64,000 bases of DNA, from assembly GCF_027111335.1 (NCBI RefSeq), contig NZ_CP114288.1:2108001-2172000 (forward strand). Reading direction: 5' to 3'. Positions 1 to 64,000 of the stretch are shown piece by piece (the first letter of the stretch is position 1; the number at the start of each line of letters is the position of its first letter). A model generated the notes under the pieces. The model searched no databases, had not been told where the DNA came from, and saw only the letters and a list, made by a program, of their open reading frames with translations. The DNA is from Flavobacterium aquiphilum (GTDB lineage: Bacteria; Bacteroidota; Bacteroidia; Flavobacteriales; Flavobacteriaceae). Position numbers and translations under genes: made by a program.

Positions 1-1
1 T

Positions 2-805
2 TTGGCACCCAATGCTTTATTGTTTTATTCGGGAGATCAGTTTCCGGCTCGTTATAAAAATGGTGCTTTTATAGCGTTTCATGGTTCTTGGAATCGTGCT
101 CCAGAACCTCAAAAGGGGTATTTTGTAGTATTTCAGCCTTTTAAAGATGGTAAACCTTATGGGGATTGGGAAATCTTCGCTGATAATTTTGCAGGATCAG
201 CAGAGAAGGCAGCTATAGGCAGGGCAGAACGAAGACCTTGTGGTTTGGCTCAAGGACCAGATGGAGCCTTATATGTTTGTGATGATGCAAAAGGAGGAAT
301 ATTTAAGATTTCTTATAATGAAGGTGCAAATGTAGAATCTAAAAAGCAGCCAGAATCAAAAGCTATTGTTACGAATGATGTTAAAAAGCAATCAACTGTC
401 GTAAAAGTTCCAGCAAAAACAGTTGCACTAAAGCCAGTTGTAAAAGCTGGAGTGCCAAACTCTCTTGCAAAATCAATCGCTTCTGGGAAAACTATATATA
501 ACCAATCATGTGTAACCTGTCACATGGCTGATGGTGGAGGTGTGCAAAGTTTAAACCCGCCTCTTGCAAAAACGACTTATGTTTTAGGTTCTTCTTCCCG
601 TCTTATAAATGTTTTGTTAAAAGGAATGTCTAAGCAAGCCATTGACGGTGAAATATACAGTAATGTAATGCCTTCATTCAGTTATTTTACAGATAAGCAG
701 ATAGCTGATGTGTTAACCTATGTGAGAAATAGTTTTGGTAATAAAGCCAGTGCTGTTACCGCTGAACAAGTTAAAAGCGCAAGGACTAAGAAAAAATACG
801 AATGA
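2..805 (+). CDS. Sorbosone/glucose dehydrogenase-like protein fused to cytochrome c (3' part)
   Basis: The 5' end lies outside the window, and the frame is open from the first bases. Residues 1-105 match the end of a PQQ-type sugar (sorbosone) dehydrogenase beta-propeller: the FHGSWNR and GLAQGPDGALYVCDD motifs are typical of the last blades. A Lys/Ala/Val-rich linker (about 110-150) leads to a class I cytochrome c domain with the haem motif CVTCH at residues 170-174 and a likely axial Met in NVMPSFS near residue 213. The family oxidises sugars in the periplasm and passes electrons to the attached haem. The sequence continues directly into a TonB-receptor tail in another frame, so the 3' context is rearranged. 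Substrate cannot be told from this part. Confidence 0.85.
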   Translation: MAPNALLFYSGDQFPARYKNGAFIAFHGSWNRAPEPQKGYFVVFQPFKDGKPYGDWEIFADNFAGSAEKAAIGRAERRPCGLAQGPDGALYVCDDAKGGIFKISYNEGANVESKKQPESKAIVTNDVKKQSTVVKVPAKTVALKPVVKAGVPNSLAKSIASGKTIYNQSCVTCHMADGGGVQSLNPPLAKTTYVLGSSSRLINVLLKGMSKQAIDGEIYSNVMPSFSYFTDKQIADVLTYVRNSFGNKASAVTAEQVKSARTKKKYE

Positions 806-905
806 AAAGTATAGTTTAGGAAATGATATTAATGCAGCTGGAAATCGTTTTTATAATGCGGCTCCTGGAAGAAATTATTATTTTGGAGTTAGCGCGAAAC
901 TATAG
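801..905 (+). pseudogene. Remnant of the C-terminus of a TonB-dependent receptor
   Basis: Read in the frame ending at the TAG at 903-905, this stretch encodes about 34 residues that include GNDINAAGNRFYNAAPGR and end FGVSAKL. This is the classic last two beta-strands of a TonB-dependent receptor, with the terminal aromatic/Leu signature. It has no start and overlaps the last codons of the dehydrogenase-cytochrome gene in another frame. It therefore appears to be what is left of a receptor gene after a deletion that joined it to the upstream gene. Confidence 0.7.
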
Positions 906-961
906 AATAACATATTTTCTTATTGCTTTGTCACAACATTTTATATGGAAGGCGATAAATT

Positions 962-1618
962 TTATATGAAACCCTGCTTAATTGCTTCTTTTACAAGGCT
1001 TGAGTCGTCAGAAACCTCAAAGACATCTTTCATTCGGATGATACGTTTTTGGATAGCGCTTGTTGTTAGAGTAATAATATCTTCTAACTCTTTTATCTTA
1101 AAACCTTTAGATAAATAGATTAAAATTTGCCGATTGTAGTCGTCAACCATCAGCTTTTTTTTCCATATCTCATTAATACAGCTTTTTACCATAGGGCTTT
1201 GGTACGGTTCACCCTTAATGATTTCCATAAGACCTTCTTGCAATTTCTCAGGAGTAATGTCATTTTTTATGAAAAATCCATCTGGCTTTATGTTTTTGAA
1301 AATTTCATAAACAATAATAATTTCGGTGTGTGCTGTAATCATGATGATTTTGCAATCAGGCATCATTTCTCTTATAAAATGAGCCAAATCACTTCCAGAT
1401 AAAATCTCATTTTCTTCATATGCTGGCAAATTTTTATCAATGATAGCAATGTCAAATGACTTTTTTATAGCTCTGTAATTCAATATTTTTAAGTAGGCTT
1501 CCTTACAATTATGTGCTCTTGAGAAAATGGGTGAATTTAATCCAAAAGGAGCATTTGAAAGCGTATTAATATAGCCTTCTACAGTCATTGGATGGTCATC
1601 AACTACGAGTATATTCAT
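962..1618 (-). CDS. Response regulator, NarL/LuxR-like
   Basis: A 218-residue two-component response regulator. The receiver domain (1-130) has the acidic pair D7/D8, the phospho-acceptor D61 in IIDKNLP, T95 and the conserved K118 in FIKND. The C-terminal part (about 150-215) is a short helix-turn-helix in which KGFKIKELEDIITLTTSAIQ takes the place of the usual LuxR/GerE recognition region. That region is divergent from canonical NarL. It is divergent from the lipoprotein/histidine kinase genes starting at 2129 and is the obvious partner of that kinase. The signal sensed is unknown. Confidence 0.85.
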   Translation of the reverse strand: MNILVVDDHPMTVEGYINTLSNAPFGLNSPIFSRAHNCKEAYLKILNYRAIKKSFDIAIIDKNLPAYEENEILSGSDLAHFIREMMPDCKIIMITAHTEIIIVYEIFKNIKPDGFFIKNDITPEKLQEGLMEIIKGEPYQSPMVKSCINEIWKKKLMVDDYNRQILIYLSKGFKIKELEDIITLTTSAIQKRIIRMKDVFEVSDDSSLVKEAIKQGFI

Positions 1619-2128
1619 TTAAACATAATTTAACTTTAACAAAATAGGCAGTTTTTCTGCAACAGAAAAAAAAGCGATCTAATTACATTGCATAACTGTA
1701 ATGTTCAAAGGATAATTTTATCCAGTTTTCTTTTTTATTACCGACAACAATTTAGTCAATTAAAAATATAACTTTTTAAGAATTTTCTTTTTTTTACTTG
1801 AGCGAACAATGATGTCTAAACGGCTATAAATTAAATTATAAAAGTTAATCTACAATTGGTAATTGTTCAAGTTTATTGGTAAAAGTAATGATGCTACTAC
1901 TTTTTTCAAAATTATATCTGTGTTATTTAAGTTTTTGAAATGCGTTCTTTAATTTGATTTGTTTAACATTTTCTGGGAATTAGGCTCTTGATGTAATACA
2001 GCCAGACTTTGAAAGATCCATTTTTAGTAATTCTGAAAAGTTAATTACTGACTTTATTAAAAGAAAAGGTAACTCTAAGTTGAGAAGCCAAAATAAAACT
2101 ATTGTCTAATTATTTAATTTTAATTTTT
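1619..2128. other. Divergent intergenic region
   Basis: About 510 bases between the response regulator (minus) and the small lipoprotein (plus), very A/T-rich. It must hold the promoters of both transcription units. No clear TTG/TAnnTTTG pair is visible. A weak palindrome with 6-base arms (ATTACA/TGTAAT) lies around 1681-1701. No coding frame or known RNA was recognised. Confidence 0.5.
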
Positions 2129-2353
2129 ATGAAAAAACTATTATTTGCTATCAGCTTCATTACAGCTATGATTCTTGTTTCTTCCTGTTCTGATGACAGT
2201 TTAGATGATGTAAAAAAAGAAAATGCAGTAAGTAAAAATCAAATTTCTCCATCTGCGACTACAACCACAGTGCTTCAAGATACTATCACTAATAATAGTA
2301 TACAGCAAATGGATGATGCACCAATTGATGGAGGAAATCCTATTAGGCCTTAA
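2129..2353 (+). CDS. Small lipoprotein of unknown function
   Basis: 74 residues. The open frame extends upstream to a TTG at 2102, but ATG at 2129 gives a standard lipoprotein signal: Lys-Lys, hydrophobic stretch, then LVSSC with the lipidated Cys at residue 20. The mature part is short, acidic and then Thr/Asn-rich, ending in DGGNPIRP, with no recognisable domain. It sits 79 bases upstream of the TPR histidine kinase, with a strong hairpin between them, so it may be made at a higher level than the kinase. A role in signal input to that kinase is only an inference from position. Confidence 0.7.
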   Translation: MKKLLFAISFITAMILVSSCSDDSLDDVKKENAVSKNQISPSATTTTVLQDTITNNSIQQMDDAPIDGGNPIRP

Positions 2354-2366
2354 TGTAAAATAAGTT

Positions 2367-2400
2367 AAAACCAGATAATAGGTATTATCTGGTTTTAAAT
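2367..2400 (+). terminator. Hairpin terminator after the small lipoprotein
   Basis: Perfect 14-base arms (AAAACCAGATAATA at 2367-2380 and its complement at 2383-2396), A/T-rich on both flanks. It lies just after the lipoprotein stop and before the kinase gene, so it may end or attenuate transcription into the kinase. Confidence 0.6.
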
Positions 2401-2432
2401 ATTTATTTTTGATAAATTAATTTATCAAAAAA

Positions 2433-4454
2433 TTGAAAATAAAATATCAAATACTTTGGTCTCTAATTTTCTTCTTATTGACGATAAGTTGTCAAAAAGA
2501 TGTTGATTTAGAGGATAAACATGCATATAAAAAAGGAGTTGTCAATCTTTTAAATAAGATAGATACTTTAGATATAAAAGATTCTGATAAGATAATTGCA
2601 TTGGACACTCTCAATCGTTATCTGTTAAAACATGAAAATGATTCTGTCAACAGAAATTTGCTTTTTAAAACAGCCAATAAATATTATTTTTTGGGTGAAC
2701 TTGAAAAATACAAGAAAGCATCTAAAAAAGCTTTGGAGCTGTCAAATCTAAAAAAAGACAGCTCGCATATAGCAAAATCATTATGCTATATCGGTAATTA
2801 TTACTATGATAAATCACGATACGATAGTTCTTTCAGCTATTACGTTAAATCTGAAAAATTATATGTTGCTTTGAAAGATTCCTTAATGTTGGGAACTATG
2901 GCACTTTTGAAATCATCTGTCCTTTTTGAGAATGGAAATTATGCTGAGACGGAAACTGAGGCGATTAAAGCTTTAAGATTCTTTTCAAAAATTAATAGAA
3001 ATGATTTAAAATACCATTGCTACTTCCAGCTAGCTTGTGCTTTGAAAGGTTTAGAAAACTATAAAAAAGCATTGAGTTATTATGATTTGGCTTTAAATCG
3101 ATTGGATGTCCTTGAGAAAGCGAAATATGATAAAAATAAAATACTTATCAGTAGGCTGACCTGTATCAATAATATTGGGAGGATATATGAAAAAATGGAA
3201 GATTTTCCTGTGGCGATACAATTTTATAAGAAAGGGTTACAAACCCAAAATTTAAAAAATGAATTGCCAAGGTATTATGTAATGCTGCACGATAATCTTT
3301 GCTATTCCAAAATGAAAATGGGAGATTACCGTGACGTATATAAAATATTGACCGAATCATTAAAAGTAAGCGATAGTATAGATGCAAAGTCTATTTCGGC
3401 ATCTTTGAAAAATAATATAGGGCGCTATTATCTTTATAAAAAAGATACCGTAAGGGCCTTAAGTACTATAAAAGAAGGATTGGCGTTATCCAAAAAGATA
3501 AAGTATAGCGAATTGACTTTAGAATCATTAAAATTATTAATGAGTAATGATAGTAAAGATAAAAACTATTTTACCAATGAATATTTAAGGATTTCTGACA
3601 GTTTGCAAAAAGTTGAAAGAGAAACGAGGGATAAGTTTGCCCGTATTGCCTATGAGACTGATTTGGTTGAAGAAGAAAACCATACACTATCCAAACAGAA
3701 TGCGGGAATTATTGTTGTTGCGTCATTAATATTATTGTTTTCCTTCGGGTTTCTAATTATTTACCGACTTAAAACCAGAAACAAAGAACTATTTCTTATT
3801 AAAGAGCAGCAAGAAGCCAACGAAAAAATATATCAATTACTGTTAAAGCAACAATCAGAGACAGAGCGTGTTCGTAATGAAGAAAGGAATAGAATTGCTA
3901 TGGAATTACATGACGGTGTAATTAATAGTGTTTTTGCTACTCGTTTTAATTTAATGCAATTGGATTCTAACGAAAAAGAAAGAAAAGAGTTGTTGATTAA
4001 AGAGCTGGAAAAAGCTGAAATCGAAATCAGAAGAGTTTCTCATGATTTAAGTAAAAACTCACTTTTTGAAGATAAAAGCTTCACTGAAATGCTAACTGAT
4101 CTTTTGAAATCCCAGCAAAATCAGAGCAATACAAAATTTGATTTATCGCTTGACAAATTTATAGAGTGGCCATTAGTTTCAAGTGCCAATAAAATGCATA
4201 TTTATCGCATTATTCAAGAAGCAATACAGAATTGCAATAAATACTCCAAAGCAAAAAGGTGTCTCATTATAATACTGAAAACAGAAAATAAAATAACTAT
4301 TCGCATTTGGGACAATGGAGTTGGGTTCAATACCGAAAAGGCGAGAAGAGGTATTGGACTTAGGAATATGAAAGAAAGAACAAATGCATTGAATGGAGAA
4401 TTAAAAATAACTTCCGAAATAGGAAAAGGAACAACGATAGAAGTTGTGTTTTAA
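2433..4454 (+). CDS. TPR-containing sensor histidine kinase (HisKA_3 type)
   Basis: 673 residues, from a TTG start; no nearby in-frame ATG exists. The N-terminus looks like a lipoprotein signal (LLTISCQKD, Cys about 20), followed by a periplasmic region of about 380 residues with tetratricopeptide-like helical pairs. A single transmembrane helix spans about 424-446 and is followed by a short coiled coil. The dimerisation helix has ERNRIAMELHDGV with the phospho-accepting His at 493 (DegS/NarX-like HisKA_3). The HATPase_c domain (about 595-673) has an N-box (EAIQNCNKYS), DNGVGFN and RRGIGLRNM. Together with the divergent response regulator at 962-1618 it forms a two-component pair. The input signal is not evident. 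Confidence 0.88.
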   Translation: MKIKYQILWSLIFFLLTISCQKDVDLEDKHAYKKGVVNLLNKIDTLDIKDSDKIIALDTLNRYLLKHENDSVNRNLLFKTANKYYFLGELEKYKKASKKALELSNLKKDSSHIAKSLCYIGNYYYDKSRYDSSFSYYVKSEKLYVALKDSLMLGTMALLKSSVLFENGNYAETETEAIKALRFFSKINRNDLKYHCYFQLACALKGLENYKKALSYYDLALNRLDVLEKAKYDKNKILISRLTCINNIGRIYEKMEDFPVAIQFYKKGLQTQNLKNELPRYYVMLHDNLCYSKMKMGDYRDVYKILTESLKVSDSIDAKSISASLKNNIGRYYLYKKDTVRALSTIKEGLALSKKIKYSELTLESLKLLMSNDSKDKNYFTNEYLRISDSLQKVERETRDKFARIAYETDLVEEENHTLSKQNAGIIVVASLILLFSFGFLIIYRLKTRNKELFLIKEQQEANEKIYQLLLKQQSETERVRNEERNRIAMELHDGVINSVFATRFNLMQLDSNEKERKELLIKELEKAEIEIRRVSHDLSKNSLFEDKSFTEMLTDLLKSQQNQSNTKFDLSLDKFIEWPLVSSANKMHIYRIIQEAIQNCNKYSKAKRCLIIILKTENKITIRIWDNGVGFNTEKARRGIGLRNMKERTNALNGELKITSEIGKGTTIEVVF

Positions 4455-4468
4455 AAGGCATTGTTCTT

Positions 4469-4630
4469 AGAGCCTGTTTAAGTTTTATTTATTGACTCTT
4501 TTATGACGATTTTTGGCTACAACTTCGTTAAATTTTTATACAATAGCTCTGTTGTTTTATAAAAATTTGCCTCGTTTCACTCAAAAATCCTCTAATAATA
4601 AATCTCAAAAATAAAATTTAAACAGGCTCT
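4469..4630. mobile_element. MITE-like inverted-repeat element
   Basis: A 162-base element with terminal inverted repeats: AGAGCCTGTTTAAGTTTTAT at the left and AAAATTTAAACAGGCTCT at the right. If the repeat is taken to start at GAGCC, a TTA is present on both sides and could be a target duplication. No coding capacity. It lies immediately after the histidine kinase stop. Non-autonomous transposon remnants of this size and design are common in flavobacterial genomes; the transposase that moved it is not in this window. Confidence 0.55.
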
Positions 4631-4715
4631 TAAAGTATTTAAATTTAAAGATAAAGTCGAAGTACATTTAAAATTTTTAACTTATTTTGAGCTGTAATTT
4701 CATCTAGCTTTTGAA

Positions 4716-4742
4716 ATATTTTCACAATAAATGTGAAAATAT
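4716..4742. promoter_or_regulatory. Palindrome, possible operator upstream of the XRE gene
   Basis: Perfect 10-base arms ATATTTTCAC (4716-4725) and GTGAAAATAT (4733-4742) separated by 7 bases. It lies just upstream of the XRE-type regulator at 4774 and has the size of a dimeric repressor site, possibly for autoregulation. Role inferred from position only. Confidence 0.35.
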
Positions 4743-4759
4743 AATTTATAAAATTCCTT

Positions 4760-4790
4760 AAGGTGTTCGGCTGTTGAACACCTTTTTTTG
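4760..4790 (+). terminator. Rho-independent terminator-like hairpin
   Basis: AGGTGTTC (4761-4768), a 7-base loop, GAACACCT (4776-4783), then a run of T. It is a textbook intrinsic terminator, yet it overlaps the apparent first codons of the XRE gene. It may end an upstream short transcript or act as an attenuator for the regulator. Confidence 0.6.
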
Positions 4791-5055
4791 TTTTTTTGGA
4801 TTTGTCAATAAGAATCAATCAGAAAAAAACGCAGAATCAATCTATCTAAAAAAAATAGGAGAAAGATTAAGATATTTTAGAAAGGAGGCTGGCTACACAA
4901 ACTCTGACACCTTTGCTTATGATAAAAAAATAAGTAGACCGCAATATGGCAAATATGAGGCTGGAGCAAATATTCAGTTAAATACACTTATAAGAATTTT
5001 GAAGTTGATGAATGTTACACTGGAAGAATTTTTCACTGGTTTCAATGAATATTAA
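4774..5055 (+). CDS. XRE-family DNA-binding protein
   Basis: Up to 93 residues. Residues about 28-90 form a complete HTH_3 domain: IGERLRYFRKEAGY, then a recognition region around KKISRPQYGKYEAG, then NIQLNTLIRILKLM and an acidic tail. The start is uncertain. The TTG at 4774 lies inside a terminator-like hairpin and gives an odd Phe/Cys-rich beginning, and no ATG follows before the domain. A small repressor is expected. Neighbouring features (MITE, tRNA fragment, mobile-type genes) place it in an accessory region. Confidence 0.65.
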   Translation: MNTFFCFFGFVNKNQSEKNAESIYLKKIGERLRYFRKEAGYTNSDTFAYDKKISRPQYGKYEAGANIQLNTLIRILKLMNVTLEEFFTGFNEY

Positions 5056-5184
5056 AAAGTGAATAACAGCAAATAATTAATTAAGATAATTATGTCGTTT
5101 TTTAGTCAAGATGTTAAGTTGGTTTACATGTTGTAAATCAATTTGGAGCACTTTTGAAAACTTTGAAAGTTGAAGGAAAAATAA

Positions 5185-5218
5185 AAAAGCCTGCAAATTC
5201 AAAAATTTGCTGGCTTTT
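5185..5218. terminator. Bidirectional hairpin terminator
   Basis: Arms AAAAGCCTGCAAATT and AATTTGCTGGCTTTT with one mismatch, flanked by A and T runs. It could serve the XRE gene on the plus strand or a tRNA-containing transcript once present on the minus strand. Confidence 0.55.
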
Positions 5219-5283
5219 AAAGGATTTCGAGACATTTTTTGCGTTTTTGACAACTTTGTAAAGTTGGCTTTAAACTGTCTCAG

Positions 5284-5305
5284 TGGAATCGCCGGGAATC
5301 GAACC
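5284..5305 (-). repeat. 3' tRNA-end fragment, probable attachment-site remnant
   Basis: On the minus strand this reads GGTTCGATTCCCGGCGATTC then CA: the T-loop (TTCGATT), the 3' half of the T-stem and a 7-base acceptor strand with discriminator A. The T-stem 5' half does not pair well and the rest of the tRNA (D arm, anticodon arm) is absent. Integrative elements recombine into tRNA 3' ends and leave such fragments, and the adjacent minus-strand genes 5584-6151 are of mobile-element type. It is not a functional tRNA. Confidence 0.5.
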
Positions 5306-5583
5306 TAAGCCAAAAAACAGCATTATTACCGATATTTTATTTTATAAAATAAGGTGTGCCATGATTTTGCCAGAAGTTCAAAAGATATCCGAATCTTTAT
5401 ACTTTTATATTTCCTGCACTAAACAGATTGACTTTATAAGAACGACATAATTCATTACTATTATAACAAAAATAAACATTATTTCTTCACGAATAAAGTT
5501 GTTGAAAATAAATTAGTGCATTTAAATCATATCTGTTATTTCTACTTGCAGTCTAAGTAGTAGAATATTTATCATAGAAAAAA

Positions 5584-5883
5584 TTACGAATATTTGTATG
5601 GTTTTATCGTTATTTCCACTTGACTTCGATATCCTGGATGGTAAGATGGACGGTAAATAATATGCCCCATTTTCTGCAACTCTTTAAAGTATTTATGGTA
5701 GGTTGGTAAGGTATTGATATGCGAAAGGGACATTATTTTGCTGCGACTTACGTTAATTATCTTTTTTTGCCCTTGTCTGTACCCTAGACAAAGAATAGCA
5801 CTTAAAAGAGCGAAGTGCCAAACATTAAGTCTGGGATCCTTCTCTAAGATGGAAAGATGTTTTGAAAGTTTTTGCAGACTCAT
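5584..5883 (-). CDS. Small accessory protein, mobile-element type
   Basis: 99 residues, basic, predicted mainly helical. The pattern (RSKIMSLSHINTLPTYHKY followed by FKELQKMGHIIYRPSYHPG) looks like a winged-helix DNA-binding fold ending in a beta hairpin. Proteins of this size and shape occur in Bacteroidetes integrative elements next to excisionase-like proteins. It starts one base after the stop of the upstream gene (5885-6151), so the two are co-transcribed. Function not established. Confidence 0.55.
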   Translation of the reverse strand: MSLQKLSKHLSILEKDPRLNVWHFALLSAILCLGYRQGQKKIINVSRSKIMSLSHINTLPTYHKYFKELQKMGHIIYRPSYHPGYRSQVEITIKPYKYS

Positions 5884-5884
5884 A

Positions 5885-6151
5885 TTAGTTTTTATCGTTG
5901 AATAGATTCATTAAATCCGATTTGTTGTAATAATAAGATCCTAAAACTTTTTTGGAGCGCACTTTCCCCGATATCCGGAGATTCTGTAACGATGCAGCAG
6001 ACATATCCATCAATTTTTTGACAATACGGCTTTTAAGCCATTCCGGATTTAAGCTGTTTTCTTCTTTATTGTTGTCTATGATTTGTTTGAACTGCTCAAC
6101 TAGGAATACCCCAAATTGCCTTAAATCGTCCTTTGTTATATTATCGTCCAT
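5885..6151 (-). CDS. Helix-turn-helix, excisionase-like protein of a mobile element
   Basis: 88 residues. The C-terminal half (LMDMSAASLQNLRISGKVRS then KKVLGSYYYNKSDLMNLF) matches the MerR/excisionase-like HTH used by Bacteroidetes integrative elements to read DNA and steer recombination. It is first in a two-gene minus-strand operon. A perfect AGGAGG lies 6 bases upstream of the ATG (6158-6164), which is unusual in Bacteroidetes. No integrase is present nearby, so this is a leftover or the edge of a larger element. Confidence 0.6.
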   Translation of the reverse strand: MDDNITKDDLRQFGVFLVEQFKQIIDNNKEENSLNPEWLKSRIVKKLMDMSAASLQNLRISGKVRSKKVLGSYYYNKSDLMNLFNDKN

Positions 6152-6157
6152 CTTCGC

Positions 6158-6164
6158 GCCTCCT
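6158..6164 (-). promoter_or_regulatory. Canonical Shine-Dalgarno sequence
   Basis: AGGAGGC on the minus strand, 6 bases before the ATG at 6151. Almost all other genes here have A/T-rich leaders without a Shine-Dalgarno, so this one stands out and supports the chosen start. Confidence 0.6.
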
Positions 6165-6278
6165 ATTCTTTATTATTAAATAAATAGCTAAGCTATTGTT
6201 TAATTGTTTTTGCTACTTAAAAGTGTTGTCTGAGGTATTGTTTGGCATCCGAAGTCCGTTTGTAGCATTCTAAAGTGC

Positions 6279-6587
6279 AAATTCCAGTGTCATTGATCAC
6301 CTAATTCCAATGAAGACCCTCTTAGCGGGCTAAGAGGTATTACAGTCGAACACTTGATGCTACTTTTGATATTTTTAGATGGTTTTGAAGTGTAGTTTGT
6401 AAACTCCAGTGTCATTGATCCCCTAATTCCAATTTAAATTGACCATTTAATTCTAGTATAGTTTTTAATAGAAGCCTAATTGTAATTGATTGATTTTTTA
6501 TGGTGATAAAATGATTTTGAAAATGTGTTGATTCTTAATTTTTATTGATCTATTAAAATTGGAATTATTTGATCAGTCTCAATATTT
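6279..6587. repeat. Transposon-end-like direct and inverted repeats
   Basis: The motif CCAGTGTCATTGATC-N-CCTAATTCCAAT occurs at about 6279-6311 and again at 6401-6433 (same orientation, 122 bases apart). A related inverted copy, ATTGGAATTATTTGATCAGT, lies at 6558-6577. Multiple direct repeats near each end and an inverted set at the other end are the layout of IS21-family transposase binding sites. No transposase is left between them. The rest of 6180-6780 holds no gene; a hairpin CCTCTTA/TAAGAGG lies near 6318-6338. Confidence 0.4.
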
Positions 6588-6782
6588 TTTGTCACAATAG
6601 TGCTTTAATTTACGTATGCTTATCTGGATAAATAGTTATATTATTATCTTATTTTTTTATTATAAAGAGGTTAGTGTTTTGAATTACTTATTGTTACTTT
6701 TTAATTTTAAAAATAACATAAAATAACTTGTTAAATAAAGATTAAATGTTTAAAATTGCACGAAATTTAGTGTAAGAAAAAA

Positions 6783-7316
6783 ATGAAAAATCCCCCTATG
6801 TTAGTTGCTGTTGCGGCTGTTGTTTTAAGTGTTTTAGCGATTTATTATGCCAAGTCAAGTTCTCAGTTGGTCTATGTTGATGTAAATAAATTGATTACGG
6901 GTTATGAGAAAACCAAAGTAGCCAAAGCGGAATTCGATAAAAAAGCCAATTTAATGCGATCAAATGTGGATTCGTTGGTAGCTAATTGGCAAAAGGAACT
7001 GAAAAATTACGAAAAGGAGAGAACAACGTTTTCGCCAAAGGAATTAAAGTTGAAGCAGGAACTGTTGACTAACAAGCAGCAGCAAATTAATGGATACCAG
7101 GAAGCGATCCAGAAAAAAATCCAAGAAGAAGACAAAAGGGTAACTCAAACTGTGATTAATGATATTAACGATTATATCAAAGAGTACGGCAAAGATCATA
7201 ATTACAAAATAATTTTTGGTGCCAGTGGAGGGGGTAATATCATGTATGCCGACGAATCCACAGATTTAACTGAAGAAGTTTTAAAGGGATTGAATGCAGA
7301 ATATGGTGAAAAATAG
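6783..7316 (+). CDS. OmpH/Skp-family periplasmic chaperone
   Basis: 177 residues. An N-terminal membrane anchor or uncleaved signal (about 5-25) is followed by VYVDVNKLITGYEKTK, the conserved OmpH start, then a long charged coiled coil (about 50-125) and a C-terminal strand/helix (YKIIFGASGGGNIMYAD). Skp/OmpH proteins are trimeric periplasmic chaperones that hold unfolded outer-membrane or secreted proteins. Its position as first gene of the RHS locus, overlapping the next gene by 23 bases, suggests that it may assist export of the giant RHS proteins downstream. Confidence 0.8.
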   Translation: MKNPPMLVAVAAVVLSVLAIYYAKSSSQLVYVDVNKLITGYEKTKVAKAEFDKKANLMRSNVDSLVANWQKELKNYEKERTTFSPKELKLKQELLTNKQQQINGYQEAIQKKIQEEDKRVTQTVINDINDYIKEYGKDHNYKIIFGASGGGNIMYADESTDLTEEVLKGLNAEYGEK

Positions 7317-7908
7317 CCTTGTAGTATTTCTTTTAGTATTGTTTGTGTCTTCTTGTGATAAAAAATTTGATGCTGTGGAGGAAATCAATGATTATATTAA
7401 GGATGCAAATCATGGATTCTCTCAGACAAAAATAATAAATGGGATCAAAATAAATCTTACTTATAAACCGTCAGAAGTAGTAGCTATTAATGAATTTAAA
7501 AATTCAAATTATTCTGAGAAAAGAAAAGACTCAATAAAGAAAAATTATAACAAATATTTATATTTTTTATTAAGTTATAGCAAAGATGATAAGGAGATAT
7601 TATCTACAATACCTCAAAGTAGAGAAGAATTTAACTCAATTCAAAATACATTGACATTTGAAATGAATGACAAGGTGACGTTAACAAATAATTCTCAGGA
7701 TACGATTCCTTTTATTGATTCTAACTTTTCTCGTACTTATGGTTTCGCAAGATCGACGAACATACTTCTCATATTTGAAAAGAATAAAGACTTTAATGGA
7801 AGTAAAGAAATTTATTTTAATCTAGCTGATATAGGATTACAAACTGGAGATGTTAAGTTTAAATATACAACAAGCATAATAAATCAAAAAAACTTTAAAT
7901 TAAAATAA
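7294..7908 (+). CDS. Lipoprotein of unknown function upstream of the RHS genes
   Basis: About 201-204 residues. Starts are possible at ATG 7294 or ATG 7303; both give a lipoprotein signal with LFVSSC and the lipidated Cys at residue 18-21. The mature part is hydrophilic with no recognised domain. It overlaps the OmpH gene by 14-23 bases and is followed 8 bases later by the giant A protein, so OmpH, lipoprotein and A/B RHS genes look like one operon. It could be an accessory factor for display or assembly of the RHS complex, but this is inference. Confidence 0.65.
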   Translation: MQNMVKNSLVVFLLVLFVSSCDKKFDAVEEINDYIKDANHGFSQTKIINGIKINLTYKPSEVVAINEFKNSNYSEKRKDSIKKNYNKYLYFLLSYSKDDKEILSTIPQSREEFNSIQNTLTFEMNDKVTLTNNSQDTIPFIDSNFSRTYGFARSTNILLIFEKNKDFNGSKEIYFNLADIGLQTGDVKFKYTTSIINQKNFKLK

Positions 7909-7916
7909 TTGTTTTT

Positions 7917-10900
7917 ATGAACAAACTCATACGTACTAGAATAATTGCAACATTCTTTTTGATTATTTTTATTCCGAGTATATTTCCCTTAAATATTATT
8001 TATGCTTCAAATAATGGGCCTAATGCTCCGGAAGCATCTGGTTTTGAATCCGTAAATGCAACAGATATGGTTAATCTGTCTAGTGGTGATATGGCTTATG
8101 TTCTTCCCTTAATGGATGTGGGAGGTTTTCCGGTCTCACTTTCATATCACGGTGGAATTCCAATGGATTTGGAATCAACGTGGACAGGTCTAGGTTGGAA
8201 CCTTAATACAGGTGCCATTAACAGAGGATTAAATGCAACTCCCGATGATTGGAATGGTGGAAATTCATTAGATTTTATTCGTTATAGAGATTCAGAAACA
8301 ATTTATAACGTAAACGTTGGTGTAGGAATCTGTAAAGTTGCTGAAGTTGGAGTTGGAGCATCATGGGGGTCGAATAAAGGCATGTCAGGATCTGTATTTG
8401 CAAGTCTTGGTATAAAAGGAGTAGCATCAGTCTCAGGTAGTATTGACACAAATGGAAACTATTCATTAGGAGTTGGTGCAGGTGGAGAAAAATCAGGTGG
8501 CTTCAGTGCTGGTGTTGGTGTATCCGGAAACATTAATGGAGGGAAAACTAGTGTTGGATTTGGCGTTAATTACAGGTCTTCCAGTGGAATGAGTGTTGGA
8601 TTAGGTACAAGTCTAGATGGAGGGTTATCCGCTTCATTAGGGTTTTCAGGTGTAAAAGATGCTGGTTTAGAAGCAAAAGGACAAGCTGGATCAGCGTCAA
8701 TTTCAATGAATAGTTTTTCAGCAGGGGATTGGGATATTAGCAGTAAAGGATGGTTTGTGCCAATTCAAATCTATTTTATTTCATTTAGTTTTGGGAAACA
8801 AAAAATCACCTATAACCTTGCTAAAGCTTATAATAAAAAAGGATTTGGTGTTTTATATTCAAATTTAGATAATACAAATAATGATGTAGTGGAAAATGAT
8901 AATGGAATAGATTCTCAATTTACAGATTATCAAAACAGGTATAGATATATGGATGCTTATGAGCAAACTTTACCTCAGCCAGAAGAAGAATTTGTTGCAG
9001 ATAGTGATGCAGACAGGGAAAAATTAAATTTTTCCTTCGCAGGATATGATTCTTTTGAGGTAAATGCAACTGGAGTGTCTGGAGTGATGAATCCCAGAAT
9101 ATTACAAAATGCAACAATTTTTGGATTAGGTTATAAAGGAAATGATCCGAAAAGTTCCGATGGGAAAATGAGAATATATAGCCATAATTCGTTGACAACA
9201 GACAAAACTTTTGGGAAAAATACAGCAAATGATATTGAATTCTACTTTAATGGACAATTTACACAAAATACATTAATACCTAGCGTAACGCCGTTGTCAA
9301 ACAGTAATACTTCTTTGCAAGGTATATTGAGTACAAGGCAGGTTTTAAATAATCAAAGATTGAGACAAGGAAATTATGTAGAGGTTTTTACAAATAGACA
9401 AATAAAGAATAATCAAGCAGACGGGTTATTATCACCATTAAGTCCTACATCAAATGGTCTGAGTTTAGAAGCGCTAAATCGGAATACCTCAGAATATCAA
9501 AGCGACGGTATAGGTGGCTATAAAATTACCGCTCCTGATGGCAAGGTTTATCATTTTTCTCAACCTGTTTATCATTTTGAAGAAGTAGAAAGAACTGTAC
9601 TAAAAGATGTTTCGGAAAATAATGTTAGTGAGAAACGTCAATATACGGCTTATGCGACTCACTGGTTGCTTACTGCAATAACAGGCCCAGATTTTATAGA
9701 TGTGAATAATAATAACATTGCTGATGCAGCCGATTATGGATACTGGGTTAGAATGGATTATGGTAAATGGTCTGATGGATATGTATGGCGCAATCCTACG
9801 GATAAAAATCTTAAAGATTATAATTCTAATTTAGAAGGGGATATTGGGGAAAAAGAGTTCGGTACGTATCAATTTGGTCGTAAACAATTGTATTATTTGG
9901 ATCGAATTGTATCTGCTACTCATACGGCCTATTTCGTAAAAGACCTAAGGTATGATTCTGTTGGTTCTGATTTGCACTATGAATTTAACCCTGATATTAC
10001 CATGACAAATGATGGAACTACTAATCCAAATAATTCATTTGCAGGAAATACCGTGAATCCAAAAGAGGATTTTATTTATAAAAGACAGATGCAGTTAATG
10101 CTCAAAAAAATAATTTTAGTAAAAAATGAAAACGCAACCGTATCGAAAGGAAATACTTCGGATAACTTAAAACTCAGTTATCCAAGTTCTGATGATTTAA
10201 TAAAAAGTTACCAACTTCCATTTGCTAGCACAGGTGGGTTTTATGAAGAAAATGGAGGTCAGCCTAATATAACCCTTAATAATGAGAGTGGTGTTTACGA
10301 CCAAGAAGATTTCAGTAATTTTAATTACAACAATGCGATTAAAGTTGTTAATTTAGATTATAATTACAATTTAGCTACTGGAAGCCCTGGAACAATTTCT
10401 TGTTCACAAAATCCAAATGCAGGTAAATTATGTTTGAAAAGTGTGACTTTTCTAGGAAGGAATAATTTTTATTACATGCCTCCGTACCAGTTTCAATACA
10501 AAGGCGAATATTTGGGTCCTCAATCTAATTATATTATGTATCCGGCAAATGCTTTAGTACAAAAATTGGATGATGGAGTTCATATAAAGAATTTTAGCGG
10601 TAAATATATTAATTATCCAAGTAACACGGCAATTCCAATAGCCGATATAAGGGCAAAAGACGAATGGGGTTTTCTAAAAGATTTACCTAATCAAGAATCT
10701 GAAGTAAGAGCAGCAGCTTGGACTATGACCCGAATTATTACGCCTACGGGTTCATCCATTGATTTTGAACATGAAGAAGATGATTTTGATCAGGAGGCTT
10801 TTTCCAGACGTTTCTGGAATACTAATCTAAAATTTAGCACAACTGATCTTGCGAATGATGTTTTAATTGAGATACAAAATCAAGATGGATTAGTAGCTGG

Positions 10901-13301
10901 TTTAGGTGTAAATGATTTTAGAGACTATTTTAGACCTAATGAAAGGGTTTATATGGATTTATGGATTGCTAGGACAAAAGGAGGAGACACTTCTAGAAGA
11001 GGAGGTTTGGATGTTAATTCCAATACCTATTGTAAAGTTTATGAAGTTACCGCAACTAGTGTGAAGATTTTAGCAAGTAAAATACCTTTTCCAATAGAAA
11101 CTAAACAAACGGTAGATGTTAACGGTGTAATACATTACGAAGTAGTATCATCCATCCCAGCTGCATATAAAGATTTACATCCTGATTATGTACAAAATTG
11201 TTTTTTCAGTGCATCTTTGGGAGGTTCTTCTTGTTCTAAATCATATGATGTGGTACAAAGGGGACAGTTTCCAGATGTTCCGAATTGTGTTGCAGGTATT
11301 CATTGTCCTGATCATTGGGGGATTAAATATAAAATACTAGCCAACAAGGTACCGACTGCCAAAAGTGGAGGCGGAATACGTGTTAAATCGATAACATTAA
11401 ATGATGAAAGCAATCATCACTATAAAACAAATTATTATTACAATGTACCTGGTACTACAAAAGAAAAAAATAAAGGGAACTATATTTCTTCAGGTATAAC
11501 TTCATATAGTCCAGTAAGGGGTACCCAGTATGTTCCCTTTCAGTCAGAATTACCAAGTCCTGGAGTGATGTATGAATATGTGACTATGGAGTCCCAAAAT
11601 GAGAGTTTAGAAACACTGGGACAAACCAGATATCACTTTTATGTGCTTAAACCTGTTTTTGATATTTTTAATGAAAATATAGAAATGAAAGATGTGGATG
11701 GAACCGTAATTTTCAAAGCAAATGTTGTTAATCATAATTCGGAAGGAGGTTATTTAAACCAAGGTAATAAAATTCAAGCTAAGTCAATTAAATTGGACGT
11801 AAACACCTCTCTTATTGGTCAATTTAAATCTATTGAAGAATTTAACAGCAAAGGACAATTATTATCAAAAGTTGAAAGAAAATACAAAAGTGGGGTAAAT
11901 CTTAAACAATCAGGAATCAACAGAGGAAGTATGACTGAATCGTTTCAATCAATGAAATCAGTTTTTACTACCAATTCTTCGGATGAGAATCCAGTATTAA
12001 AAAACAGGTTGCTTTCTATTTCAAGTAAAGAAGAATACTCCAGTGTTTTGGAAAGCATTATTACAACAGGGCCTCATGGTAAAAATATAGAGGAATATAG
12101 CCAAACAGACCCTCAAACGGGCGCCTTCCTAGTTGTAGAAAAAACATTGTCTAATGGTGTTAAGACGCGTGAAGAAAGAGTTCCTGCTTATACTAAATAT
12201 TCCGCCATGGGAAGTAAAGTAGATAATATTAATAATAAAAACATGTTGTCTCAAACAGCTGTTGACTACTCTTATATTTTTGATAATGGTGATTGGAAAA
12301 AAACAGGTGTTGGAATTACAACTTGGAAAAATGAATGGGAATATATTGATATGGCGGGGAATACTTCAAGTCCATCTGTTTCGAATCAAAAGATATGGCG
12401 AAAACACAAAAATTTTGTTTGGAAGGGACAAAGAGATGCCAATGGTATTTTTGTAAACTATGGTATTGATGATGATGGGTTTAATTGGAAAGTTTCGGGT
12501 ATTGGTTTAAATATTACGCAATTACCACAGTGGAAACAAACCTCTGAAATAAGACTTTACGATCATTTCTCAAATCCATTAGAGCTGAAAGATATTAATA
12601 ACAATTATGTGGTAACTAAAATGGGAGACAACAATTCTAAAGTAATTGCAACTGCAAATGCAGGTTATCATGAAATGTTTTATACTAGTGCAGAAAATGG
12701 TTTGACAGGGATTAATGGCATAGACTTTCTTGAGCCTGAAATTAGATTAATAAATGCTTCCCTCACTCAAACTGATTTTCATACAGGAAAACAATGTATA
12801 GCAACAAATTCTAGTTCTCAGTTTGGTGTAGAAATGCAAAGTGGTAAACATAGGGGGGGTAAATATAAATTATCAGTATGGGTAAAAGCTAATAGTGCTC
12901 CAGATGCTCTCCTTAAAGTAAACAACAACAACGTATCTTTTACAGAGAGTATTCCAGTTGATGGTTGGGTTCTAAAATCTGCTTATGTAGATGTCCCAGC
13001 AGGACTTTGTACTATATATCTAAATTCACGTAGTTCAAGTCCAGTTTATTATGACGACTTAATGATTAGGCCTGTTTCATCTTCAATTAAGGGTTATGTA
13101 TACAATGAATGGGATGAGTTGACTTATATCGTTGGAAATAACGGTCTAGCTACCAAATTCATATACGATAAGGCGGGAAGACTAGAAAAAACTTACACCG
13201 AAGTAATTGATGACTCTTCTGTCTGTGAATGTCCTGACGATTATAAAGGAGGTTTCAAGTTAATAAAAACAAATACTTATCATAATAGATTTATAAATTA
13301 A
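7917..13301 (+). CDS. RHS 'A' protein 1 (SpvB/TcB-like shell protein)
   Basis: 1794 residues with a signal peptide (about 1-31, ending IIYAS). Residues about 50-105 hold the module shared by all A proteins here: LSSGDMAYVLPLMDVGGFPV, then GLGWNLNTGAINR. It resembles the N-terminus of SpvB/TcaC-type proteins. A Gly/Ser/Val-rich alternating beta region (about 130-265) is unique to this copy. A long beta-rich body follows, with a carbohydrate-binding-like section near 1590-1710 (GGKYKLSVWVKANS, YYDDLMIRP). The C-terminus has YD-type repeats (GYVYNEWDELTYIV, TKFIYDKAGRLEKTY). It stops 38 bases before the B gene. By analogy with TcB-TcC it would form half of an RHS shell. Confidence 0.75.
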   Translation: MNKLIRTRIIATFFLIIFIPSIFPLNIIYASNNGPNAPEASGFESVNATDMVNLSSGDMAYVLPLMDVGGFPVSLSYHGGIPMDLESTWTGLGWNLNTGAINRGLNATPDDWNGGNSLDFIRYRDSETIYNVNVGVGICKVAEVGVGASWGSNKGMSGSVFASLGIKGVASVSGSIDTNGNYSLGVGAGGEKSGGFSAGVGVSGNINGGKTSVGFGVNYRSSSGMSVGLGTSLDGGLSASLGFSGVKDAGLEAKGQAGSASISMNSFSAGDWDISSKGWFVPIQIYFISFSFGKQKITYNLAKAYNKKGFGVLYSNLDNTNNDVVENDNGIDSQFTDYQNRYRYMDAYEQTLPQPEEEFVADSDADREKLNFSFAGYDSFEVNATGVSGVMNPRILQNATIFGLGYKGNDPKSSDGKMRIYSHNSLTTDKTFGKNTANDIEFYFNGQFTQNTLIPSVTPLSNSNTSLQGILSTRQVLNNQRLRQGNYVEVFTNRQIKNNQADGLLSPLSPTSNGLSLEALNRNTSEYQSDGIGGYKITAPDGKVYHFSQPVYHFEEVERTVLKDVSENNVSEKRQYTAYATHWLLTAITGPDFIDVNNNNIADAADYGYWVRMDYGKWSDGYVWRNPTDKNLKDYNSNLEGDIGEKEFGTYQFGRKQLYYLDRIVSATHTAYFVKDLRYDSVGSDLHYEFNPDITMTNDGTTNPNNSFAGNTVNPKEDFIYKRQMQLMLKKIILVKNENATVSKGNTSDNLKLSYPSSDDLIKSYQLPFASTGGFYEENGGQPNITLNNESGVYDQEDFSNFNYNNAIKVVNLDYNYNLATGSPGTISCSQNPNAGKLCLKSVTFLGRNNFYYMPPYQFQYKGEYLGPQSNYIMYPANALVQKLDDGVHIKNFSGKYINYPSNTAIPIADIRAKDEWGFLKDLPNQESEVRAAAWTMTRIITPTGSSIDFEHEEDDFDQEAFSRRFWNTNLKFSTTDLANDVLIEIQNQDGLVAGLGVNDFRDYFRPNERVYMDLWIARTKGGDTSRRGGLDVNSNTYCKVYEVTATSVKILASKIPFPIETKQTVDVNGVIHYEVVSSIPAAYKDLHPDYVQNCFFSASLGGSSCSKSYDVVQRGQFPDVPNCVAGIHCPDHWGIKYKILANKVPTAKSGGGIRVKSITLNDESNHHYKTNYYYNVPGTTKEKNKGNYISSGITSYSPVRGTQYVPFQSELPSPGVMYEYVTMESQNESLETLGQTRYHFYVLKPVFDIFNENIEMKDVDGTVIFKANVVNHNSEGGYLNQGNKIQAKSIKLDVNTSLIGQFKSIEEFNSKGQLLSKVERKYKSGVNLKQSGINRGSMTESFQSMKSVFTTNSSDENPVLKNRLLSISSKEEYSSVLESIITTGPHGKNIEEYSQTDPQTGAFLVVEKTLSNGVKTREERVPAYTKYSAMGSKVDNINNKNMLSQTAVDYSYIFDNGDWKKTGVGITTWKNEWEYIDMAGNTSSPSVSNQKIWRKHKNFVWKGQRDANGIFVNYGIDDDGFNWKVSGIGLNITQLPQWKQTSEIRLYDHFSNPLELKDINNNYVVTKMGDNNSKVIATANAGYHEMFYTSAENGLTGINGIDFLEPEIRLINASLTQTDFHTGKQCIATNSSSQFGVEMQSGKHRGGKYKLSVWVKANSAPDALLKVNNNNVSFTESIPVDGWVLKSAYVDVPAGLCTIYLNSRSSSPVYYDDLMIRPVSSSIKGYVYNEWDELTYIVGNNGLATKFIYDKAGRLEKTYTEVIDDSSVCECPDDYKGGFKLIKTNTYHNRFIN

Positions 13302-13339
13302 AATGAGTACTGCTTTATTAATAAACCAATGCAGATGAA

Positions 13340-16300
13340 ATGATGAAAAATATACTTTATCTTTTAGTGTTAGTGCCAATATTTGTTTTTGGATACGGAC
13401 ACCCAAAAACAAACAAGCATCCTAAAACAGGCTGTCATAAAACTATAACAAATCCTCAACAATACCCTGATTACTATCAATCAATAGAATCACGTTTTTT
13501 GGTGGGTTCAACTGACTGGACTTCGGATGGCGCAATAGGAACAATTAAGGTGACCAATAATTATTTGTCTGTTAATTTTGATGCTTCTTGGACGTACAAC
13601 CAAAGTTTTGTGACCGGGGTAATTGCTTCTCTTAACATATATCCGGCACTACCTAATATGGAATTAGGTCAAATTTATGGTAATAACGCAGAATCAGGTT
13701 ATTTTGCTAAAATTGAAGACAATAAATTAGTGATTTATACATTAACTCCGAACAGTAGTACTTATTTTAATACTTTTTATTTAGGTTTCGAGATTGATTT
13801 AAATTGTGCTACAAACTGGTATGCAGACAGTGATCAGGATGGCTATGGTGATCCAAATCAAACTCCTATTTTTGATTGTTTTAAACCAAATGGTTATGTA
13901 TCCAATAATTCTGATTGTGATGATTCTAATGCAACTGTAGTGTACCGGCGTTGGTATTTTGACAATGATAATGATGGTTATGGTTCTACTGGATATGTTG
14001 ACTCGTGCACTAAACCAGGGGATACTAGTTATGCCCTTAATAATACTGACTGTGATGATACTGATCCTTCCGTACATGGAACTGCTAGTTGGGCGCTTGA
14101 TGTCAATGGAGATGGAATAATTTCAGATCTTGATGGAACGCCAACTTATGTTAGCTCTTGCATAAAGCCTGATGCTAATTATGTACCCGTAACAGACGAT
14201 CGAAGTCATTGGATCCATGAAGTTTCTTATGATATAGATGGTAATCTTACCAGTGCTTCTAGAGCCTTTTTTGACGACTTTGGGAAATCTACCGTTGTTC
14301 TATCAAAAGATATGGTTTCAAAAAAAATTTGGGGAACTGAGATTGGCTATGATAATTTTGGAAGACCAGACAAGTCCTCTTTTATAGCACCGTCAAATTT
14401 GACAAACTTTAGCAGAGTTTCTTTTCTTAATCCTGTTTACCCAACTCCGGAAACATCAACTATTCCTGTTAATCAATCCGTTGATAACATCACTAGCAGT
14501 CAGAATGTTCAGGCTGGATATACCGTTACGGCCACCGGAAGCATAAGTCCTGGACTAAATGTCACTTTTGAGGCGAATAGTATAATTTTGGGCAACGGTT
14601 TTAGTGTTAGCGGAGCTTCAGGCGGGACTTTTACGGCTATCGCAAAAAAAACGACTAGTAGTACATCCTCTTCCGATTCTCCGTTTTTTAGTTATTATTC
14701 CGATAATAACACCATGGAGCCTTATCAGGCAACTGCCGATCAGGCTTATACCCAAACCAACTATGATATCCTTAATCCCAATAATGTCATCAACGTTGTG
14801 GGAGGAAATAGAATTAACGGGCAATGGAAAACAGGTTATTCTTATATTGTTCCAGCGGCTCAGGAATTGTACTATGTGTTTGGTTCAGATTTCTATGACG
14901 GAAATATCACTGAAAGCGGAGAGGAAGTGATCTCGAAATTCTTTAAAACGGTTATTGTTGATGCTAATGGAGTGGAAAACGTTTCTTTTTCAGATGCCGA
15001 AGGCAAAGTATTGGCGACTGCCCGTTCCGGTGGGGCATTAACTTATCCGGTTGTGTCACTAATCGGAACTCAAGGGTTTATAGATGTACATATTCCAGCT
15101 GGAATTTCTTCAGACCAAATTTCATTGATAGGGGATATCTCTTTGTATAAAATATTTGATCTCAAAACAGGAACGTATGCAAATAGACCTTTAACGGGAG
15201 GGAACGCTTATCGTATTGAAGCATATAACCCTCCTGTGACAGATCCCAAAGTCTATATTTCTAATGGAGCCCCTACCTATGATTCAGGTGCGCTGGGAAT
15301 ATCATATAGTGTAAACTATTACGATTATGCCGTAAATGTATATAACAAAACAGGCCAACTCATAAAATCGATACAGCCCAACGGTTATGTTGCCAATACT
15401 ACTATTGTAGGAACACCTGACCATATGAAGACCACCAATAATAATTTTGCATCTACTTTTAAATATGATGGGTTGGGACAATTAATAGAAGCGACAAGTG
15501 TCGATGAAGGAACTAGTAGGTTTGATTACAGGGATGACGGACAGATTAGTTTTTCGCAAAGTGCTTTACAGCTCCAAAACAAGGAGGTGTCATATACCAA
15601 ATATGATGATTTGGCAAGACCTGTTGCCTCAGGGGTTGCTAAAACAGATTGGCAATCAAGAAGTGATGAGTTTGAAACAGTGGTTCATAAAGAACAAACT
15701 TTTACAGTTTATGATTATCCTCAAAATTACGCTAACTATGTAGAAGAGTTGCCTTCCAATCTGACATTAGAAAATGTTTTAGCCTCTGCAGGAATTTCAG
15801 CTACAAATTACATGCAGCAGAACCTCTCCGGCAATGTTGCTGTTACGTTCACAAAACCCGCTACAACAATTACAGCCATAAGCTGGTACAGCTATGATAT
15901 TTATGGCAGAATTGAATGGATGGTACAATATAATGAAGGCATTGGAGCTAAAACGATTCATTATTATTACGATCATAAAGGAAATGTGACTTCGGTAGTA
16001 TTTCAAAAAGATAAAAACGCAGAGCAATTTATCCATAGATACACCTATGATGCCAATTCGGTATTGATCAAAGTGGAAACGGCCACATATGGAACTCCTT
16101 TTATCACCCATGCCGATTATTCTTATTACCAGACAGGCGAACTCAAGCGTGTGAATATTGCACAGGGACTGCAAGGTTTGGACTATGTTTATACTTTGGG
16201 CGGACAGCTTAAAAGCATCAACCACCCTAGTCTAGACTCAGCAAAAGATCCTGGGCTTGACGGATTGATAGGCTCTCCAAATGCATTTGTAAAGCCTGAT

Positions 16301-18061
16301 GTATTTGGAATCACACTGGATTATTACGAGGGAGATTATTTAAGGACAGGTCGAAACATCATGTCTTCTCCTTCTGCCGGAGCTGATTATAACGGTAATA
16401 TTAAGGCGGCAAGATGGGCGAACAAAGATAGCAGTATGGATTTAAGTGGTTCGACCATTAACCCAAAAGCTTATTTATACAATTATGACCGCAACAACTG
16501 GCTTACGGGAGCCACTTTTGGTGATGCAAATAAATCCACCGCTGAGATAAGCCCGCTTTCTAAATACAAGGAAACCGGTTTGACCTATGATGCCAATGGA
16601 AATATCAAAAGCCTACAACGAACCGATGAAAATGGTGCGGTAGTGGATAATTTGACTTATAATTACACCAATGCAGGAAAAAACCAATTAAACAGTGTAA
16701 GCGATAGTGCTGCGGCAACTGCAGACATAACTGATATAGAAAACCAAAACCCTAATAACTATGTTTATGATGCCATTGGGCAATTAACACAAAATATTTC
16801 CGAAAATTTATATTACTTTTACAACACTCAGGGGTTAGTTAGCGAAGTAAAAAAAGGCTCGAGCATCTTGGTGAAGTTCTTTTACAACGAGAGAGGCCAA
16901 CGTATTAGAAAGGAAAGTTATAATAGCAGCACAGGTGCTTTACAAAGTACCACTTTTTATGCCTTGGATTTATCCGGAAACACTCTTGCCGTTTATAATT
17001 TACCCACTGGAGGCGGTATAGTTCAAACTGATTTGTCTATCTTTGGCCTTAGTAGATTAGGCGTTTACAATAGGGCGAGCGCAACAAGTTCTTATGAAAT
17101 TACGGATCATTTAGGCAATGTCAGAGCCGTAATCCAGAAAGTGAGCGGCAGTCCTGTAATGCAGTCTTTTGCCGATTACTATCCTTTTGGAGAGCAGCTT
17201 CCAGGAAGGAATTCCCAAGGAAATTACAGGTACGCTTTTCAGGGGCAGGAGCTCGACAAGGAAACCAATATGGAAGCGTTTCAGTTAAGGCTTTGGGATG
17301 GTAGATTGGGAAGATGGTTGAGTCCTGACCCAATGGGCGAATTTCATAGTCCCTATCTTGGCATGGGAAATACTCCAATTGGAGCGATAGACCCTAATGG
17401 AGGAGATATAATTTATTTAAATGCATCAACCTCAGTTCCTGTACCTGGTGGCCTAGGGTATTTTGGACATGCTGCCGTATTAATTGGTAATGACCACGAT
17501 GGTTGGAGATATTTGTCAATGAATGGAACTGGAGAAGGAGCGGCTCCATCGGGAGGAAGTAGAAATGCTGACCTTGGTGATATCCCATATAGAAATGGTT
17601 TTGGTAATGATTTTAGAGGAACTAAATTAACAGCACATCAAGTTATGGAAATAGTTAATAATTCAAATAAAAATGAAAGCCATAATTATAACAGAGCAAT
17701 TAGAATTAAAACCTCCACTTTTGAAGATGGTATAGCGTATCAAGCAGCGAAGAAGCAAGCTAGTGGAGCTAATTATAATATATTGGGGTCATCTTGTATT
17801 GATGTACCGCAAGAAGCTCTTGAACGTGTTGTAGCACACAGATTAAATATACAGTCAGGTAAAGACCCGTTTTTTTGGAATAATCGAGTTAGTTTCTTTG
17901 ATAGAGGGGGGTATGGATTTAATATGCTCATACCTAACCAATGGTTTAATAATTTCAATTTTTTTATGAGAAATATAAATTCCGATTTGCAGGTGAATAA
18001 ATTTCAATATAATAATGTTCCTAAATATAATATTATTGTCGGACCAATAACAGAAAAATGA
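13340..18061 (+). CDS. RHS 'B' protein 1 with C-terminal papain-like toxin domain
   Basis: 1573 residues, signal peptide about 1-19. Residues 42-155 form a domain shared by all B proteins here (QYPDYYQSIESRFLV). Two MopE-like metal-binding motifs follow (about 160-247: DSDQDGYGD...DCDD and DNDNDGYG...DCDD) and a DVNGDG loop. The RHS/YD-repeat region runs to the RHS-associated core near 1270-1352 (YRYAFQGQELDKET, GRLGRWLSPDP, DPNGG). The variable tip (about 1353-1573) has GHAAVLIGND with H1377 and GSSCIDVPQEAL with C1486. His before Cys is the order of circularly permuted NlpC/P60-papain-like enzymes, so the toxin is probably a cysteine peptidase, amidase or acyltransferase. The gene overlaps the candidate immunity gene by ATGA. 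Confidence 0.8.
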   Translation: MMKNILYLLVLVPIFVFGYGHPKTNKHPKTGCHKTITNPQQYPDYYQSIESRFLVGSTDWTSDGAIGTIKVTNNYLSVNFDASWTYNQSFVTGVIASLNIYPALPNMELGQIYGNNAESGYFAKIEDNKLVIYTLTPNSSTYFNTFYLGFEIDLNCATNWYADSDQDGYGDPNQTPIFDCFKPNGYVSNNSDCDDSNATVVYRRWYFDNDNDGYGSTGYVDSCTKPGDTSYALNNTDCDDTDPSVHGTASWALDVNGDGIISDLDGTPTYVSSCIKPDANYVPVTDDRSHWIHEVSYDIDGNLTSASRAFFDDFGKSTVVLSKDMVSKKIWGTEIGYDNFGRPDKSSFIAPSNLTNFSRVSFLNPVYPTPETSTIPVNQSVDNITSSQNVQAGYTVTATGSISPGLNVTFEANSIILGNGFSVSGASGGTFTAIAKKTTSSTSSSDSPFFSYYSDNNTMEPYQATADQAYTQTNYDILNPNNVINVVGGNRINGQWKTGYSYIVPAAQELYYVFGSDFYDGNITESGEEVISKFFKTVIVDANGVENVSFSDAEGKVLATARSGGALTYPVVSLIGTQGFIDVHIPAGISSDQISLIGDISLYKIFDLKTGTYANRPLTGGNAYRIEAYNPPVTDPKVYISNGAPTYDSGALGISYSVNYYDYAVNVYNKTGQLIKSIQPNGYVANTTIVGTPDHMKTTNNNFASTFKYDGLGQLIEATSVDEGTSRFDYRDDGQISFSQSALQLQNKEVSYTKYDDLARPVASGVAKTDWQSRSDEFETVVHKEQTFTVYDYPQNYANYVEELPSNLTLENVLASAGISATNYMQQNLSGNVAVTFTKPATTITAISWYSYDIYGRIEWMVQYNEGIGAKTIHYYYDHKGNVTSVVFQKDKNAEQFIHRYTYDANSVLIKVETATYGTPFITHADYSYYQTGELKRVNIAQGLQGLDYVYTLGGQLKSINHPSLDSAKDPGLDGLIGSPNAFVKPDVFGITLDYYEGDYLRTGRNIMSSPSAGADYNGNIKAARWANKDSSMDLSGSTINPKAYLYNYDRNNWLTGATFGDANKSTAEISPLSKYKETGLTYDANGNIKSLQRTDENGAVVDNLTYNYTNAGKNQLNSVSDSAAATADITDIENQNPNNYVYDAIGQLTQNISENLYYFYNTQGLVSEVKKGSSILVKFFYNERGQRIRKESYNSSTGALQSTTFYALDLSGNTLAVYNLPTGGGIVQTDLSIFGLSRLGVYNRASATSSYEITDHLGNVRAVIQKVSGSPVMQSFADYYPFGEQLPGRNSQGNYRYAFQGQELDKETNMEAFQLRLWDGRLGRWLSPDPMGEFHSPYLGMGNTPIGAIDPNGGDIIYLNASTSVPVPGGLGYFGHAAVLIGNDHDGWRYLSMNGTGEGAAPSGGSRNADLGDIPYRNGFGNDFRGTKLTAHQVMEIVNNSNKNESHNYNRAIRIKTSTFEDGIAYQAAKKQASGANYNILGSSCIDVPQEALERVVAHRLNIQSGKDPFFWNNRVSFFDRGGYGFNMLIPNQWFNNFNFFMRNINSDLQVNKFQYNNVPKYNIIVGPITEK

Positions 18062-18573
18062 GAATGAAATCAAATTATAAGATTATTTTCATTACATTAT
18101 TAGGGTGTATGATATTATATTTGGGGTTGGTGTTGATGAATTCATACTTTGGCTGGTATGGTTATGAAAAGTGGAAATATAGAAGAGTGACTTTTGGAAA
18201 CAAAATTGAATCTGTTAAAAGAAAGGTTTTTATAAAAGATTTAGAATTTTATTCAAGTATTGATATAGATAGCTTTCATATTTTTATTGAGAGGGGGTAT
18301 AAATATGGATACCATAGTGCAAAAGATACCAGATTACTAACAAATAATAGGTATCCATATCAGCTTTCATACAAGTTTTTAGATTCTGTAAACATGATTT
18401 CATATGAAATATTAAATAAAAGCAGATATGATTCAACTGATAATGTAACGGTATTTTTGAAAAAACCATATTTAAAGGATACTTTAAAAATAGGAATTTA
18501 TAAGTATTCCTCAAAAAAATGGGACTCAATTGGGTATCTTAAGGTTTGGGATAAGTCAAAATTGACAAACTAG
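18058..18573 (+). CDS. Candidate immunity protein for RHS toxin 1
   Basis: 171 residues, starting in the ATGA overlap with the B1 stop, so translation is coupled. An N-terminal hydrophobic helix (about 8-30) suggests a membrane anchor or signal. The rest is a Lys/Tyr-rich beta-strand-rich domain without a recognised family. Position directly after the toxin tip, small size and lack of relatives among the neighbours are what mark it as immunity. Its extracytoplasmic location would fit a toxin acting in the periplasm. Confidence 0.55.
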   Translation: MRMKSNYKIIFITLLGCMILYLGLVLMNSYFGWYGYEKWKYRRVTFGNKIESVKRKVFIKDLEFYSSIDIDSFHIFIERGYKYGYHSAKDTRLLTNNRYPYQLSYKFLDSVNMISYEILNKSRYDSTDNVTVFLKKPYLKDTLKIGIYKYSSKKWDSIGYLKVWDKSKLTN

Positions 18574-18620
18574 GAATATAGTTAAATGGCATTTTTTGAT
18601 TATTCATTTTATCAAGGCTA

Positions 18621-18890
18621 GTAATGTATAAGATGTGTTGATGGTCAATTTTTCCATCCTACATTTGTAGAGAATCAAGAATTTATAGTAATATCGCATA
18701 AAAATTAAAACAACCTTTCGGGTTGTTTTTTTTGTTTATAATGTCTTAAATTGAATAAAATGGCTTTAAGCCAGACTTGGTGTTGCACTGCTTTTCGCGC
18801 GATACTTTTATAAAAAAGAGTCCCATATAAGGAATTCTCAATTAACATGAAGGTTTGAACTATTAACCTAAAATAAAAAAAGCCACTTCT
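18621..18890 (+). repeat. Cassette-end repeat, copy 1
   Basis: About 270 bases closely similar to 20564-20832. Shared landmarks are TAATGTAT-CAGATGTGTTG-like start, AGTAATATCGCATAAAAATT, a terminator with loop CTTTCGGG/CTTTTCGGG, AATGTCTTAAA, and CACTGCTTTTCG. It follows immunity gene 1 as copy 2 follows immunity gene 2. Together with the shared RHS core upstream it brackets each toxin/immunity cassette in homologous DNA. Confidence 0.7.
18703..18731 (+). terminator. Terminator of toxin/immunity cassette 1
   Basis: AAAACAACC, loop TTTCGG, GGTTGTTTTTTTT: a strong stem followed by eight T. The same terminator, with one base change in the loop, recurs at 20648-20676. Confidence 0.75.
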
Positions 18891-18895
18891 ATTAC

Positions 18896-18938
18896 TGAAC
18901 ATGCCCCAAAAAGTTAGACACTATTTGGGGCATGTTCA
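18896..18938. repeat. Hairpin insertion inside a terminator
   Basis: Arms TGAACATGCCCCAAA and TTTGGGGCATGTTCA enclose AAGTTAGACACTA. The sequence CCCCAAAAAGTTAGACA resembles ends of IS3-type elements in Bacteroidetes. It sits in the middle of another stem whose halves are AAAAAAGCCAC (about 18875-18885) and GTGGTTTTTTT (about 18946-18956), as though a small palindromic element had inserted in the terminator loop. Copy 2 of the repeat has the uninterrupted terminator. Confidence 0.45.
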
Positions 18939-19003
18939 AACTAGGTGGTTTTTTTGTTTATATTCGCTTCACGTTCTTAAAAATAAAACCTGATTCAAAA
19001 TAG

Positions 19004-19918
19004 TGTATAAGAGGTTATCCTTTTGGAGAGCAGCTTCCAGGAAGGAATTCCCAAGGAAATTACAGATACGCTTTCCAAGGACAAGAGCTCGATAAGGAAA
19101 CAGGAATGGAGGCGTTTCAACTGAGGCTCTGGGATGGAAGGATTGGAAGGTGGTTGAATCCTGACCCGTATGGTCAAAATTATTCGCCATATATGGGAAT
19201 GGGGAATAATCCAATAAGTATGATTGACCCTGATGGTGGGAATTGTACTGATGCGAATGGTAATTCTGTTCCTTGTGGGGATATGAATAGCGCCTATAAG
19301 AATTCATCAACTGATATTGCACAATTAAATGAAGTTGTAATTCAAGGGAAACCTAAGAGTTATTCATTAGGAGACTTAGAGTATGACTTTTATAAATATG
19401 GCAATAAATTTGACATTCTAGCAGATAAATTTGGGCAAGGTTTTGGACAATTAATTGGCTCTTTACATCCTGGAGTGGGCTTATTAAATGCCTATAAAGG
19501 ATTTACAGAAGGTCATGATATGTTTGGTAATGAAATGGGCAAAGGTGGGGCAACATTTGAAGGAGCTATGGCTGTTGTACCTTTTATTAAGATTGGAAAG
19601 TTATTACCAGAAGGGAAATATATCTTGCATCATATTGCATCTAATAAACATCTTTCTAAATTTACTCCCCAATATGAAGCTATTGCTAGTAAACTTGGAC
19701 TAAAGCTTGATGCAGCTTGGAATAAAATTCTAATTACAGATGTGCGCCATTATTCAAGGCATCCAAAACAATATCATCAATTTGTATTAGAAGGTATGCA
19801 AGCCGCTGAGGCGGGAGCTGAAGGAAATGTAACTAAGTTCCTAGAGCTGTATGATGAATATGTAATACAGCCACTTATAAAAAACCCAGATATAGTAAAC
19901 AAAACAGGTTGGAAGTAA
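19004..19918 (+). CDS. Orphan RHS toxin tip, AHH-type nuclease domain
   Basis: The frame is open from 19004 and homology to the RHS core of B1 starts at once (YPFGEQLPGRNSQGNYRYAF), so this is a displaced C-terminal tip lacking the shell. The first ATG is at 19106. After GRIGRWLNPDPYG and IDPDGG comes a linker region, then a C-terminal domain (about 19610-19918) with LHHIASNK (His-His at 19628-19633), LDAAWNKI, and HYSRHPKQYHQFV. This is the pattern of AHH/HNH-superfamily nuclease toxins. It is followed by its immunity gene through a TAATG overlap. Likely silent until recombined onto an RHS core. Confidence 0.7.
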   Translation, partial: CIRGYPFGEQLPGRNSQGNYRYAFQGQELDKETGMEAFQLRLWDGRIGRWLNPDPYGQNYSPYMGMGNNPISMIDPDGGNCTDANGNSVPCGDMNSAYKNSSTDIAQLNEVVIQGKPKSYSLGDLEYDFYKYGNKFDILADKFGQGFGQLIGSLHPGVGLLNAYKGFTEGHDMFGNEMGKGGATFEGAMAVVPFIKIGKLLPEGKYILHHIASNKHLSKFTPQYEAIASKLGLKLDAAWNKILITDVRHYSRHPKQYHQFVLEGMQAAEAGAEGNVTKFLELYDEYVIQPLIKNPDIVNKTGWK

Positions 19919-20511
19919 TGAAAGAATATTTTTTTTTAGCGGATAAAGTAAAGAGAGGTACTGCTTTTGCATACACAGAAGATGAAACTCCTTTGTCTCA
20001 TGAGTTAGTTCCTGAGTTAAAAACAAAATTAGAATTGCCATTTGATTTAATTTTAAAGAAAGTTGTCTTTGGTAAAGCTAAATTGCAAGTGAGTAATGAT
20101 TTGTCAGACTTAAAATATTTATGGCTGGATTATCAACCTAATAATCTTGCATGGCCTTTAATGTCAGAAAAAATGAAGAATGTAGTTTGTGATAATATGA
20201 CAGGAGAAGAAGCTATTGTTTGGATGAAGGTAAATGTAAAGTCAGAGAAGGAAAAAAGAGTTTATTTTATTCCACGGTTTGAAAAAAAAATGGATGTATT
20301 AGATGAACAAAAAACTATATTTGCGCAAGGAACAAAGCATATTGTTAAACCTGTCTTTTCATATGAAAAAATTATGAATTATAATATATTTCACAAACCA
20401 CAATTATTTTGGGAAATCACATCAGGAATTTATGTTAGTGAAGTGATTAAAAAAGCAATCCAAAAAGAAAAGTTAACTGGTGTAGATTTTGAAGAAATAT
20501 CTGTAGTATAA
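19918..20511 (+). CDS. Imm11/Imm43-like immunity protein
   Basis: 197 residues from the ATG at 19918, overlapping the TAA of the AHH tip (TAATG). A longer frame from TTG 19909 is less likely. There is no signal peptide, as expected for protection from a nuclease in the cytoplasm. The C-terminus (YVSEVIKKAIQKEKLTGVDF) and the YFFLADKV start fit the Imm11 (DUF1629)/Imm43 group, which commonly pairs with AHH-type toxins. Family assignment is by pattern memory, not a search. Confidence 0.6.
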   Translation: MKEYFFLADKVKRGTAFAYTEDETPLSHELVPELKTKLELPFDLILKKVVFGKAKLQVSNDLSDLKYLWLDYQPNNLAWPLMSEKMKNVVCDNMTGEEAIVWMKVNVKSEKEKRVYFIPRFEKKMDVLDEQKTIFAQGTKHIVKPVFSYEKIMNYNIFHKPQLFWEITSGIYVSEVIKKAIQKEKLTGVDFEEISVV

Positions 20512-20563
20512 AAAAAACGATTAGCTTGGATATATCTCCAGAACGATAAGTCACACAGCTTAG

Positions 20564-20832
20564 GTAATGTATCAGATGTGTTGGTGGCTAAATATTTCAT
20601 CACACATTTGCAGATAATCAAAGTTTTACAGTAATATCGCATAAAAATTAAAACAACTTTTCGGGTTGTTTTTTTTATTTTATAATGTCTTAAACTGAAA
20701 AAAATGGCTTCAAACCATACTTGGTATTCCACTGCTTTTCGAACGGCACTTTTATAAAAAGAGTTCCATGTAAGTAATTCTTAATAAACATGAGTGTTAG
20801 AACAAACAGTCTAAAATAAAAAAAAGCCACTT
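20564..20832 (+). repeat. Cassette-end repeat, copy 2
   Basis: Counterpart of 18621-18890, located just after the Imm11-like gene. It carries the same CTTTTCGGG terminator (20648-20676) and ends in a second, intact terminator. Copies differ by scattered substitutions, so the duplication is not recent. Confidence 0.7.
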
Positions 20833-20851
20833 CAATCGGAGTGGCTTTTGG
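20819..20851. terminator. Terminator at the end of the first RHS locus
   Basis: AAAAAGCCACT, loop TCAATCGG, AGTGGCTTTT then T-rich. Symmetrical enough to act for both strands. The same stem recurs at 59505-59540 behind the last cassette remnant. Confidence 0.7.
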
Positions 20852-20896
20852 TTTTTATTGTTTATTACCTTTTTGAACTTTATAAGATTAATATAT

Positions 20897-21244
20897 TCAG
20901 TCTAGCTTTGTAGTCGTTTTTACACCATGCTCTAGAACAATCTTGTTCATGGTTTTTGCAACCAGATCACAATCCTTCTCCTCACATAAAAGCGCATCAT
21001 ACACGTACAGTACATAAACGCCTTTAGCGTTCAAATCCTTTATAACTGCGCTCATAATATCCACCTCAACGGCAAACATCTTTTGAGAGGTAACCTTATG
21101 ACCATGCTCGTTTTTATCTCGATAAATTCGAGCCAGCATATCAGGTTCATTTGTTGAATGGTACTTCGACAAAACGCTCTTATGAATGTCGAAAATTATC
21201 GTGTGAGCCAGGCAAAGGTTTGTAACTTTGCGATGACAACTGTG
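20897..21244 (-). pseudogene. 3' fragment of an unrecognised gene
   Basis: From a TTG at 21172 it would encode 91 residues, but the frame stays open and protein-like further upstream (LAHTIIFDIHKSVL), to the terminator at 21246-21286, with no good start. The C-terminal part (VYVLYVYDALLCEEKDCDLV, then MNKIVLEHGVKTTTK) recalls the closing part of a polymerase-like palm (YDAL in place of HDE), but this is too short to assign. It appears to be the last third or less of a mobile-element gene cut off at its 5' side. Confidence 0.4.
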
Positions 21245-21245
21245 T

Positions 21246-21286
21246 AAAACAAGAAAACAGGCGTGATATACCTGTTTTCTTGTTTT
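21246..21286. terminator. Bidirectional terminator
   Basis: 16-base perfect arms (AAAACAAGAAAACAGG at 21246-21261 and complement at 21271-21286). It terminates the minus-strand barrel-protein gene whose stop is at 21308. Confidence 0.75.
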
Positions 21287-21307
21287 TATAAATAAGATGT
21301 CGTTAGA

Positions 21308-21961
21308 TTAGAATGAAAATCCAGCATAAACACCATAATTCAGTATAAAGCCTTTTTCATCATCATCTGTGTGGCCATAAAAATCTTTGGCACTACCAAA
21401 AGCAAAACCTGGCCCGAAATAAGGATTTAATGAGACACAGTTTGCAATTATTAGTTGACACCCAACTAAAGCTCTCAAATTAATTAAACTTTGCTCTTTT
21501 TTATAGGCTCTTTTTGTGTAATTAAAGCTTTGAGACCAATTGTCCCATTCACCTTGTTCCATAGCATTAAATTCTTCTTGATATTTAAAATATTGAAATG
21601 ATGGGCTTAAATAAAGACCTCTTGGTGCAGTCGTAGTTTTCAAATAGTAATATTTGTAATCAATATTCAATGAAAATGTCTTTTCATTATAAGAGGTATT
21701 TGTTGGGTTGTTTAATGTTCTTCCGAAATTCTTTCTATATAAATCTTGGAATTCTTGGACGTCGCTAACGTTATTATTCCCAACACCTAATCCAAATTGA
21801 ATTGAATTTTTGTCATTAAGTATTCTCTCATATTGAAAATCATACACCTTAGAAAAAATAGTAACTGAATTAATTTTAACAACATTATTTAATTCCTTTT
21901 TTTGTGAAAAAACAAGATTTAAGGAAGAAAGTAATAGTATAGTTAGTATGTTTTTTTTCAT
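21308..21961 (-). CDS. Outer-membrane beta-barrel protein (DUF3575-like)
   Basis: 217 residues with a cleavable signal peptide (about 1-19, ending LVFSQ). The mature part alternates hydrophobic and polar residues in strands (FSLNIDYKYYYLKTT, GLYLSPSFQYFKYQ, YGVYAGFSF) and ends in an aromatic residue, as barrel proteins do. The spacing suggests an 8-10-stranded barrel. Similar small flavobacterial proteins are annotated DUF3575/porin-like without known function. It is 96 bases downstream of the VGIGT surface protein, possibly in the same transcription unit. Confidence 0.65.
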   Translation of the reverse strand: MKKNILTILLLSSLNLVFSQKKELNNVVKINSVTIFSKVYDFQYERILNDKNSIQFGLGVGNNNVSDVQEFQDLYRKNFGRTLNNPTNTSYNEKTFSLNIDYKYYYLKTTTAPRGLYLSPSFQYFKYQEEFNAMEQGEWDNWSQSFNYTKRAYKKEQSLINLRALVGCQLIIANCVSLNPYFGPGFAFGSAKDFYGHTDDDEKGFILNYGVYAGFSF

Positions 21962-22057
21962 TATAGCTTTTCACTATCTGAGTTTAGCCCAATACATCAT
22001 AAGTAATTCAATATTGGGCTTTAATCAGATCGAGATATTGTTTTTTTTATATTTATT

Positions 22058-25000
22058 CTATTTTTTGTTTAATAGAGCTTTAACCTGTAGTTTTAATTCC
22101 TCTATTTCTTTGTTTTGTTGGATTACATATAATGTCAATTCCTCAATTTTTTCTTGTTGGATTTTTGCCATTTCTCCAAGAGCTAATCCTTTTTCGGTCA
22201 CTTCTTTAGCAGAAGGAACGTTTTGTAAATGACCATTTTCTTTAATATAAGCCTCAACTTCTTTTAAAGTTGGTAATTTGTAATCAACTGCAAAAACATA
22301 ATCGGCCCAGGTATTATATACTTTAATTTCTTCAGCTCTTACTTTTCCTTTTACAGATAGTTTATAAGTGTCAGCACCGTCGGCAAAATTAGAGGTTCCA
22401 ATTCCGATGCTAGTTGTAAATAAGCCATTTGTACCATTAATATCACCAGTAGAGGTAATTGAATTTCCTTGTATTAATCCAGTTGATGTAATTGCACCTG
22501 ACTTAAAATCTCCAACTACTTCAAGTTTTGCGGAAGGTGTAGAAGTACCGATTCCTACATTGTTTGCGAATAGTCCATTATTACCCGAGATGTCTCCGGC
22601 AGAGGTAATAGAATTTGCTTGTATCAGCCCCGTTGATGTTATCGGTCCGGATTTCAAATCGCCAACTACTTCAAGTTTTGCTGAAGGTGTAGTAGTTCCT
22701 ACTCCTACATTGTTTGTAAATAGTCCATTGCTACCATTAATATCACCTGTAGAATTAATAGCGGTTGCTTGTATTGATCCAGTTGATGTTATTGCACCAG
22801 ATTTAAAATCTCCAACTACTTCAAGTTTTGCGGTTGGCGTTGCTGTACCAATACCAACATTATTGGTAAAAAAACCATTTTTTGAATTAATGTCACCATC
22901 CATTGCTATGGATTTAGCTTGTATTGTTCCAGCTGTTGTAATATTTCCAACTGAATTGATCGAACCAGCTTGAATTGTCCCTTCAGAAGTAATAGAACTA
23001 GCTTGGATTAAACCAGATGAAGTAAGGGAACTAGCCTGAATTAGTCCAGTAGAAGTAATTGAATTTGCTTGTATAGCTCCACTAGATGTAATTGGACCTG
23101 CTTTTAAATCACCAACTACTTCTAATTTTGCCGTTGGAGTAGTGGTTCCGATTCCGACATTATTGGCGAAAAAACCATTGTCCGATTTTATATCGCCTTC
23201 CATAGCGATTGATTTTCCTTGAATTAATCCTGTAGATGTAATTTGTCCCGCTTTTAGGTCTCCAGCCACGTCAAGCTTAGCATTAGGGGTAGTTGTTCCA
23301 ATACCAACATTATTTGCAAATAAACCATTGTTGGCATTGATGTTTCCCGTAGAATTAATGGAACCGGCTTGAATCAATCCTTCGGCTGTAATAGAGTTAC
23401 CTTGTATTGTTCCCGATGATGTAATTGAATTGGCTTGGATTAATCCTGTAGAAGTGACTGAATTTGCTTGTATTGCTCCTGTAGATGTAATTGGCCCCAC
23501 TTTTAAATCACCAACTACTTCTAATTTTGCGGTTGGAGTCGTAGTTCCGATTCCCACATTATTGGTAAAAAAACCATTTTTTGAGTTAATGTCTCCATCC
23601 ATTGCAATGGATTTAGCTAGTATTGTTCCAGTAGTTGTTATATTTCCAACTGAATTGATTGAACCGGCTTGAATTGTTCCTTCAGAAGTTATAGAACTAG
23701 CTTGGATTAAACCAGATGAATTAATGGAACTAGCTTGAATTAATCCTGTAGAAGAAATTGAATTTGCTTGTATAGCTCCACTAGATGTAATTGGACCTGC
23801 TTTTAAATCTCCCACTACTTCTAATTTTGCGGTTGGAGTAGTGGTTCCGATTCCGACATTATTGGTAAAAAAACCATTGTCCGATTTTATATCGCCTTCC
23901 ATAGCGATTGATTTTCCTTGAATTAATCCTGTAGATGTAATTTGTCCTGCTTTTAGGTCGCCAGCTACTTCTAGCTTAGCAGTAGGATTAGCTGTTCCAA
24001 TTCCAACATTATTTGCAAACAAACCATTATTAGCATTGATATTTCCTGTAGAATTGATTGAACCTGCTTGAACCAATCCTTCAGAAGTAATAGAACTAGC
24101 TTGGATTAAACCAGATGAAGTAACGGAACTAGCCTGAATTGATCCTGTAGAAGTGATTGAATTTGCTAGTATTGTTCCGCTTGAAGTAATTGGACCAGCT
24201 TTTATATCCCCAACAACTTCTAATTTAGCTGTTGGAGTCGTAGTTCCGATTCCCACATTATTGGTAAAAAAACCATTATCTGATTTAATATCACCTTCCA
24301 TTGCAATAGATTTTCCCTGAATTAATCCTGTAGATGTAATTTGTCCCGCTTTAAGGTCTCCAGCGACTTCAAGCTTAGCAGTAGGGGTAATAGTTCCGAT
24401 TCCTACATTGTTTGCAAATAAACCATTATTTGCATTAATATTTCCAGTAGAATTAATGGATCCGGCCTGAATTAATCCTGTAGACGTAATCGAATTTCCT
24501 TGTATTGCACCAGTAGATGTAATTGCACCAGTCTTGACATCACCAACTACTTCCAGTTTTGCTGTAGGAGTAGTAGTCCCAATTCCTACACTACCAATAA
24601 AAAAACCATTATCTGATTTTATGTCACCATCCATAGCAATGGATTTTCCTTGTATTAATCCTGTTGAAGTTATTGGTCCAGTTTTTAGGTCACCGACTAC
24701 TTCCAATTTAGCAGTAGGAGTAGCTGTCCCAATTCCAACATTGTTTGTAAATAGACCGTTGCTAGCATTGATATTTCCGGTAGAATTTATAGAACCAGCT
24801 TGAATCAATCCTTCAGAAGTGATAGAACTACCTTGAATTAATCCTGTCGATGTAATTGAATTTCCTTTTATTGGACCACTAGATGTAATTGCACCTGTTT
24901 TTACATCACCAATTACCTCTAGTTTTGCTGTAGGGGTAGTAGTTCCAATCCCCACATTACCAATGAAAAAACCATTGTTAGAATTAAAGTCACCGATTGA

Positions 25001-25426
25001 AGTTATAGAATTTGCTTGCAATAAACCTGTAGATGTAATTGGGCCTGCTTTTATATTTCCAATCACTTCAAGTTTTGCAGTAGGTGTATTTGTTCCAATA
25101 CCTACACTATTTGTAAAAAAACCATTCTTTGATGTGAAGTCACCTATTGAAATGATAGAATTAGCCTTTATTTCACCTGTAGAAGTAAAAGGACCTGTTT
25201 TTACGTCTCCCACAACCTCAAGTCTTGCTGTAGGGTTTGTTGTTCCAATTCCGACATTAGTATTTGAAGTTGGTGAGTTAGCAAAAATAACAGTTGGACC
25301 ACCCCAACCTGTGCTTAATCCGCCAGAGGGGTGATTCGCTCCATTACCATTATTGTTTTGTGCATTTGTATTAATTGCATTTAAAAGTAATAATAATATA
25401 AGGAATAATTTTAATAGATTTTTCAT
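22058..25426 (-). CDS. VGIGT-repeat surface protein with tail-fibre-like C-terminus
   Basis: 1122 residues, signal peptide about 1-22 (INTNAQ). Residues about 50-1010 hold 15 copies, plus one degenerate, of a module starting VGIGTTTPTAKLEVVGD and continuing with variable numbers of a shorter 10-residue unit of the type GLIQANSITS. The C-terminus (about 1030-1122) has WADYVFAVDYKLPTLKEVEA, then a proline-rich turn (NVPSAKEV), GEMAKIQQEKIEELTLYVIQ and a coiled coil. This is the trimerisation/closing module of Bacteroidetes tail-fibre-like proteins. It is probably a trimeric beta-helical surface fibre. Antisense frames look long only because the repeats are biased. Confidence 0.75.
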   Translation of the reverse strand: MKNLLKLFLILLLLLNAINTNAQNNNGNGANHPSGGLSTGWGGPTVIFANSPTSNTNVGIGTTNPTARLEVVGDVKTGPFTSTGEIKANSIISIGDFTSKNGFFTNSVGIGTNTPTAKLEVIGNIKAGPITSTGLLQANSITSIGDFNSNNGFFIGNVGIGTTTPTAKLEVIGDVKTGAITSSGPIKGNSITSTGLIQGSSITSEGLIQAGSINSTGNINASNGLFTNNVGIGTATPTAKLEVVGDLKTGPITSTGLIQGKSIAMDGDIKSDNGFFIGSVGIGTTTPTAKLEVVGDVKTGAITSTGAIQGNSITSTGLIQAGSINSTGNINANNGLFANNVGIGTITPTAKLEVAGDLKAGQITSTGLIQGKSIAMEGDIKSDNGFFTNNVGIGTTTPTAKLEVVGDIKAGPITSSGTILANSITSTGSIQASSVTSSGLIQASSITSEGLVQAGSINSTGNINANNGLFANNVGIGTANPTAKLEVAGDLKAGQITSTGLIQGKSIAMEGDIKSDNGFFTNNVGIGTTTPTAKLEVVGDLKAGPITSSGAIQANSISSTGLIQASSINSSGLIQASSITSEGTIQAGSINSVGNITTTGTILAKSIAMDGDINSKNGFFTNNVGIGTTTPTAKLEVVGDLKVGPITSTGAIQANSVTSTGLIQANSITSSGTIQGNSITAEGLIQAGSINSTGNINANNGLFANNVGIGTTTPNAKLDVAGDLKAGQITSTGLIQGKSIAMEGDIKSDNGFFANNVGIGTTTPTAKLEVVGDLKAGPITSSGAIQANSITSTGLIQASSLTSSGLIQASSITSEGTIQAGSINSVGNITTAGTIQAKSIAMDGDINSKNGFFTNNVGIGTATPTAKLEVVGDFKSGAITSTGSIQATAINSTGDINGSNGLFTNNVGVGTTTPSAKLEVVGDLKSGPITSTGLIQANSITSAGDISGNNGLFANNVGIGTSTPSAKLEVVGDFKSGAITSTGLIQGNSITSTGDINGTNGLFTTSIGIGTSNFADGADTYKLSVKGKVRAEEIKVYNTWADYVFAVDYKLPTLKEVEAYIKENGHLQNVPSAKEVTEKGLALGEMAKIQQEKIEELTLYVIQQNKEIEELKLQVKALLNKK

Positions 25427-25451
25427 GTTAATATAAATAAATTAATTCCTG

Positions 25452-25482
25452 CAATATTACTTTTTTATTTTATTTTAGACAA
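25452..25482 (-). promoter_or_regulatory. Candidate promoter of the VGIGT surface protein
   Basis: On the minus strand TTG (25480-25482), 20 bases, TAATATTG (25452-25459): one mismatch from the Bacteroidetes TTG-N17-23-TAnnTTTG consensus, 26 bases upstream of the ATG. Confidence 0.4.
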
Positions 25483-25786
25483 TTATTCCTAATAAAAAAT
25501 GTAATATTTTTTAAGCTTTTTTTAAGCTTAATTTTTGACTTGATTTATTGAAAAAGCTAGTATGAAAATGTTTTGAATCCTTGTTTTATTGTGGTTTAAT
25601 TATAATCAATTGTTCTGTGTTGAATTTTTGATAATATACTTTGTAATGAATAATTTGTTAAATATTTTAAATACTTATTCTTAAGGAATTATCATTAGAT
25701 TCATTGTTTAACATTATTTGGTTGATTCGTAATTACAAGTACTTTTTTTTTCAAAAATTATTCTTCCTGATGATTTGAAGATACTA
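25483..25786. other. Intergenic region between surface protein and secretion operon
   Basis: About 300 A/T-rich bases upstream of the VGIGT gene and downstream of the last gene of the secretion operon. AAGCTT-containing short inverted repeats near 25510-25530 (AAGCTTTTTTTAAGCTT) could form a weak terminator. No gene seen. Confidence 0.4.
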
Positions 25787-26923
25787 CTAGTTTATTGCAC
25801 TGCTTAACTGGAACATTGGTAAGTACATTGCTATCAATAAAACAGCTACCAAAACTCCGATAAAAAGAATTATAAAAGGCTCTAAAACAGTAGTCATTAG
25901 TTTTGATTGCTGTATCACTTCCTGATTATATTGTTCGCTGAGTTGTTTAAAAACAAATTCTGTCTGATTTGTTTCTTCGGCAACTTTTACTAAGGAGATT
26001 ATTCGGTTATCAAAAAGAGGAGTGTTTTTTAGGCTGGAGCTTAAACTGTTTCCTTTGAGAATACTGTTTTCGACTTTCTCTAGTGCTTCTTGCAATGGTA
26101 CAAATTGAATCATTTTTTTTACCATTTGGATACTATTCAGTAAAGGAACTTTGGCCGTGGTCAGTAACGTAACTGCCTGGGTAAATTGTGCCAGATAGAC
26201 TTTAGCCATAAAAGTACCCAAAACAGGAATTTTTACTAAAAAATAATGAAGAGTTCTTTTGTACTTTAGATTATCCTTAAAAAATTGAGTTGAAATGATA
26301 AAAGCAATAATAGTAACCAAAAAGTATAGTCCATACGTTTTGGTGCAAATCGACAGTTTTACAATAAACTGCGTCAGGACTGGAAGTTCCATATGGTTTT
26401 GCTTAAAGATGTCCTGAAACATGGGTACAACATAACTCAGCATGAAAACAACTACTAAAACAGCGGTGCTTAGTACTATAGAAGGATAGGTAAGTGCTGC
26501 GATGATAATTCTTTTCTGTTCGTTTTTGCGTTCAAAGAAGTATCCCAGTTCTTGACATACCTGTGCAGTAGTTCCCGTTTCTTCACCAATCTGAATAGAG
26601 TAATACTCATATTCTGTAAATGATTTTGAAAGGCGTAATGCCTCTGAAAAAGGTTTTCCGTTCACCACTTCATTTAAGATGTTTTGCATCAAATCTTTGT
26701 CGGCATTTTTCTTTACTGACTCAATAATGAGTGAGAGTCCTTCCTTAAAGCTTACACCAGCTTTAAGTAAAACAGCTAGTTCGAGGTAAAAAGCCTGCTT
26801 TTTTTTGTTGTTAAAACTATTTCCAAAAAGAGTAATTTCTTTTTTCAGAAGGGCTTCGATACTATTCTGACTTTTTGGCTGAACATTTTTTTTATTTGGA
26901 GTATTTTCTATTTTAAAGGCCAT
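25787..26923 (-). CDS. gspF: GspF/PilC-type inner-membrane platform protein
   Basis: 378 residues. It contains the two homologous cytoplasmic GspF domains (about 40-150 and 240-345), with FYLELAVLLKAGVSF and FTQAVTLLTTAKVPLL as the paired motifs, and three transmembrane helices (about 150-178, 205-228, 345-373). A QIGEETGTT motif lies near residue 112. GspF is the inner-membrane core on which the ATPase acts to push pseudopilin subunits. It is the last gene of the operon and overlaps the preceding gene by 11 bases. Confidence 0.9.
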   Translation of the reverse strand: MAFKIENTPNKKNVQPKSQNSIEALLKKEITLFGNSFNNKKKQAFYLELAVLLKAGVSFKEGLSLIIESVKKNADKDLMQNILNEVVNGKPFSEALRLSKSFTEYEYYSIQIGEETGTTAQVCQELGYFFERKNEQKRIIIAALTYPSIVLSTAVLVVVFMLSYVVPMFQDIFKQNHMELPVLTQFIVKLSICTKTYGLYFLVTIIAFIISTQFFKDNLKYKRTLHYFLVKIPVLGTFMAKVYLAQFTQAVTLLTTAKVPLLNSIQMVKKMIQFVPLQEALEKVENSILKGNSLSSSLKNTPLFDNRIISLVKVAEETNQTEFVFKQLSEQYNQEVIQQSKLMTTVLEPFIILFIGVLVAVLLIAMYLPMFQLSSAIN

Positions 26924-27389
26924 CTTCCTGATTCATGAAAAAGGTTAAGTCATTTTTTTTTGAAACAAAAATCTGATATCCGGGTAATTCTGTTTCGGCA
27001 GATACAGACAGGGCATCAATTTGCCCTGAATTTATTTCTTTTCCTTTAAAAAAGGCTTTGCTGGGTATTATTTTTAATTTAATCGTGTCAAGGTTTCGCA
27101 TGCTGTATTTTTCGTAGAACGAATAAGTTATAGTGTCAATTTCGGATGTCATTATGAGAGATTGTTTATCATTATCATAGAAAATGGCATGTGGTTCATT
27201 GAAATCCTGCCACAATTTTTGTTCAAAAAGAACCAATGCGCTTGTTTTATCAAAATTACTTTGAATGGTATGAATCTGTTTTTGGACAATCCTTAAAACA
27301 CTAAATGCCATACCCACGACTATGGCAGTTATAATCATGACTACTATTAATTCGGCTAACGTGAATGATCTTAATTTTCTTGTGACCAT
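26913..27389 (-). CDS. Minor pseudopilin 1 (GspJ/PilW-like)
   Basis: 158 residues from the ATG at 27389; a longer frame to 27494 would run deep into the upstream gene and spoil the prepilin leader. The start reads MVTRKLRS then FTLAELIVVMII: a class III leader with the essential Glu at +5 and Ser rather than Gly at -1, followed by the alpha-1 hydrophobic helix. The globular part has FDKTSALVLFEQKLWQDF, as in GspJ/PilW. It overlaps the upstream pseudopilin by 19 bases. Confidence 0.75.
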   Translation of the reverse strand: MVTRKLRSFTLAELIVVMIITAIVVGMAFSVLRIVQKQIHTIQSNFDKTSALVLFEQKLWQDFNEPHAIFYDNDKQSLIMTSEIDTITYSFYEKYSMRNLDTIKLKIIPSKAFFKGKEINSGQIDALSVSAETELPGYQIFVSKKNDLTFFMNQEDGL

Positions 27390-27715
27390 ACGATTTGCTT
27401 TTTTGCAATTTCTTTTTTGGAAATATTGTTTACTGCCAAAATAGAAATTACTTTTTTTGTTGAAACTGTTTCTAATTCTATACTGATATTCCAATCTTTA
27501 AAATTTTCCTGATAGGGTAATTTTATATCGTTATTTTGTATTTCGTATTCCAATTCGTTAATTCTGGTTTCGACTCCATGAGTGTTTTTTGAAAAAGTAT
27601 TAAAAACCAGATTGTTTAATATTAAACTCGCGATAATAAAAATGATTACAACCAAAACTGTGGCTACAACGGCTTCAATCAATGTTGCCGATTTTATTTT
27701 TTTTAGTATAACCAT
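27371..27715 (-). CDS. Minor pseudopilin 2 (GspI/PilV-like)
   Basis: 114 residues. The leader MVILKKIKS then ATLIEAVVATVLVV has Glu at +5, Ser at -1 and a long hydrophobic helix. The C-terminal domain is small (about 80 residues). Small size and order directly before a GspJ-like gene suggest GspI, the tip-initiating minor pseudopilin. It overlaps the upstream 429-residue protein gene by 13 bases. Confidence 0.7.
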   Translation of the reverse strand: MVILKKIKSATLIEAVVATVLVVIIFIIASLILNNLVFNTFSKNTHGVETRINELEYEIQNNDIKLPYQENFKDWNISIELETVSTKKVISILAVNNISKKEIAKKQIVWSQEN

Positions 27716-28992
27716 TTCAAAACTGTTTTTGGTTCTTGTTCCAAAATTATTCCACCATAAACTTCGGGTATATTTTGGTTCTCAATAGTGGCATTATAAA
27801 CATGGTTCATAAAAATTGAACCTGACTGATTTGCGACAAACTGTTTGGTATAAACTGAGCCCGAAACAGTTCCTTTTATTTCAAAATTACCGTTGCAATA
27901 AACCTGTCCTTTTATTTTGGAGTCTTTTTCTAGAACGATTTGTGTTTGAAAATCAGGTGTCTCTTTTGTCTGGAGGTAGGTAATGGTTCCTTTTAGATTG
28001 CTTCCTGTATCTATGAAAATTTGGTTTTTAGGTAAAGAATTGAAGTTAGAATTGCCCCCATCACTACTTTTATTGTCTTGAAACAACAGTAAAGCAGAAG
28101 GATAAGCCAGGTTGCATTTTTTGCCCAGTGTAATTCTTTTTGAGGCGATTGCTTGAAAACAACCATTAGTTTCGTCTTCAATTTCGATAATAGGGGCGAT
28201 TAGAATCAAATCCTTCAGTAAGGCTGTTTTTTTTATTTTGATCGAAGTTTCCGATTTGATTATAATATTTCCTGTAATTGTTTTGTTTTCTATTGTAATG
28301 GCATTTTCAGAATAAAATCCCTTTGTTTTTTCTTTGAAAGAATTTGTAATTCTACTACTCGAATTCAAATTGATATAGTCTTCTGAATGGTTTATTTTAT
28401 ATTCTTTCAGATAAAAGTTCAAAGTGGCAATAAAAGATTTTTCAGTTTTAGGAAGCTCTGATGTGCTTTTTTCGACGCGTCCATAAATTAACTGTGAACC
28501 ATAATAACTGTTTCCATCAATATAGCCAGAGTGAACTCCTTGAATCGGTAAATAGGCAATACCTTGTATTTTTGTCTTTCCAACAACCGTCAATGGATTT
28601 CGGGTTTCCTGTAAATATAGGGTAGGTGATTTATCTGCAGTTATAACTGATCCTATGATAGCAGTTTTAGTAAATTTCTTTTTACGAAATTGTGTCGTTG
28701 TTACACCTTTTTGGAAAACTCCCCATCGCGATAAATGGGTTTTTATGGTCTGATTTTCTTTTCTGAGAAAGTCAATTTGAAGTGTATCTGTACTTAATTC
28801 TTTTTGTTCCAAAAGCGACTGGATTCCGATATCCGCAATCTGAATATTTTCAATGGCACCTTTAGATTGCTCTTTCATGTAAATAAAAGTGTAGGCGTAT
28901 AAAATAAGGCCTGATAAAAGCAAAGCAATCAGTACGGCAATAAAGACCGTAAATTGTAAAGCTCCGGATTTGATTTTGAGTTTCAATTTCAA
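27703..28992 (-). CDS. Membrane-anchored beta-helical protein of the secretion operon
   Basis: 429 residues from a TTG that shares bases with the preceding stop (ATTGA), so it is translationally coupled. One N-terminal transmembrane helix (about 12-35) is followed by a helical stretch and then a long extracytoplasmic beta-rich part. From about residue 220, short hydrophobic repeats such as ITIENKTITGNIIIKSETSI and SKIKGQVYCNGNFEIKGTVS resemble polymer-forming bactofilin or right-handed beta-helices. The N-terminal layout recalls PilX/GspK-type proteins but no prepilin leader is seen. It may be a tip or adhesin component peculiar to Bacteroidetes machines. Confidence 0.55.
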   Translation of the reverse strand: MKLKLKIKSGALQFTVFIAVLIALLLSGLILYAYTFIYMKEQSKGAIENIQIADIGIQSLLEQKELSTDTLQIDFLRKENQTIKTHLSRWGVFQKGVTTTQFRKKKFTKTAIIGSVITADKSPTLYLQETRNPLTVVGKTKIQGIAYLPIQGVHSGYIDGNSYYGSQLIYGRVEKSTSELPKTEKSFIATLNFYLKEYKINHSEDYINLNSSSRITNSFKEKTKGFYSENAITIENKTITGNIIIKSETSIKIKKTALLKDLILIAPIIEIEDETNGCFQAIASKRITLGKKCNLAYPSALLLFQDNKSSDGGNSNFNSLPKNQIFIDTGSNLKGTITYLQTKETPDFQTQIVLEKDSKIKGQVYCNGNFEIKGTVSGSVYTKQFVANQSGSIFMNHVYNATIENQNIPEVYGGIILEQEPKTVLKWLY

Positions 28993-29474
28993 TCCTGTAT
29001 CATTATTATATTAAGATTCCCCTTGTATTTGACATAGACAGATTCTTTATCACCATCTTTTAGAAAAACTTCATTTTCTGTGTCGCCTATTCTCATATAA
29101 TAATTTTTGTTATTTATAACGAGTACAAAAATTTTATTTTTACCCTTTGAATCCGATATAAGACCTTCGTAGATGATTTTTGGCCATGCCAATGTTTCAG
29201 GTTCTTTAACGACTTTTGTTGTTTTGGGATGTACCGTTTTTGTTTTTGAAGCCGTTTCAGTGTTATACAATTTCCCTAAAAATGGATCCCTATAATTCAC
29301 ATTTATGCTAAAAGGTTCTCTTTTATTAATCTTTAAAGGTTTAAAATTGAATTCTGTATTTTCTGCAGTCAATACTTCATCCGATTTTGTAAATGAAAAG
29401 AGCTGATATAAAACAGCACCCCATACCAATAAAACTAGAGGCAACAGAATGTATATGTTTTTTTTGTTTTTCAA
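28989..29474 (-). CDS. PilP/GspC-like periplasmic linker protein
   Basis: 161 residues, TTG start. An N-terminal transmembrane helix (about 8-26) is followed by a low-complexity linker including NYRDPFLG, and a C-terminal beta domain (about 105-161: IIYEGLISDSKGKNKIFVLV, NNKNYYMRIGD). The RDPF motif before a small beta-sandwich is the mark of PilP and of the GspC homology region, which joins the inner-membrane platform to the secretin. It overlaps the next gene by 4 bases. Confidence 0.65.
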   Translation of the reverse strand: MKNKKNIYILLPLVLLVWGAVLYQLFSFTKSDEVLTAENTEFNFKPLKINKREPFSINVNYRDPFLGKLYNTETASKTKTVHPKTTKVVKEPETLAWPKIIYEGLISDSKGKNKIFVLVINNKNYYMRIGDTENEVFLKDGDKESVYVKYKGNLNIIMIQD

Positions 29475-29601
29475 TTATGTCTTATTTTGTTTTGGTTAAG
29501 TTTTAATTTTTATAATTCTTAAAATTAAACTTTTATGATTTTTTCTTTTAAGTGTTCTTCTTTTTTTTTGAACTAATTTATGTTTTAGTATTGGGAGGAA
29601 A

Positions 29602-30534
29602 TTATTTTATGATAAAATTAAAGACTGTGCTTTTTGCACTTTCATTACCTGCTTCATCAAATGATTTTACAAACCAATAATACGTTCCGGATGCAAGTGT
29701 TTTGTTGTAAGGGCTAGTTGCTTTGTCCTTAAAATTTAAGTTCGTTAACGAGCTTTCACTATAAACATAGATACTGTCTTTTTCGGCACTTCCTGCGACA
29801 GGAGTTCTGCTCCATTGAAAATCAATGCTCGTATTGGTTGTGGAACTTGCATTGACAGGGCCAGAAAGGGTAGGGGTGTTTGGAACTTTTGTATCCACTA
29901 AAAGACTTCTTGAAGTATAGAGAGTTTGAACGGTTCCGTTGGTTGCCCTTACTTTCCAGGTAAACTTACCTTCATCAAAAGTGTAATTGAGAAGAGTTGC
30001 ATCTGTAATTTGTTCTTTTACAAGAGTATTGTTTTCGTCCAAAATTTGAATTTGATAGTTTGTGGCCCCTAGGATAGGATCCCAAGATAATTTTTGCAAA
30101 GGAGTTTTAGTAATTAAGTTACTGCTTGGGGACAATAGAATAACAGTGTTTTTTTGAAAGTCATCATTATTCAAGATTTCAAAACTTCTTGCCGAATATG
30201 CGGTTTCATAGGCGCTGTTTACTGCTTTTACTTTCCATTCATATTTCCCAATATTTAATTGTTGTGTAAAAGAGTTTTTTGTGATTATTGTATCCAAAAC
30301 TATTTTTTGGGCATTGGTAAAATTTGGGGTTGCTATCTGTAAATGATATTTTTCAGCATTTTCAACGGCTTCCCATGAAAATGTTACACTGGAAAAAGAT
30401 AAGGTTACATTATTTGCAGGAGCGGTAAGCACAACTTCATTTTGGGATATATCCTCGACATACAGAATTTCTTCACAAGAAGTGAAGCTTAGTATGATGA
30501 AAAATAAAAAATATTTTAGTGAAATTTTATTCAT
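29602..30534 (-). CDS. Lipoprotein with three FN3-like domains in the secretion operon
   Basis: 310 residues. The lipobox is LSFTSC, Cys at 20. Three beta-sandwich repeats of about 90 residues follow, with VTFSWEAVENAEKYHLQIA, QKLSWDPILGATNYQIQILD and IDFQWSRTPVAG as equivalent strands, each ending in a YEWKVKA/FTWKVRA/YYWFVKS strand. These are FN3-like domains. Such a protein could sit at the outer membrane as a pilotin-like or peptidoglycan/cell-surface tether for the secretin, but no known pilotin motif is visible. It is separated from its neighbours by 127 and 50 bases. Confidence 0.6.
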   Translation of the reverse strand: MNKISLKYFLFFIILSFTSCEEILYVEDISQNEVVLTAPANNVTLSFSSVTFSWEAVENAEKYHLQIATPNFTNAQKIVLDTIITKNSFTQQLNIGKYEWKVKAVNSAYETAYSARSFEILNNDDFQKNTVILLSPSSNLITKTPLQKLSWDPILGATNYQIQILDENNTLVKEQITDATLLNYTFDEGKFTWKVRATNGTVQTLYTSRSLLVDTKVPNTPTLSGPVNASSTTNTSIDFQWSRTPVAGSAEKDSIYVYSESSLTNLNFKDKATSPYNKTLASGTYYWFVKSFDEAGNESAKSTVFNFIIK

Positions 30535-30584
30535 GGTTTTACAATAGTATTTATTCAGATAATTTAATCAATTTTAAAGACAAA

Positions 30585-31313
30585 TTACATATCGAAAAGA
30601 CTTTTTTTGTTTTCCTTTTCGGCCATTTTATGTTTTGTTATTCCGGAACATTTATTTTTTTCATTTACGATATCAGCGACAATCCAATTTCCTCTGGCCG
30701 TTTTTGTCCAACAAAATGAGCTTACCTGATATGCTACTATAGTTCCTGGATTTATATCGATTATGGCACTTTTCTTTCCTTCTTTATATAAGGCAATCGT
30801 GTATTTTTGGTATTGATTATTCGTTAGATAAAAAGCGTCTGATTGTCTTATTTTGTCGATTTCATCGGTTGATAAACTTACAGCCAGACTCGAAATGATT
30901 TTTGAATCTTGGGTGTCGGTTAAAAGTTTTAAAATATCACTGTTATAGTCTGAGTTTATTTCGTGGACTAAGCCCACAATATCCAAAATTTTGATGGTTA
31001 CCAATTCAGGTTTAATGGGCAAGCTGTCTATAAATGCCACTTTGGTCTGTTTTTGGTTGTATTTGGCTTTTGCCTTATAAATCTGATTCAATTTTCTATT
31101 GTAGGGAACTACTCCGATTTCTACCCGAACATTATTTTTGAGGACAGGCAACCCTTTTGCTTCAAAAGTATTTTCACGATTAGACAGCATTGAAGACCCA
31201 ATACATCCCAATTCGATAACTGAAGATGAGAATCTGTAGCTGTCATTCTTGATTTTGGTTGTCTGACAGGCAACACAGACCAATATTAACAAAGCAACAA
31301 TTTTTTTTAACAT
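30585..31313 (-). CDS. Lipoprotein of unknown function in the secretion operon
   Basis: 242 residues with lipobox LVCVAC (Cys at 16). The mature part is mixed alpha/beta with several Cys (CIGSS, SFCWTKT, NKCSG) and no recognised family. Its position between PilO-like and FN3 lipoprotein genes in the same orientation suggests a Bacteroidetes-specific part of the machine, possibly a substrate or outer-membrane component. Confidence 0.5.
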   Translation of the reverse strand: MLKKIVALLILVCVACQTTKIKNDSYRFSSSVIELGCIGSSMLSNRENTFEAKGLPVLKNNVRVEIGVVPYNRKLNQIYKAKAKYNQKQTKVAFIDSLPIKPELVTIKILDIVGLVHEINSDYNSDILKLLTDTQDSKIISSLAVSLSTDEIDKIRQSDAFYLTNNQYQKYTIALYKEGKKSAIIDINPGTIVAYQVSSFCWTKTARGNWIVADIVNEKNKCSGITKHKMAEKENKKSLFDM

Positions 31314-31447
31314 AGCACTTTTTTTTTAATGAGAAATATATTTTTTCGATGAAAAGATTTTTTTGATTCATTTTGTTAAAAACAAATCTACTGTTGAAGT
31401 TTTTGTTTGAATTTCGTTTATAAGCTTTAAGTAATAATTTGTCTAAA

Positions 31448-31969
31448 TCAAAGGCCTTTGTTTTTTTGAATTATGACCTCTACAAACAATTGGTCTGCAT
31501 TGGTTTTATAATTTCGTTTTTTGATAAAGCTCAAATGTTTGATACTTCCCAACATTGGATTGTTTTCCACTTTATTCAGAGCGGCCAAACAACCATTAAA
31601 TGTTCCTTCCAGGGAAAATTCATAACTCGTCGTGGTAAATCCTTTTTGCGAGATCATATGGGGCTCCTTAAAATCCACAATCTTTAGATGATAGCTATTG
31701 CTGTAAGACGTCAATTGTTTCAGTAAATCATTTTGAAATGATTCCGTTATGCTTTCGTCATAATTTGACAGCATCTTATCTAACTGCTTTTCTTTTTGGA
31801 CTAATTGCGCCACTAACTTTGGCATGTTGCTATCTGCAGTTATCTCTTCCTGCTTATTTTTGTACTCGCTGTAATACTGTATGGTATTTGAGATTGCAAA
31901 TGAATAACAAATGTAAAGCACACCACAAAATCCAATTATCAGCAGTTTGTTTTTTCTGTTCAAATTCAT
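31448..31969 (-). CDS. PilO/GspM-like inner-membrane protein
   Basis: 173 residues. One N-terminal transmembrane helix (about 9-30) is followed by a coiled coil (about 50-90) and a ferredoxin-like domain (about 95-170: YHLKIVDFKEPHM, YEFSLEGTFNGCLAALNKVE, QLFVEVIIQ). This is the layout of PilO and GspM, which with PilN/GspL aligns the ATPase platform under the secretin. It begins one base after the stop of the PilMN-like gene. Confidence 0.65.
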   Translation of the reverse strand: MNLNRKNKLLIIGFCGVLYICYSFAISNTIQYYSEYKNKQEEITADSNMPKLVAQLVQKEKQLDKMLSNYDESITESFQNDLLKQLTSYSNSYHLKIVDFKEPHMISQKGFTTTSYEFSLEGTFNGCLAALNKVENNPMLGSIKHLSFIKKRNYKTNADQLFVEVIIQKNKGL

Positions 31970-31970
31970 T

Positions 31971-33164
31971 TTACCTAAGTGTTAGATTTATAGAAAATGT
32001 TGTTTCATTCTCTTCATTTTTGCCAAAATGCGTTATTAGAACCTTATCAACCCATTTTAGTTTTTCAATTTCTTCAACCCATTTTGTAAAATCTTGGTTG
32101 GCAATTGTAGTACCCGAAATTACAATAGTTTTATCTTTTGTGACTATTGCTTCATCGGCTTTGATTTTTTTCTCCAACGGGTTGAAAGTTAATTCTGTTA
32201 ATAAGATAGAGGCAGGGACTTTATTGGCGATTTCATTGATAATCAAAGAACTTCGGGAAGATATTCTCCCGTCTATTCCTTTTGCTTTTTCCTCTTTTGC
32301 AATAATTCGTTGTTTTATTTTGCCGACATTTTCAATCGCAGATTTATTCACTAATAAGATTTCGGATGATTCTTGGGCTAACTGATAATAATGCGTAAAA
32401 AACATAAAATTTAAAAGTAATATTCCCAATAGGATTCCGACCATTATTTTGAAGCCTTTATTGAAAAAAGCTTTTTGGTTATAGTCGTTATACAACACTT
32501 CGCTAAAGGATATTATTGAACCGGTATTTAGAGTGTTATTTATTATCAATCTTAAAACTCCTGAAAAAGTTAATAACTGTCTGTTTTCAATTTGAAGGTC
32601 ATTAATGTTATAAGTTATTGCAGATTCTAATGGATTAATGGTGATTATCTGATCTTCTGCAAGTGCTATTCGTTGATGATTTGTGTACAGTTCATTTTCA
32701 TTGGCATAATCAATGATATCAATAACAGAACAGATACCAAGACTCATTCCGCCGATAGTTATTTTTTGATTTTGATAATCCTTAAGCAAAGTGTCTATAT
32801 AAGACTTTCTCGCAATTGCAATAACCGATTTTGTCTTTAATCTCCAGATTTCGTAATAAAACTCGTCCCAGTTTGTGTTTGGAAAAGATTTATGCAACAG
32901 TTTTTCATCAGATGCTTCTATGCCTGGAATTTCTTTTTGAATTACCTGATTCGAATTTATAACTAAAAAAAAGGGAAGCTTGGTATTCCATTTTTCTGCT
33001 ATTTTCCCATTATAGCTAACTCTGTCTTTTTTAACAATTACAAGGCCTTCTTTTTTCTTTTCAACTAGAAGCAATGCAATTTTTTCTTCATTGTTTGAAG
33101 TGAAATGTTCAATGCCAATGTATTGATTTCCTAGTAAAAAAGTATTTAAGGATAATGTGGCCAT
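31971..33164 (-). CDS. PilM-PilN/GspL-like protein
   Basis: 397 residues. The N-terminal half (about 1-230) resembles the actin-like PilM/GspL cytoplasmic domain (FLLGNQYIGIEHF, KITIGGMSLGICSVIDII, EDQIITINPLESAI) though divergent. A single transmembrane helix spans about 238-260. A PilN-like part follows, with coiled coil and a ferredoxin-like domain (ILLTELTFNPL, IVISGTTIANQDFTKWVEEI). A single chain with both parts equals GspL of type II systems. Its ATG overlaps the secretin stop by one base, so the two are coupled. Confidence 0.65.
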   Translation of the reverse strand: MATLSLNTFLLGNQYIGIEHFTSNNEEKIALLLVEKKKEGLVIVKKDRVSYNGKIAEKWNTKLPFFLVINSNQVIQKEIPGIEASDEKLLHKSFPNTNWDEFYYEIWRLKTKSVIAIARKSYIDTLLKDYQNQKITIGGMSLGICSVIDIIDYANENELYTNHQRIALAEDQIITINPLESAITYNINDLQIENRQLLTFSGVLRLIINNTLNTGSIISFSEVLYNDYNQKAFFNKGFKIMVGILLGILLLNFMFFTHYYQLAQESSEILLVNKSAIENVGKIKQRIIAKEEKAKGIDGRISSRSSLIINEIANKVPASILLTELTFNPLEKKIKADEAIVTKDKTIVISGTTIANQDFTKWVEEIEKLKWVDKVLITHFGKNEENETTFSINLTLR

Positions 33165-35362
33165 TAGTAAATAACAGTAGGTTTGATTAACACGCTTAGT
33201 TTTTTCTTAGAATCTTCTCTTTTTCGGGAGCTAAAGAACCATTTTACAACCGGAATTCTTGATAAAACCGGAACTCCAGTTCCCGAGTCATTTTTTACCG
33301 ATTCTTCAAGTCCTCCCAACACGATTAAGTCTTCGTCTTTTACTCTAACAATTGATGTGAATTCTCTGGAATTGATTCCCGGAGGCGCATTAGCATCAAC
33401 TTTTTGGCCATTAAAACTAGATTGTATTACTTTAATATCCAAAGTAATCTGACCGTTGCCGGAAACCAATGGCATAATACTAACTGATAATTCAGCATCA
33501 ATAGGTTGATAATTTTTTACTTCAGAAGCCTGAGGGATTTGGGAACCGTAATAATTTTGATTTGTGACTACATAGTAGGTTGTTTCTCCAATGGACAAAT
33601 AAGCTTTGTGCCCATTTAGGGTAGATAACCTAGGGGAAGAACGAATTTTTAAATTTCCGTTTGTTTCCATCGCTTTTAGACTTAAATAAAAATTAGGAAC
33701 AACTTTCCCTATATTCAAAGAGCCAAATCCGCTAAATCCGTCAATGATTTTGTTAATTGTTGTTGCTCCTAAATTAATATCGGCGTTAGGGAATACAGTT
33801 CCGGAAGTTGTTACCGGCTTGTCCCCAATTCCCGCCTTGATGCCTGTTTCCACTTTTGCGTTACGATTTACCTCCAGAAGCATCACTTCAATTAAAATAA
33901 CGGGAACTGCTTTGTCAATATATTTTATAAAAGACTCAAACCGTTCAATATTCGCAGCAGGACCATTTACTAAGAAACTATTTAGTTCCTTATCAATTTT
34001 TATATCTAAATCTTTTTTTACTTCATCAGGGATAATAGTTAAAATTGATTCTGAAGAACCACTGCTATTTGCTCCCGATGACGAATAATTGCCAGCACTA
34101 TTGCTAGAGTTACTGTTGGCATTTGAGTAATTGGAATTAGAACTCGATCTAGTACTGTTGTTACTTGTGGTATCAAAAGAGTTATAATTGGAATAATTAT
34201 TCGTGTTGCTTAATCTACCTGCACTTCTGCCTTCTTTGGATGGGTCATTCAAAATTTCGATGGATCGGTACATTAAAGGAATCAATTTAATATTTCTGAC
34301 TACAAGTTGGTCTTTAGTTCCAAAATAATAAACAGAACCATTCTTTTTAAAAGTATAGCTAGAGGCGGATGCCATTGAATTATTACCGTTATTACTAAAT
34401 TGTTGTGAATTATTGTTTGATGAAGAATTATTGTCCGCTTTTGTTTCAAAAAGTTTTACCAAAAGTTCATCGAAAGTAATGTTTTTTGCCTTTACTGTTG
34501 CGTTTCCGGCGCTTTCCAAAGGGCTGGATATAAACATATCCAAATCAAGTTCATGGCCTATGTCATAAACGATACTTGAAATTGGTGTGTTTTCAAAATC
34601 AACATTGAGCAGTCTTTTCTCGGCATCTAGAACCGTAAAGAAGAAATTAGATTTTCTTGGTCGCTGTGGTTTATTTTGTCTTACAGTTGCGCCATTAGAA
34701 TCAGGAGATCCTTCAGTTACAAAATTTCCTTCAAACTTATCAAAAATGTAAAAATTGTCCCTAGATTTAGTGACATTCAAATTATTAGCAAAAGCCAATT
34801 TATTTAAAGCCGCATCAAAAGGCATATTTTTAATATATGCTGTCAATAGATTATTTTCTAAACCCGGTGCAAAAACTAAATTTTTGCCACTTTCATCCAT
34901 GATTTTTTTGAAAACATCGTATAATTTATCATCCTTCAAATTCAAGGAAAGTAAATCTTTTCCCAAATCATAGGAAACATCAATAATTTTGTCCTTTTGA
35001 ATTTCTTTTGGTTTTTCGTATGGTTTTATTGCGAGAATATTTCCACTAAAATCAATTGTAAGATTGTATTCCTTGCATAAGAATATAAGCAAATCCCCAA
35101 CAGTTACATCTGAAAAATTGTTTACAATATTAATTTTATTTAAATTGGTGTCAATGCTAAAATTTAATTTATGGATTTGAGACACGGCCAATAGAAAACT
35201 TGATAACGAAGCTTCTTTGATGTTAATATTAATCTTTTCGTTTAATCCCGGCGTATCGGCAGAAATAGCTTCAATATTGTTTTTAAGCTGTAATATTCTG
35301 TTCTCCTGTGAAAATGAAATTTGAAAAAACAGTATTGTAATTAGGGCAATTATTTTTTTCAT
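33164..35362 (-). CDS. gspD: Secretin (GspD/PilQ-like)
   Basis: 732 residues from the ATG at 35362, chosen because it starts a proper signal peptide (MKKIIALITILFFQISFSQ); the frame extends 23 codons further without one. N-domains (about 30-300) include an STN-like fold and a DAALNKLAFANNLNV module. A Ser/Asn-rich linker lies around 370-430 (runs of S, N, Y). The secretin core is C-terminal (about 490-732): VILIEVMLLEVNRNAKVETG, then VIVLGGLEES-type strands and VPVLSRIPVVKWFFSSR near the end. It forms the outer-membrane pore for the pseudopilus. Confidence 0.9.
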   Translation of the reverse strand: MKKIIALITILFFQISFSQENRILQLKNNIEAISADTPGLNEKININIKEASLSSFLLAVSQIHKLNFSIDTNLNKINIVNNFSDVTVGDLLIFLCKEYNLTIDFSGNILAIKPYEKPKEIQKDKIIDVSYDLGKDLLSLNLKDDKLYDVFKKIMDESGKNLVFAPGLENNLLTAYIKNMPFDAALNKLAFANNLNVTKSRDNFYIFDKFEGNFVTEGSPDSNGATVRQNKPQRPRKSNFFFTVLDAEKRLLNVDFENTPISSIVYDIGHELDLDMFISSPLESAGNATVKAKNITFDELLVKLFETKADNNSSSNNNSQQFSNNGNNSMASASSYTFKKNGSVYYFGTKDQLVVRNIKLIPLMYRSIEILNDPSKEGRSAGRLSNTNNYSNYNSFDTTSNNSTRSSSNSNYSNANSNSSNSAGNYSSSGANSSGSSESILTIIPDEVKKDLDIKIDKELNSFLVNGPAANIERFESFIKYIDKAVPVILIEVMLLEVNRNAKVETGIKAGIGDKPVTTSGTVFPNADINLGATTINKIIDGFSGFGSLNIGKVVPNFYLSLKAMETNGNLKIRSSPRLSTLNGHKAYLSIGETTYYVVTNQNYYGSQIPQASEVKNYQPIDAELSVSIMPLVSGNGQITLDIKVIQSSFNGQKVDANAPPGINSREFTSIVRVKDEDLIVLGGLEESVKNDSGTGVPVLSRIPVVKWFFSSRKREDSKKKLSVLIKPTVIY

Positions 35363-35402
35363 GAATGGTATAACTGTATTTTTTGGGTATGTATTTTTAT
35401 AT

Positions 35403-36803
35403 CTATAGGAGTAAAGAAAAAACTTCATCAACAGAAGTAATGCCTTCTTTTATTAATTCTAAAGCATTACGCTTTAATGTAAAAATGTTTTTTTCTTCTA
35501 AATAATCATTGATATCCAGTTGATTGTTTTTTATCAAATTGGATAGTTCTGATCCAATTGGTAATATTTCGTAAATCGCTTTTCTTCCTGAATAACCTGT
35601 ATGATAGCAATGTTCACAGCCTACTGAGGTATGGTGTACTGTAAGATCATCTGGAATTTTAAATCCGCTTGGAAAGATTTCTGCATTTATAGTTTCTTCA
35701 GTTTTACACGAATCACACAGCTTTCGCACTAAGCGTTGTGCAACACTTATATTGAGTGTACTTGCTATTAAGAATGAAGGGATTCCCATGTCAATTAACC
35801 TTGAAACTGTAGCCCAGGCCGAATTAGTGTGTATAGTTGATAATACTAAATGTCCCGTAAGGGCAGCACGAATCGCCATATTGGCCGTATTTACGTCACG
35901 TATCTCACCAACCATAATAATATCTGGATCCTGCCGTAAAAAGGTCCTTAATGTTGCAGCAAAATCAAGCCCAATATTTTCTCTTAGCTGAACCTGATTA
36001 ATTCCTTCAAGAGTGTATTCAATAGGATCCTCTACAGTTAAAATATTGGTGTTGGGAAGATTTAATTTTTTTAAGGTGGCATATAATGTTGTTGTTTTTC
36101 CTGAACCTGTTGGGCCGGAAATAAGGACGATGCCGTTTGGTCGTTTTATATTTTCAAGATAGGCTGCTAATTCTTTATCTGTAAAACCTAGAGAGTTTAT
36201 GTCTATATGACTGGTGTCCTTACTTAAGATACGCAATACCACTTTTTCGCCATGTAAAGTTGGCAAAACAGAGACGCGGACATCAAAATCCTCAAAATCT
36301 GTAACAATAGAAATACGACCGTCCTGAGGGAGCCTTTTTTCAGAAATATCGAGTTGGGCTCGAATTTTAATTTTATTTACAATAACCGGATATTCTTCGG
36401 TCGAAATGTGAAATTGTTCTTTCAGTTTTCCATCCAATCGGAAACGAACCCGTGCATTTTTTTCGTAGGGTTCAAAATGAATATCACTGCTTCCTATTTC
36501 CTTTGCATTCAATACAATCTTCTCCAAAAAATCGGTTGTATAATGAATATCCGAAACATTACCAGAAGTTTTTCGGTAATTCGTGCTTAAATACCGATTG
36601 ATATTTTCTGTAGAATCTGTTTGTAACTCAACCTGAAAACTAAGTAAAATGCTTAATTCATTTTGTAGGGAGGTTATATCAGAAGCATCCGTTTTTAATA
36701 CAACAGCCTGCTGATTTTTACAGAAAGGAATTATTCTGTAATGGTAGGCTTGTTCTGATTTCACAAGCTGCTGAAATTCTATTGGGATATCAAAATTTGC
36801 CAT
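35403..36803 (-). CDS. gspE: GspE/PilB-type assembly ATPase
   Basis: 466 residues. The N-terminal domain is shortened (about 1-80). The ATPase has GPTGSGKTT (Walker A, about 230-238), an Asp box (TVEDPIEYTLEG), Walker B-like DIIMVGEIRD (about 294-303) and a His box (GHLVLSTIHTN). The zinc-binding tetracysteine of GspE/PilB is present: CDSC (363/366) and CEHC (396/399). All catalytic motifs are intact. It powers pseudopilus growth with GspF. The TadV-like peptidase stop abuts its start. Confidence 0.95.
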   Translation of the reverse strand: MANFDIPIEFQQLVKSEQAYHYRIIPFCKNQQAVVLKTDASDITSLQNELSILLSFQVELQTDSTENINRYLSTNYRKTSGNVSDIHYTTDFLEKIVLNAKEIGSSDIHFEPYEKNARVRFRLDGKLKEQFHISTEEYPVIVNKIKIRAQLDISEKRLPQDGRISIVTDFEDFDVRVSVLPTLHGEKVVLRILSKDTSHIDINSLGFTDKELAAYLENIKRPNGIVLISGPTGSGKTTTLYATLKKLNLPNTNILTVEDPIEYTLEGINQVQLRENIGLDFAATLRTFLRQDPDIIMVGEIRDVNTANMAIRAALTGHLVLSTIHTNSAWATVSRLIDMGIPSFLIASTLNISVAQRLVRKLCDSCKTEETINAEIFPSGFKIPDDLTVHHTSVGCEHCYHTGYSGRKAIYEILPIGSELSNLIKNNQLDINDYLEEKNIFTLKRNALELIKEGITSVDEVFSLLL

Positions 36804-37280
36804 CTAAAATGCGTATAAAAAAGTGCTGCTATAATAGAAGGAGACCAGATAAATACCACCAAAAAAGAGAGACATATAACCAGCTAAGGGCACTGTGGAT
36901 TTTTCTTTTTTATAATTTAAAACCAAATGTAAAATCAATGAAAAAACTAGCGAAAACACAAATAAAACAATAAAAGAGACTATGGAAAACGTAGTGGTGA
37001 TAAAAACAAAAAATAATACATCACCAAGTCCGATTGTACTTTTAAAATTTAAGTTTCTAAATCTAAGATATACTAAACTTATGCTTAAAATAATGCCGAC
37101 AAACAATAAGTTAAATCCTAGATTATACAAAGCAATTTCAATAGGTAAATTGTTTAACTGAATAATAAAAGCCAAGATTCCGATGGTTGGGTATAAAAAC
37201 CAATAAACAAGTCTGTTTTTAAAATCCTGATATAAAACAACAAGAAATACGAAAATTAATAATAATTTTAAATACCACAT
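36804..37280 (-). CDS. Prepilin peptidase (A24 family, short TadV/CpaA-like form)
   Basis: 158 residues, five or six transmembrane helices. The two catalytic aspartates are D19 in YQDFKNR and D87 in GLGD. The length and absence of the N-terminal cysteine-rich/methylase domain point to the short A24B form. It should cleave the three pseudopilins of this operon. It overlaps the major pseudopilin stop by one base and abuts the ATPase gene. Confidence 0.85.
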   Translation of the reverse strand: MWYLKLLLIFVFLVVLYQDFKNRLVYWFLYPTIGILAFIIQLNNLPIEIALYNLGFNLLFVGIILSISLVYLRFRNLNFKSTIGLGDVLFFVFITTTFSIVSFIVLFVFSLVFSLILHLVLNYKKEKSTVPLAGYMSLFFGGIYLVSFYYSSTFLYAF

Positions 37281-37687
37281 TAATCATTTACGATTTGCTT
37301 TGGAACACCATTTTGATCAATTTCCCAAACATTAAAAACTCCATTTCCATTAAAATCAGTAATAGCGGTAGCTTTTACTTTAAAATCACTATTGCTTGAT
37401 TGTACAATTTCATAAACATAGTTTGCACTTCCACTTTCTTTTGTAGTCTTTGGTGCTTCAAAATCAATTTCAGTAAAATCCGGACTGTATTTAGAATACA
37501 TGAAGTAATACTGTTTTTCTGCATTATAAATTGCCTTTAATTGAACTTGTGCTTCTACACTTTTGGCTTTTGTAATTAAAGGCATAAGGTTTGGTAAAGC
37601 TATCAATAACAAAATCCCTATAATAGCTAATACTATCAGCATTTCTTGGAGATTGAAAGATCGCAATCTTTTAGTTAGGTTTTTCAT
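37280..37687 (-). CDS. Major pseudopilin (GspG/PilA-like)
   Basis: 135 residues from the ATG at 37687 (a TTG one codon upstream is in frame). The leader MKNLTKRLRS is followed by FNLQEMLIVLAIIGILLLIA, with Glu at +5 and Ser at -1 instead of Gly. The GspG-type region (VQLKAIYNAEKQYYFMYSKY) is followed by a calcium-loop-like DFNGNGVFNVWEID near the C-terminus, a GspG trait. It is the first gene of the operon, right behind a strong promoter, as fits the most abundant subunit. Confidence 0.9.
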   Translation of the reverse strand: MKNLTKRLRSFNLQEMLIVLAIIGILLLIALPNLMPLITKAKSVEAQVQLKAIYNAEKQYYFMYSKYSPDFTEIDFEAPKTTKESGSANYVYEIVQSSNSDFKVKATAITDFNGNGVFNVWEIDQNGVPKQIVND

Positions 37688-37713
37688 CAAAGCAAAGTAT
37701 AATTAAATTTTTA

Positions 37714-37742
37714 CAAATATATCTTTTTTATTAAAAAAACAA
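37714..37742 (-). promoter_or_regulatory. Promoter of the secretion/pilus operon
   Basis: On the minus strand TTG (37740-37742), 18 bases, TATATTTG (37714-37721): an exact match to the Bacteroidetes -33/-7 consensus TTG-N17-23-TAnnTTTG, 26 bases upstream of the ATG. Confidence 0.75.
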
Positions 37743-38222
37743 CATGAAATTTTGTGAGAAATAATCTCTTTCAAAGTAGTGCTTTAAACTCTAAAGATAA
37801 ATGTAGAATTTACACATTATTTTATGGTTTTAATAATAATTTTTTTATTTTAGTAAAAAATTAACACGAAAAGTAACTGATGATTTTGTCCGATTTATAA
37901 TCTAATAATAATCAACAGATATACCGTTTACAGCCAGTATCTTACAAAAAAACAACATTAAAATAAATCGCAATAAAGAATAGTACTTAAATGCTAAAAC
38001 TCATTTTATAAATATGAAAAACAGGAATAATTGACAAGATGACTAAGCAGTTTCTTAATTGTTTGATTTTGTTGTATTTGAAAATACAACACCTCCATCA
38101 CCACATTCCATGTAGTTAGCCAACTAATAATACATCTCCTAAGTAATTAAACCAGCATCTAAAATATATCAGCTCCTTTGTCTAAATAGAAATAATTAAC
38201 TACTCTCATTAATAATTTTATT
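37743..38222. other. Intergenic region with palindrome between divergent operons
   Basis: 480 A/T-rich bases between the secretion operon and RHS locus 2. A palindrome GTTGTATTT-GA-AAATACAAC at 38071-38090 could be an operator for the RHS genes. No clear plus-strand TAnnTTTG box and no gene were seen. Confidence 0.4.
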
Positions 38223-41200
38223 ATGCACTTGACCCTTCCTCATTCACAAACCAACCTTTTGTCAATCCTTAAATGCCAATATTTCTTTGTCCGATTGACA
38301 AATACTTTATTAGTTTTGTTTTTTTTATTCCTAACTACTGAAAAAATTTCAGCACAATATATTGGACACGAACAATTCAATGTATATTCTCCAAACACTT
38401 ATTCTCTTGGTCAATACGGCGATATTCCTGTCAATTTATCCCTAGGAATCCCTGAAATTAGCGTGCCTGTAATTAAATTTTCTGATAAGGATATCAATCT
38501 CGACATATCATTATCCTACCACGCATCCGGTATTAAAGTTGACGAAGAAGCCTCTTGGGTTGGTTTGGGCTGGGCATTAAATGCCGGAGGGGTAATTACC
38601 CGAGAAATCAGGGGACTTCCAGATGGCTATAAATATAATGGAAATTTACAGACCAGAAATTCTATTTCCGATTGCAATAACTGTTATAATGCTACTTCAG
38701 TAGGGAACTATGTGAATCAAATTAAACAAAATCTAAGAGATGGAGCTTTAAATGTAACCGATAATGGTTCAGATATATTCTACTATAATTTTAACGGGAG
38801 GGCTGGTAAATTTTTCTTGGACGGAACTGCCAATGCCACCTTAACCCAATATGAAGATTTTAAAATTCAGTTTGTAGCTGATGGTATTACAAATGACCCA
38901 TTATATACCGGGGGAGATTTTATCATTACTGATGAACGAGGTTTTGTTTATGAATTTAAAGCTCATGAAAAGATACGCGCAATTGATGGAGGAACCTCAT
39001 ATGTTGGCGCATGGTATCTTTCCAAGATAACAAGCCCTTCAGGAGGGCAGCTCACATTCGAATATAAAGCGGGCGGTAAAATATCTTCTGTTTATCAGAA
39101 AAGATGTTATAGCGAAGCATATTTTGCGGTCGGTGAAAACAGCCCCACGCATACTATTCCCAATCAGTATACAAACACATGTATTACTCGTGGTGACGAC
39201 GTTGAGGGAATTGTGCTGACTAAAATTACAAGCTCAACTGGAAATTCAATAGAGTTTGTAACCTCTCCTAATCCAAGGCTCGATAGTGAATCAATGACAG
39301 ACAATCAGCTTGATTTTATTATATTGAAGGACAAAAATAATCAACAGGTAAAGAAATTCCGTTTTAATTATAGCTATTTCCAAGCTAATAACTCCAAGAA
39401 AATAGGATTAGAATTTGGTGGTGGAATCCAGTGCCTTAATTATCGATTGAGATTGGATTCATTTCGCGAAATAGCTTTAGATGGTAGTGAACAAAGTCCT
39501 TATCGATTTGAGTATTTTGGAGATAATGATCCACAAACTGACGATCCTTATACACTTCCCTATCGCTTATCACCTTGCCAAGATCATTGGGGGTATTACA
39601 ATAATAGTTTTAATCAAACAATTTTCCCAAGTAATCCACAGGATAGGCCTTTCCGTATTGATGGCTGGTCCAGTTTTGTGATGTCGGGTACGTATGGTGC
39701 CGGAACAAATTTTGCATTTGGTATAAGCAATGGAGGGACAAGAGAGCCAGACGCAGTGGCAACTAAGGCATGTGCCTTAAATAAAATCATATTTCCTACA
39801 GGGGGATATACACATTTTGAATTCGAAACACATTCTATAAATTATGAGAATTACAATTATTTATGGCCGATAACCGGTGGCTTAAGGGTCAAACAAATTG
39901 AAACTAAGGAAAGTTCCTCTTCTGTTCCTGTTATAAAAAACTATGAATATCCGGATTATATGTCCAGTGAAAAATGCTTTTTCAGTTCAGACAATCCTTA
40001 TTATACTTGGTACAATTCGGGTTATGATCCTATACGTCCCGATCTTGAAGGAGACTGGAGGAAATTAGCTGCTTTTGGAGTACCTGCTTATTTAGCAGTT
40101 AACAACAGGTTTATAGTCCGTGTTGAAGGTGCACCTCAATTAAGACTTGGTGCAGGAACCAATGCGATCTACACTGGTGTCAAGGAAATATCACCTGGTA
40201 ACGGTTCTACCGTATATAATTACAGCTTTGCTCCCGATTTTGAATTTGGAGGTGATTTTAATTTCGAAGGAGTATCACTTCCGGGATTGTTTAACTCGGC
40301 GTTGGTTCAAACAGACTATATATATACTTCTCCTCCAACTTTTCAAACTCAAGGTATTTCCTCCTGTACATTCCCTTTTCCGAATTTCCTTAACAATGAT
40401 TGGAGACGAGGACATCTATTGACTAAAGAAACTTACGCAGAAAATGGTACATTAGTCTCTAGGGATTCTATTACTTACGATATTCGTGCACTTAAAGCGG
40501 TACCTGGCTATAAAGTAACAGCATTTGGAGATGAGATTCAATATTTCTACGCCCGATATTATGATATAGGCGGTATGGCTAAACCTATGAAGCAGGTAAC
40601 AAAACTATTTGATAGCAATGGTAAATATATAGAGACAGTAAAAGAACTTGAGTATAACTCTCCTTACCATAAACAACTTACACAGACTAGGGAATATGAT
40701 AGTAAGGGAAATGCTATTACAACGAAATATTTTTACCCAACCGAGTATGCTACCACTCTTTCCAATCTGAAGGATAAACACATTATTGCTCCTGTGGATG
40801 TCCGTAGTTATCGTAATTCGGACCTTATTGCAGGCGAACAGATTCAGTATGGTACAAATGGTTTACCTTTAACAATACACAAAGCAGAGGTGTCTGGTGC
40901 GGATATTACTTTTAATCCGCAGTCCCCCTATACTTTCAGTCCTAAACTCTCAAACACCTATGATACTAACAACAACTTGAATAGCCAGACCGTTACAGAC
41001 GGAATTACTTATGTCTATATTTGGGGCTATGATTCTCAATATCCTATTGCAAAAATAGAGAATGCAAGCTATTCACAGGTATCCAGTCAGGTAGCCAATT
41101 TGCAATCAAAATCCAATCTGGATAATGATAGAAAAATAGATATCATAAATTCAGATGGTACAATAAACTATCAGGGTAATGAAGGAGCATTGCGTTCCGC

Positions 41201-41399
41201 TTTGGCAAACCTCAGAAATTCTCTTCCCAACGCCATGGTAACAACCTATACCTATGATCCATTAATAGGAGTTACAAGTATAACAGACCCCAAGGGATAT
41301 ACAACGTATTACCAGTACGATAATTTTAACCGTTTGAAACAAGTTATTGATGCACAGGGGAATATCCTTTCAGAGAACCAATACAATTACAAACAATAA
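38223..41399 (+). CDS. RHS 'A' protein 2 (SpvB/TcB-like shell protein)
   Basis: 1058 residues. An N-terminal hydrophobic signal (about 25-45, ending KISAQ) precedes YGDIPVNLSLGIPEISVPVI and WVGLGWALNAGGVITREIRG (about 112-130), the SpvB/TcB-like entry module. A beta-rich body with YD-like elements follows, then a C-terminal segment from YIWGYDSQYPIAKIENASY (about 931 on) to YNYKQ. That tail is almost identical in A protein 3, while the rest is only distantly similar. It ends 12 bases before the B2 gene. Role inferred as half of a split RHS shell with B2. Confidence 0.75.
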   Translation: MHLTLPHSQTNLLSILKCQYFFVRLTNTLLVLFFLFLTTEKISAQYIGHEQFNVYSPNTYSLGQYGDIPVNLSLGIPEISVPVIKFSDKDINLDISLSYHASGIKVDEEASWVGLGWALNAGGVITREIRGLPDGYKYNGNLQTRNSISDCNNCYNATSVGNYVNQIKQNLRDGALNVTDNGSDIFYYNFNGRAGKFFLDGTANATLTQYEDFKIQFVADGITNDPLYTGGDFIITDERGFVYEFKAHEKIRAIDGGTSYVGAWYLSKITSPSGGQLTFEYKAGGKISSVYQKRCYSEAYFAVGENSPTHTIPNQYTNTCITRGDDVEGIVLTKITSSTGNSIEFVTSPNPRLDSESMTDNQLDFIILKDKNNQQVKKFRFNYSYFQANNSKKIGLEFGGGIQCLNYRLRLDSFREIALDGSEQSPYRFEYFGDNDPQTDDPYTLPYRLSPCQDHWGYYNNSFNQTIFPSNPQDRPFRIDGWSSFVMSGTYGAGTNFAFGISNGGTREPDAVATKACALNKIIFPTGGYTHFEFETHSINYENYNYLWPITGGLRVKQIETKESSSSVPVIKNYEYPDYMSSEKCFFSSDNPYYTWYNSGYDPIRPDLEGDWRKLAAFGVPAYLAVNNRFIVRVEGAPQLRLGAGTNAIYTGVKEISPGNGSTVYNYSFAPDFEFGGDFNFEGVSLPGLFNSALVQTDYIYTSPPTFQTQGISSCTFPFPNFLNNDWRRGHLLTKETYAENGTLVSRDSITYDIRALKAVPGYKVTAFGDEIQYFYARYYDIGGMAKPMKQVTKLFDSNGKYIETVKELEYNSPYHKQLTQTREYDSKGNAITTKYFYPTEYATTLSNLKDKHIIAPVDVRSYRNSDLIAGEQIQYGTNGLPLTIHKAEVSGADITFNPQSPYTFSPKLSNTYDTNNNLNSQTVTDGITYVYIWGYDSQYPIAKIENASYSQVSSQVANLQSKSNLDNDRKIDIINSDGTINYQGNEGALRSALANLRNSLPNAMVTTYTYDPLIGVTSITDPKGYTTYYQYDNFNRLKQVIDAQGNILSENQYNYKQ

Positions 41400-44300
41400 T
41401 TTTTTTAAATCATGAAAAAATACTTACTTATTCTGTTTTTGTTTTGTATCAATTGTATCAATGCTAAACCTATTAATCACAATAATGGTAGTCTTCCAAT
41501 AGTTCCACCAAATACACAATATCCGGATTACTATCAAAGTTTTGAATCTCGTTTTTTGGTTGACTCAAATGATTGGACTTCTGATGGAGCTAGCTGGACA
41601 ATTCAAGTCTATAATAATTATTTGATGATCTTTATTGACGCTTCCTGGGATTACAACCAAACAATGACAACAGGAACGATCGCTACAATAAATATATCAC
41701 CGGCTCTACCCAATATTGAACTGGGGCCGATTTATAATAATAGTGGAGAAACAGGATATTTTGCCAAAATAGAAGACAACCATTTAGTGATTTACACTTT
41801 GGATCCAAATAATCATCCCTATTTTAGCTATTTCTTTTTAAGTTCTACCATTGATTTAAGTTGCATAACCAATTGGTATAAGGACAATGATGGAGATGGA
41901 TATGGTGATTCAAATTCAATTCCGATTTCTGATTGCTACCAGCCAGTTTATAATTATGTATCAAACAATTCCGACTGTGATGATCAAAACGCTAATGTTA
42001 CTGCTGGACAAAGTTGGTATTATGACACCGATAACGACGGATTTGGAGACGCTAATTCCAGTCCTGTTTCGGCATGTTCAAAACCCTATGGGAACTTTGT
42101 GTCCAATAACTTGGACACCTGTCCAAATGATTACAGTATAGCAAATAATGGATGTCCGCAAAGCCCACCATTAATAAACGAAAATTATGTTCGTGTAATT
42201 ACTCCAACTATGTCTTCAACATCTGTTGATGGGTTAACGACTTCTCAAAAATTAGATAATATCACTTACTTTGATGGTTTAGGTCGTCCGATGCAAAAAG
42301 TAGCCATAGCTGCCGGGGGTAATTACCAAGATATAATCACACCTATTGGATATGATAATTATGGAAGACAAGAAAAAGAGTATTTATCGTATGCAGAAAC
42401 CTATAATGGAGGATTATACAGAAACAATGCACTACAGGATATCTTCCCTTTTTATAATACTTCCAAATATGAAAACACCGTCAATCCATATTCGCAGAAA
42501 GAATTTGAGCCTTCTCCTCTCAACAGGGTATTAAAACAAGCGGCTCCGGGCAATGCTTGGAAATGGGGTAGTGGGAATGAAATAAAACTAGATTACCAAG
42601 CCAATAGTAGTGTGGACCAAGTAAGGCGTTTCAGTGTATCGTTTGTTAACGGTAATAGTGAAGATCCCTCTCTGGCAGACGATGGGATCTACGTCATTAA
42701 TCAATTATCCAAAATGATTACCAAAGACGAAAATTGGAAACCAATTGATAATAAGGACAGAACAACGGAGGAATTTAAAGACAAAGAAGGTCATTTGGTC
42801 TTAAAAAGAACTTATGACAATCAGGTTGCTCATGATACGTATTATGTCTATGATATATTTGGTAATTTAACTTATGTATTGCCTCCTTTGGCAAATGGCA
42901 TTATTGATAATGCTACACTTAATAATTTGTGTTATCAATACAGATATGACAATAGAAACCGTCTGATAGAAAAAAAACTTCCGGGAAAAGGATGGGAATA
43001 TATTGTTTATGACAAACTGGACCGTCCGATTCTTACCCAAGATTCCAATCTGAAAATTCAGAATAAATGGCTGTTTACCAAATATGACGCCTTTGGTAGA
43101 GTAGTATATACGGGCGAATATGTAAATGGAGCGGATCGAGCTACAGTACAAAGTCTGGCCAATGGTAATACGGCACAGTTTGAAGTCAAACAGGGAGCCA
43201 ATAGTATAAACGGAACCATTGCGTATTACAGCAATACTGCTTTTCCTAATTCAGGAATCGATTTGTTTACTATCAATTATTATGACGATTACGGCTTTGA
43301 TATTCCCGCAGGTGCTCCTTCTGGAGGGGCAATTTATGGAGTTACACCTATCACTAATGCCAAGGGACTGGCAACGGGTAGTAAAATTCGCATCTTGGGA
43401 AAATCCGATTGGACCACCAATGTTATTTATTATGATACCAAGGGAAGAGCTATTTGCAATTACAGCAAAAACAATTTTCTGGGTACAACCAGTATGGTGA
43501 ACAGCGATCTTGATTTTATTGGCAAACCAAACCAAACCACTACGACGCATAAAAAAATGGGATACGCTGATATTACAATTATTGACAACTATTCATATGA
43601 CCATGCAGGCAGGTTATTGATTCATGACCAATCCGTGAATGGACAGACACCGGAAGTTATTGTTAGTAATAATTACGATGAACTTGGACAGCTCTCTAGT
43701 GTGGGAGTGGGTGGAAAAACTTATCAAAATCGTTTGCAGACTATCGATTACACTTACAATGTTCGTGGCTGGCTGAAAGGGATCAATGATGTTAATGCAA
43801 TAGGGAATGACCTGTTCAGTTTCAAACTGAGTTATAATGATTCTACTGCTCCATCACCTTTGTTTAATGGGAACATCAGCCAAAGTTTTTGGAAAACAGC
43901 CAATCAAGATACCAGTTTGAAAAGCTATAATTATACTTATGATGCTTTAAACCGATTGACTAATGCTGCAGACAATCAAAATAGGTATTCCGAAGTTTTA
44001 AGTTACGATTTGAATGGTAATATAAAAACATTGAAAAGAAACGGAAACCAAATTCTTGGGACGGGCAATTATGGACTGATTGATGATTTAACGTACGAAT
44101 ATTTATTGGGTAATCGACTCAACAAGGTAAGTGATGCTACTGGGTATGCCGAAGGATTCAAGGATGTTGTAAGTTCGATTGATTATGGCTATGATGCCAA
44201 CGGAAATATGACCAGTGATATGAATAAGGGAATTGCAAACATTTCCTATAATCAACTAAATCTTCCCGTTGCAATACAAATGGCAGGAGGAACAATCACT

Positions 44301-44620
44301 TATGATTATGATGCCACAGGAACAAAATTGCGTAAAACGGTAAATGGTAACATTACTGACTATGCAAGCGGATTTCAATATTTTAACGGAAACCTGCAGT
44401 TTTTCTCACAACCACAGGGGTATGTGGATTGGAATAATGGGAATATTGACTATATTTACCAATACAAAGACCATTTGGGTAATGTTCGTTTAGCCTATAA
44501 AGATGGGGATAAGAATGGAGTAGTAAGCAGTGGCGATATTCTTTCGGAGGATAATTATTATCCTTTTGGATTAAAACAGAGAGGATATAATGAAGCAAAT
44601 GTAAATACGAACAATAAGTA
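41013..44620 (+). repeat. 3.6-kb near-identical block, copy 1
   Basis: From TATATTTGGGGCTATGATTC near the end of A2 to the start of the RHS-associated core of B2, the sequence matches 53538-57145 with only a handful of substitutions (examples: 43649 ACACCGG versus TCACTGG; 44274 GTTGCAATAC versus GTTACAATAC). Identity falls off sharply after AATAAGTATAA at about 44620. Confidence 0.85.
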
Positions 44621-45389
44621 TAAATACAACGGAAAAGAACTGCAAGACGAGCTGGGGCTTAATATGTACGACTATGGAGCGAGAAATTATGACCCTGCTA
44701 TTGGTCGTTGGATGAACATTGACCCCCTTGCTGAGAAAATGAGGCGATGGTCGCCATATAATTATTGCTTTGACAATCCACTGCATTTTGTTGACCCTGA
44801 TGGAATGGGGCCAACAGATTGGTTTGTCAATAACATAACGGGAGCAGTAGTACATGTTGAAGGTCAATCTAAACTTACTCAGGCAACTGCTGATAAAATT
44901 GGTGCTGGTGATGCGAAAAACTACGATAGATTAGGAGCTGATAATATGTTTGGTGATAAAGTAGCCTATGGTAGCGACAGTAATATACGTGATAATGGAC
45001 CAATGGTAGTTGAAAATCCTGAAAAATTCATGGAGAACCAAGGCTATGAGAAAGCTGAAACGGTTAAGATTAAAGAAATGGAAATTGTTTCAGGTGGGCC
45101 AATGGGGAATGAAGAAAGGATTTCTGCAACACACAATACTTTAGAACAAAAAGGGGATAGTAAAACAACGTATGTTAAGCCAGAAAAATTAGATGTAAAA
45201 ACTGATATGAAGGTTACCAAGTCTGAAGGACCATATAGTAGCATTGAGACCGCAAAATATACTCTTACAAAACCTTATGGGCAAAGTAATGAAAAAACAG
45301 CTATTTACGGTTCAAAAGCAACCAGCGAAAATGTTTTAGGAGTTTTAGGTATTATTGTTGATGCGCTAACTCAATTTCTTCAAAAATAA
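41412..45389 (+). CDS. RHS 'B' protein 2 with toxin tip of unknown type
   Basis: 1325 residues, signal peptide about 1-19 (CINA). Domain shared by B proteins at about 34-155 (QYPDYYQSFESRFLV), then MopE-like metal motifs at about 156-250 (DNDGDGYGD...DCDD, DTDNDGFGD). A DUF6443-like segment follows (about 258-380: NYVRVITPT, KLDNITYFDGLGRPMQ), then RHS/YD repeats and the RHS core at about 1071-1130 (YNGKELQDELGLNMYDYGAR, GRWMNIDPLAE, DPDGM). The last 195 residues begin GPTDWFVNNITGAVVHVEG and end in a hydrophobic stretch (VLGVLGIIVDALTQFLQ); no known toxin family recognised. The next gene, 9 bases away, is a lipoprotein. Confidence 0.8.
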   Translation: MKKYLLILFLFCINCINAKPINHNNGSLPIVPPNTQYPDYYQSFESRFLVDSNDWTSDGASWTIQVYNNYLMIFIDASWDYNQTMTTGTIATINISPALPNIELGPIYNNSGETGYFAKIEDNHLVIYTLDPNNHPYFSYFFLSSTIDLSCITNWYKDNDGDGYGDSNSIPISDCYQPVYNYVSNNSDCDDQNANVTAGQSWYYDTDNDGFGDANSSPVSACSKPYGNFVSNNLDTCPNDYSIANNGCPQSPPLINENYVRVITPTMSSTSVDGLTTSQKLDNITYFDGLGRPMQKVAIAAGGNYQDIITPIGYDNYGRQEKEYLSYAETYNGGLYRNNALQDIFPFYNTSKYENTVNPYSQKEFEPSPLNRVLKQAAPGNAWKWGSGNEIKLDYQANSSVDQVRRFSVSFVNGNSEDPSLADDGIYVINQLSKMITKDENWKPIDNKDRTTEEFKDKEGHLVLKRTYDNQVAHDTYYVYDIFGNLTYVLPPLANGIIDNATLNNLCYQYRYDNRNRLIEKKLPGKGWEYIVYDKLDRPILTQDSNLKIQNKWLFTKYDAFGRVVYTGEYVNGADRATVQSLANGNTAQFEVKQGANSINGTIAYYSNTAFPNSGIDLFTINYYDDYGFDIPAGAPSGGAIYGVTPITNAKGLATGSKIRILGKSDWTTNVIYYDTKGRAICNYSKNNFLGTTSMVNSDLDFIGKPNQTTTTHKKMGYADITIIDNYSYDHAGRLLIHDQSVNGQTPEVIVSNNYDELGQLSSVGVGGKTYQNRLQTIDYTYNVRGWLKGINDVNAIGNDLFSFKLSYNDSTAPSPLFNGNISQSFWKTANQDTSLKSYNYTYDALNRLTNAADNQNRYSEVLSYDLNGNIKTLKRNGNQILGTGNYGLIDDLTYEYLLGNRLNKVSDATGYAEGFKDVVSSIDYGYDANGNMTSDMNKGIANISYNQLNLPVAIQMAGGTITYDYDATGTKLRKTVNGNITDYASGFQYFNGNLQFFSQPQGYVDWNNGNIDYIYQYKDHLGNVRLAYKDGDKNGVVSSGDILSEDNYYPFGLKQRGYNEANVNTNNKYKYNGKELQDELGLNMYDYGARNYDPAIGRWMNIDPLAEKMRRWSPYNYCFDNPLHFVDPDGMGPTDWFVNNITGAVVHVEGQSKLTQATADKIGAGDAKNYDRLGADNMFGDKVAYGSDSNIRDNGPMVVENPEKFMENQGYEKAETVKIKEMEIVSGGPMGNEERISATHNTLEQKGDSKTTYVKPEKLDVKTDMKVTKSEGPYSSIETAKYTLTKPYGQSNEKTAIYGSKATSENVLGVLGIIVDALTQFLQK

Positions 45390-45398
45390 AAATAGTAA

Positions 45399-46040
45399 AT
45401 GAAAAAAATAGGTCTGATTCTAAGCATTAGCTTTTTAATTTTGGGATGTAACGGACAATCCAGAGATTCCAAGTTAAATGCAGAATACATTAAATCTAAG
45501 AGTGGATTCGATTCTGTATTAACGAATCATTTTCCAAACAAGTTAACTACTTTTCCGAGGAAAATAGTTAATAGTAAGAACGTATCAAAAAATGATGTTG
45601 CTTTTATCTTATATGATTATAATTTAGATATAACTAAAATAGATTCGGTTATTAATAGCATTAAAAAGAGAACAATTGCTAAATATAGTTCTAAAGATTT
45701 ATGCTTGTTGATTGTTAATAGATTCGAAACACTCGATTCTGAAGAAAATATGAAAGATGTCATTATTACTGACAGTATAAAAATAAATCAAGATTGCTAT
45801 GAAAAATTATACCCTATTCCAAATTTTATAGATTATGATTATCCAAATAAAAAAAGTGATTTAAAATTAGATGGAAACTTTGATATTTATGTCTTAGATG
45901 CTAAGTCCGGGAATTATTTCAAAGAGTTTGATTTAAAACCCAATTCGCAAATGCCTCCAAAATGGTTAAATGGATATTCAAAAGGTATAGCAGTAAGTAA
46001 AGAGAAAAAAACTGTTATTTATTGGGCTATTATTTGGTAG
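45399..46040 (+). CDS. Lipoprotein, candidate immunity protein for RHS toxin 2
   Basis: 213 residues. Lipobox FLILGC, Cys at 17. The mature part is mixed alpha/beta with no recognised domain. It lies 9 bases after the B2 stop in the same orientation and is followed by a terminator. Its lipid anchor puts protection in the periplasm or outer membrane, so toxin 2 probably acts there (inference). Confidence 0.55.
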   Translation: MKKIGLILSISFLILGCNGQSRDSKLNAEYIKSKSGFDSVLTNHFPNKLTTFPRKIVNSKNVSKNDVAFILYDYNLDITKIDSVINSIKKRTIAKYSSKDLCLLIVNRFETLDSEENMKDVIITDSIKINQDCYEKLYPIPNFIDYDYPNKKSDLKLDGNFDIYVLDAKSGNYFKEFDLKPNSQMPPKWLNGYSKGIAVSKEKKTVIYWAIIW

Positions 46041-46081
46041 ATAATGTACCCCGACTGTTCGGACATATCAACGCAACGATT

Positions 46082-46198
46082 GGGTAATGTTTCAAAGTTA
46101 GTGATATGAGAATTTAGATTTCTAACATATTGAAATAGAGTAAATATCTGCAAAAAAAAACAATTTAAAGATGAGTGTTACTGCTCATCTTTTTTGTT
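46082..46198 (+). repeat. Cassette-end repeat of locus 2 with terminator
   Basis: GGGTAATGTTTCAAAGTTAG through a stem AAGATGAG/CTCATCTT (46168-46190) and T-run. It is similar to 58469-58578 behind locus 3 and serves as the terminator of the toxin 2 cassette. Just after it, ATTGTCTTAAAAG resembles the corresponding part of the locus 1 cassette-end repeats. Confidence 0.6.
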
Positions 46199-46227
46199 TT
46201 AACATTGTCTTAAAAGAACTAAAATGA

Positions 46228-46500
46228 GCAAAAGTATTACCTCTTGTTCCAGAGTTAGTGATTGGAACGGTACTTGCCAATTATGATGATGGAGATAAAG
46301 GAGTATACGTTCATGAAAACGCAAAATCTGAAGCCGATGTTAAAAAAGACTATGATGCGAAAAAAAACACTTCGGCTGGAGGTGAAAAAATTGGTGAGAT
46401 AGGTGGGAAAATTAATGTCAATAAAGTATTTTCTAATCTTTTAAATAAAAATATTAAAGAAGCAAAAAGCATTTATAATCCTTTAACTTTTAGAAACCAT
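46228..46500 (+). pseudogene. Truncated orphan RHS toxin-tip fragment
   Basis: The frame is open from 46228 without a start: LPLVPELVIGTVLANYDDGD, then a Lys/Asp-rich linker, then NIKEAKSIYNPLTFRNHV. This looks like the pre-toxin segment of an RHS tip. It lacks both the RHS core on the left and a toxin domain on the right. It ends where the relaxase fragment (minus strand) begins, and the last residues overlap that gene's stop. A GTG at 46258 would give 110 residues but that frame runs into antisense of the relaxase. Confidence 0.5.
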
Positions 46501-47325
46501 GTTAGACGGAAGTTTTTCATATTTTCCTTTGCTGTTAACCGTTATTCCACATCGTTCTTCGATAGCTTTGGCACTGTATTGTTTTCCTAAACTACTGCCA
46601 TTGAAAACGTTTTTTGTTGTATGGTCAACATACGTAATACCAAATAACCGACCTTCTACACTTCTTCTAAAGACAGGATGAATCCCTTCTTTTTCCAACA
46701 ATCTAGCCAATTCGTTTATAGACATTGCTCGATCATTTAGTAATGCAATATCAATGGCATTTTTTATCCGTGTTTTATCAAGGGGTTTTCTGACTTCATT
46801 ACTCCTAAATTTTTCCTCTAAAAATTTTAAAGTCGGTTTATCATAAAAACTACTTGCTTTGATTGGAACACCGATTGGTTTTCCTTGTTTGTCCAATATT
46901 CGGTACATTAATCCTTTTGTTAAAAAGATTTTTGAATTTTCATTACCACGATCTGCTAAAACATTGTATTGTTTTAGCACTGCATTAAGTTCAGCTAGAC
47001 TGGAATACTTGTATTGATTCAGAACTACATTTAGAACATTGAATATGGCTTTCTTTGATTCAATCCTACCATATTGAACTCTACCTATTGCAATAGGCTC
47101 TAAACTAAATTCCTCTTTCTTTTCTCTCCCTTCTGCTTTTACCAGTCCAAAGAGTTCTTCAATCTCCTTTCTTGCAGGCTCAGATTTTCTAATTCCTAAA
47201 TGGTGCAGGTCAATACGTTTGCCGTCCTTTTCGATATTTATTGAAACCAAATGCAAGTGACTATGTCCAGCATCGTGATGTTGGTACACCAAATAAGGTT
47301 GCTCTCCGAAACCTATTTTCTCCAT
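46483..47325 (-). CDS. Relaxase/mobilisation nuclease fragment (MOBP-like), N-terminally truncated
   Basis: 280 residues. The metal-binding motif III of relaxases is at the very start: VYQHHDAGHSHLHLVSINI, with His 17, 21, 23 and 25. A full protein would have about 80-110 more residues carrying the catalytic tyrosine (motif I), which are absent. The rest (to 280) is the usual helical middle region of Bacteroidetes MobA/VirD2-like proteins. It appears to be a broken mobilisation gene left by an integrated plasmid or element. Activity is not expected without motif I. Confidence 0.75.
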   Translation of the reverse strand: MEKIGFGEQPYLVYQHHDAGHSHLHLVSINIEKDGKRIDLHHLGIRKSEPARKEIEELFGLVKAEGREKKEEFSLEPIAIGRVQYGRIESKKAIFNVLNVVLNQYKYSSLAELNAVLKQYNVLADRGNENSKIFLTKGLMYRILDKQGKPIGVPIKASSFYDKPTLKFLEEKFRSNEVRKPLDKTRIKNAIDIALLNDRAMSINELARLLEKEGIHPVFRRSVEGRLFGITYVDHTTKNVFNGSSLGKQYSAKAIEERCGITVNSKGKYEKLPSNMVSKS

Positions 47326-47360
47326 ACAAAAGACCTTATTTTATTTTAAACGTGTTAAAG

Positions 47361-47394
47361 TTGTACGTTTTGTATAATTTTATTTGTATATTTG
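47361..47394 (+). promoter_or_regulatory. Promoter of the toxin-antitoxin operon
   Basis: TTG at 47361-47363, 23 bases, TATATTTG at 47387-47394: an exact TAnnTTTG box at the upper end of the accepted spacing, 20 bases before the ATG at 47415. Confidence 0.6.
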
Positions 47395-47414
47395 TCTAAC
47401 GATTATTTCAGCGA

Positions 47415-47939
47415 ATGGATGTAAAAATATTAAAAATTGAAGGAAATACTTTAGTAGATGCTAAAATTGGAAATGCTAAAGAATTGAAAATAAATCTTCC
47501 TTCGTTCACAGAAGGATGGAGATTTAATTTTAATAAACACTTTAAAAAGAAAAACTTTGAAACTTATGTTTTAGTTTCGGAGGAAACTTCAGAAAGAATT
47601 GAAGGGTGTCTATCGTTTGAAATGAGAGATAAGGTTGAACCTTATATGGCATTTGTAGAAGTAGCTCCTCATAATAGAGGAACTGTAAGGGAATACGATA
47701 ATGTTGCTGGCTGTCTAATCGCTTATGCCTGTAGGCTAAGCTTTTTGAATGGAGAGGATCATTTTCAAGGCTGGCTTGCTTTTGATGTTTTAGAAGAAAA
47801 TATTGAAGATGAGTCTAAATTAATGAAAGTATATGCAACAAAGTATAATGCACTTAGATTTGATGAATCCACTACTATGTTCATCCCGCCTGAGGGAGGA
47901 AAAAAATTAATAAACGAGTTTTTAGATCAGGAATTATGA
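47415..47939 (+). CDS. GNAT-like protein, putative toxin of a type II toxin-antitoxin pair
   Basis: 174 residues. The middle (about 85-120) has FVEVAPHNRGTVREYDNVAG then CLIAYACRLSF, which resembles the acetyl-CoA-binding motif of GNAT enzymes (VAPxxRG then a following helix). The end (KYNALRFDESTTMFIPPEGG) fits the last strands. The gene overlaps the XRE-type gene by four bases (ATGA), an arrangement typical of toxin-antitoxin operons. GNAT toxins acetylate aminoacyl-tRNA; whether this one does is inferred. Confidence 0.5.
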   Translation: MDVKILKIEGNTLVDAKIGNAKELKINLPSFTEGWRFNFNKHFKKKNFETYVLVSEETSERIEGCLSFEMRDKVEPYMAFVEVAPHNRGTVREYDNVAGCLIAYACRLSFLNGEDHFQGWLAFDVLEENIEDESKLMKVYATKYNALRFDESTTMFIPPEGGKKLINEFLDQEL

Positions 47940-48403
47940 AAAATAAAGAAATCAAATACGAAGATATTTGGAATGATAAAAAAAGAGAAGCCGTAAAACA
48001 AGCTATTCTGCATCACTCTTCTAAACAGTCTAAAGAACAGCTGTTAAACAATAAGCTTTTGTCAATTCAATTTAGAATAGAAGATTACATCCGAAATGAT
48101 AATGAAGATATTGAAGTCTTGAAAGTTCTTGATTTTGTTAAGATGTATCTTAAAGCGCTTAATCTGACCAAAAAAGAGTTAGCAGTTTATTTTGGAATGG
48201 AAGACAGCAACCTGCACAAATATCTTACTGGAGTTAGAAAACTGAATGCAGAGCTGGTTTTAAAATTAAGTTCCTTTTCACATACTAAACCTGAATATTG
48301 GTATAGAGTGCAGATAAAAAATGAACTTATTGAACTCAACAGGGAAAAGAAGAATGCTGAAAAATATAAAAAATACGATTATCGTAATTTAATTGCTGTC
48401 TAG
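47936..48403 (+). CDS. XRE-type antitoxin/transcriptional regulator
   Basis: 155 residues. The N-terminal half is helical (IWNDKKREAVKQAILHHSSK) and probably contacts the partner. Residues about 75-125 form an HTH: YLKALNLTKKELAVYFGMED then SNLHKYLTGVRKLNAEL, of the HigA/XRE type. It begins inside the stop of the GNAT-like gene. Expected to neutralise its partner and to repress the operon. Confidence 0.7.
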   Translation: MKNKEIKYEDIWNDKKREAVKQAILHHSSKQSKEQLLNNKLLSIQFRIEDYIRNDNEDIEVLKVLDFVKMYLKALNLTKKELAVYFGMEDSNLHKYLTGVRKLNAELVLKLSSFSHTKPEYWYRVQIKNELIELNREKKNAEKYKKYDYRNLIAV

Positions 48404-48404
48404 T

Positions 48405-48569
48405 ATGAAATCTAAAACTCTTCATTCGACAACGCCTACTCAGCAGAAGATCATAGAGGCAATGGATAAAGTTTATGAAAATCTTATTGAATATAAGAAG
48501 ATGAAAAATAGTGATCTTGTTGTTATGAAAGATGGGAAAATTGTTAGAATTAAACCAACTTCCTTGTAA
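48405..48569 (+). CDS. Small third gene of the toxin-antitoxin operon (54 aa)
   Basis: ATG at 48405, one base after the XRE stop, TAA at 48567-48569. The product is a 54-residue helical protein (TPTQQKIIEAMDKVYENLIE, then DLVVMKDGKIVRIKP). The ATG spacing, the preceding operon and the terminator 24 bases later support a real gene. Function unknown; small proteins of this kind accompany XRE regulators in other Bacteroidetes. Confidence 0.6.
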   Translation: MKSKTLHSTTPTQQKIIEAMDKVYENLIEYKKMKNSDLVVMKDGKIVRIKPTSL

Positions 48570-48592
48570 GTTATTATTTTTAAAAATTATTT

Positions 48593-48620
48593 AGGCTCTC
48601 ATTTATGAGGGCCTTTTTTA
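48593..48620 (+). terminator. Terminator of the toxin-antitoxin operon
   Basis: AGGCTCTCAT and ATGAGGGCCT form a stem with one mismatch/bulge, followed by TTTTTT. Confidence 0.65.
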
Positions 48621-48822
48621 TGGGCATAATGAAAAATTATTAGGAAAATAATTAAACTAAATCTACTTTCGTAACATAGAAAATAGGCTAACAATAGGAT
48701 GTTTGAATGATATCATAAACGAGAAGGAACTAAAGTAATATTATATCATATTCTCCTAAGATTTTCATTATCTTTTAAATAATGATAAAATATATGTTTT
48801 TAGATCAAAAAAAAGTTTTAAA

Positions 48823-49251
48823 ATGCGGGATTCCGAATTTAAATTATTAGAACACTGTTGTGATGGATACTTAATTTTTTCTAAAGGTGAAGAAATTGAG
48901 AAAAACTATAGCCCAGATTTTGCGCTAAATTTCAACGAAGAATATATACTAATAGAGCATGAAAAACAACCAAATAGGAAAACAATTGTAGCTGATATAT
49001 TTAAGGCGGGATATTTTTTACAGAACGATCGTTCGGGAATATTAATAATAATAATGATTCCAAAAGGGAAATCATCATTTGAGTCATACATCAAACATGT
49101 TTTAAAGTACTATAAATGGATTAAATCTCACACCAATTTAACTGATGTATATTTTGTTAAAGAAAATGAGTATTTGAAAGATGGCCTCACATTGAAAATT
49201 AAAGGAAATGATTTTATAAAGAATTCAATATCCTTGAATTCTTTTCATTAA
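48823..49251 (+). CDS. Unknown protein, possible PD-(D/E)XK-fold
   Basis: 142 residues. SPDFALNFNEEYILIEHEKQ followed by TIVADIFKAGYF fits the PD-(D/E)XK nuclease-fold layout: Asp, spacer, strand with E-x-E/K, then helix. The remaining part (GILIIIMIPKGK and LKYYKWIK) gives a strand and helix as expected. The classical catalytic Lys is replaced by HEK, so activity is doubtful. Gene context: accessory island between two RHS loci, 26 bases before a SEC-C protein gene. Confidence 0.45.
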   Translation: MRDSEFKLLEHCCDGYLIFSKGEEIEKNYSPDFALNFNEEYILIEHEKQPNRKTIVADIFKAGYFLQNDRSGILIIIMIPKGKSSFESYIKHVLKYYKWIKSHTNLTDVYFVKENEYLKDGLTLKIKGNDFIKNSISLNSFH

Positions 49252-49277
49252 TAATAATTAATTAATACATAGATTTT

Positions 49278-49925
49278 ATGCATATAAAAGTTCCTAGTCC
49301 TGAGGATGAAGATTTTAAAAAACTTGAAGAATTAATCGATTCGGATTATGAGGCAGTAGAAATTTTTACAAATATCGATACTACAAAAAAGGAATTAGAT
49401 TGTTTTAATATTGTTAATACACAAGTAGAAAATTTCGGGGGGAAAGCTATATTGGGATGGCAAATATGGAAGTCAAATTTGTTAATAGAAGCAGAAGCAC
49501 ATGCTGTTTGGGAAGATCAAGAAGAAAATCTTCACGATATTTCGCCGAAGGGGAATAATTTTATTCCTGAAAAGATATTGTTCATTGAAGATGATAGAGT
49601 AAAGTATGAAGGAAAGCAAATCCAGAATAGAAGATTAAATATTACTAAAAATAAATTAGTTGATGACTTTATAAGTATAGCAAGGCTTCTATTTCATTTC
49701 CAAAATAAGGGAAAACGAGCAGAATATCATGATTTATCTGAAATATTAAACGACGATGAAATTGATGAATTACAGAAAGTTTTCACATGGAAATCGAATC
49801 TAGAGAAATACATTTATTTAGGAAATGATGAGAAAAGTTTATGCTTTTGCGGTGGTGCAAAAAACTATAAGAATTGTCATGGACATTACTTGAAAGAATT
49901 AATTAAGAATGTTAAAAAGTTATGA
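49278..49925 (+). CDS. SEC-C zinc-motif protein of unknown function
   Basis: 215 residues, acidic. The last 25 residues hold CFCGGAKNYKNCHGHY, the CxC...C(H/C) zinc ligand set of SEC-C motifs. The upstream part (about 1-185) is mixed alpha/beta with no recognised domain. SEC-C motifs occur on SecA and on many unrelated proteins that bind protein partners. It follows the 142-residue gene by 26 bases and is probably in the same operon. Confidence 0.6.
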   Translation: MHIKVPSPEDEDFKKLEELIDSDYEAVEIFTNIDTTKKELDCFNIVNTQVENFGGKAILGWQIWKSNLLIEAEAHAVWEDQEENLHDISPKGNNFIPEKILFIEDDRVKYEGKQIQNRRLNITKNKLVDDFISIARLLFHFQNKGKRAEYHDLSEILNDDEIDELQKVFTWKSNLEKYIYLGNDEKSLCFCGGAKNYKNCHGHYLKELIKNVKKL

Positions 49926-49946
49926 TTATAAACGACCGCTATGTTT

Positions 49947-50750
49947 TTAATTGTTTTTCAATTTTAATAAGAAGTATAAGCCGTTATTGGCAACTTCTCT
50001 TTTTTCTTCCTTATATTCTGAATATGTCAGCCCTGCGGTCATTCCTAAAGAACATAAAATTGCATAGTGAATTGGCATACTAGCGACAACAGTTCCAATC
50101 ATTGGAACGTATGATTTAGGGTTTTGCATTTTGTTGATGAAGTTTCTAAAAGTTTTACTCTGCAGATTTCTCATTTTTACTTCCAGCTCTTTAAGAGGTT
50201 TTTGAATCTCATTAAAGAATATCGCTTGATATTCGTTATTTTGTATATTAGTATCAAATAATTGTTTGTTTTTAACCTCAATAGAATTTATTGTTTGATA
50301 AAATAATGCCAATTCATCTTTTAGATTAAATTTTAATTCTAATATATCTTCAAAACTTAATGAATCAGGATTTGGCAGACTAATTTTTAATGCATCCAAC
50401 GCCAAGGATTTATTATATCCTTTGGCTTGTATATCGCTGATTGTTCCCGTATGTTCTTTAATGAATGAAGAAAAAAGTTTATTTAGATTTTGACTACTGC
50501 TTAAACAAGTTTCACCATTTAAAAGAAGTTTCAAAAACCATTGAAGTTTTATAGAATAATGCCACCAAATAAGATCTCTTTCAATAGGTTTTCCCCATTC
50601 AAATCCCCACATATTTTTCATTACATTGTACACCTCTTCAGTAATAATTCTGCTATTCTTTTCTGTGGGATGTTTTGGGAATATAAAATCGTGATTTGCG
50701 TTTACAATTTTGCTTATTTCACTAGTGGATATGCTAACAAAAACTGTACA
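49947..50750 (-). pseudogene. Gene of unknown function, apparently lacking its 5' end
   Basis: A GTG at 50633 would start 228 residues, but the frame remains open and protein-like up to 50750 (VFVSISTSEISKIVNANHDF, then IFPKHPTEKNSRIITEE), where a stop is met and no ATG is available. An ATG in another frame at 50753 would need a one-base shift. The C-terminal part has a hydrophobic helix pair (VPMIGTVVASMPIHYAILCS). No family recognised. Either a 5' truncation, a frameshift near the start, or a rare start codon. Confidence 0.4.
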
Positions 50751-50981
50751 TTAAGTTAAAAAACACTTTTGGTTCTCAATTTGTTGTTAAACAATCGGTT
50801 GTGTTTTTCTTTGTGATATAAGTGTTTTTTTTACATTTAAATTGTATTTTGTAGTTTTTTTTTCATTAATTAGCTACGTATTTTTATTGTTAAAACAGTT
50901 AGATTTCATTAAGACAAATTTTAACCTTAAAACTTTCATTTATAACAAAATAATATTTTATTTAAATTAATTACTACTATT

Positions 50982-53924
50982 ATGAAAATAAAACTAACTC
51001 TAAGTTTAATTATTCTAATCAGTTTTTTTTGTTACTCGCAAGATTTGCCAAAAATAATTCGGCCTACACCAGAAGCCGCTAATTTGACCAGATATGCAGA
51101 TGTTCCTGTAAGCTTGTACACTGGAAAACCCCAGATTGATTTTCCATTGTATACATTAAAATGTGGTAGTCTTGAACTTCCGATTTCTCTTTCGTATTAC
51201 GCATCTGGAATTAAAGTTGAAGACTACCCAACTTGGGCAGGCATTGGATGGGCACTTAATGCCGGTGGAGTAATTACTAAAATATCAAAGGATAATGGAA
51301 CTCATCTTAGTTATGATTTGCCAGTTAGTGGAACTTTTAACGAGAAGACCAATGCTTTACTAACTTTTGCAGGGCCTCATGCAGTAACTGATGTGATTTA
51401 TAATTTTAATTTTTTACAATATTCAGGTACATTCCAAATGGGGAAAAATGGACCTGTTTTTAGAAAACATACCAACCTGAAAATTGAAATCGTTGATATT
51501 GCCTCTATAACGATGACAGACGATAATGGAATCAAGTATTATTTTGAACTTAAAGGAAGTCTATACGGAATACAAACCGATTACTATCTAACTAAGATAG
51601 AAAGTGCAGATAAATTCCATACAATTTATTTAGAATATATCCTTGGAGATAAATATGGAAAGCCTCCTCATAATTCTGTATTTTATACTATATACCCAGG
51701 TGTTAGTTACGTAAAGGCATCCTCAGAAAATTATGAAATCAAACATTCAGGTCTTTTGCTCAGTAAAATCTATACCTCAAATAATGATTCTGTTGAATTC
51801 ATAAAAAAAGACATAGCTCAACCTGGTTCGGAAAATTCCGTGTTTCACCATAGACAAGCGCTAGATTATATAGATGTATACAATCACAGTCATAAAATAC
51901 AGTCTTTTCATTTTAAAACAAATAATATCCAAACCATAAAACCAAAAACAGGCCCATACTCGGACCAGTTTCCCGTTTCAAATTGGGATAATAAGGCAAT
52001 GGATTATAGACTATATCTTGATGGTTTTGATAAAATAGATGCTGCAGGACAAATTGTTGAATCGTATGGTTTTGACTATTACGGACGAACAGTAGATGGC
52101 AAAGATTCATTGCCCAGTCAGTATTCCCTTGCCCAGGACTTGGATGGATATTACAATGGACAAGATAGCAATACTAGCTTAGTCCCGCCTCTAAACGAAA
52201 GTCTCAGGCCTGATGAATCTGATTTGTGGGATAAAAATTCTTACAATGATAATTTTGTAGTAAATGTTAATATTCCTGGCGCAAATCGTAGTCCCGATAT
52301 AAACTATATGAAATTGGGAACCCTCAAAACCATTAAATACCCAACAGGTGGGTCAGCAAATTTCTATTATTCACAAGTAGATAACCCTCTTAATAGTAAT
52401 CCTTTATGTGGATTGAAAATAGACAAAATAGAATATCTTAACAGCAATGGTTCTTTACAAAAAAAGAAGCAGTATGTCTACGAATATCCAGTTCTAAGCC
52501 ATCCCATTTCATCTAATTGGCACTATACATTAAAATATAGTGATTATGGTCTTATGACCCCTTTCCCTACAGAATGCGAAGTAAATGATGGTAGCAATTA
52601 TTGTGCTGATTATAATTCCTCTTATAGTTGGATTTGGGCCATAGAGTTAAGTCCTGACCCTGTTTATAGTCAGTTAGATGAAGGCCCAATGATCGGATAT
52701 GGACTTGTTAAAGAATTTGAACAAGGAAATGGACATATTGATTATCAGTTCTCCACTGATGGTGCATATGATGAAGAAGCAAGGGATCATTATTTTGAGA
52801 TTTCTAGATATGATGGATTTAATACATATACTTTATTCACTAAAAATGCTTGGCCTTTGGGTCCGTTTGAAACTAATAATTGGAAAATGGGGACACTGTT
52901 AAATAAAGCCACATATAACGAGAATGGAACAATAAAACAGGATATTCAATATCATTACTCATATGAAATCTTAGATAGGATACCCGGAATAAATCTCTTT
53001 GGTGCACCAAAAATTTCGGCTACTAGACAATATTTAGACCATGCCATTTTTTATTATCTGGATTTTGCTTATTTAAGTACCTGGGAGCGATTGGATTCTG
53101 TTACAGAAACAATGGATGGAATTACCAAGGAGACAAACTATAATTATGATGGCCATAAACAGGTGTCTCAAATAACCACTACCAAAAGTAATGGAGACAT
53201 ATTAACAACAAACTTTACGCATCCGTATGATTATCCATCATCTACTGTTTACAGCAATATGGTTGCCAGAAATATACTAGCTCCTGTGATTGAAAAAACA
53301 GAAACGACAAGTCTTAATCAGACTAAATTGGAGAAAACAAACTATTCATTTTGGAATCCAGATTCTGGTATTAATAATCTTAATATGATAACTGCAAATA
53401 ATGTAACAAATTATATTTATCCATTATCAGTAGAGGTTAAAAAAGGCCAAAACCCAATAGAGACAAGACTTAATTATAACAGTTACGATAACAAAGGAAA
53501 TATTTCAAGTATTTCAAAAACTAATGATGTGGAGACAATCTATATTTGGGGCTATGATTCTCAATATCCTATTGCAAAAATAGAGAATGCAAGCTATTCA
53601 CAGGTATCCAGTCAGGTAGCCAATTTGCAATCAAAATCTAATCTTGATAATGACAGGAACGTGGATATCATTAATTCGAATGGTACAATAAACTATCAGG
53701 GTAATGAAGGAGCATTGCGTTCCGCTTTGGCAAACCTCAGGAATTCCCTTCCCAACGCCATGGTAACAACCTACACCTATGATCCATTAATAGGAGTTAC
53801 AAGTATAACAGACCCCAAGGGATATACAACGTATTACCAGTACGATAATTTTAACCGTTTGAAACAAGTTATTGATGCACAGGGGAATATCCTTTCAGAG
53901 AACCAATACAATTACAAACAATAA
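50982..53924 (+). CDS. RHS 'A' protein 3 (SpvB/TcB-like shell protein)
   Basis: 980 residues, signal peptide about 1-20 (FFCYSQ). The entry module is YADVPVSLYTGKPQIDFPLY then WAGIGWALNAGGVITKIS (about 84-102). The beta-rich body differs from A2 (only patchy similarity), while the last 130 residues from IYIWGYDSQYPIAKIENASY to YNYKQ are nearly identical to A2. The gene ends 12 bases before B3 with the same junction sequence as A2/B2. The 220 bases upstream are A/T-rich, with no clear promoter box. Confidence 0.75.
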   Translation: MKIKLTLSLIILISFFCYSQDLPKIIRPTPEAANLTRYADVPVSLYTGKPQIDFPLYTLKCGSLELPISLSYYASGIKVEDYPTWAGIGWALNAGGVITKISKDNGTHLSYDLPVSGTFNEKTNALLTFAGPHAVTDVIYNFNFLQYSGTFQMGKNGPVFRKHTNLKIEIVDIASITMTDDNGIKYYFELKGSLYGIQTDYYLTKIESADKFHTIYLEYILGDKYGKPPHNSVFYTIYPGVSYVKASSENYEIKHSGLLLSKIYTSNNDSVEFIKKDIAQPGSENSVFHHRQALDYIDVYNHSHKIQSFHFKTNNIQTIKPKTGPYSDQFPVSNWDNKAMDYRLYLDGFDKIDAAGQIVESYGFDYYGRTVDGKDSLPSQYSLAQDLDGYYNGQDSNTSLVPPLNESLRPDESDLWDKNSYNDNFVVNVNIPGANRSPDINYMKLGTLKTIKYPTGGSANFYYSQVDNPLNSNPLCGLKIDKIEYLNSNGSLQKKKQYVYEYPVLSHPISSNWHYTLKYSDYGLMTPFPTECEVNDGSNYCADYNSSYSWIWAIELSPDPVYSQLDEGPMIGYGLVKEFEQGNGHIDYQFSTDGAYDEEARDHYFEISRYDGFNTYTLFTKNAWPLGPFETNNWKMGTLLNKATYNENGTIKQDIQYHYSYEILDRIPGINLFGAPKISATRQYLDHAIFYYLDFAYLSTWERLDSVTETMDGITKETNYNYDGHKQVSQITTTKSNGDILTTNFTHPYDYPSSTVYSNMVARNILAPVIEKTETTSLNQTKLEKTNYSFWNPDSGINNLNMITANNVTNYIYPLSVEVKKGQNPIETRLNYNSYDNKGNISSISKTNDVETIYIWGYDSQYPIAKIENASYSQVSSQVANLQSKSNLDNDRNVDIINSNGTINYQGNEGALRSALANLRNSLPNAMVTTYTYDPLIGVTSITDPKGYTTYYQYDNFNRLKQVIDAQGNILSENQYNYKQ

Positions 53925-56900
53925 TTTTTTTAAATCATGAAAAAATACTTACTTATTCTGTTTTTGTTTTGTATCAATTGTATCAATGCTAAACCTATTA
54001 ATCACAATAATGGTAGTCTTCCAATAGTTCCACCAAATACACAATATCCGGATTACTATCAAAGTTTTGAATCTCGTTTTTTGGTTGACTCAAATGATTG
54101 GACTTCTGATGGAGCTAGCTGGACAATTCAAGTCTATAATAATTATTTGATGATCTTTATTGACGCTTCCTGGGATTACAACCAAACAATGACAACAGGA
54201 ACGATCGCTACAATAAATATATCACCGGCTCTACCCAATATTGAACTGGGGCCGATTTATAATAATAGTGGAGAAACAGGATATTTTGCCAAAATAGAAG
54301 ACAACCATTTAGTGATTTACACTTTGGATCCAAATAATCATCCCTATTTTAGCTATTTCTTTTTAAGTTCTACCATTGATTTAAGTTGCATAACCAATTG
54401 GTATAAGGACAATGATGGAGATGGATATGGTGATTCAAATTCAATTCCGATTTCTGATTGCTACCAGCCAGTTTATAATTATGTATCAAACAATTCCGAC
54501 TGTGATGATCAAAACGCTAATGTTACTGCTGGACAAAGTTGGTATTATGACACCGATAACGACGGATTTGGAGACGCTAATTCCAGTCCTGTTTCGGCAT
54601 GTTCAAAACCCTATGGGAACTTTGTGTCCAATAACTTGGACACCTGTCCAAATGATTACAGTATAGCAAATAATGGATGTCCGCAAAGCCCACCATTAAT
54701 AAACGAAAATTATGTTCGTGTAATTACTCCAACTATGTCTTCAACATCTGTTGATGGGTTAACGACTTCTCAAAAATTAGATAATATCACTTACTTTGAT
54801 GGTTTAGGTCGTCCGATGCAAAAAGTAGCCATAGCTGCCGGGGGTAATTACCAAGATATAATCACACCTATTGGATATGATAATTATGGAAGACAAGAAA
54901 AAGAGTATTTATCGTATGCAGAAACCTATAATGGAGGATTATACAGAAACAATGCACTACAGGATATCTTCCCTTTTTATAATACTTCCAAATATGAAAA
55001 CACCGTCAATCCATATTCGCAGAAAGAATTTGAGCCTTCTCCTCTCAACAGGGTATTAAAACAAGCGGCTCCGGGCAATGCTTGGAAATGGGGTAGTGGG
55101 AATGAAATAAAACTAGATTACCAAGCCAATAGTAGTGTGGACCAAGTAAGGCGTTTCAGTGTATCGTTTGTTAACGGTAATAGTGAAGATCCCTCTCTGG
55201 CAGACGATGGGATCTACGTCATTAATCAATTATCCAAAATGATTACCAAAGACGAAAATTGGAAACCAATTGATAATAAGGACAGAACAACGGAGGAATT
55301 TAAAGACAAAGAAGGTCATTTGGTCTTAAAAAGAACTTATGACAATCAGGTTGCTCATGATACGTATTATGTCTATGATATATTTGGTAATTTAACTTAT
55401 GTATTGCCTCCTTTGGCAAATGGCATTATTGATAATGCTACACTTAATAATTTGTGTTATCAATACAGATATGACAATAGAAACCGTCTGATAGAAAAAA
55501 AACTTCCGGGAAAAGGATGGGAATATATTGTTTATGACAAACTGGACCGTCCGATTCTTACCCAAGATTCCAATCTGAAAATTCAGAATAAATGGCTGTT
55601 TACCAAATATGACGCCTTTGGTAGAGTAGTATATACGGGCGAATATGTAAATGGAGCGGATCGAGCTACAGTACAAAGTCTGGCCAATGGTAATACGGCA
55701 CAGTTTGAAGTCAAACAGGGAGCCAATAGTATAAACGGAACCATTGCGTATTACAGCAATACTGCTTTTCCTAATTCAGGAATCGATTTGTTTACTATCA
55801 ATTATTATGACGATTACGGCTTTGATATTCCCGCAGGTGCTCCTTCTGGAGGGGCAATTTATGGAGTTACACCTATCACTAATGCCAAGGGACTGGCAAC
55901 GGGTAGTAAAATTCGCATCTTGGGAAAATCCGATTGGACCACCAATGTTATTTATTATGATACCAAGGGAAGAGCTATTTGCAATTACAGCAAAAACAAT
56001 TTTCTGGGTACAACCAGTATGGTGAACAGCGATCTTGATTTTATTGGCAAACCAAACCAAACCACTACGACGCATAAAAAAATGGGATACGCTGATATTA
56101 CAATTATTGACAACTATTCATATGACCATGCAGGCAGGTTATTGATTCATGACCAATCCGTGAATGGACAGTCACTGGAAGTTATTGTTAGTAATAATTA
56201 CGATGAACTTGGACAGCTCTCTAGTGTGGGAGTGGGTGGAAAAACTTATCAAAATCGTTTGCAGACTATCGATTACACTTACAATGTTCGTGGCTGGCTG
56301 AAAGGGATCAATGATGTTAATGCAATAGGGAATGACCTGTTCAGTTTCAAACTGAGTTATAATGATTCTACTGCTCCATCACCTTTGTTTAATGGGAACA
56401 TCAGCCAAAGTTTTTGGAAAACAGCCAATCAAGATACCAGTTTGAAAAGCTATAATTATACTTATGATGCTTTAAACCGATTGACTAATGCTGCAGACAA
56501 TCAAAATAGGTATTCTGAAGTTTTAAGTTACGATTTGAATGGTAATATAAAAACATTGAAAAGAAACGGAAACCAAATTCTTGGGACGGGCAATTATGGA
56601 CTGATTGATGATTTAACGTACGAATATTTATTGGGTAATCGACTCAACAAGGTAAGTGATGCTACTGGGTATGCCGAAGGATTCAAGGATGTTGTAAGTT
56701 CGATTGATTATGGCTATGATGCCAACGGAAATATGACCAGTGATATGAATAAGGGAATTGCAAACATTTCCTATAATCAACTAAATCTTCCCGTTACAAT
56801 ACAAATGGCAGGAGGAACAATCACTTATGATTATGATGCCACAGGAACAAAATTGCGTAAAACGGTAAATGGCAACATTACTGACTATGCAAGCGGATTT

Positions 56901-57145
56901 CAATATTTTAACGGAAACCTGCAGTTTTTCTCTCAACCACAGGGGTATGTGGATTGGAATAATGGGAATATTGACTATATTTACCAATACAAAGACCATT
57001 TGGGTAATGTTCGTTTAGCCTATAAAGATGGGGATAAGAATGGAGTAGTAAGCAGTGGCGATATTCTTTCGGAGGATAATTATTATCCTTTTGGATTAAA
57101 ACAGAGAGGATATAATGAAGCAAATGTAAATACGAACAATAAGTA
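53538..57145 (+). repeat. 3.6-kb near-identical block, copy 2
   Basis: Counterpart of 41013-44620 at a constant offset of 12525 bases. It covers the A3 tail, the A/B junction and most of the B3 gene up to the RHS-associated core. The most divergent spot in it is about 53639-53680, next to the left edge. Confidence 0.85.
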
Positions 57146-58001
57146 TAAGTACAATGGCAAAGAGCTCCAAGACGAGCTGGGGCTTAACATGTACGACTAT
57201 GGAGCAAGGAATTATGACCCTGCTCTAGGTCGTTGGATGAATATTGATCCATTAGCAGAAAAATCTCGTAGATTTAGCCCATATACCTATGCTCTTGATA
57301 ATCCTGTTTATTTTATTGACCCCGATGGAATGGAAGCTAAGTCTCCAATTTATGACCCTAACGGTAATTTTTTAGGTACAGATAACAAAGGTTTACAAGG
57401 TATGGCTATTGTAATGAATAAAAAAGATTTTACCCAAGGGATGTCATCAGAAGAAGCTACCGATAAAAACCTTGGTCAAGATGCTTTTACTAGTGATAAA
57501 GCAGAGCTTAAAGCTTTCAACCATTTTAATGGACTAAAAGATAGACCAGATTATGATGGAGTTGTAACAATCAACGAGGGAGTTTCTTGGGCTAAAGCCC
57601 ACCCAAACACAAAAGACAGTACAAATCCTAATGATGCTCTTTATTTAGATTCTTCTAAAATGGATTTTGGGTCATTAAGCTCGAATAATATGGTTCAAGG
57701 GGTTCAAGGAAATGTTAATTTATTTGATTATACAGATTATACGAGTAATAACTCACGTTATACAACCTATGCATTAGGAAATACTCAAATGAAACTTTTA
57801 GATGCTCAAAAAGGAACAGTACAGTTATATTCGGATGTTTATGATTGGGATTATCATGATAAAAATTATCAACATAGCAATACTAATCCACCAAGTTCTA
57901 AAAGGGATAGATTGGTTTGGGGAGATAGAATTTTAAAAGGGTTAGATGATAGTCATGGTTTTAAGGTTTTTATGTATGGAACAGGAACTTTAAGGAAATA
58001 A
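53937..58001 (+). CDS. RHS 'B' protein 3 with toxin tip of unknown type
   Basis: 1354 residues. The first 1070 residues are practically those of B2 (signal peptide, B-type N-terminal domain, MopE-like motifs, DUF6443-like segment, YD repeats). Differences start in the RHS core: GRWMNIDPLAEKSRRFSPYT, then DPDGM. The tip (about 1135-1354) starts SPIYDPNGNFLGTDNKGLQG and includes DYDGVVTINEGVSWAKAHPN and DALYLDSSKMDFGSLSSNN. Tips of this sort are recurrent in Bacteroidetes RHS proteins but without an assigned activity known to me. The lipoprotein gene downstream is the immunity candidate. Confidence 0.8.
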   Translation: MKKYLLILFLFCINCINAKPINHNNGSLPIVPPNTQYPDYYQSFESRFLVDSNDWTSDGASWTIQVYNNYLMIFIDASWDYNQTMTTGTIATINISPALPNIELGPIYNNSGETGYFAKIEDNHLVIYTLDPNNHPYFSYFFLSSTIDLSCITNWYKDNDGDGYGDSNSIPISDCYQPVYNYVSNNSDCDDQNANVTAGQSWYYDTDNDGFGDANSSPVSACSKPYGNFVSNNLDTCPNDYSIANNGCPQSPPLINENYVRVITPTMSSTSVDGLTTSQKLDNITYFDGLGRPMQKVAIAAGGNYQDIITPIGYDNYGRQEKEYLSYAETYNGGLYRNNALQDIFPFYNTSKYENTVNPYSQKEFEPSPLNRVLKQAAPGNAWKWGSGNEIKLDYQANSSVDQVRRFSVSFVNGNSEDPSLADDGIYVINQLSKMITKDENWKPIDNKDRTTEEFKDKEGHLVLKRTYDNQVAHDTYYVYDIFGNLTYVLPPLANGIIDNATLNNLCYQYRYDNRNRLIEKKLPGKGWEYIVYDKLDRPILTQDSNLKIQNKWLFTKYDAFGRVVYTGEYVNGADRATVQSLANGNTAQFEVKQGANSINGTIAYYSNTAFPNSGIDLFTINYYDDYGFDIPAGAPSGGAIYGVTPITNAKGLATGSKIRILGKSDWTTNVIYYDTKGRAICNYSKNNFLGTTSMVNSDLDFIGKPNQTTTTHKKMGYADITIIDNYSYDHAGRLLIHDQSVNGQSLEVIVSNNYDELGQLSSVGVGGKTYQNRLQTIDYTYNVRGWLKGINDVNAIGNDLFSFKLSYNDSTAPSPLFNGNISQSFWKTANQDTSLKSYNYTYDALNRLTNAADNQNRYSEVLSYDLNGNIKTLKRNGNQILGTGNYGLIDDLTYEYLLGNRLNKVSDATGYAEGFKDVVSSIDYGYDANGNMTSDMNKGIANISYNQLNLPVTIQMAGGTITYDYDATGTKLRKTVNGNITDYASGFQYFNGNLQFFSQPQGYVDWNNGNIDYIYQYKDHLGNVRLAYKDGDKNGVVSSGDILSEDNYYPFGLKQRGYNEANVNTNNKYKYNGKELQDELGLNMYDYGARNYDPALGRWMNIDPLAEKSRRFSPYTYALDNPVYFIDPDGMEAKSPIYDPNGNFLGTDNKGLQGMAIVMNKKDFTQGMSSEEATDKNLGQDAFTSDKAELKAFNHFNGLKDRPDYDGVVTINEGVSWAKAHPNTKDSTNPNDALYLDSSKMDFGSLSSNNMVQGVQGNVNLFDYTDYTSNNSRYTTYALGNTQMKLLDAQKGTVQLYSDVYDWDYHDKNYQHSNTNPPSSKRDRLVWGDRILKGLDDSHGFKVFMYGTGTLRK

Positions 58002-58040
58002 AATATGGAACAAACTATAAACAATTTCAAATATTTTGTA

Positions 58041-58454
58041 ATGAAAGCTAAATTCTACACCTTTTATATTTTGGGTATGGTGACTTTATCATGTGTACAT
58101 AATCCGACTAATCAGACAGCGGTTTATAATCATGCTGATAATATTGAAGAGTTAGGACAAAATTATTATTATCTGGGTGATGCAAATGAATCTCAAATCT
58201 TGTTAAATTTAAAGCCTGAAAAAACTTTAAAGTTTGGTAAGACAATAATACCTCCTGAAGTTATTGAATATGGATTTGATGATAATTATATTATTGCAAA
58301 AACAAAAGAATTGATAGACGGTAATAAGACTTTTGAATATTGGATTGTGGATAAACGTGCAAACAATGATTCTGCGAAAGCAATGGACTCAATAAGTTTT
58401 TTTAAAAAAACTTACGATTTGGATTTAAAAATAAAACTTAAGAAGAGGAAATAA
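58041..58454 (+). CDS. Lipoprotein, candidate immunity protein for RHS toxin 3
   Basis: 137 residues from the ATG at 58041, which yields a lipobox (MVTLSC, Cys at 18); the frame also has an ATG at 58005 that would bury the signal. The mature part is beta-rich (YYYLGDANESQILLNLKPEK, YIIAKTKELIDGNKTFEYWI). It lies 39 bases after B3 and is followed by a cassette-end repeat with terminator. As for locus 2, a lipid-anchored protein suggests a toxin acting outside the cytoplasm. Confidence 0.55.
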   Translation: MKAKFYTFYILGMVTLSCVHNPTNQTAVYNHADNIEELGQNYYYLGDANESQILLNLKPEKTLKFGKTIIPPEVIEYGFDDNYIIAKTKELIDGNKTFEYWIVDKRANNDSAKAMDSISFFKKTYDLDLKIKLKKRK

Positions 58455-58468
58455 ATATTTCAGATTTT

Positions 58469-58578
58469 GGGTAGTGTTTCAAAGTTAGTGATGTGAGATT
58501 TTAGAATTCTAACCTTTTGAAATTGAATGAATTTTAGAAATAGATAATTTAAAGATGAGCAGTAATGCTCATCTTTTT
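58469..58578 (+). repeat. Cassette-end repeat of locus 3 with terminator
   Basis: GGTAGTGTTTCAAAGTTAGT through the stem AAAGATGAGC/GCTCATCTTT (58551-58576) and T-run. Similar to 46082-46198. Its opening motif GGTAGTGTTTCAAAGTT recurs at 58579-58595, directly joined to the next toxin-tip fragment. Confidence 0.6.
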
Positions 58579-58583
58579 GGTAG

Positions 58584-58829
58584 TGTTTCAAAGTTGGTAG
58601 TGATTCAGCTAGAGATTTTGGAAACATGGGGGCTGGAATAGTTGCTGGTAGAGCTGGACTTGCTTGGGGTGCAGCAAGATTAGGTTTTGATGCATTAGAG
58701 ACATATAAGAATTCTTCATTTCAACCAGTTGAAACTCAAATGGGACCGATGATACAAATGCTTATTAGGACTAGTACAGAGGCTCCTGTTACTCAAAAGG
58801 CAGAAAGGGTCGGTTGGAAGATAGGATAA
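58584..58829 (+). pseudogene. Orphan RHS pre-toxin fragment
   Basis: Open from 58584 without a proper start; an ATG exists at 58626. It encodes DSARDFGNMGAGIVAGRAGL, then AWGAARLGFDALETYKN, a Gly/Ala-rich stretch typical of the region just before RHS toxin domains, and stops after KAERVGWKIG. RHS core and toxin domain are both missing. It appears fused to a copy of the cassette-end motif, which marks a recombination joint. Confidence 0.45.
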
Positions 58830-58896
58830 ATATGAATAGAGAAAATGACAAAATTGACTTTTTTAAAGATTAAATTTGAAACTATTATTTAAAAAA

Positions 58897-59361
58897 ATGA
58901 TTAAAATTTTTTTCGCTACATTAATATGTCTGTTATTTGTTAATTGCGATTCAAATGAAAGGAGTACTTGTATTTATTTATATTCGAAGGACAAATCCCA
59001 GGTAATATCAATACTTAGCGATTATGGGAATAATGAAAGAATAATTGCAGTAGGTAAAGTAGTAACTCAACCTGTGAAAAATTATGTAAAATTAGATATT
59101 TCAGAGGTTGTAGAATTAGGTGATGAAATAGGTGTATGTTGGTTGGGAAAAAAAAAGGGATGGCAGTTAGTAAATGATAAATCAAAAATTATTAATGTTC
59201 GGTTAGATACTACGAAATATATTATAAAAACAAGTTGGTATCAAGATGAAAAGGGTATTCCAAATACGACCTATTATGAAAATGAGAATTGTTACACTGT
59301 AGGCACATTGAATTACTCTAAAGTTCATCCCTATGGTAACGGATACATCGAAAGAAATTAA
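58897..59361 (+). CDS. Orphan lipoprotein, possible immunity protein
   Basis: 154 residues from the ATG at 58897 (a TTG at 58876 is in frame). Lipobox LLFVNC, Cys at 17. The mature part is beta-rich (IIAVGKVVTQPVKNYVKLDI) with additional Cys residues. It follows the pre-toxin fragment by 67 bases and precedes a terminator like that of locus 1, so it is probably the surviving immunity gene of a lost toxin. Confidence 0.5.
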   Translation: MIKIFFATLICLLFVNCDSNERSTCIYLYSKDKSQVISILSDYGNNERIIAVGKVVTQPVKNYVKLDISEVVELGDEIGVCWLGKKKGWQLVNDKSKIINVRLDTTKYIIKTSWYQDEKGIPNTTYYENENCYTVGTLNYSKVHPYGNGYIERN

Positions 59362-59504
59362 CTACCTTACACTAAGATAATATTCCAGAGTTAGTTATAT
59401 ACCCCGAAGGCTCGGTAATGAAAAAATAAAGTCGTCAACGATAGCGGTTTTGCACACAAGCGATAGCGAACAGACATAGTAAACCGTGCCAGCAAAGAGA
59501 TTCA

Positions 59505-59540
59505 AAAAAGCCACTTCTATACGGAGTGGCTTTTGGTTTT
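59505..59540. terminator. Terminator after the last cassette remnant
   Basis: AAAAAAGCCACT, loop TCTATACGG, AGTGGCTTTT then T-rich; the same stem as at 20819-20851. The 140 bases before it hold no gene. Confidence 0.7.
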
Positions 59541-59609
59541 ATACAGTTGGGGAATGTATCAGAATAGGTGTTTTTATAAAATAGCGATGTAACTAACTGA
59601 AAATATTTA

Positions 59610-59947
59610 TCAAATAACTTGTTTTTTTTGTAAGACTATAGGTGTGTTATAAGTGTTTGTAATTGTGAACTTTGTACTCGATACCCATGCAAGTTGAAGG
59701 ACAATTCGACAGGCTGTCAGTTTTTTTGTGTCATTATTGTAGCTATAAGCAACAGATTGTCCATTAAGCAAATCATTTCTATAGTTAATCAACATAGTGC
59801 CATTACTGTTAAAAGTATAACTCACATTATAAATGCCTTTATTGTCAGTCTCTTGAAAATTCTATTTTCCCACAAGAACATTGCTACTACTGCTATTATT
59901 GTTAGTGCCATCCTCCTTGCTACAATTGCTAAAGTCTACACATAATA
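59610..59947 (-). pseudogene. Broken lipocalin-like lipoprotein gene
   Basis: On the minus strand a reading frame runs DFSNCSKEDGTNNNSSSSNV, LVGK, stop (TAG at 59862-59864), NFQETDNKGIYNVSYTFNSN and on to LQKKQVI. In lipocalin-like lipoproteins of Bacteroidetes a Trp follows (V/L)xGK/TW, so TAG probably arose from TGG. The first residues look like the end of a lipoprotein signal whose start has also decayed. The part after the stop (71 residues) is not expected to be made. Confidence 0.5.
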
Positions 59948-60379
59948 CTAATGTTATTTAGAACAACCAAACATTTTTTTTCCTAGAATTAGATTATGCA
60001 TAATTTAATTGGTAGATAAAATCTTTTATTTTAGCAGTTGTTAATCTGATGTGCGATTGTATGAATTCTGTACCTAAGTACTCTAACTTTTGCTAGGAAG
60101 GTCAGCAAAAGGCACAAATTTAGATTTATAAATCTACTTCCTACTTATAAAAATTATTCTACTATTAAATTATTTGATTTAGTATGTCCTATTGCCTCCC
60201 CATGGCATAGGATTGTGCACATATTCCAACTCATATCTGTCATACTTTAAATAAAAATTCCGATAATTTTAAAACTTCACAAAATTGTTTATCGCTTTGG
60301 AACAGAGATTTTTTCAGATGAAAGAATTATTTTTTAAAAAAGAAAAAACGGAGGTTAATTTGATTACTGTTTTTGTTTT
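59948..60379. other. Gene-free stretch
   Basis: About 430 A/T-rich bases with stops in all frames. No repeat, RNA or regulatory motif recognised. Confidence 0.5.
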
Positions 60380-60529
60380 TTAAATCGGCCACCATTTAGC
60401 TCTGAAAGTGATGGTCAATGCGACGGGTTCTTCAGTCAAAATATTAATTAATTCTTCAGAATTTTCGGAGACGAAATAGTACATGATAAATTCATCCGTA
60501 GTAAAAGTCTTTTGATGTAACGAGGTTTA
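60380..60529 (-). pseudogene. Remnant of a small protein-coding gene
   Basis: Minus-strand frame of 49 codons ending at the TAA 60380-60382: TSLHQKTFTTDEFIMYYFVS, then ENSEELINILTEEPVALTIT, then FRAKWWPI. Composition and hydrophobic pattern are protein-like, but an in-frame stop precedes it and no ATG start gives a full protein. Identity unknown; possibly the tail of an immunity or accessory gene. Confidence 0.3.
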
Positions 60530-60598
60530 AAGAAGTTATTAATATTATTCTAGCGTGAATAGTAAATAGAGGAGTAATACTTGACTATAAGAGATTAA

Positions 60599-63500
60599 AA
60601 AATAAGCATAGTACAGGAATCAGAGGTTTGCAATTTAGCGCCTATATTAAAGACAGAATATATTCCTTTTGAGTCTGGTTTAGAGCACAAGTTCTCTTAT
60701 GATACATATCCTATAATCTCAGAGTGGAATATGATATCTGGTAAATTAACTAAACAGTATTTAGGAGGCAAAGAATTTTCTACCACAGAAAGTTATTCTT
60801 ATAATGGTCAGGGTAAAATGCGAAAGAGTACGATAAAGAATAGCAATGAAGATGAATTGTCTACGACTTTTTATTATGCCAATGATGTTCCTATCCAAAC
60901 TACAATGGTTAATAATAATATGACTGGAATTCCACTGGTAACTGAAAATCGCAAAAATACAGAGTTGTTGGCCCGTCAAAGTACGCAGTACGCTGCTGAT
61001 AACAGCACTGGTAATTTAATTCTCCCTAAATATTTATTTGCTGGTAAAGGTATCTCAGCAGGCACAAGTTCAGAGAAAAAAGGCACATATGATTTATATG
61101 ATGCTAAAGGTAATATTTTACAATATACCCCAGAAAATGGTATCTCTACAACCATTCTTTGGGGTTATAATAAAACGCTTCCGATAGCAAAAATAGAAAA
61201 TGCAACATATGCACAAATAGCAACGGCATTAGGAATTACAACAGTTGCATTGGATGGTTATGATGAAACTAATTTAACATCAATTAATAATTTGCGAAAT
61301 AATTCAGGTTTAGCAAATTCTACTATTATAACCTATACACATATTCCACTTATAGGCATGAGTAGTGTAACTGATCCCAAAGGGCTAGTTACCTATTACG
61401 AGTATGACAGTTTTAACAGGTTGCAATATATAAAAGATATGGATTCTAATGTGTTGCAAAGATATTGTTATAATTATTTAGGTCAACAAACAGATTGTAG
61501 CATAGGTTCGACCACAGTAACAACATTTAAAAATGTTTATAAAAGTGCAACATTTAATAAACAGTTTTGTTCTGGGGGTACAGCAGGATCATCTTATGTC
61601 TATTCAGTTCCTGCAGGTATTTATTCCTCAACAATTTCACAGGCTGATGCAGATGCTCAAGCTGATAATGAGATAGAAACTAATGGTCAAAATTTTGCCA
61701 ATGCAAATGGAATATGTATAGGATTACCAGCAACTCCGACAGGACTTGTTTTTAATAGTGCCACAACAGCGTCAGTTAATTTTTCTTGGAACGCAGTTAC
61801 AGGAGCAACAGCATATAAAATTTATAAAAACAGTGCATTTGTGAGTTCGGTAAATGCGCCTGTAACTACAGGATCCTTAACCGGACTTAGTACAGGGACA
61901 AGTTATAATGTTCAGGTATTAGCTACTAATGAGGGGGGAGACGGCGCTTTATGTACTTCGGTTTCGATGAGTACATTACCTGGAGCGCCTACAGGACTTA
62001 TTTTAAGTAATGTAACTGCCAGTTCTGTAAATTTTTCTTGGGCAGCAGTAACGGGGGCTACGGGGTATAAGATCTATAAGGATGGTACTTATGTAAGTTC
62101 GGTTGCTGCTCCAACAACTACAGGTTCACTATCAGGATTGACTGCTTCTTCAGCTTACAATATTCAGGTACTTGCATATAATACTGGAGGTGATGGTGCT
62201 TTATGTAGTTCGGTTTCAATGAGTACATTACCTGGATCACCAACAGGACTGACGTTTAATAATGCAACTACAACTTCTGTAAATTTCTCCTGGACGGCAG
62301 TAACAGGGGCTACAGGGTATAAGATTTATAAGAATGGTACATATGTGAGTTCTATAACTGCCCCTACAACTACAGGTTCCCTAACCGGACTGACAGTGGG
62401 GACTAGTTACAATGTTCAGGTATTGGCGACTAATGTATCGGGAGATGGTGCTTTATGTAGTTCGGTTTCAATGAGTACATTATCTGGTGCACCTACAGGA
62501 CTGGTCTTTAGTAGTGCAACTACTACTACCATAAATTTCTCATGGACAGCAGTAACAGGGGCTACAGGTTATAAAATATATAAAGATGGAGTTTATGTGA
62601 GTTCGGTAAATGCCCCAACAACTACTAGTTCTTTATCAGGATTAACTAGCGGAATCAGTTACAATATTCAGGTATTGGCTAGTAATATATCTGGTGACGG
62701 TGCTCTATGTACTTCTGTTTCAATGAGTACATTACCGGGAGCACCTACGGGACTTGCCTTTAGCGGTGGAACAGCTGCTTCTGTAAATTTTTCTTGGGCA
62801 GCAGTAACGGGGGCTACAGGGTATAAGATCTATAAGGATGGTACTTATGTAAGTTCGGTATCCGTTCCAACAACTACAGGTTCCTTAACCGGATTGACAG
62901 TGGGCACTAGTTACAATGTTCAGATATTGGCTAGTAATGCATCGGGAGACGGTGCATTATGTACTTCAGTTTCGATGAGTACATTACCTGGAGCACCAGC
63001 GGGACTGACTTTTAGCAGCGCAACAGCCACTTCAATAAATTTCTCATGGACAGCTATAACGGGCGCTACGGGTTATAAGATATATAAGGATGGAGTTTAT
63101 GTGAGTTCGGTAACTGCCCCAACAACTACAGGTTCCTTGTCCGGATTAACTGCTTCAACCGCTTACAACATTCAGGTGTTGGCTAGTAATGTATCTGGAG
63201 ACGGTGTTTTATGTTCTTCAGTTTCGATGAGCACATTACCTGGAGCACCTACAGGACTCACTTTCAGTAGCGCGACTACTACTACTGTAAATTTCTCGTG
63301 GGCTACTGTAACGGGGGCTACGGGTTATAAGATATATAAGGATGGTGTTTATATGAGTTCAGTGACCGCTCCAACAACTACAGGTACTTTATCAGGATTA
63401 ACCATTGGAACCAGTTACAATATTCAGATATTGGCTAGTAATGTGTCGGGTGATGGTACTCTATGTAATTCAGTTTCGATGAGTACATTACCGGGAGTAC

Positions 63501-64000
63501 CTACAGGATTGACTTTTAGTGGTGCAGCTACTACTACCATAAATTTCTCTTGGGTAGCAGTAAGCGGGGCTACAGGTTATAAAATTTATAAAGATGGAGC
63601 TTATATAAGTTCAGTATTTGCTCCAACAACTACAGGTTCTTTGTCCGGATTAACTGCTGGAAACAGTTACAATGTTCAGATACTGGCTACTAATGTATCA
63701 GGAGATAGTACTTTATGTACTTCAGTTTTGATGAGTACATTGCCGGGAGTACCAACAGGACTGGCTTTTAGCAGCGCAACTACCGCGTCTATAAATTTCT
63801 TGTGGACTGCAGTAACGGGAGCTACGGGTTATAAGATTTATAAGGATGGAGCTTATGTGAGTTCAGTAACTGCCCCTTCAACTACAGGTTCCTTATCAGG
63901 GTTGACTGCTTCTACAGCTTATAACATTCAGGTACTTGCTTATAGTAATGGAGGTGACGGTGCTTTATGTTCTTCAGTTTCGATGAGTACAGTGCCTGTA
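60599..64000 (+). CDS. RHS 'A'-type protein 4, lacking its 5' end, with FN3 repeats (continues past the window)
   Basis: The frame is open from 60599 to the window end (1134 codons). It begins in mid-protein (QESEVCNLAPILKTEYIPFE) right after an in-frame TAA, with no start or signal peptide; the first ATG is at 60730. The A-type tail is recognisable: TILWGYNKTLPIAKIENATY and VTDPKGLVTYYEYDSFNRLQ. Instead of stopping, it continues into a DUF5977-like segment (FNKQFCSGG, YSVPAGIYSSTISQADADAQ, GQNFANANGIC; about 61525-61720) and then nine or more 84-residue FN3-like repeats. A 5' truncated, perhaps silent gene or a recombination donor. Confidence 0.65.
61727..63994 (+). repeat. Nine tandem FN3-like repeats of exactly 252 bases
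   Basis: Unit boundaries (codon for Pro of PGAPTGL) fall at 61727, 61979, 62231, 62483 (here TCT, Ser), 62735, 62987, 63239, 63491 and 63743, with a tenth unit starting at 63995. Each unit is 84 residues: PTGL start, SVNFSWTAVTGATGYKIYKD, SSVTAPTTTGSLSGL, SYNIQVLASN, GDGALCTSVSMSTL. No insertion or deletion separates any two units. Confidence 0.85.

What the first reader, a model, noticed from the sequence alone, without database searches (positions are those of the whole stretch)
7917..58001. Three tandem split RHS systems built from two secreted chains (A + B), reminiscent of TcB-TcC
Seen: three gene pairs (7917/13340, 38223/41412, 50982/53937). Every A has a signal peptide, an SpvB/TcB-like GLGW...GG.I module and C-terminal YD-type segments. 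Every B has its own signal peptide, a private N-terminal domain, MopE-like motifs, YD repeats, RHS core and a variable tip, and the gap is only 12-38 bases. Known: in Tc toxins TcB and TcC jointly build one hollow shell around the cleaved toxin. Inference: A and B form a two-chain RHS cocoon assembled outside the inner membrane. Export of both halves separately, followed by assembly, would differ from known one-chain Rhs effectors.
Basis: partly seen in the sequence, partly recalled or inferred. Interest (0 to 1): 0.8.

Follow-up and report, generated by a model that had tools for sequence, protein, structure and literature searches.

The report
Two-piece toxin cages beside T2SS-like exporters
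A flavobacterium-like bacterium carries toxins whose protective protein cage appears to be made as two separately exported halves, and in its family these genes usually travel with a type-II-like secretion machine, which suggests an unrecognised way for bacteria to send out such toxins.

Summary
The three A+B gene pairs are real. Homologues indicate that A and B are the two halves of one Rhs cage: in 8 of 10 loci fetched from outside the window's class both halves lie in order in a single ORF, and one natural A-B fusion exists inside the family (L051). A is almost never found without B directly downstream. Predicted A and B occupy successive parts of solved cages (overlap 0-27 residues in 15 of 20 bacterial or insect entries, 74-129 in 5; not in 8 teneurins). 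The break lies about 190 residues before the TcB/TcC break, and A lacks the TcB propeller repeats by Pfam, so the likeness to Tc is analogy, not membership.

New here: A genes are linked to the T2SS-like operon of the window. Of 149 family genomes 26 have both, 2 only A, 5 only GspE, 116 neither; A lies within 10 kb in 20 of 26 (0.3 expected). It is the inferred exporter. Against: 27 of 33 A-bearing genomes of the genus lack the close GspE. A heads and B tips vary around a constant block. Assembly, export and toxicity are untested.

The parts
7917..13301 (+). A1, 1794 aa, first half-cage chain of pair 1 (A1/B1 subtype)
   Evidence: relatives L071, L074, L075, L076
13340..18061 (+). B1, 1573 aa, second half-cage chain with RHS core and tip
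   Evidence: TIGR03696 6e-14
18058..18573 (+). candidate immunity gene of pair 1 (by position only)
   Evidence: no Pfam family
19106..19918 (+). orphan tip: RHS core piece plus AHH nuclease
19909..20511 (+). Imm11 immunity gene behind the orphan tip
   Evidence: PF07791 3e-11
25787..37690 (-). T2SS-like operon (GspF, pseudopilins, PilN-like, secretin, ATPase, probable prepilin peptidase, GspG), the inferred outer-membrane exporter
   Evidence: linkage
38223..41399 (+). A2, 1058 aa, divergent from the operon's GspG end
41412..45389 (+). B2, 1325 aa: signal-like start, N-domain, DUF6443, YD trunk, RHS core, tip
41014..44808 (+). constant block (A2 tail, gap, B2 trunk), 98.5% identical to 53539-57333
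45399..46040 (+). candidate immunity gene of pair 2, lipoprotein-like (by eye)
50982..53924 (+). A3, 980 aa
   Evidence: model
53937..58001 (+). B3, 1354 aa; trunk nearly identical to B2, tip different
   Evidence: model
58005..58454 (+). candidate immunity gene of pair 3, lipoprotein-like (by eye)
   Evidence: DUF3997 at its cut-off
60731..64000 (+). A4: A tail with FnIII repeats, first part missing; continues to L004:5347 and is followed by a truncated B4

Best explanation
A and B are two separately made, Sec-exported halves of one Rhs polymorphic-toxin cage. A (SpvB-like head, variable middle, conserved YD tail) supplies about the first 43% of the wall, B (DUF6443, YD trunk, RHS core with the conserved aspartates) the rest, by the RhsA mapping; B carries the exchangeable toxin tip, which the core would cleave inside the closed cage. 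The A tail and the start of B form the seam, where lineages mount adhesin-like modules. Shown: pairing, homology to the two halves of single-chain relatives, a natural fusion, predicted folds and their places on solved cages, exchange of A heads and B tips around a constant block. Inferred: physical assembly, auto-cleavage, passage through the outer membrane by the linked T2SS-like machine (about 50%), use against other bacteria, and protection by the next gene.
For: Single-chain relatives in order A then B, 8 of 10 loci outside the class; fusion L051 with no inner signal peptide, tip Tox-REase-9. Pairing: 66 of 80 A ORFs followed by B, 11 more at contig ends; 52 of 63, 8 at ends. A covers RhsA 302-782 and B 792-1421; overlap at most 27 residues in 15 of 20 non-teneurin entries. 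B profile finds YenC2 at 5e-20. Core aspartates D864 and D888 and G891 conserved in 50 sequences. Tips include known toxin families. T2SS link.
Confidence: 0.8

Rival explanations
1. B alone is a complete one-chain Rhs toxin; A is a separate secreted partner (adhesin, lid or chaperone) that happens to carry YD repeats.
Against: B covers only 792-1421 of the RhsA cage 302-1421, about 56%; A fills the rest; single-chain relatives and the fusion hold both in one ORF.
Confidence: 0.1
2. Same two-half cage, but export does not use the linked T2SS-like machine; T9SS, vesicles or lysis release it, and the linkage reflects a shared island.
For: 27 of 33 A-bearing genomes of the genus lack close GspE; a second GspE clade co-occurs with A in 2 of 6; 21 of 36 in the phylum sample lack it.
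Against: 26 of 28 A-bearing family genomes have GspE, 20 within 10 kb, 17 of these on opposite strands; the link recurs beside single-chain relatives L241, L242, L246. No sorting domain was found on 8 extended A tails.
Confidence: 0.45
3. A true Tc toxin B-C component whose A subunit is elsewhere.
Against: No FG-GAP repeats in A1-A3 although the same scan finds them in the one-chain L005; the break differs by about 190 residues. TcA binding domain not found in the genome, but that search had no positive control.
Confidence: 0.03
4. Not a toxin but a teneurin-like surface or adhesion protein in two chains.
Against: Exchangeable tips of 175-281 aa, one 406, in 44 relatives, several in known toxin families; Imm11 behind an orphan tip.
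Confidence: 0.07

Closest known systems
TcB-TcC cocoon of Tc (ABC) toxins (YenB/YenC2, TcdB2/TccC3)
   Same: Two chains; the first with an SpvB-like start, the second with RHS core and variable tip; B model close to YenC2
   Different: Break about 190 residues earlier; no FG-GAP repeats in A by Pfam; both chains with signal-like starts; modules at the seam; T2SS-like neighbours
T6SS Rhs effectors (RhsA, RhsP, Tse5, Tse15)
   Same: Cage fold, RHS core with conserved aspartates, exchangeable tip
   Different: Those are one chain; here two chains with signal-like starts, no PAAR found by Pfam
Sec-exported RHS polymorphic toxins of the 2012 survey (PMC3482391; passages seen)
   Same: RHS toxins with signal peptides, also in Bacteroidetes; the survey's table labels this route T2SS/Sec-dependent
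   Different: There the label rests on a signal peptide with no signature neighbour genes; a two-chain cage and a linked secretin operon are not in the passages seen
Putative T2SS of Cytophaga hutchinsonii (PMC5553014; passages seen)
   Same: Same phylum; D, E, F, G, O and PilN-type parts in one cluster of unusual order, also found in four other members
   Different: Linked there to cellulose use; the word RHS does not occur in its text
SpvB/FG-GAP one-chain Rhs of this genome (L005)
   Same: SpvB-like start, RHS repeats and core
   Different: One chain of 2146 aa with FG-GAP repeats

Membership tests
Rhs polymorphic toxin | YD/RHS repeats and RHS core | tested here: met
   TIGR03696 in B1, B2, B3; RHS_repeat in B1 and B2, A2 and A3
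Rhs polymorphic toxin | Exchangeable C-terminal tip on a constant trunk | tested here: met
   B2/B3 trunks 98.5% identical in DNA, tips about 40%; same in G130
Rhs polymorphic toxin | Aspartyl-protease motif of the core | tested here: met
   D864 and G891 invariant, D888 at 90% or more in 50 sequences; their role is recalled from known Rhs proteins, activity untested
Rhs polymorphic toxin | Immunity gene next to the tip | tested here: inconclusive
   Genes follow each B without known family, except DUF3997 at cut-off; Imm11 behind the orphan tip
Tc toxin B-C component | FG-GAP propeller in the first chain | tested here: not met
   None in A1-A3 at E 0.1; the same library finds it in L005
Tc toxin B-C component | Break between chains at the TcB/TcC place | tested here: not met
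   A ends at YenB 1269 of 1457; YenC2 starts at residue 200 of the B model
Tc toxin B-C component | TcA subunit | tested here: inconclusive
   PF18276 not found, but no control genome rang
T6SS Rhs effector | One chain with N-terminal PAAR or transmembrane region | tested here: not met
   Two chains; no PAAR family among hits of six proteins at E 0.1
Type II secretion system (operon 25787-37690) | Secretin, assembly ATPase, GspF, pseudopilin | tested here: met
   PF00263 5e-39, PF00437 7e-129, PF00482 6e-45, N_methyl 3e-5
Type II secretion system (operon 25787-37690) | Prepilin peptidase | tested here: inconclusive
   PF01478 E 0.0015, below cut-off
Type II secretion system (operon 25787-37690) | Distinction from type IV pili; protein export | not tested
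   One GspE-type match at E 1e-40 in this genome; PilT not searched by itself; export needs an experiment

The most novel reading that the evidence does not exclude
A T2SS-like machine of Bacteroidota serves Rhs toxins: it sends out two half-cages separately, which close around the cleaved tip outside the cell or at its surface, with adhesin-like modules mounted at the seam. The cage would have been split independently of Tc, which lets A heads and B tips be exchanged around a fixed seam.
Probability: 0.4. Interest if true: 0.88.

Novelty: new variant of a known kind. Interest (0 to 1): 0.76.

Why it matters
How large Rhs cages leave a cell that uses no T6SS for them is open. A conserved link between these cages and a T2SS-like machine makes the question testable by removing one gene. 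A second, independent fission of the Rhs cage would show that cages can be built from exported halves and adds a second variable module, the A head, to the polymorphic-toxin scheme. It would also suggest a role for DUF6443 (the first part of B's wall), a name found in no paper of the held library.

Tried and rejected
No relative of A3 was confirmed in viral contigs (one scan). The T2SS-like machine as the only exporter was rejected: 27 of 33 A-bearing genomes of the genus lack the close GspE, and a second GspE clade (52-56% identity) co-occurs with A in 2 of 6. T9SS: 8 extended A tails (L187-L192, L201, L206) hold DUF5977 repeats, with no sorting domain among Pfam or NCBIfam hits. PADLOC gave only weak hits for genes near pairs 2 and 3. 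Foldseek's low TM for B against one-chain cages (TMt 0.14-0.41, against 0.70 for YenC2) first looked like proof of an open half-shell; the second aligner fits B to RhsP as well as to YenC2, so I rest the claim on coverage instead.

Caveats to the counts: genome searches score only a few candidates per genome, so match lists are lower bounds. Of the 28 A genomes, G114 has only an A1-type N-terminal hit; without it the table is 25, 2, 6, 116, p 1e-20. The chance estimate assumes 4.2 Mb for every genome and ignores shared descent. One search adds the window's A1 by hand. Loci overlap in part (for example L142 and L193), so counts are not added together. For one search I fetched 20 stretches from 18 of the 36 A-bearing genomes; among those not fetched are the five of family f2. 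B N-domains were chosen for length (31 relatives, 2 of the window). The signal-peptide test is a home-made rule.

Literature: the listings showed no paper on a two-chain Rhs of Bacteroidota or on an Rhs linked to a secretin operon. Seen: passages of PMC3482391, PMC5553014 and PMC8765631, outline of PMC7073777. The library is partial, so absence in print is not shown.

Full report
Observation. The window belongs to a 5.05-Mb genome in one contig. Its genus is probably Flavobacterium: the same-genus genome G226 has a contig of 420,860 bases, the length of a record named Flavobacterium sp. CF108. B1, B2 and B3 carry the RHS core, B2 and B3 DUF6443. A fourth, decayed pair starts at 60731 and continues past the window. 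The genome also has a one-chain Rhs of 2146 aa with SpvB and FG-GAP repeats.

Pairing. In 149 genomes of the family, nearly one per genus, B2 has relatives in 35 (E 1e-20) and A2 in 28 (E 1e-10). In the stretches fetched around these hits, of 63 tail-bearing A ORFs 52 are followed at once by B on the same strand (gaps -62 to 496, median 11), 2 by a second A, 1 is fused to B, and 8 end at a contig or window end. A scan of named genomes kept 80 loci across Bacteroidota. Of 80 tail-bearing A ORFs there, 66 are followed by B (gaps -68 to 1928, median 13), 1 by a second A, and 13 have no B; 11 of the 13 end within 1.2 kb of the contig end, L113 keeps a B-like remnant (by eye) and L165 has no B in 8 kb. 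Of 10 further loci from other families of the class, 9 are A then B and L247 shows no B in 8 kb.

Halves of one protein. In 10 loci from 8 genomes outside the window's class, the A and B profiles hit one ORF in order in 8 (2061-2443 aa; the A match is partial in L246); L239 is cut by a contig end and the ORF of L244 ends before the core. Within the family, L051 is a natural fusion of 2343 aa in which the A tail runs straight into DUF6443, with no inner signal peptide or N-domain.

Fold. A3 was predicted with 51 sequences (pLDDT 75, pTM 0.78). B3 from residue 241 was predicted with 50 (pLDDT 76, pTM 0.73; residues 13-871 mostly above 80, tip unpredicted). A covers RhsA 302-782 and B 792-1421; A covers YenB 21-1269 and B YenC2 4-690, starting at residue 200 of the B model. 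Over the 20 non-teneurin entries listed for both models the ranges overlap by 0 residues in 10, 4-27 in 5 and 74-129 in 5; in all 8 teneurin entries A's range covers B's. Foldseek gives B a TMt of 0.70 on YenC2 and 0.14-0.41 on one-chain T6SS cages, but the second aligner fits RhsP as well as YenC2. By sequence the B profile finds SGS1 (7e-24), YenC2 (5e-20) and teneurin-like proteins; the A profile finds Tre23 at 0.024 and YenB at 0.42.

Variable ends and seam. Pairs 2 and 3 share 3798 bases at 98.5% from the last ~128 residues of A to B residue ~1133; A heads and B tips are about 40% identical in nucleotides. G130 repeats the pattern at 99.7% over 4009 bases. Modules sit at the seam: of 33 long B N-domains 7 have Ig_7, 3 MopE, and one each LRR, NHL and SprB repeats; A tails of some genomes carry DUF5977 or FnIII repeats; the single-chain L241 has a laminin-G-like lectin between the halves. 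Of 48 tips, 3 match Peptidase_M91 and one each Ntox33, NucA/NucB, AHH, HNH and JAB1-toxin, among others. An orphan AHH tip in the window is followed by Imm11.

T2SS-like neighbours. The minus-strand operon has secretin, ATPase, GspF, PilN-like and pseudopilin genes; the prepilin peptidase is below cut-off. When the 658 flank ORFs of the 80 loci were clustered without regard to function, the most recurrent families after B pieces were a fibre-like one (16 loci) and T2SS genes; by similarity to the window's operon 14 of 80 loci hold a core T2SS gene (GspG at 13, GspD and GspE at 11, GspO at 10, GspF at 5). In the 149 family genomes GspE occurs in 31: both in 26, only A in 2, only GspE in 5, neither in 116 (p 8e-22). 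A lies within 10 kb of GspE in 20 of 26 (expected 0.3), in 17 of the 20 on the opposite strand. In the genus all 6 genomes with close GspE have A; A-type genes flank the operon in the 4 whose neighbourhood was fetched whole enough, as in the window, while the sixth is in small contigs. Single-chain relatives in L241, L242 and L246 also lie by T2SS genes. Against a general rule, 27 of 33 A-bearing genomes of the genus lack close GspE; in the phylum sample GspE of 45% identity or more is in 15 of 36 A-bearing and 11 of 260 other genomes (p 3e-9).

Mechanism. Both chains most likely leave the cytoplasm by Sec: signal-like starts in 68 of 75 A and 70 of 71 B, against 119 of 252 other ORFs. They would fold as half-cages, join at the seam, and B's core would cleave the tip inside. 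The T2SS-like machine is the best candidate for the outer membrane where it is present. The immunity candidates of pairs 2 and 3 look like lipoproteins (by eye), which would suit a toxin that passes through the producer's periplasm. Joining, cleavage, export and toxicity are not shown.

Noticed in passing
22058-25426 (-): Long repetitive fibre-like secreted protein; relatives lie beside A genes in 16 of 80 loci and beside single-chain relatives. Role unknown.
   Followed up: partly
L111, L117, L120, L125, L127, L128, L134, L143, L145 and others: A small secreted-looking ORF of about 140 aa sits between A and B in a subset of loci (clusters of 9 and 6 loci).
   Followed up: no
L049, L053, L181: Two A genes in a row before a single B; in L053 the first is a broken relative of A2.
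   Followed up: no
46483-47325 (-) and 47415-50633: Relaxase-like gene (PF03432 1e-13) and HTH and other small genes between pairs 2 and 3, perhaps remains of a mobile element.
   Followed up: partly
58584-58826 (+): Open stretch without a start that looks like a cut-off tip (by eye).
   Followed up: no
L005:6687-13127 (-): One-chain Rhs with SpvB and FG-GAP repeats elsewhere in the same genome.
   Followed up: partly
B profile against PDB 8fjp: The best sequence match of the B profile among solved structures is mosquito salivary SGS1 (7e-24), with A and B on it in order (385-1555, 1547-2737). The 2012 survey already lists an RHS salivary protein of arthropods.
   Followed up: partly
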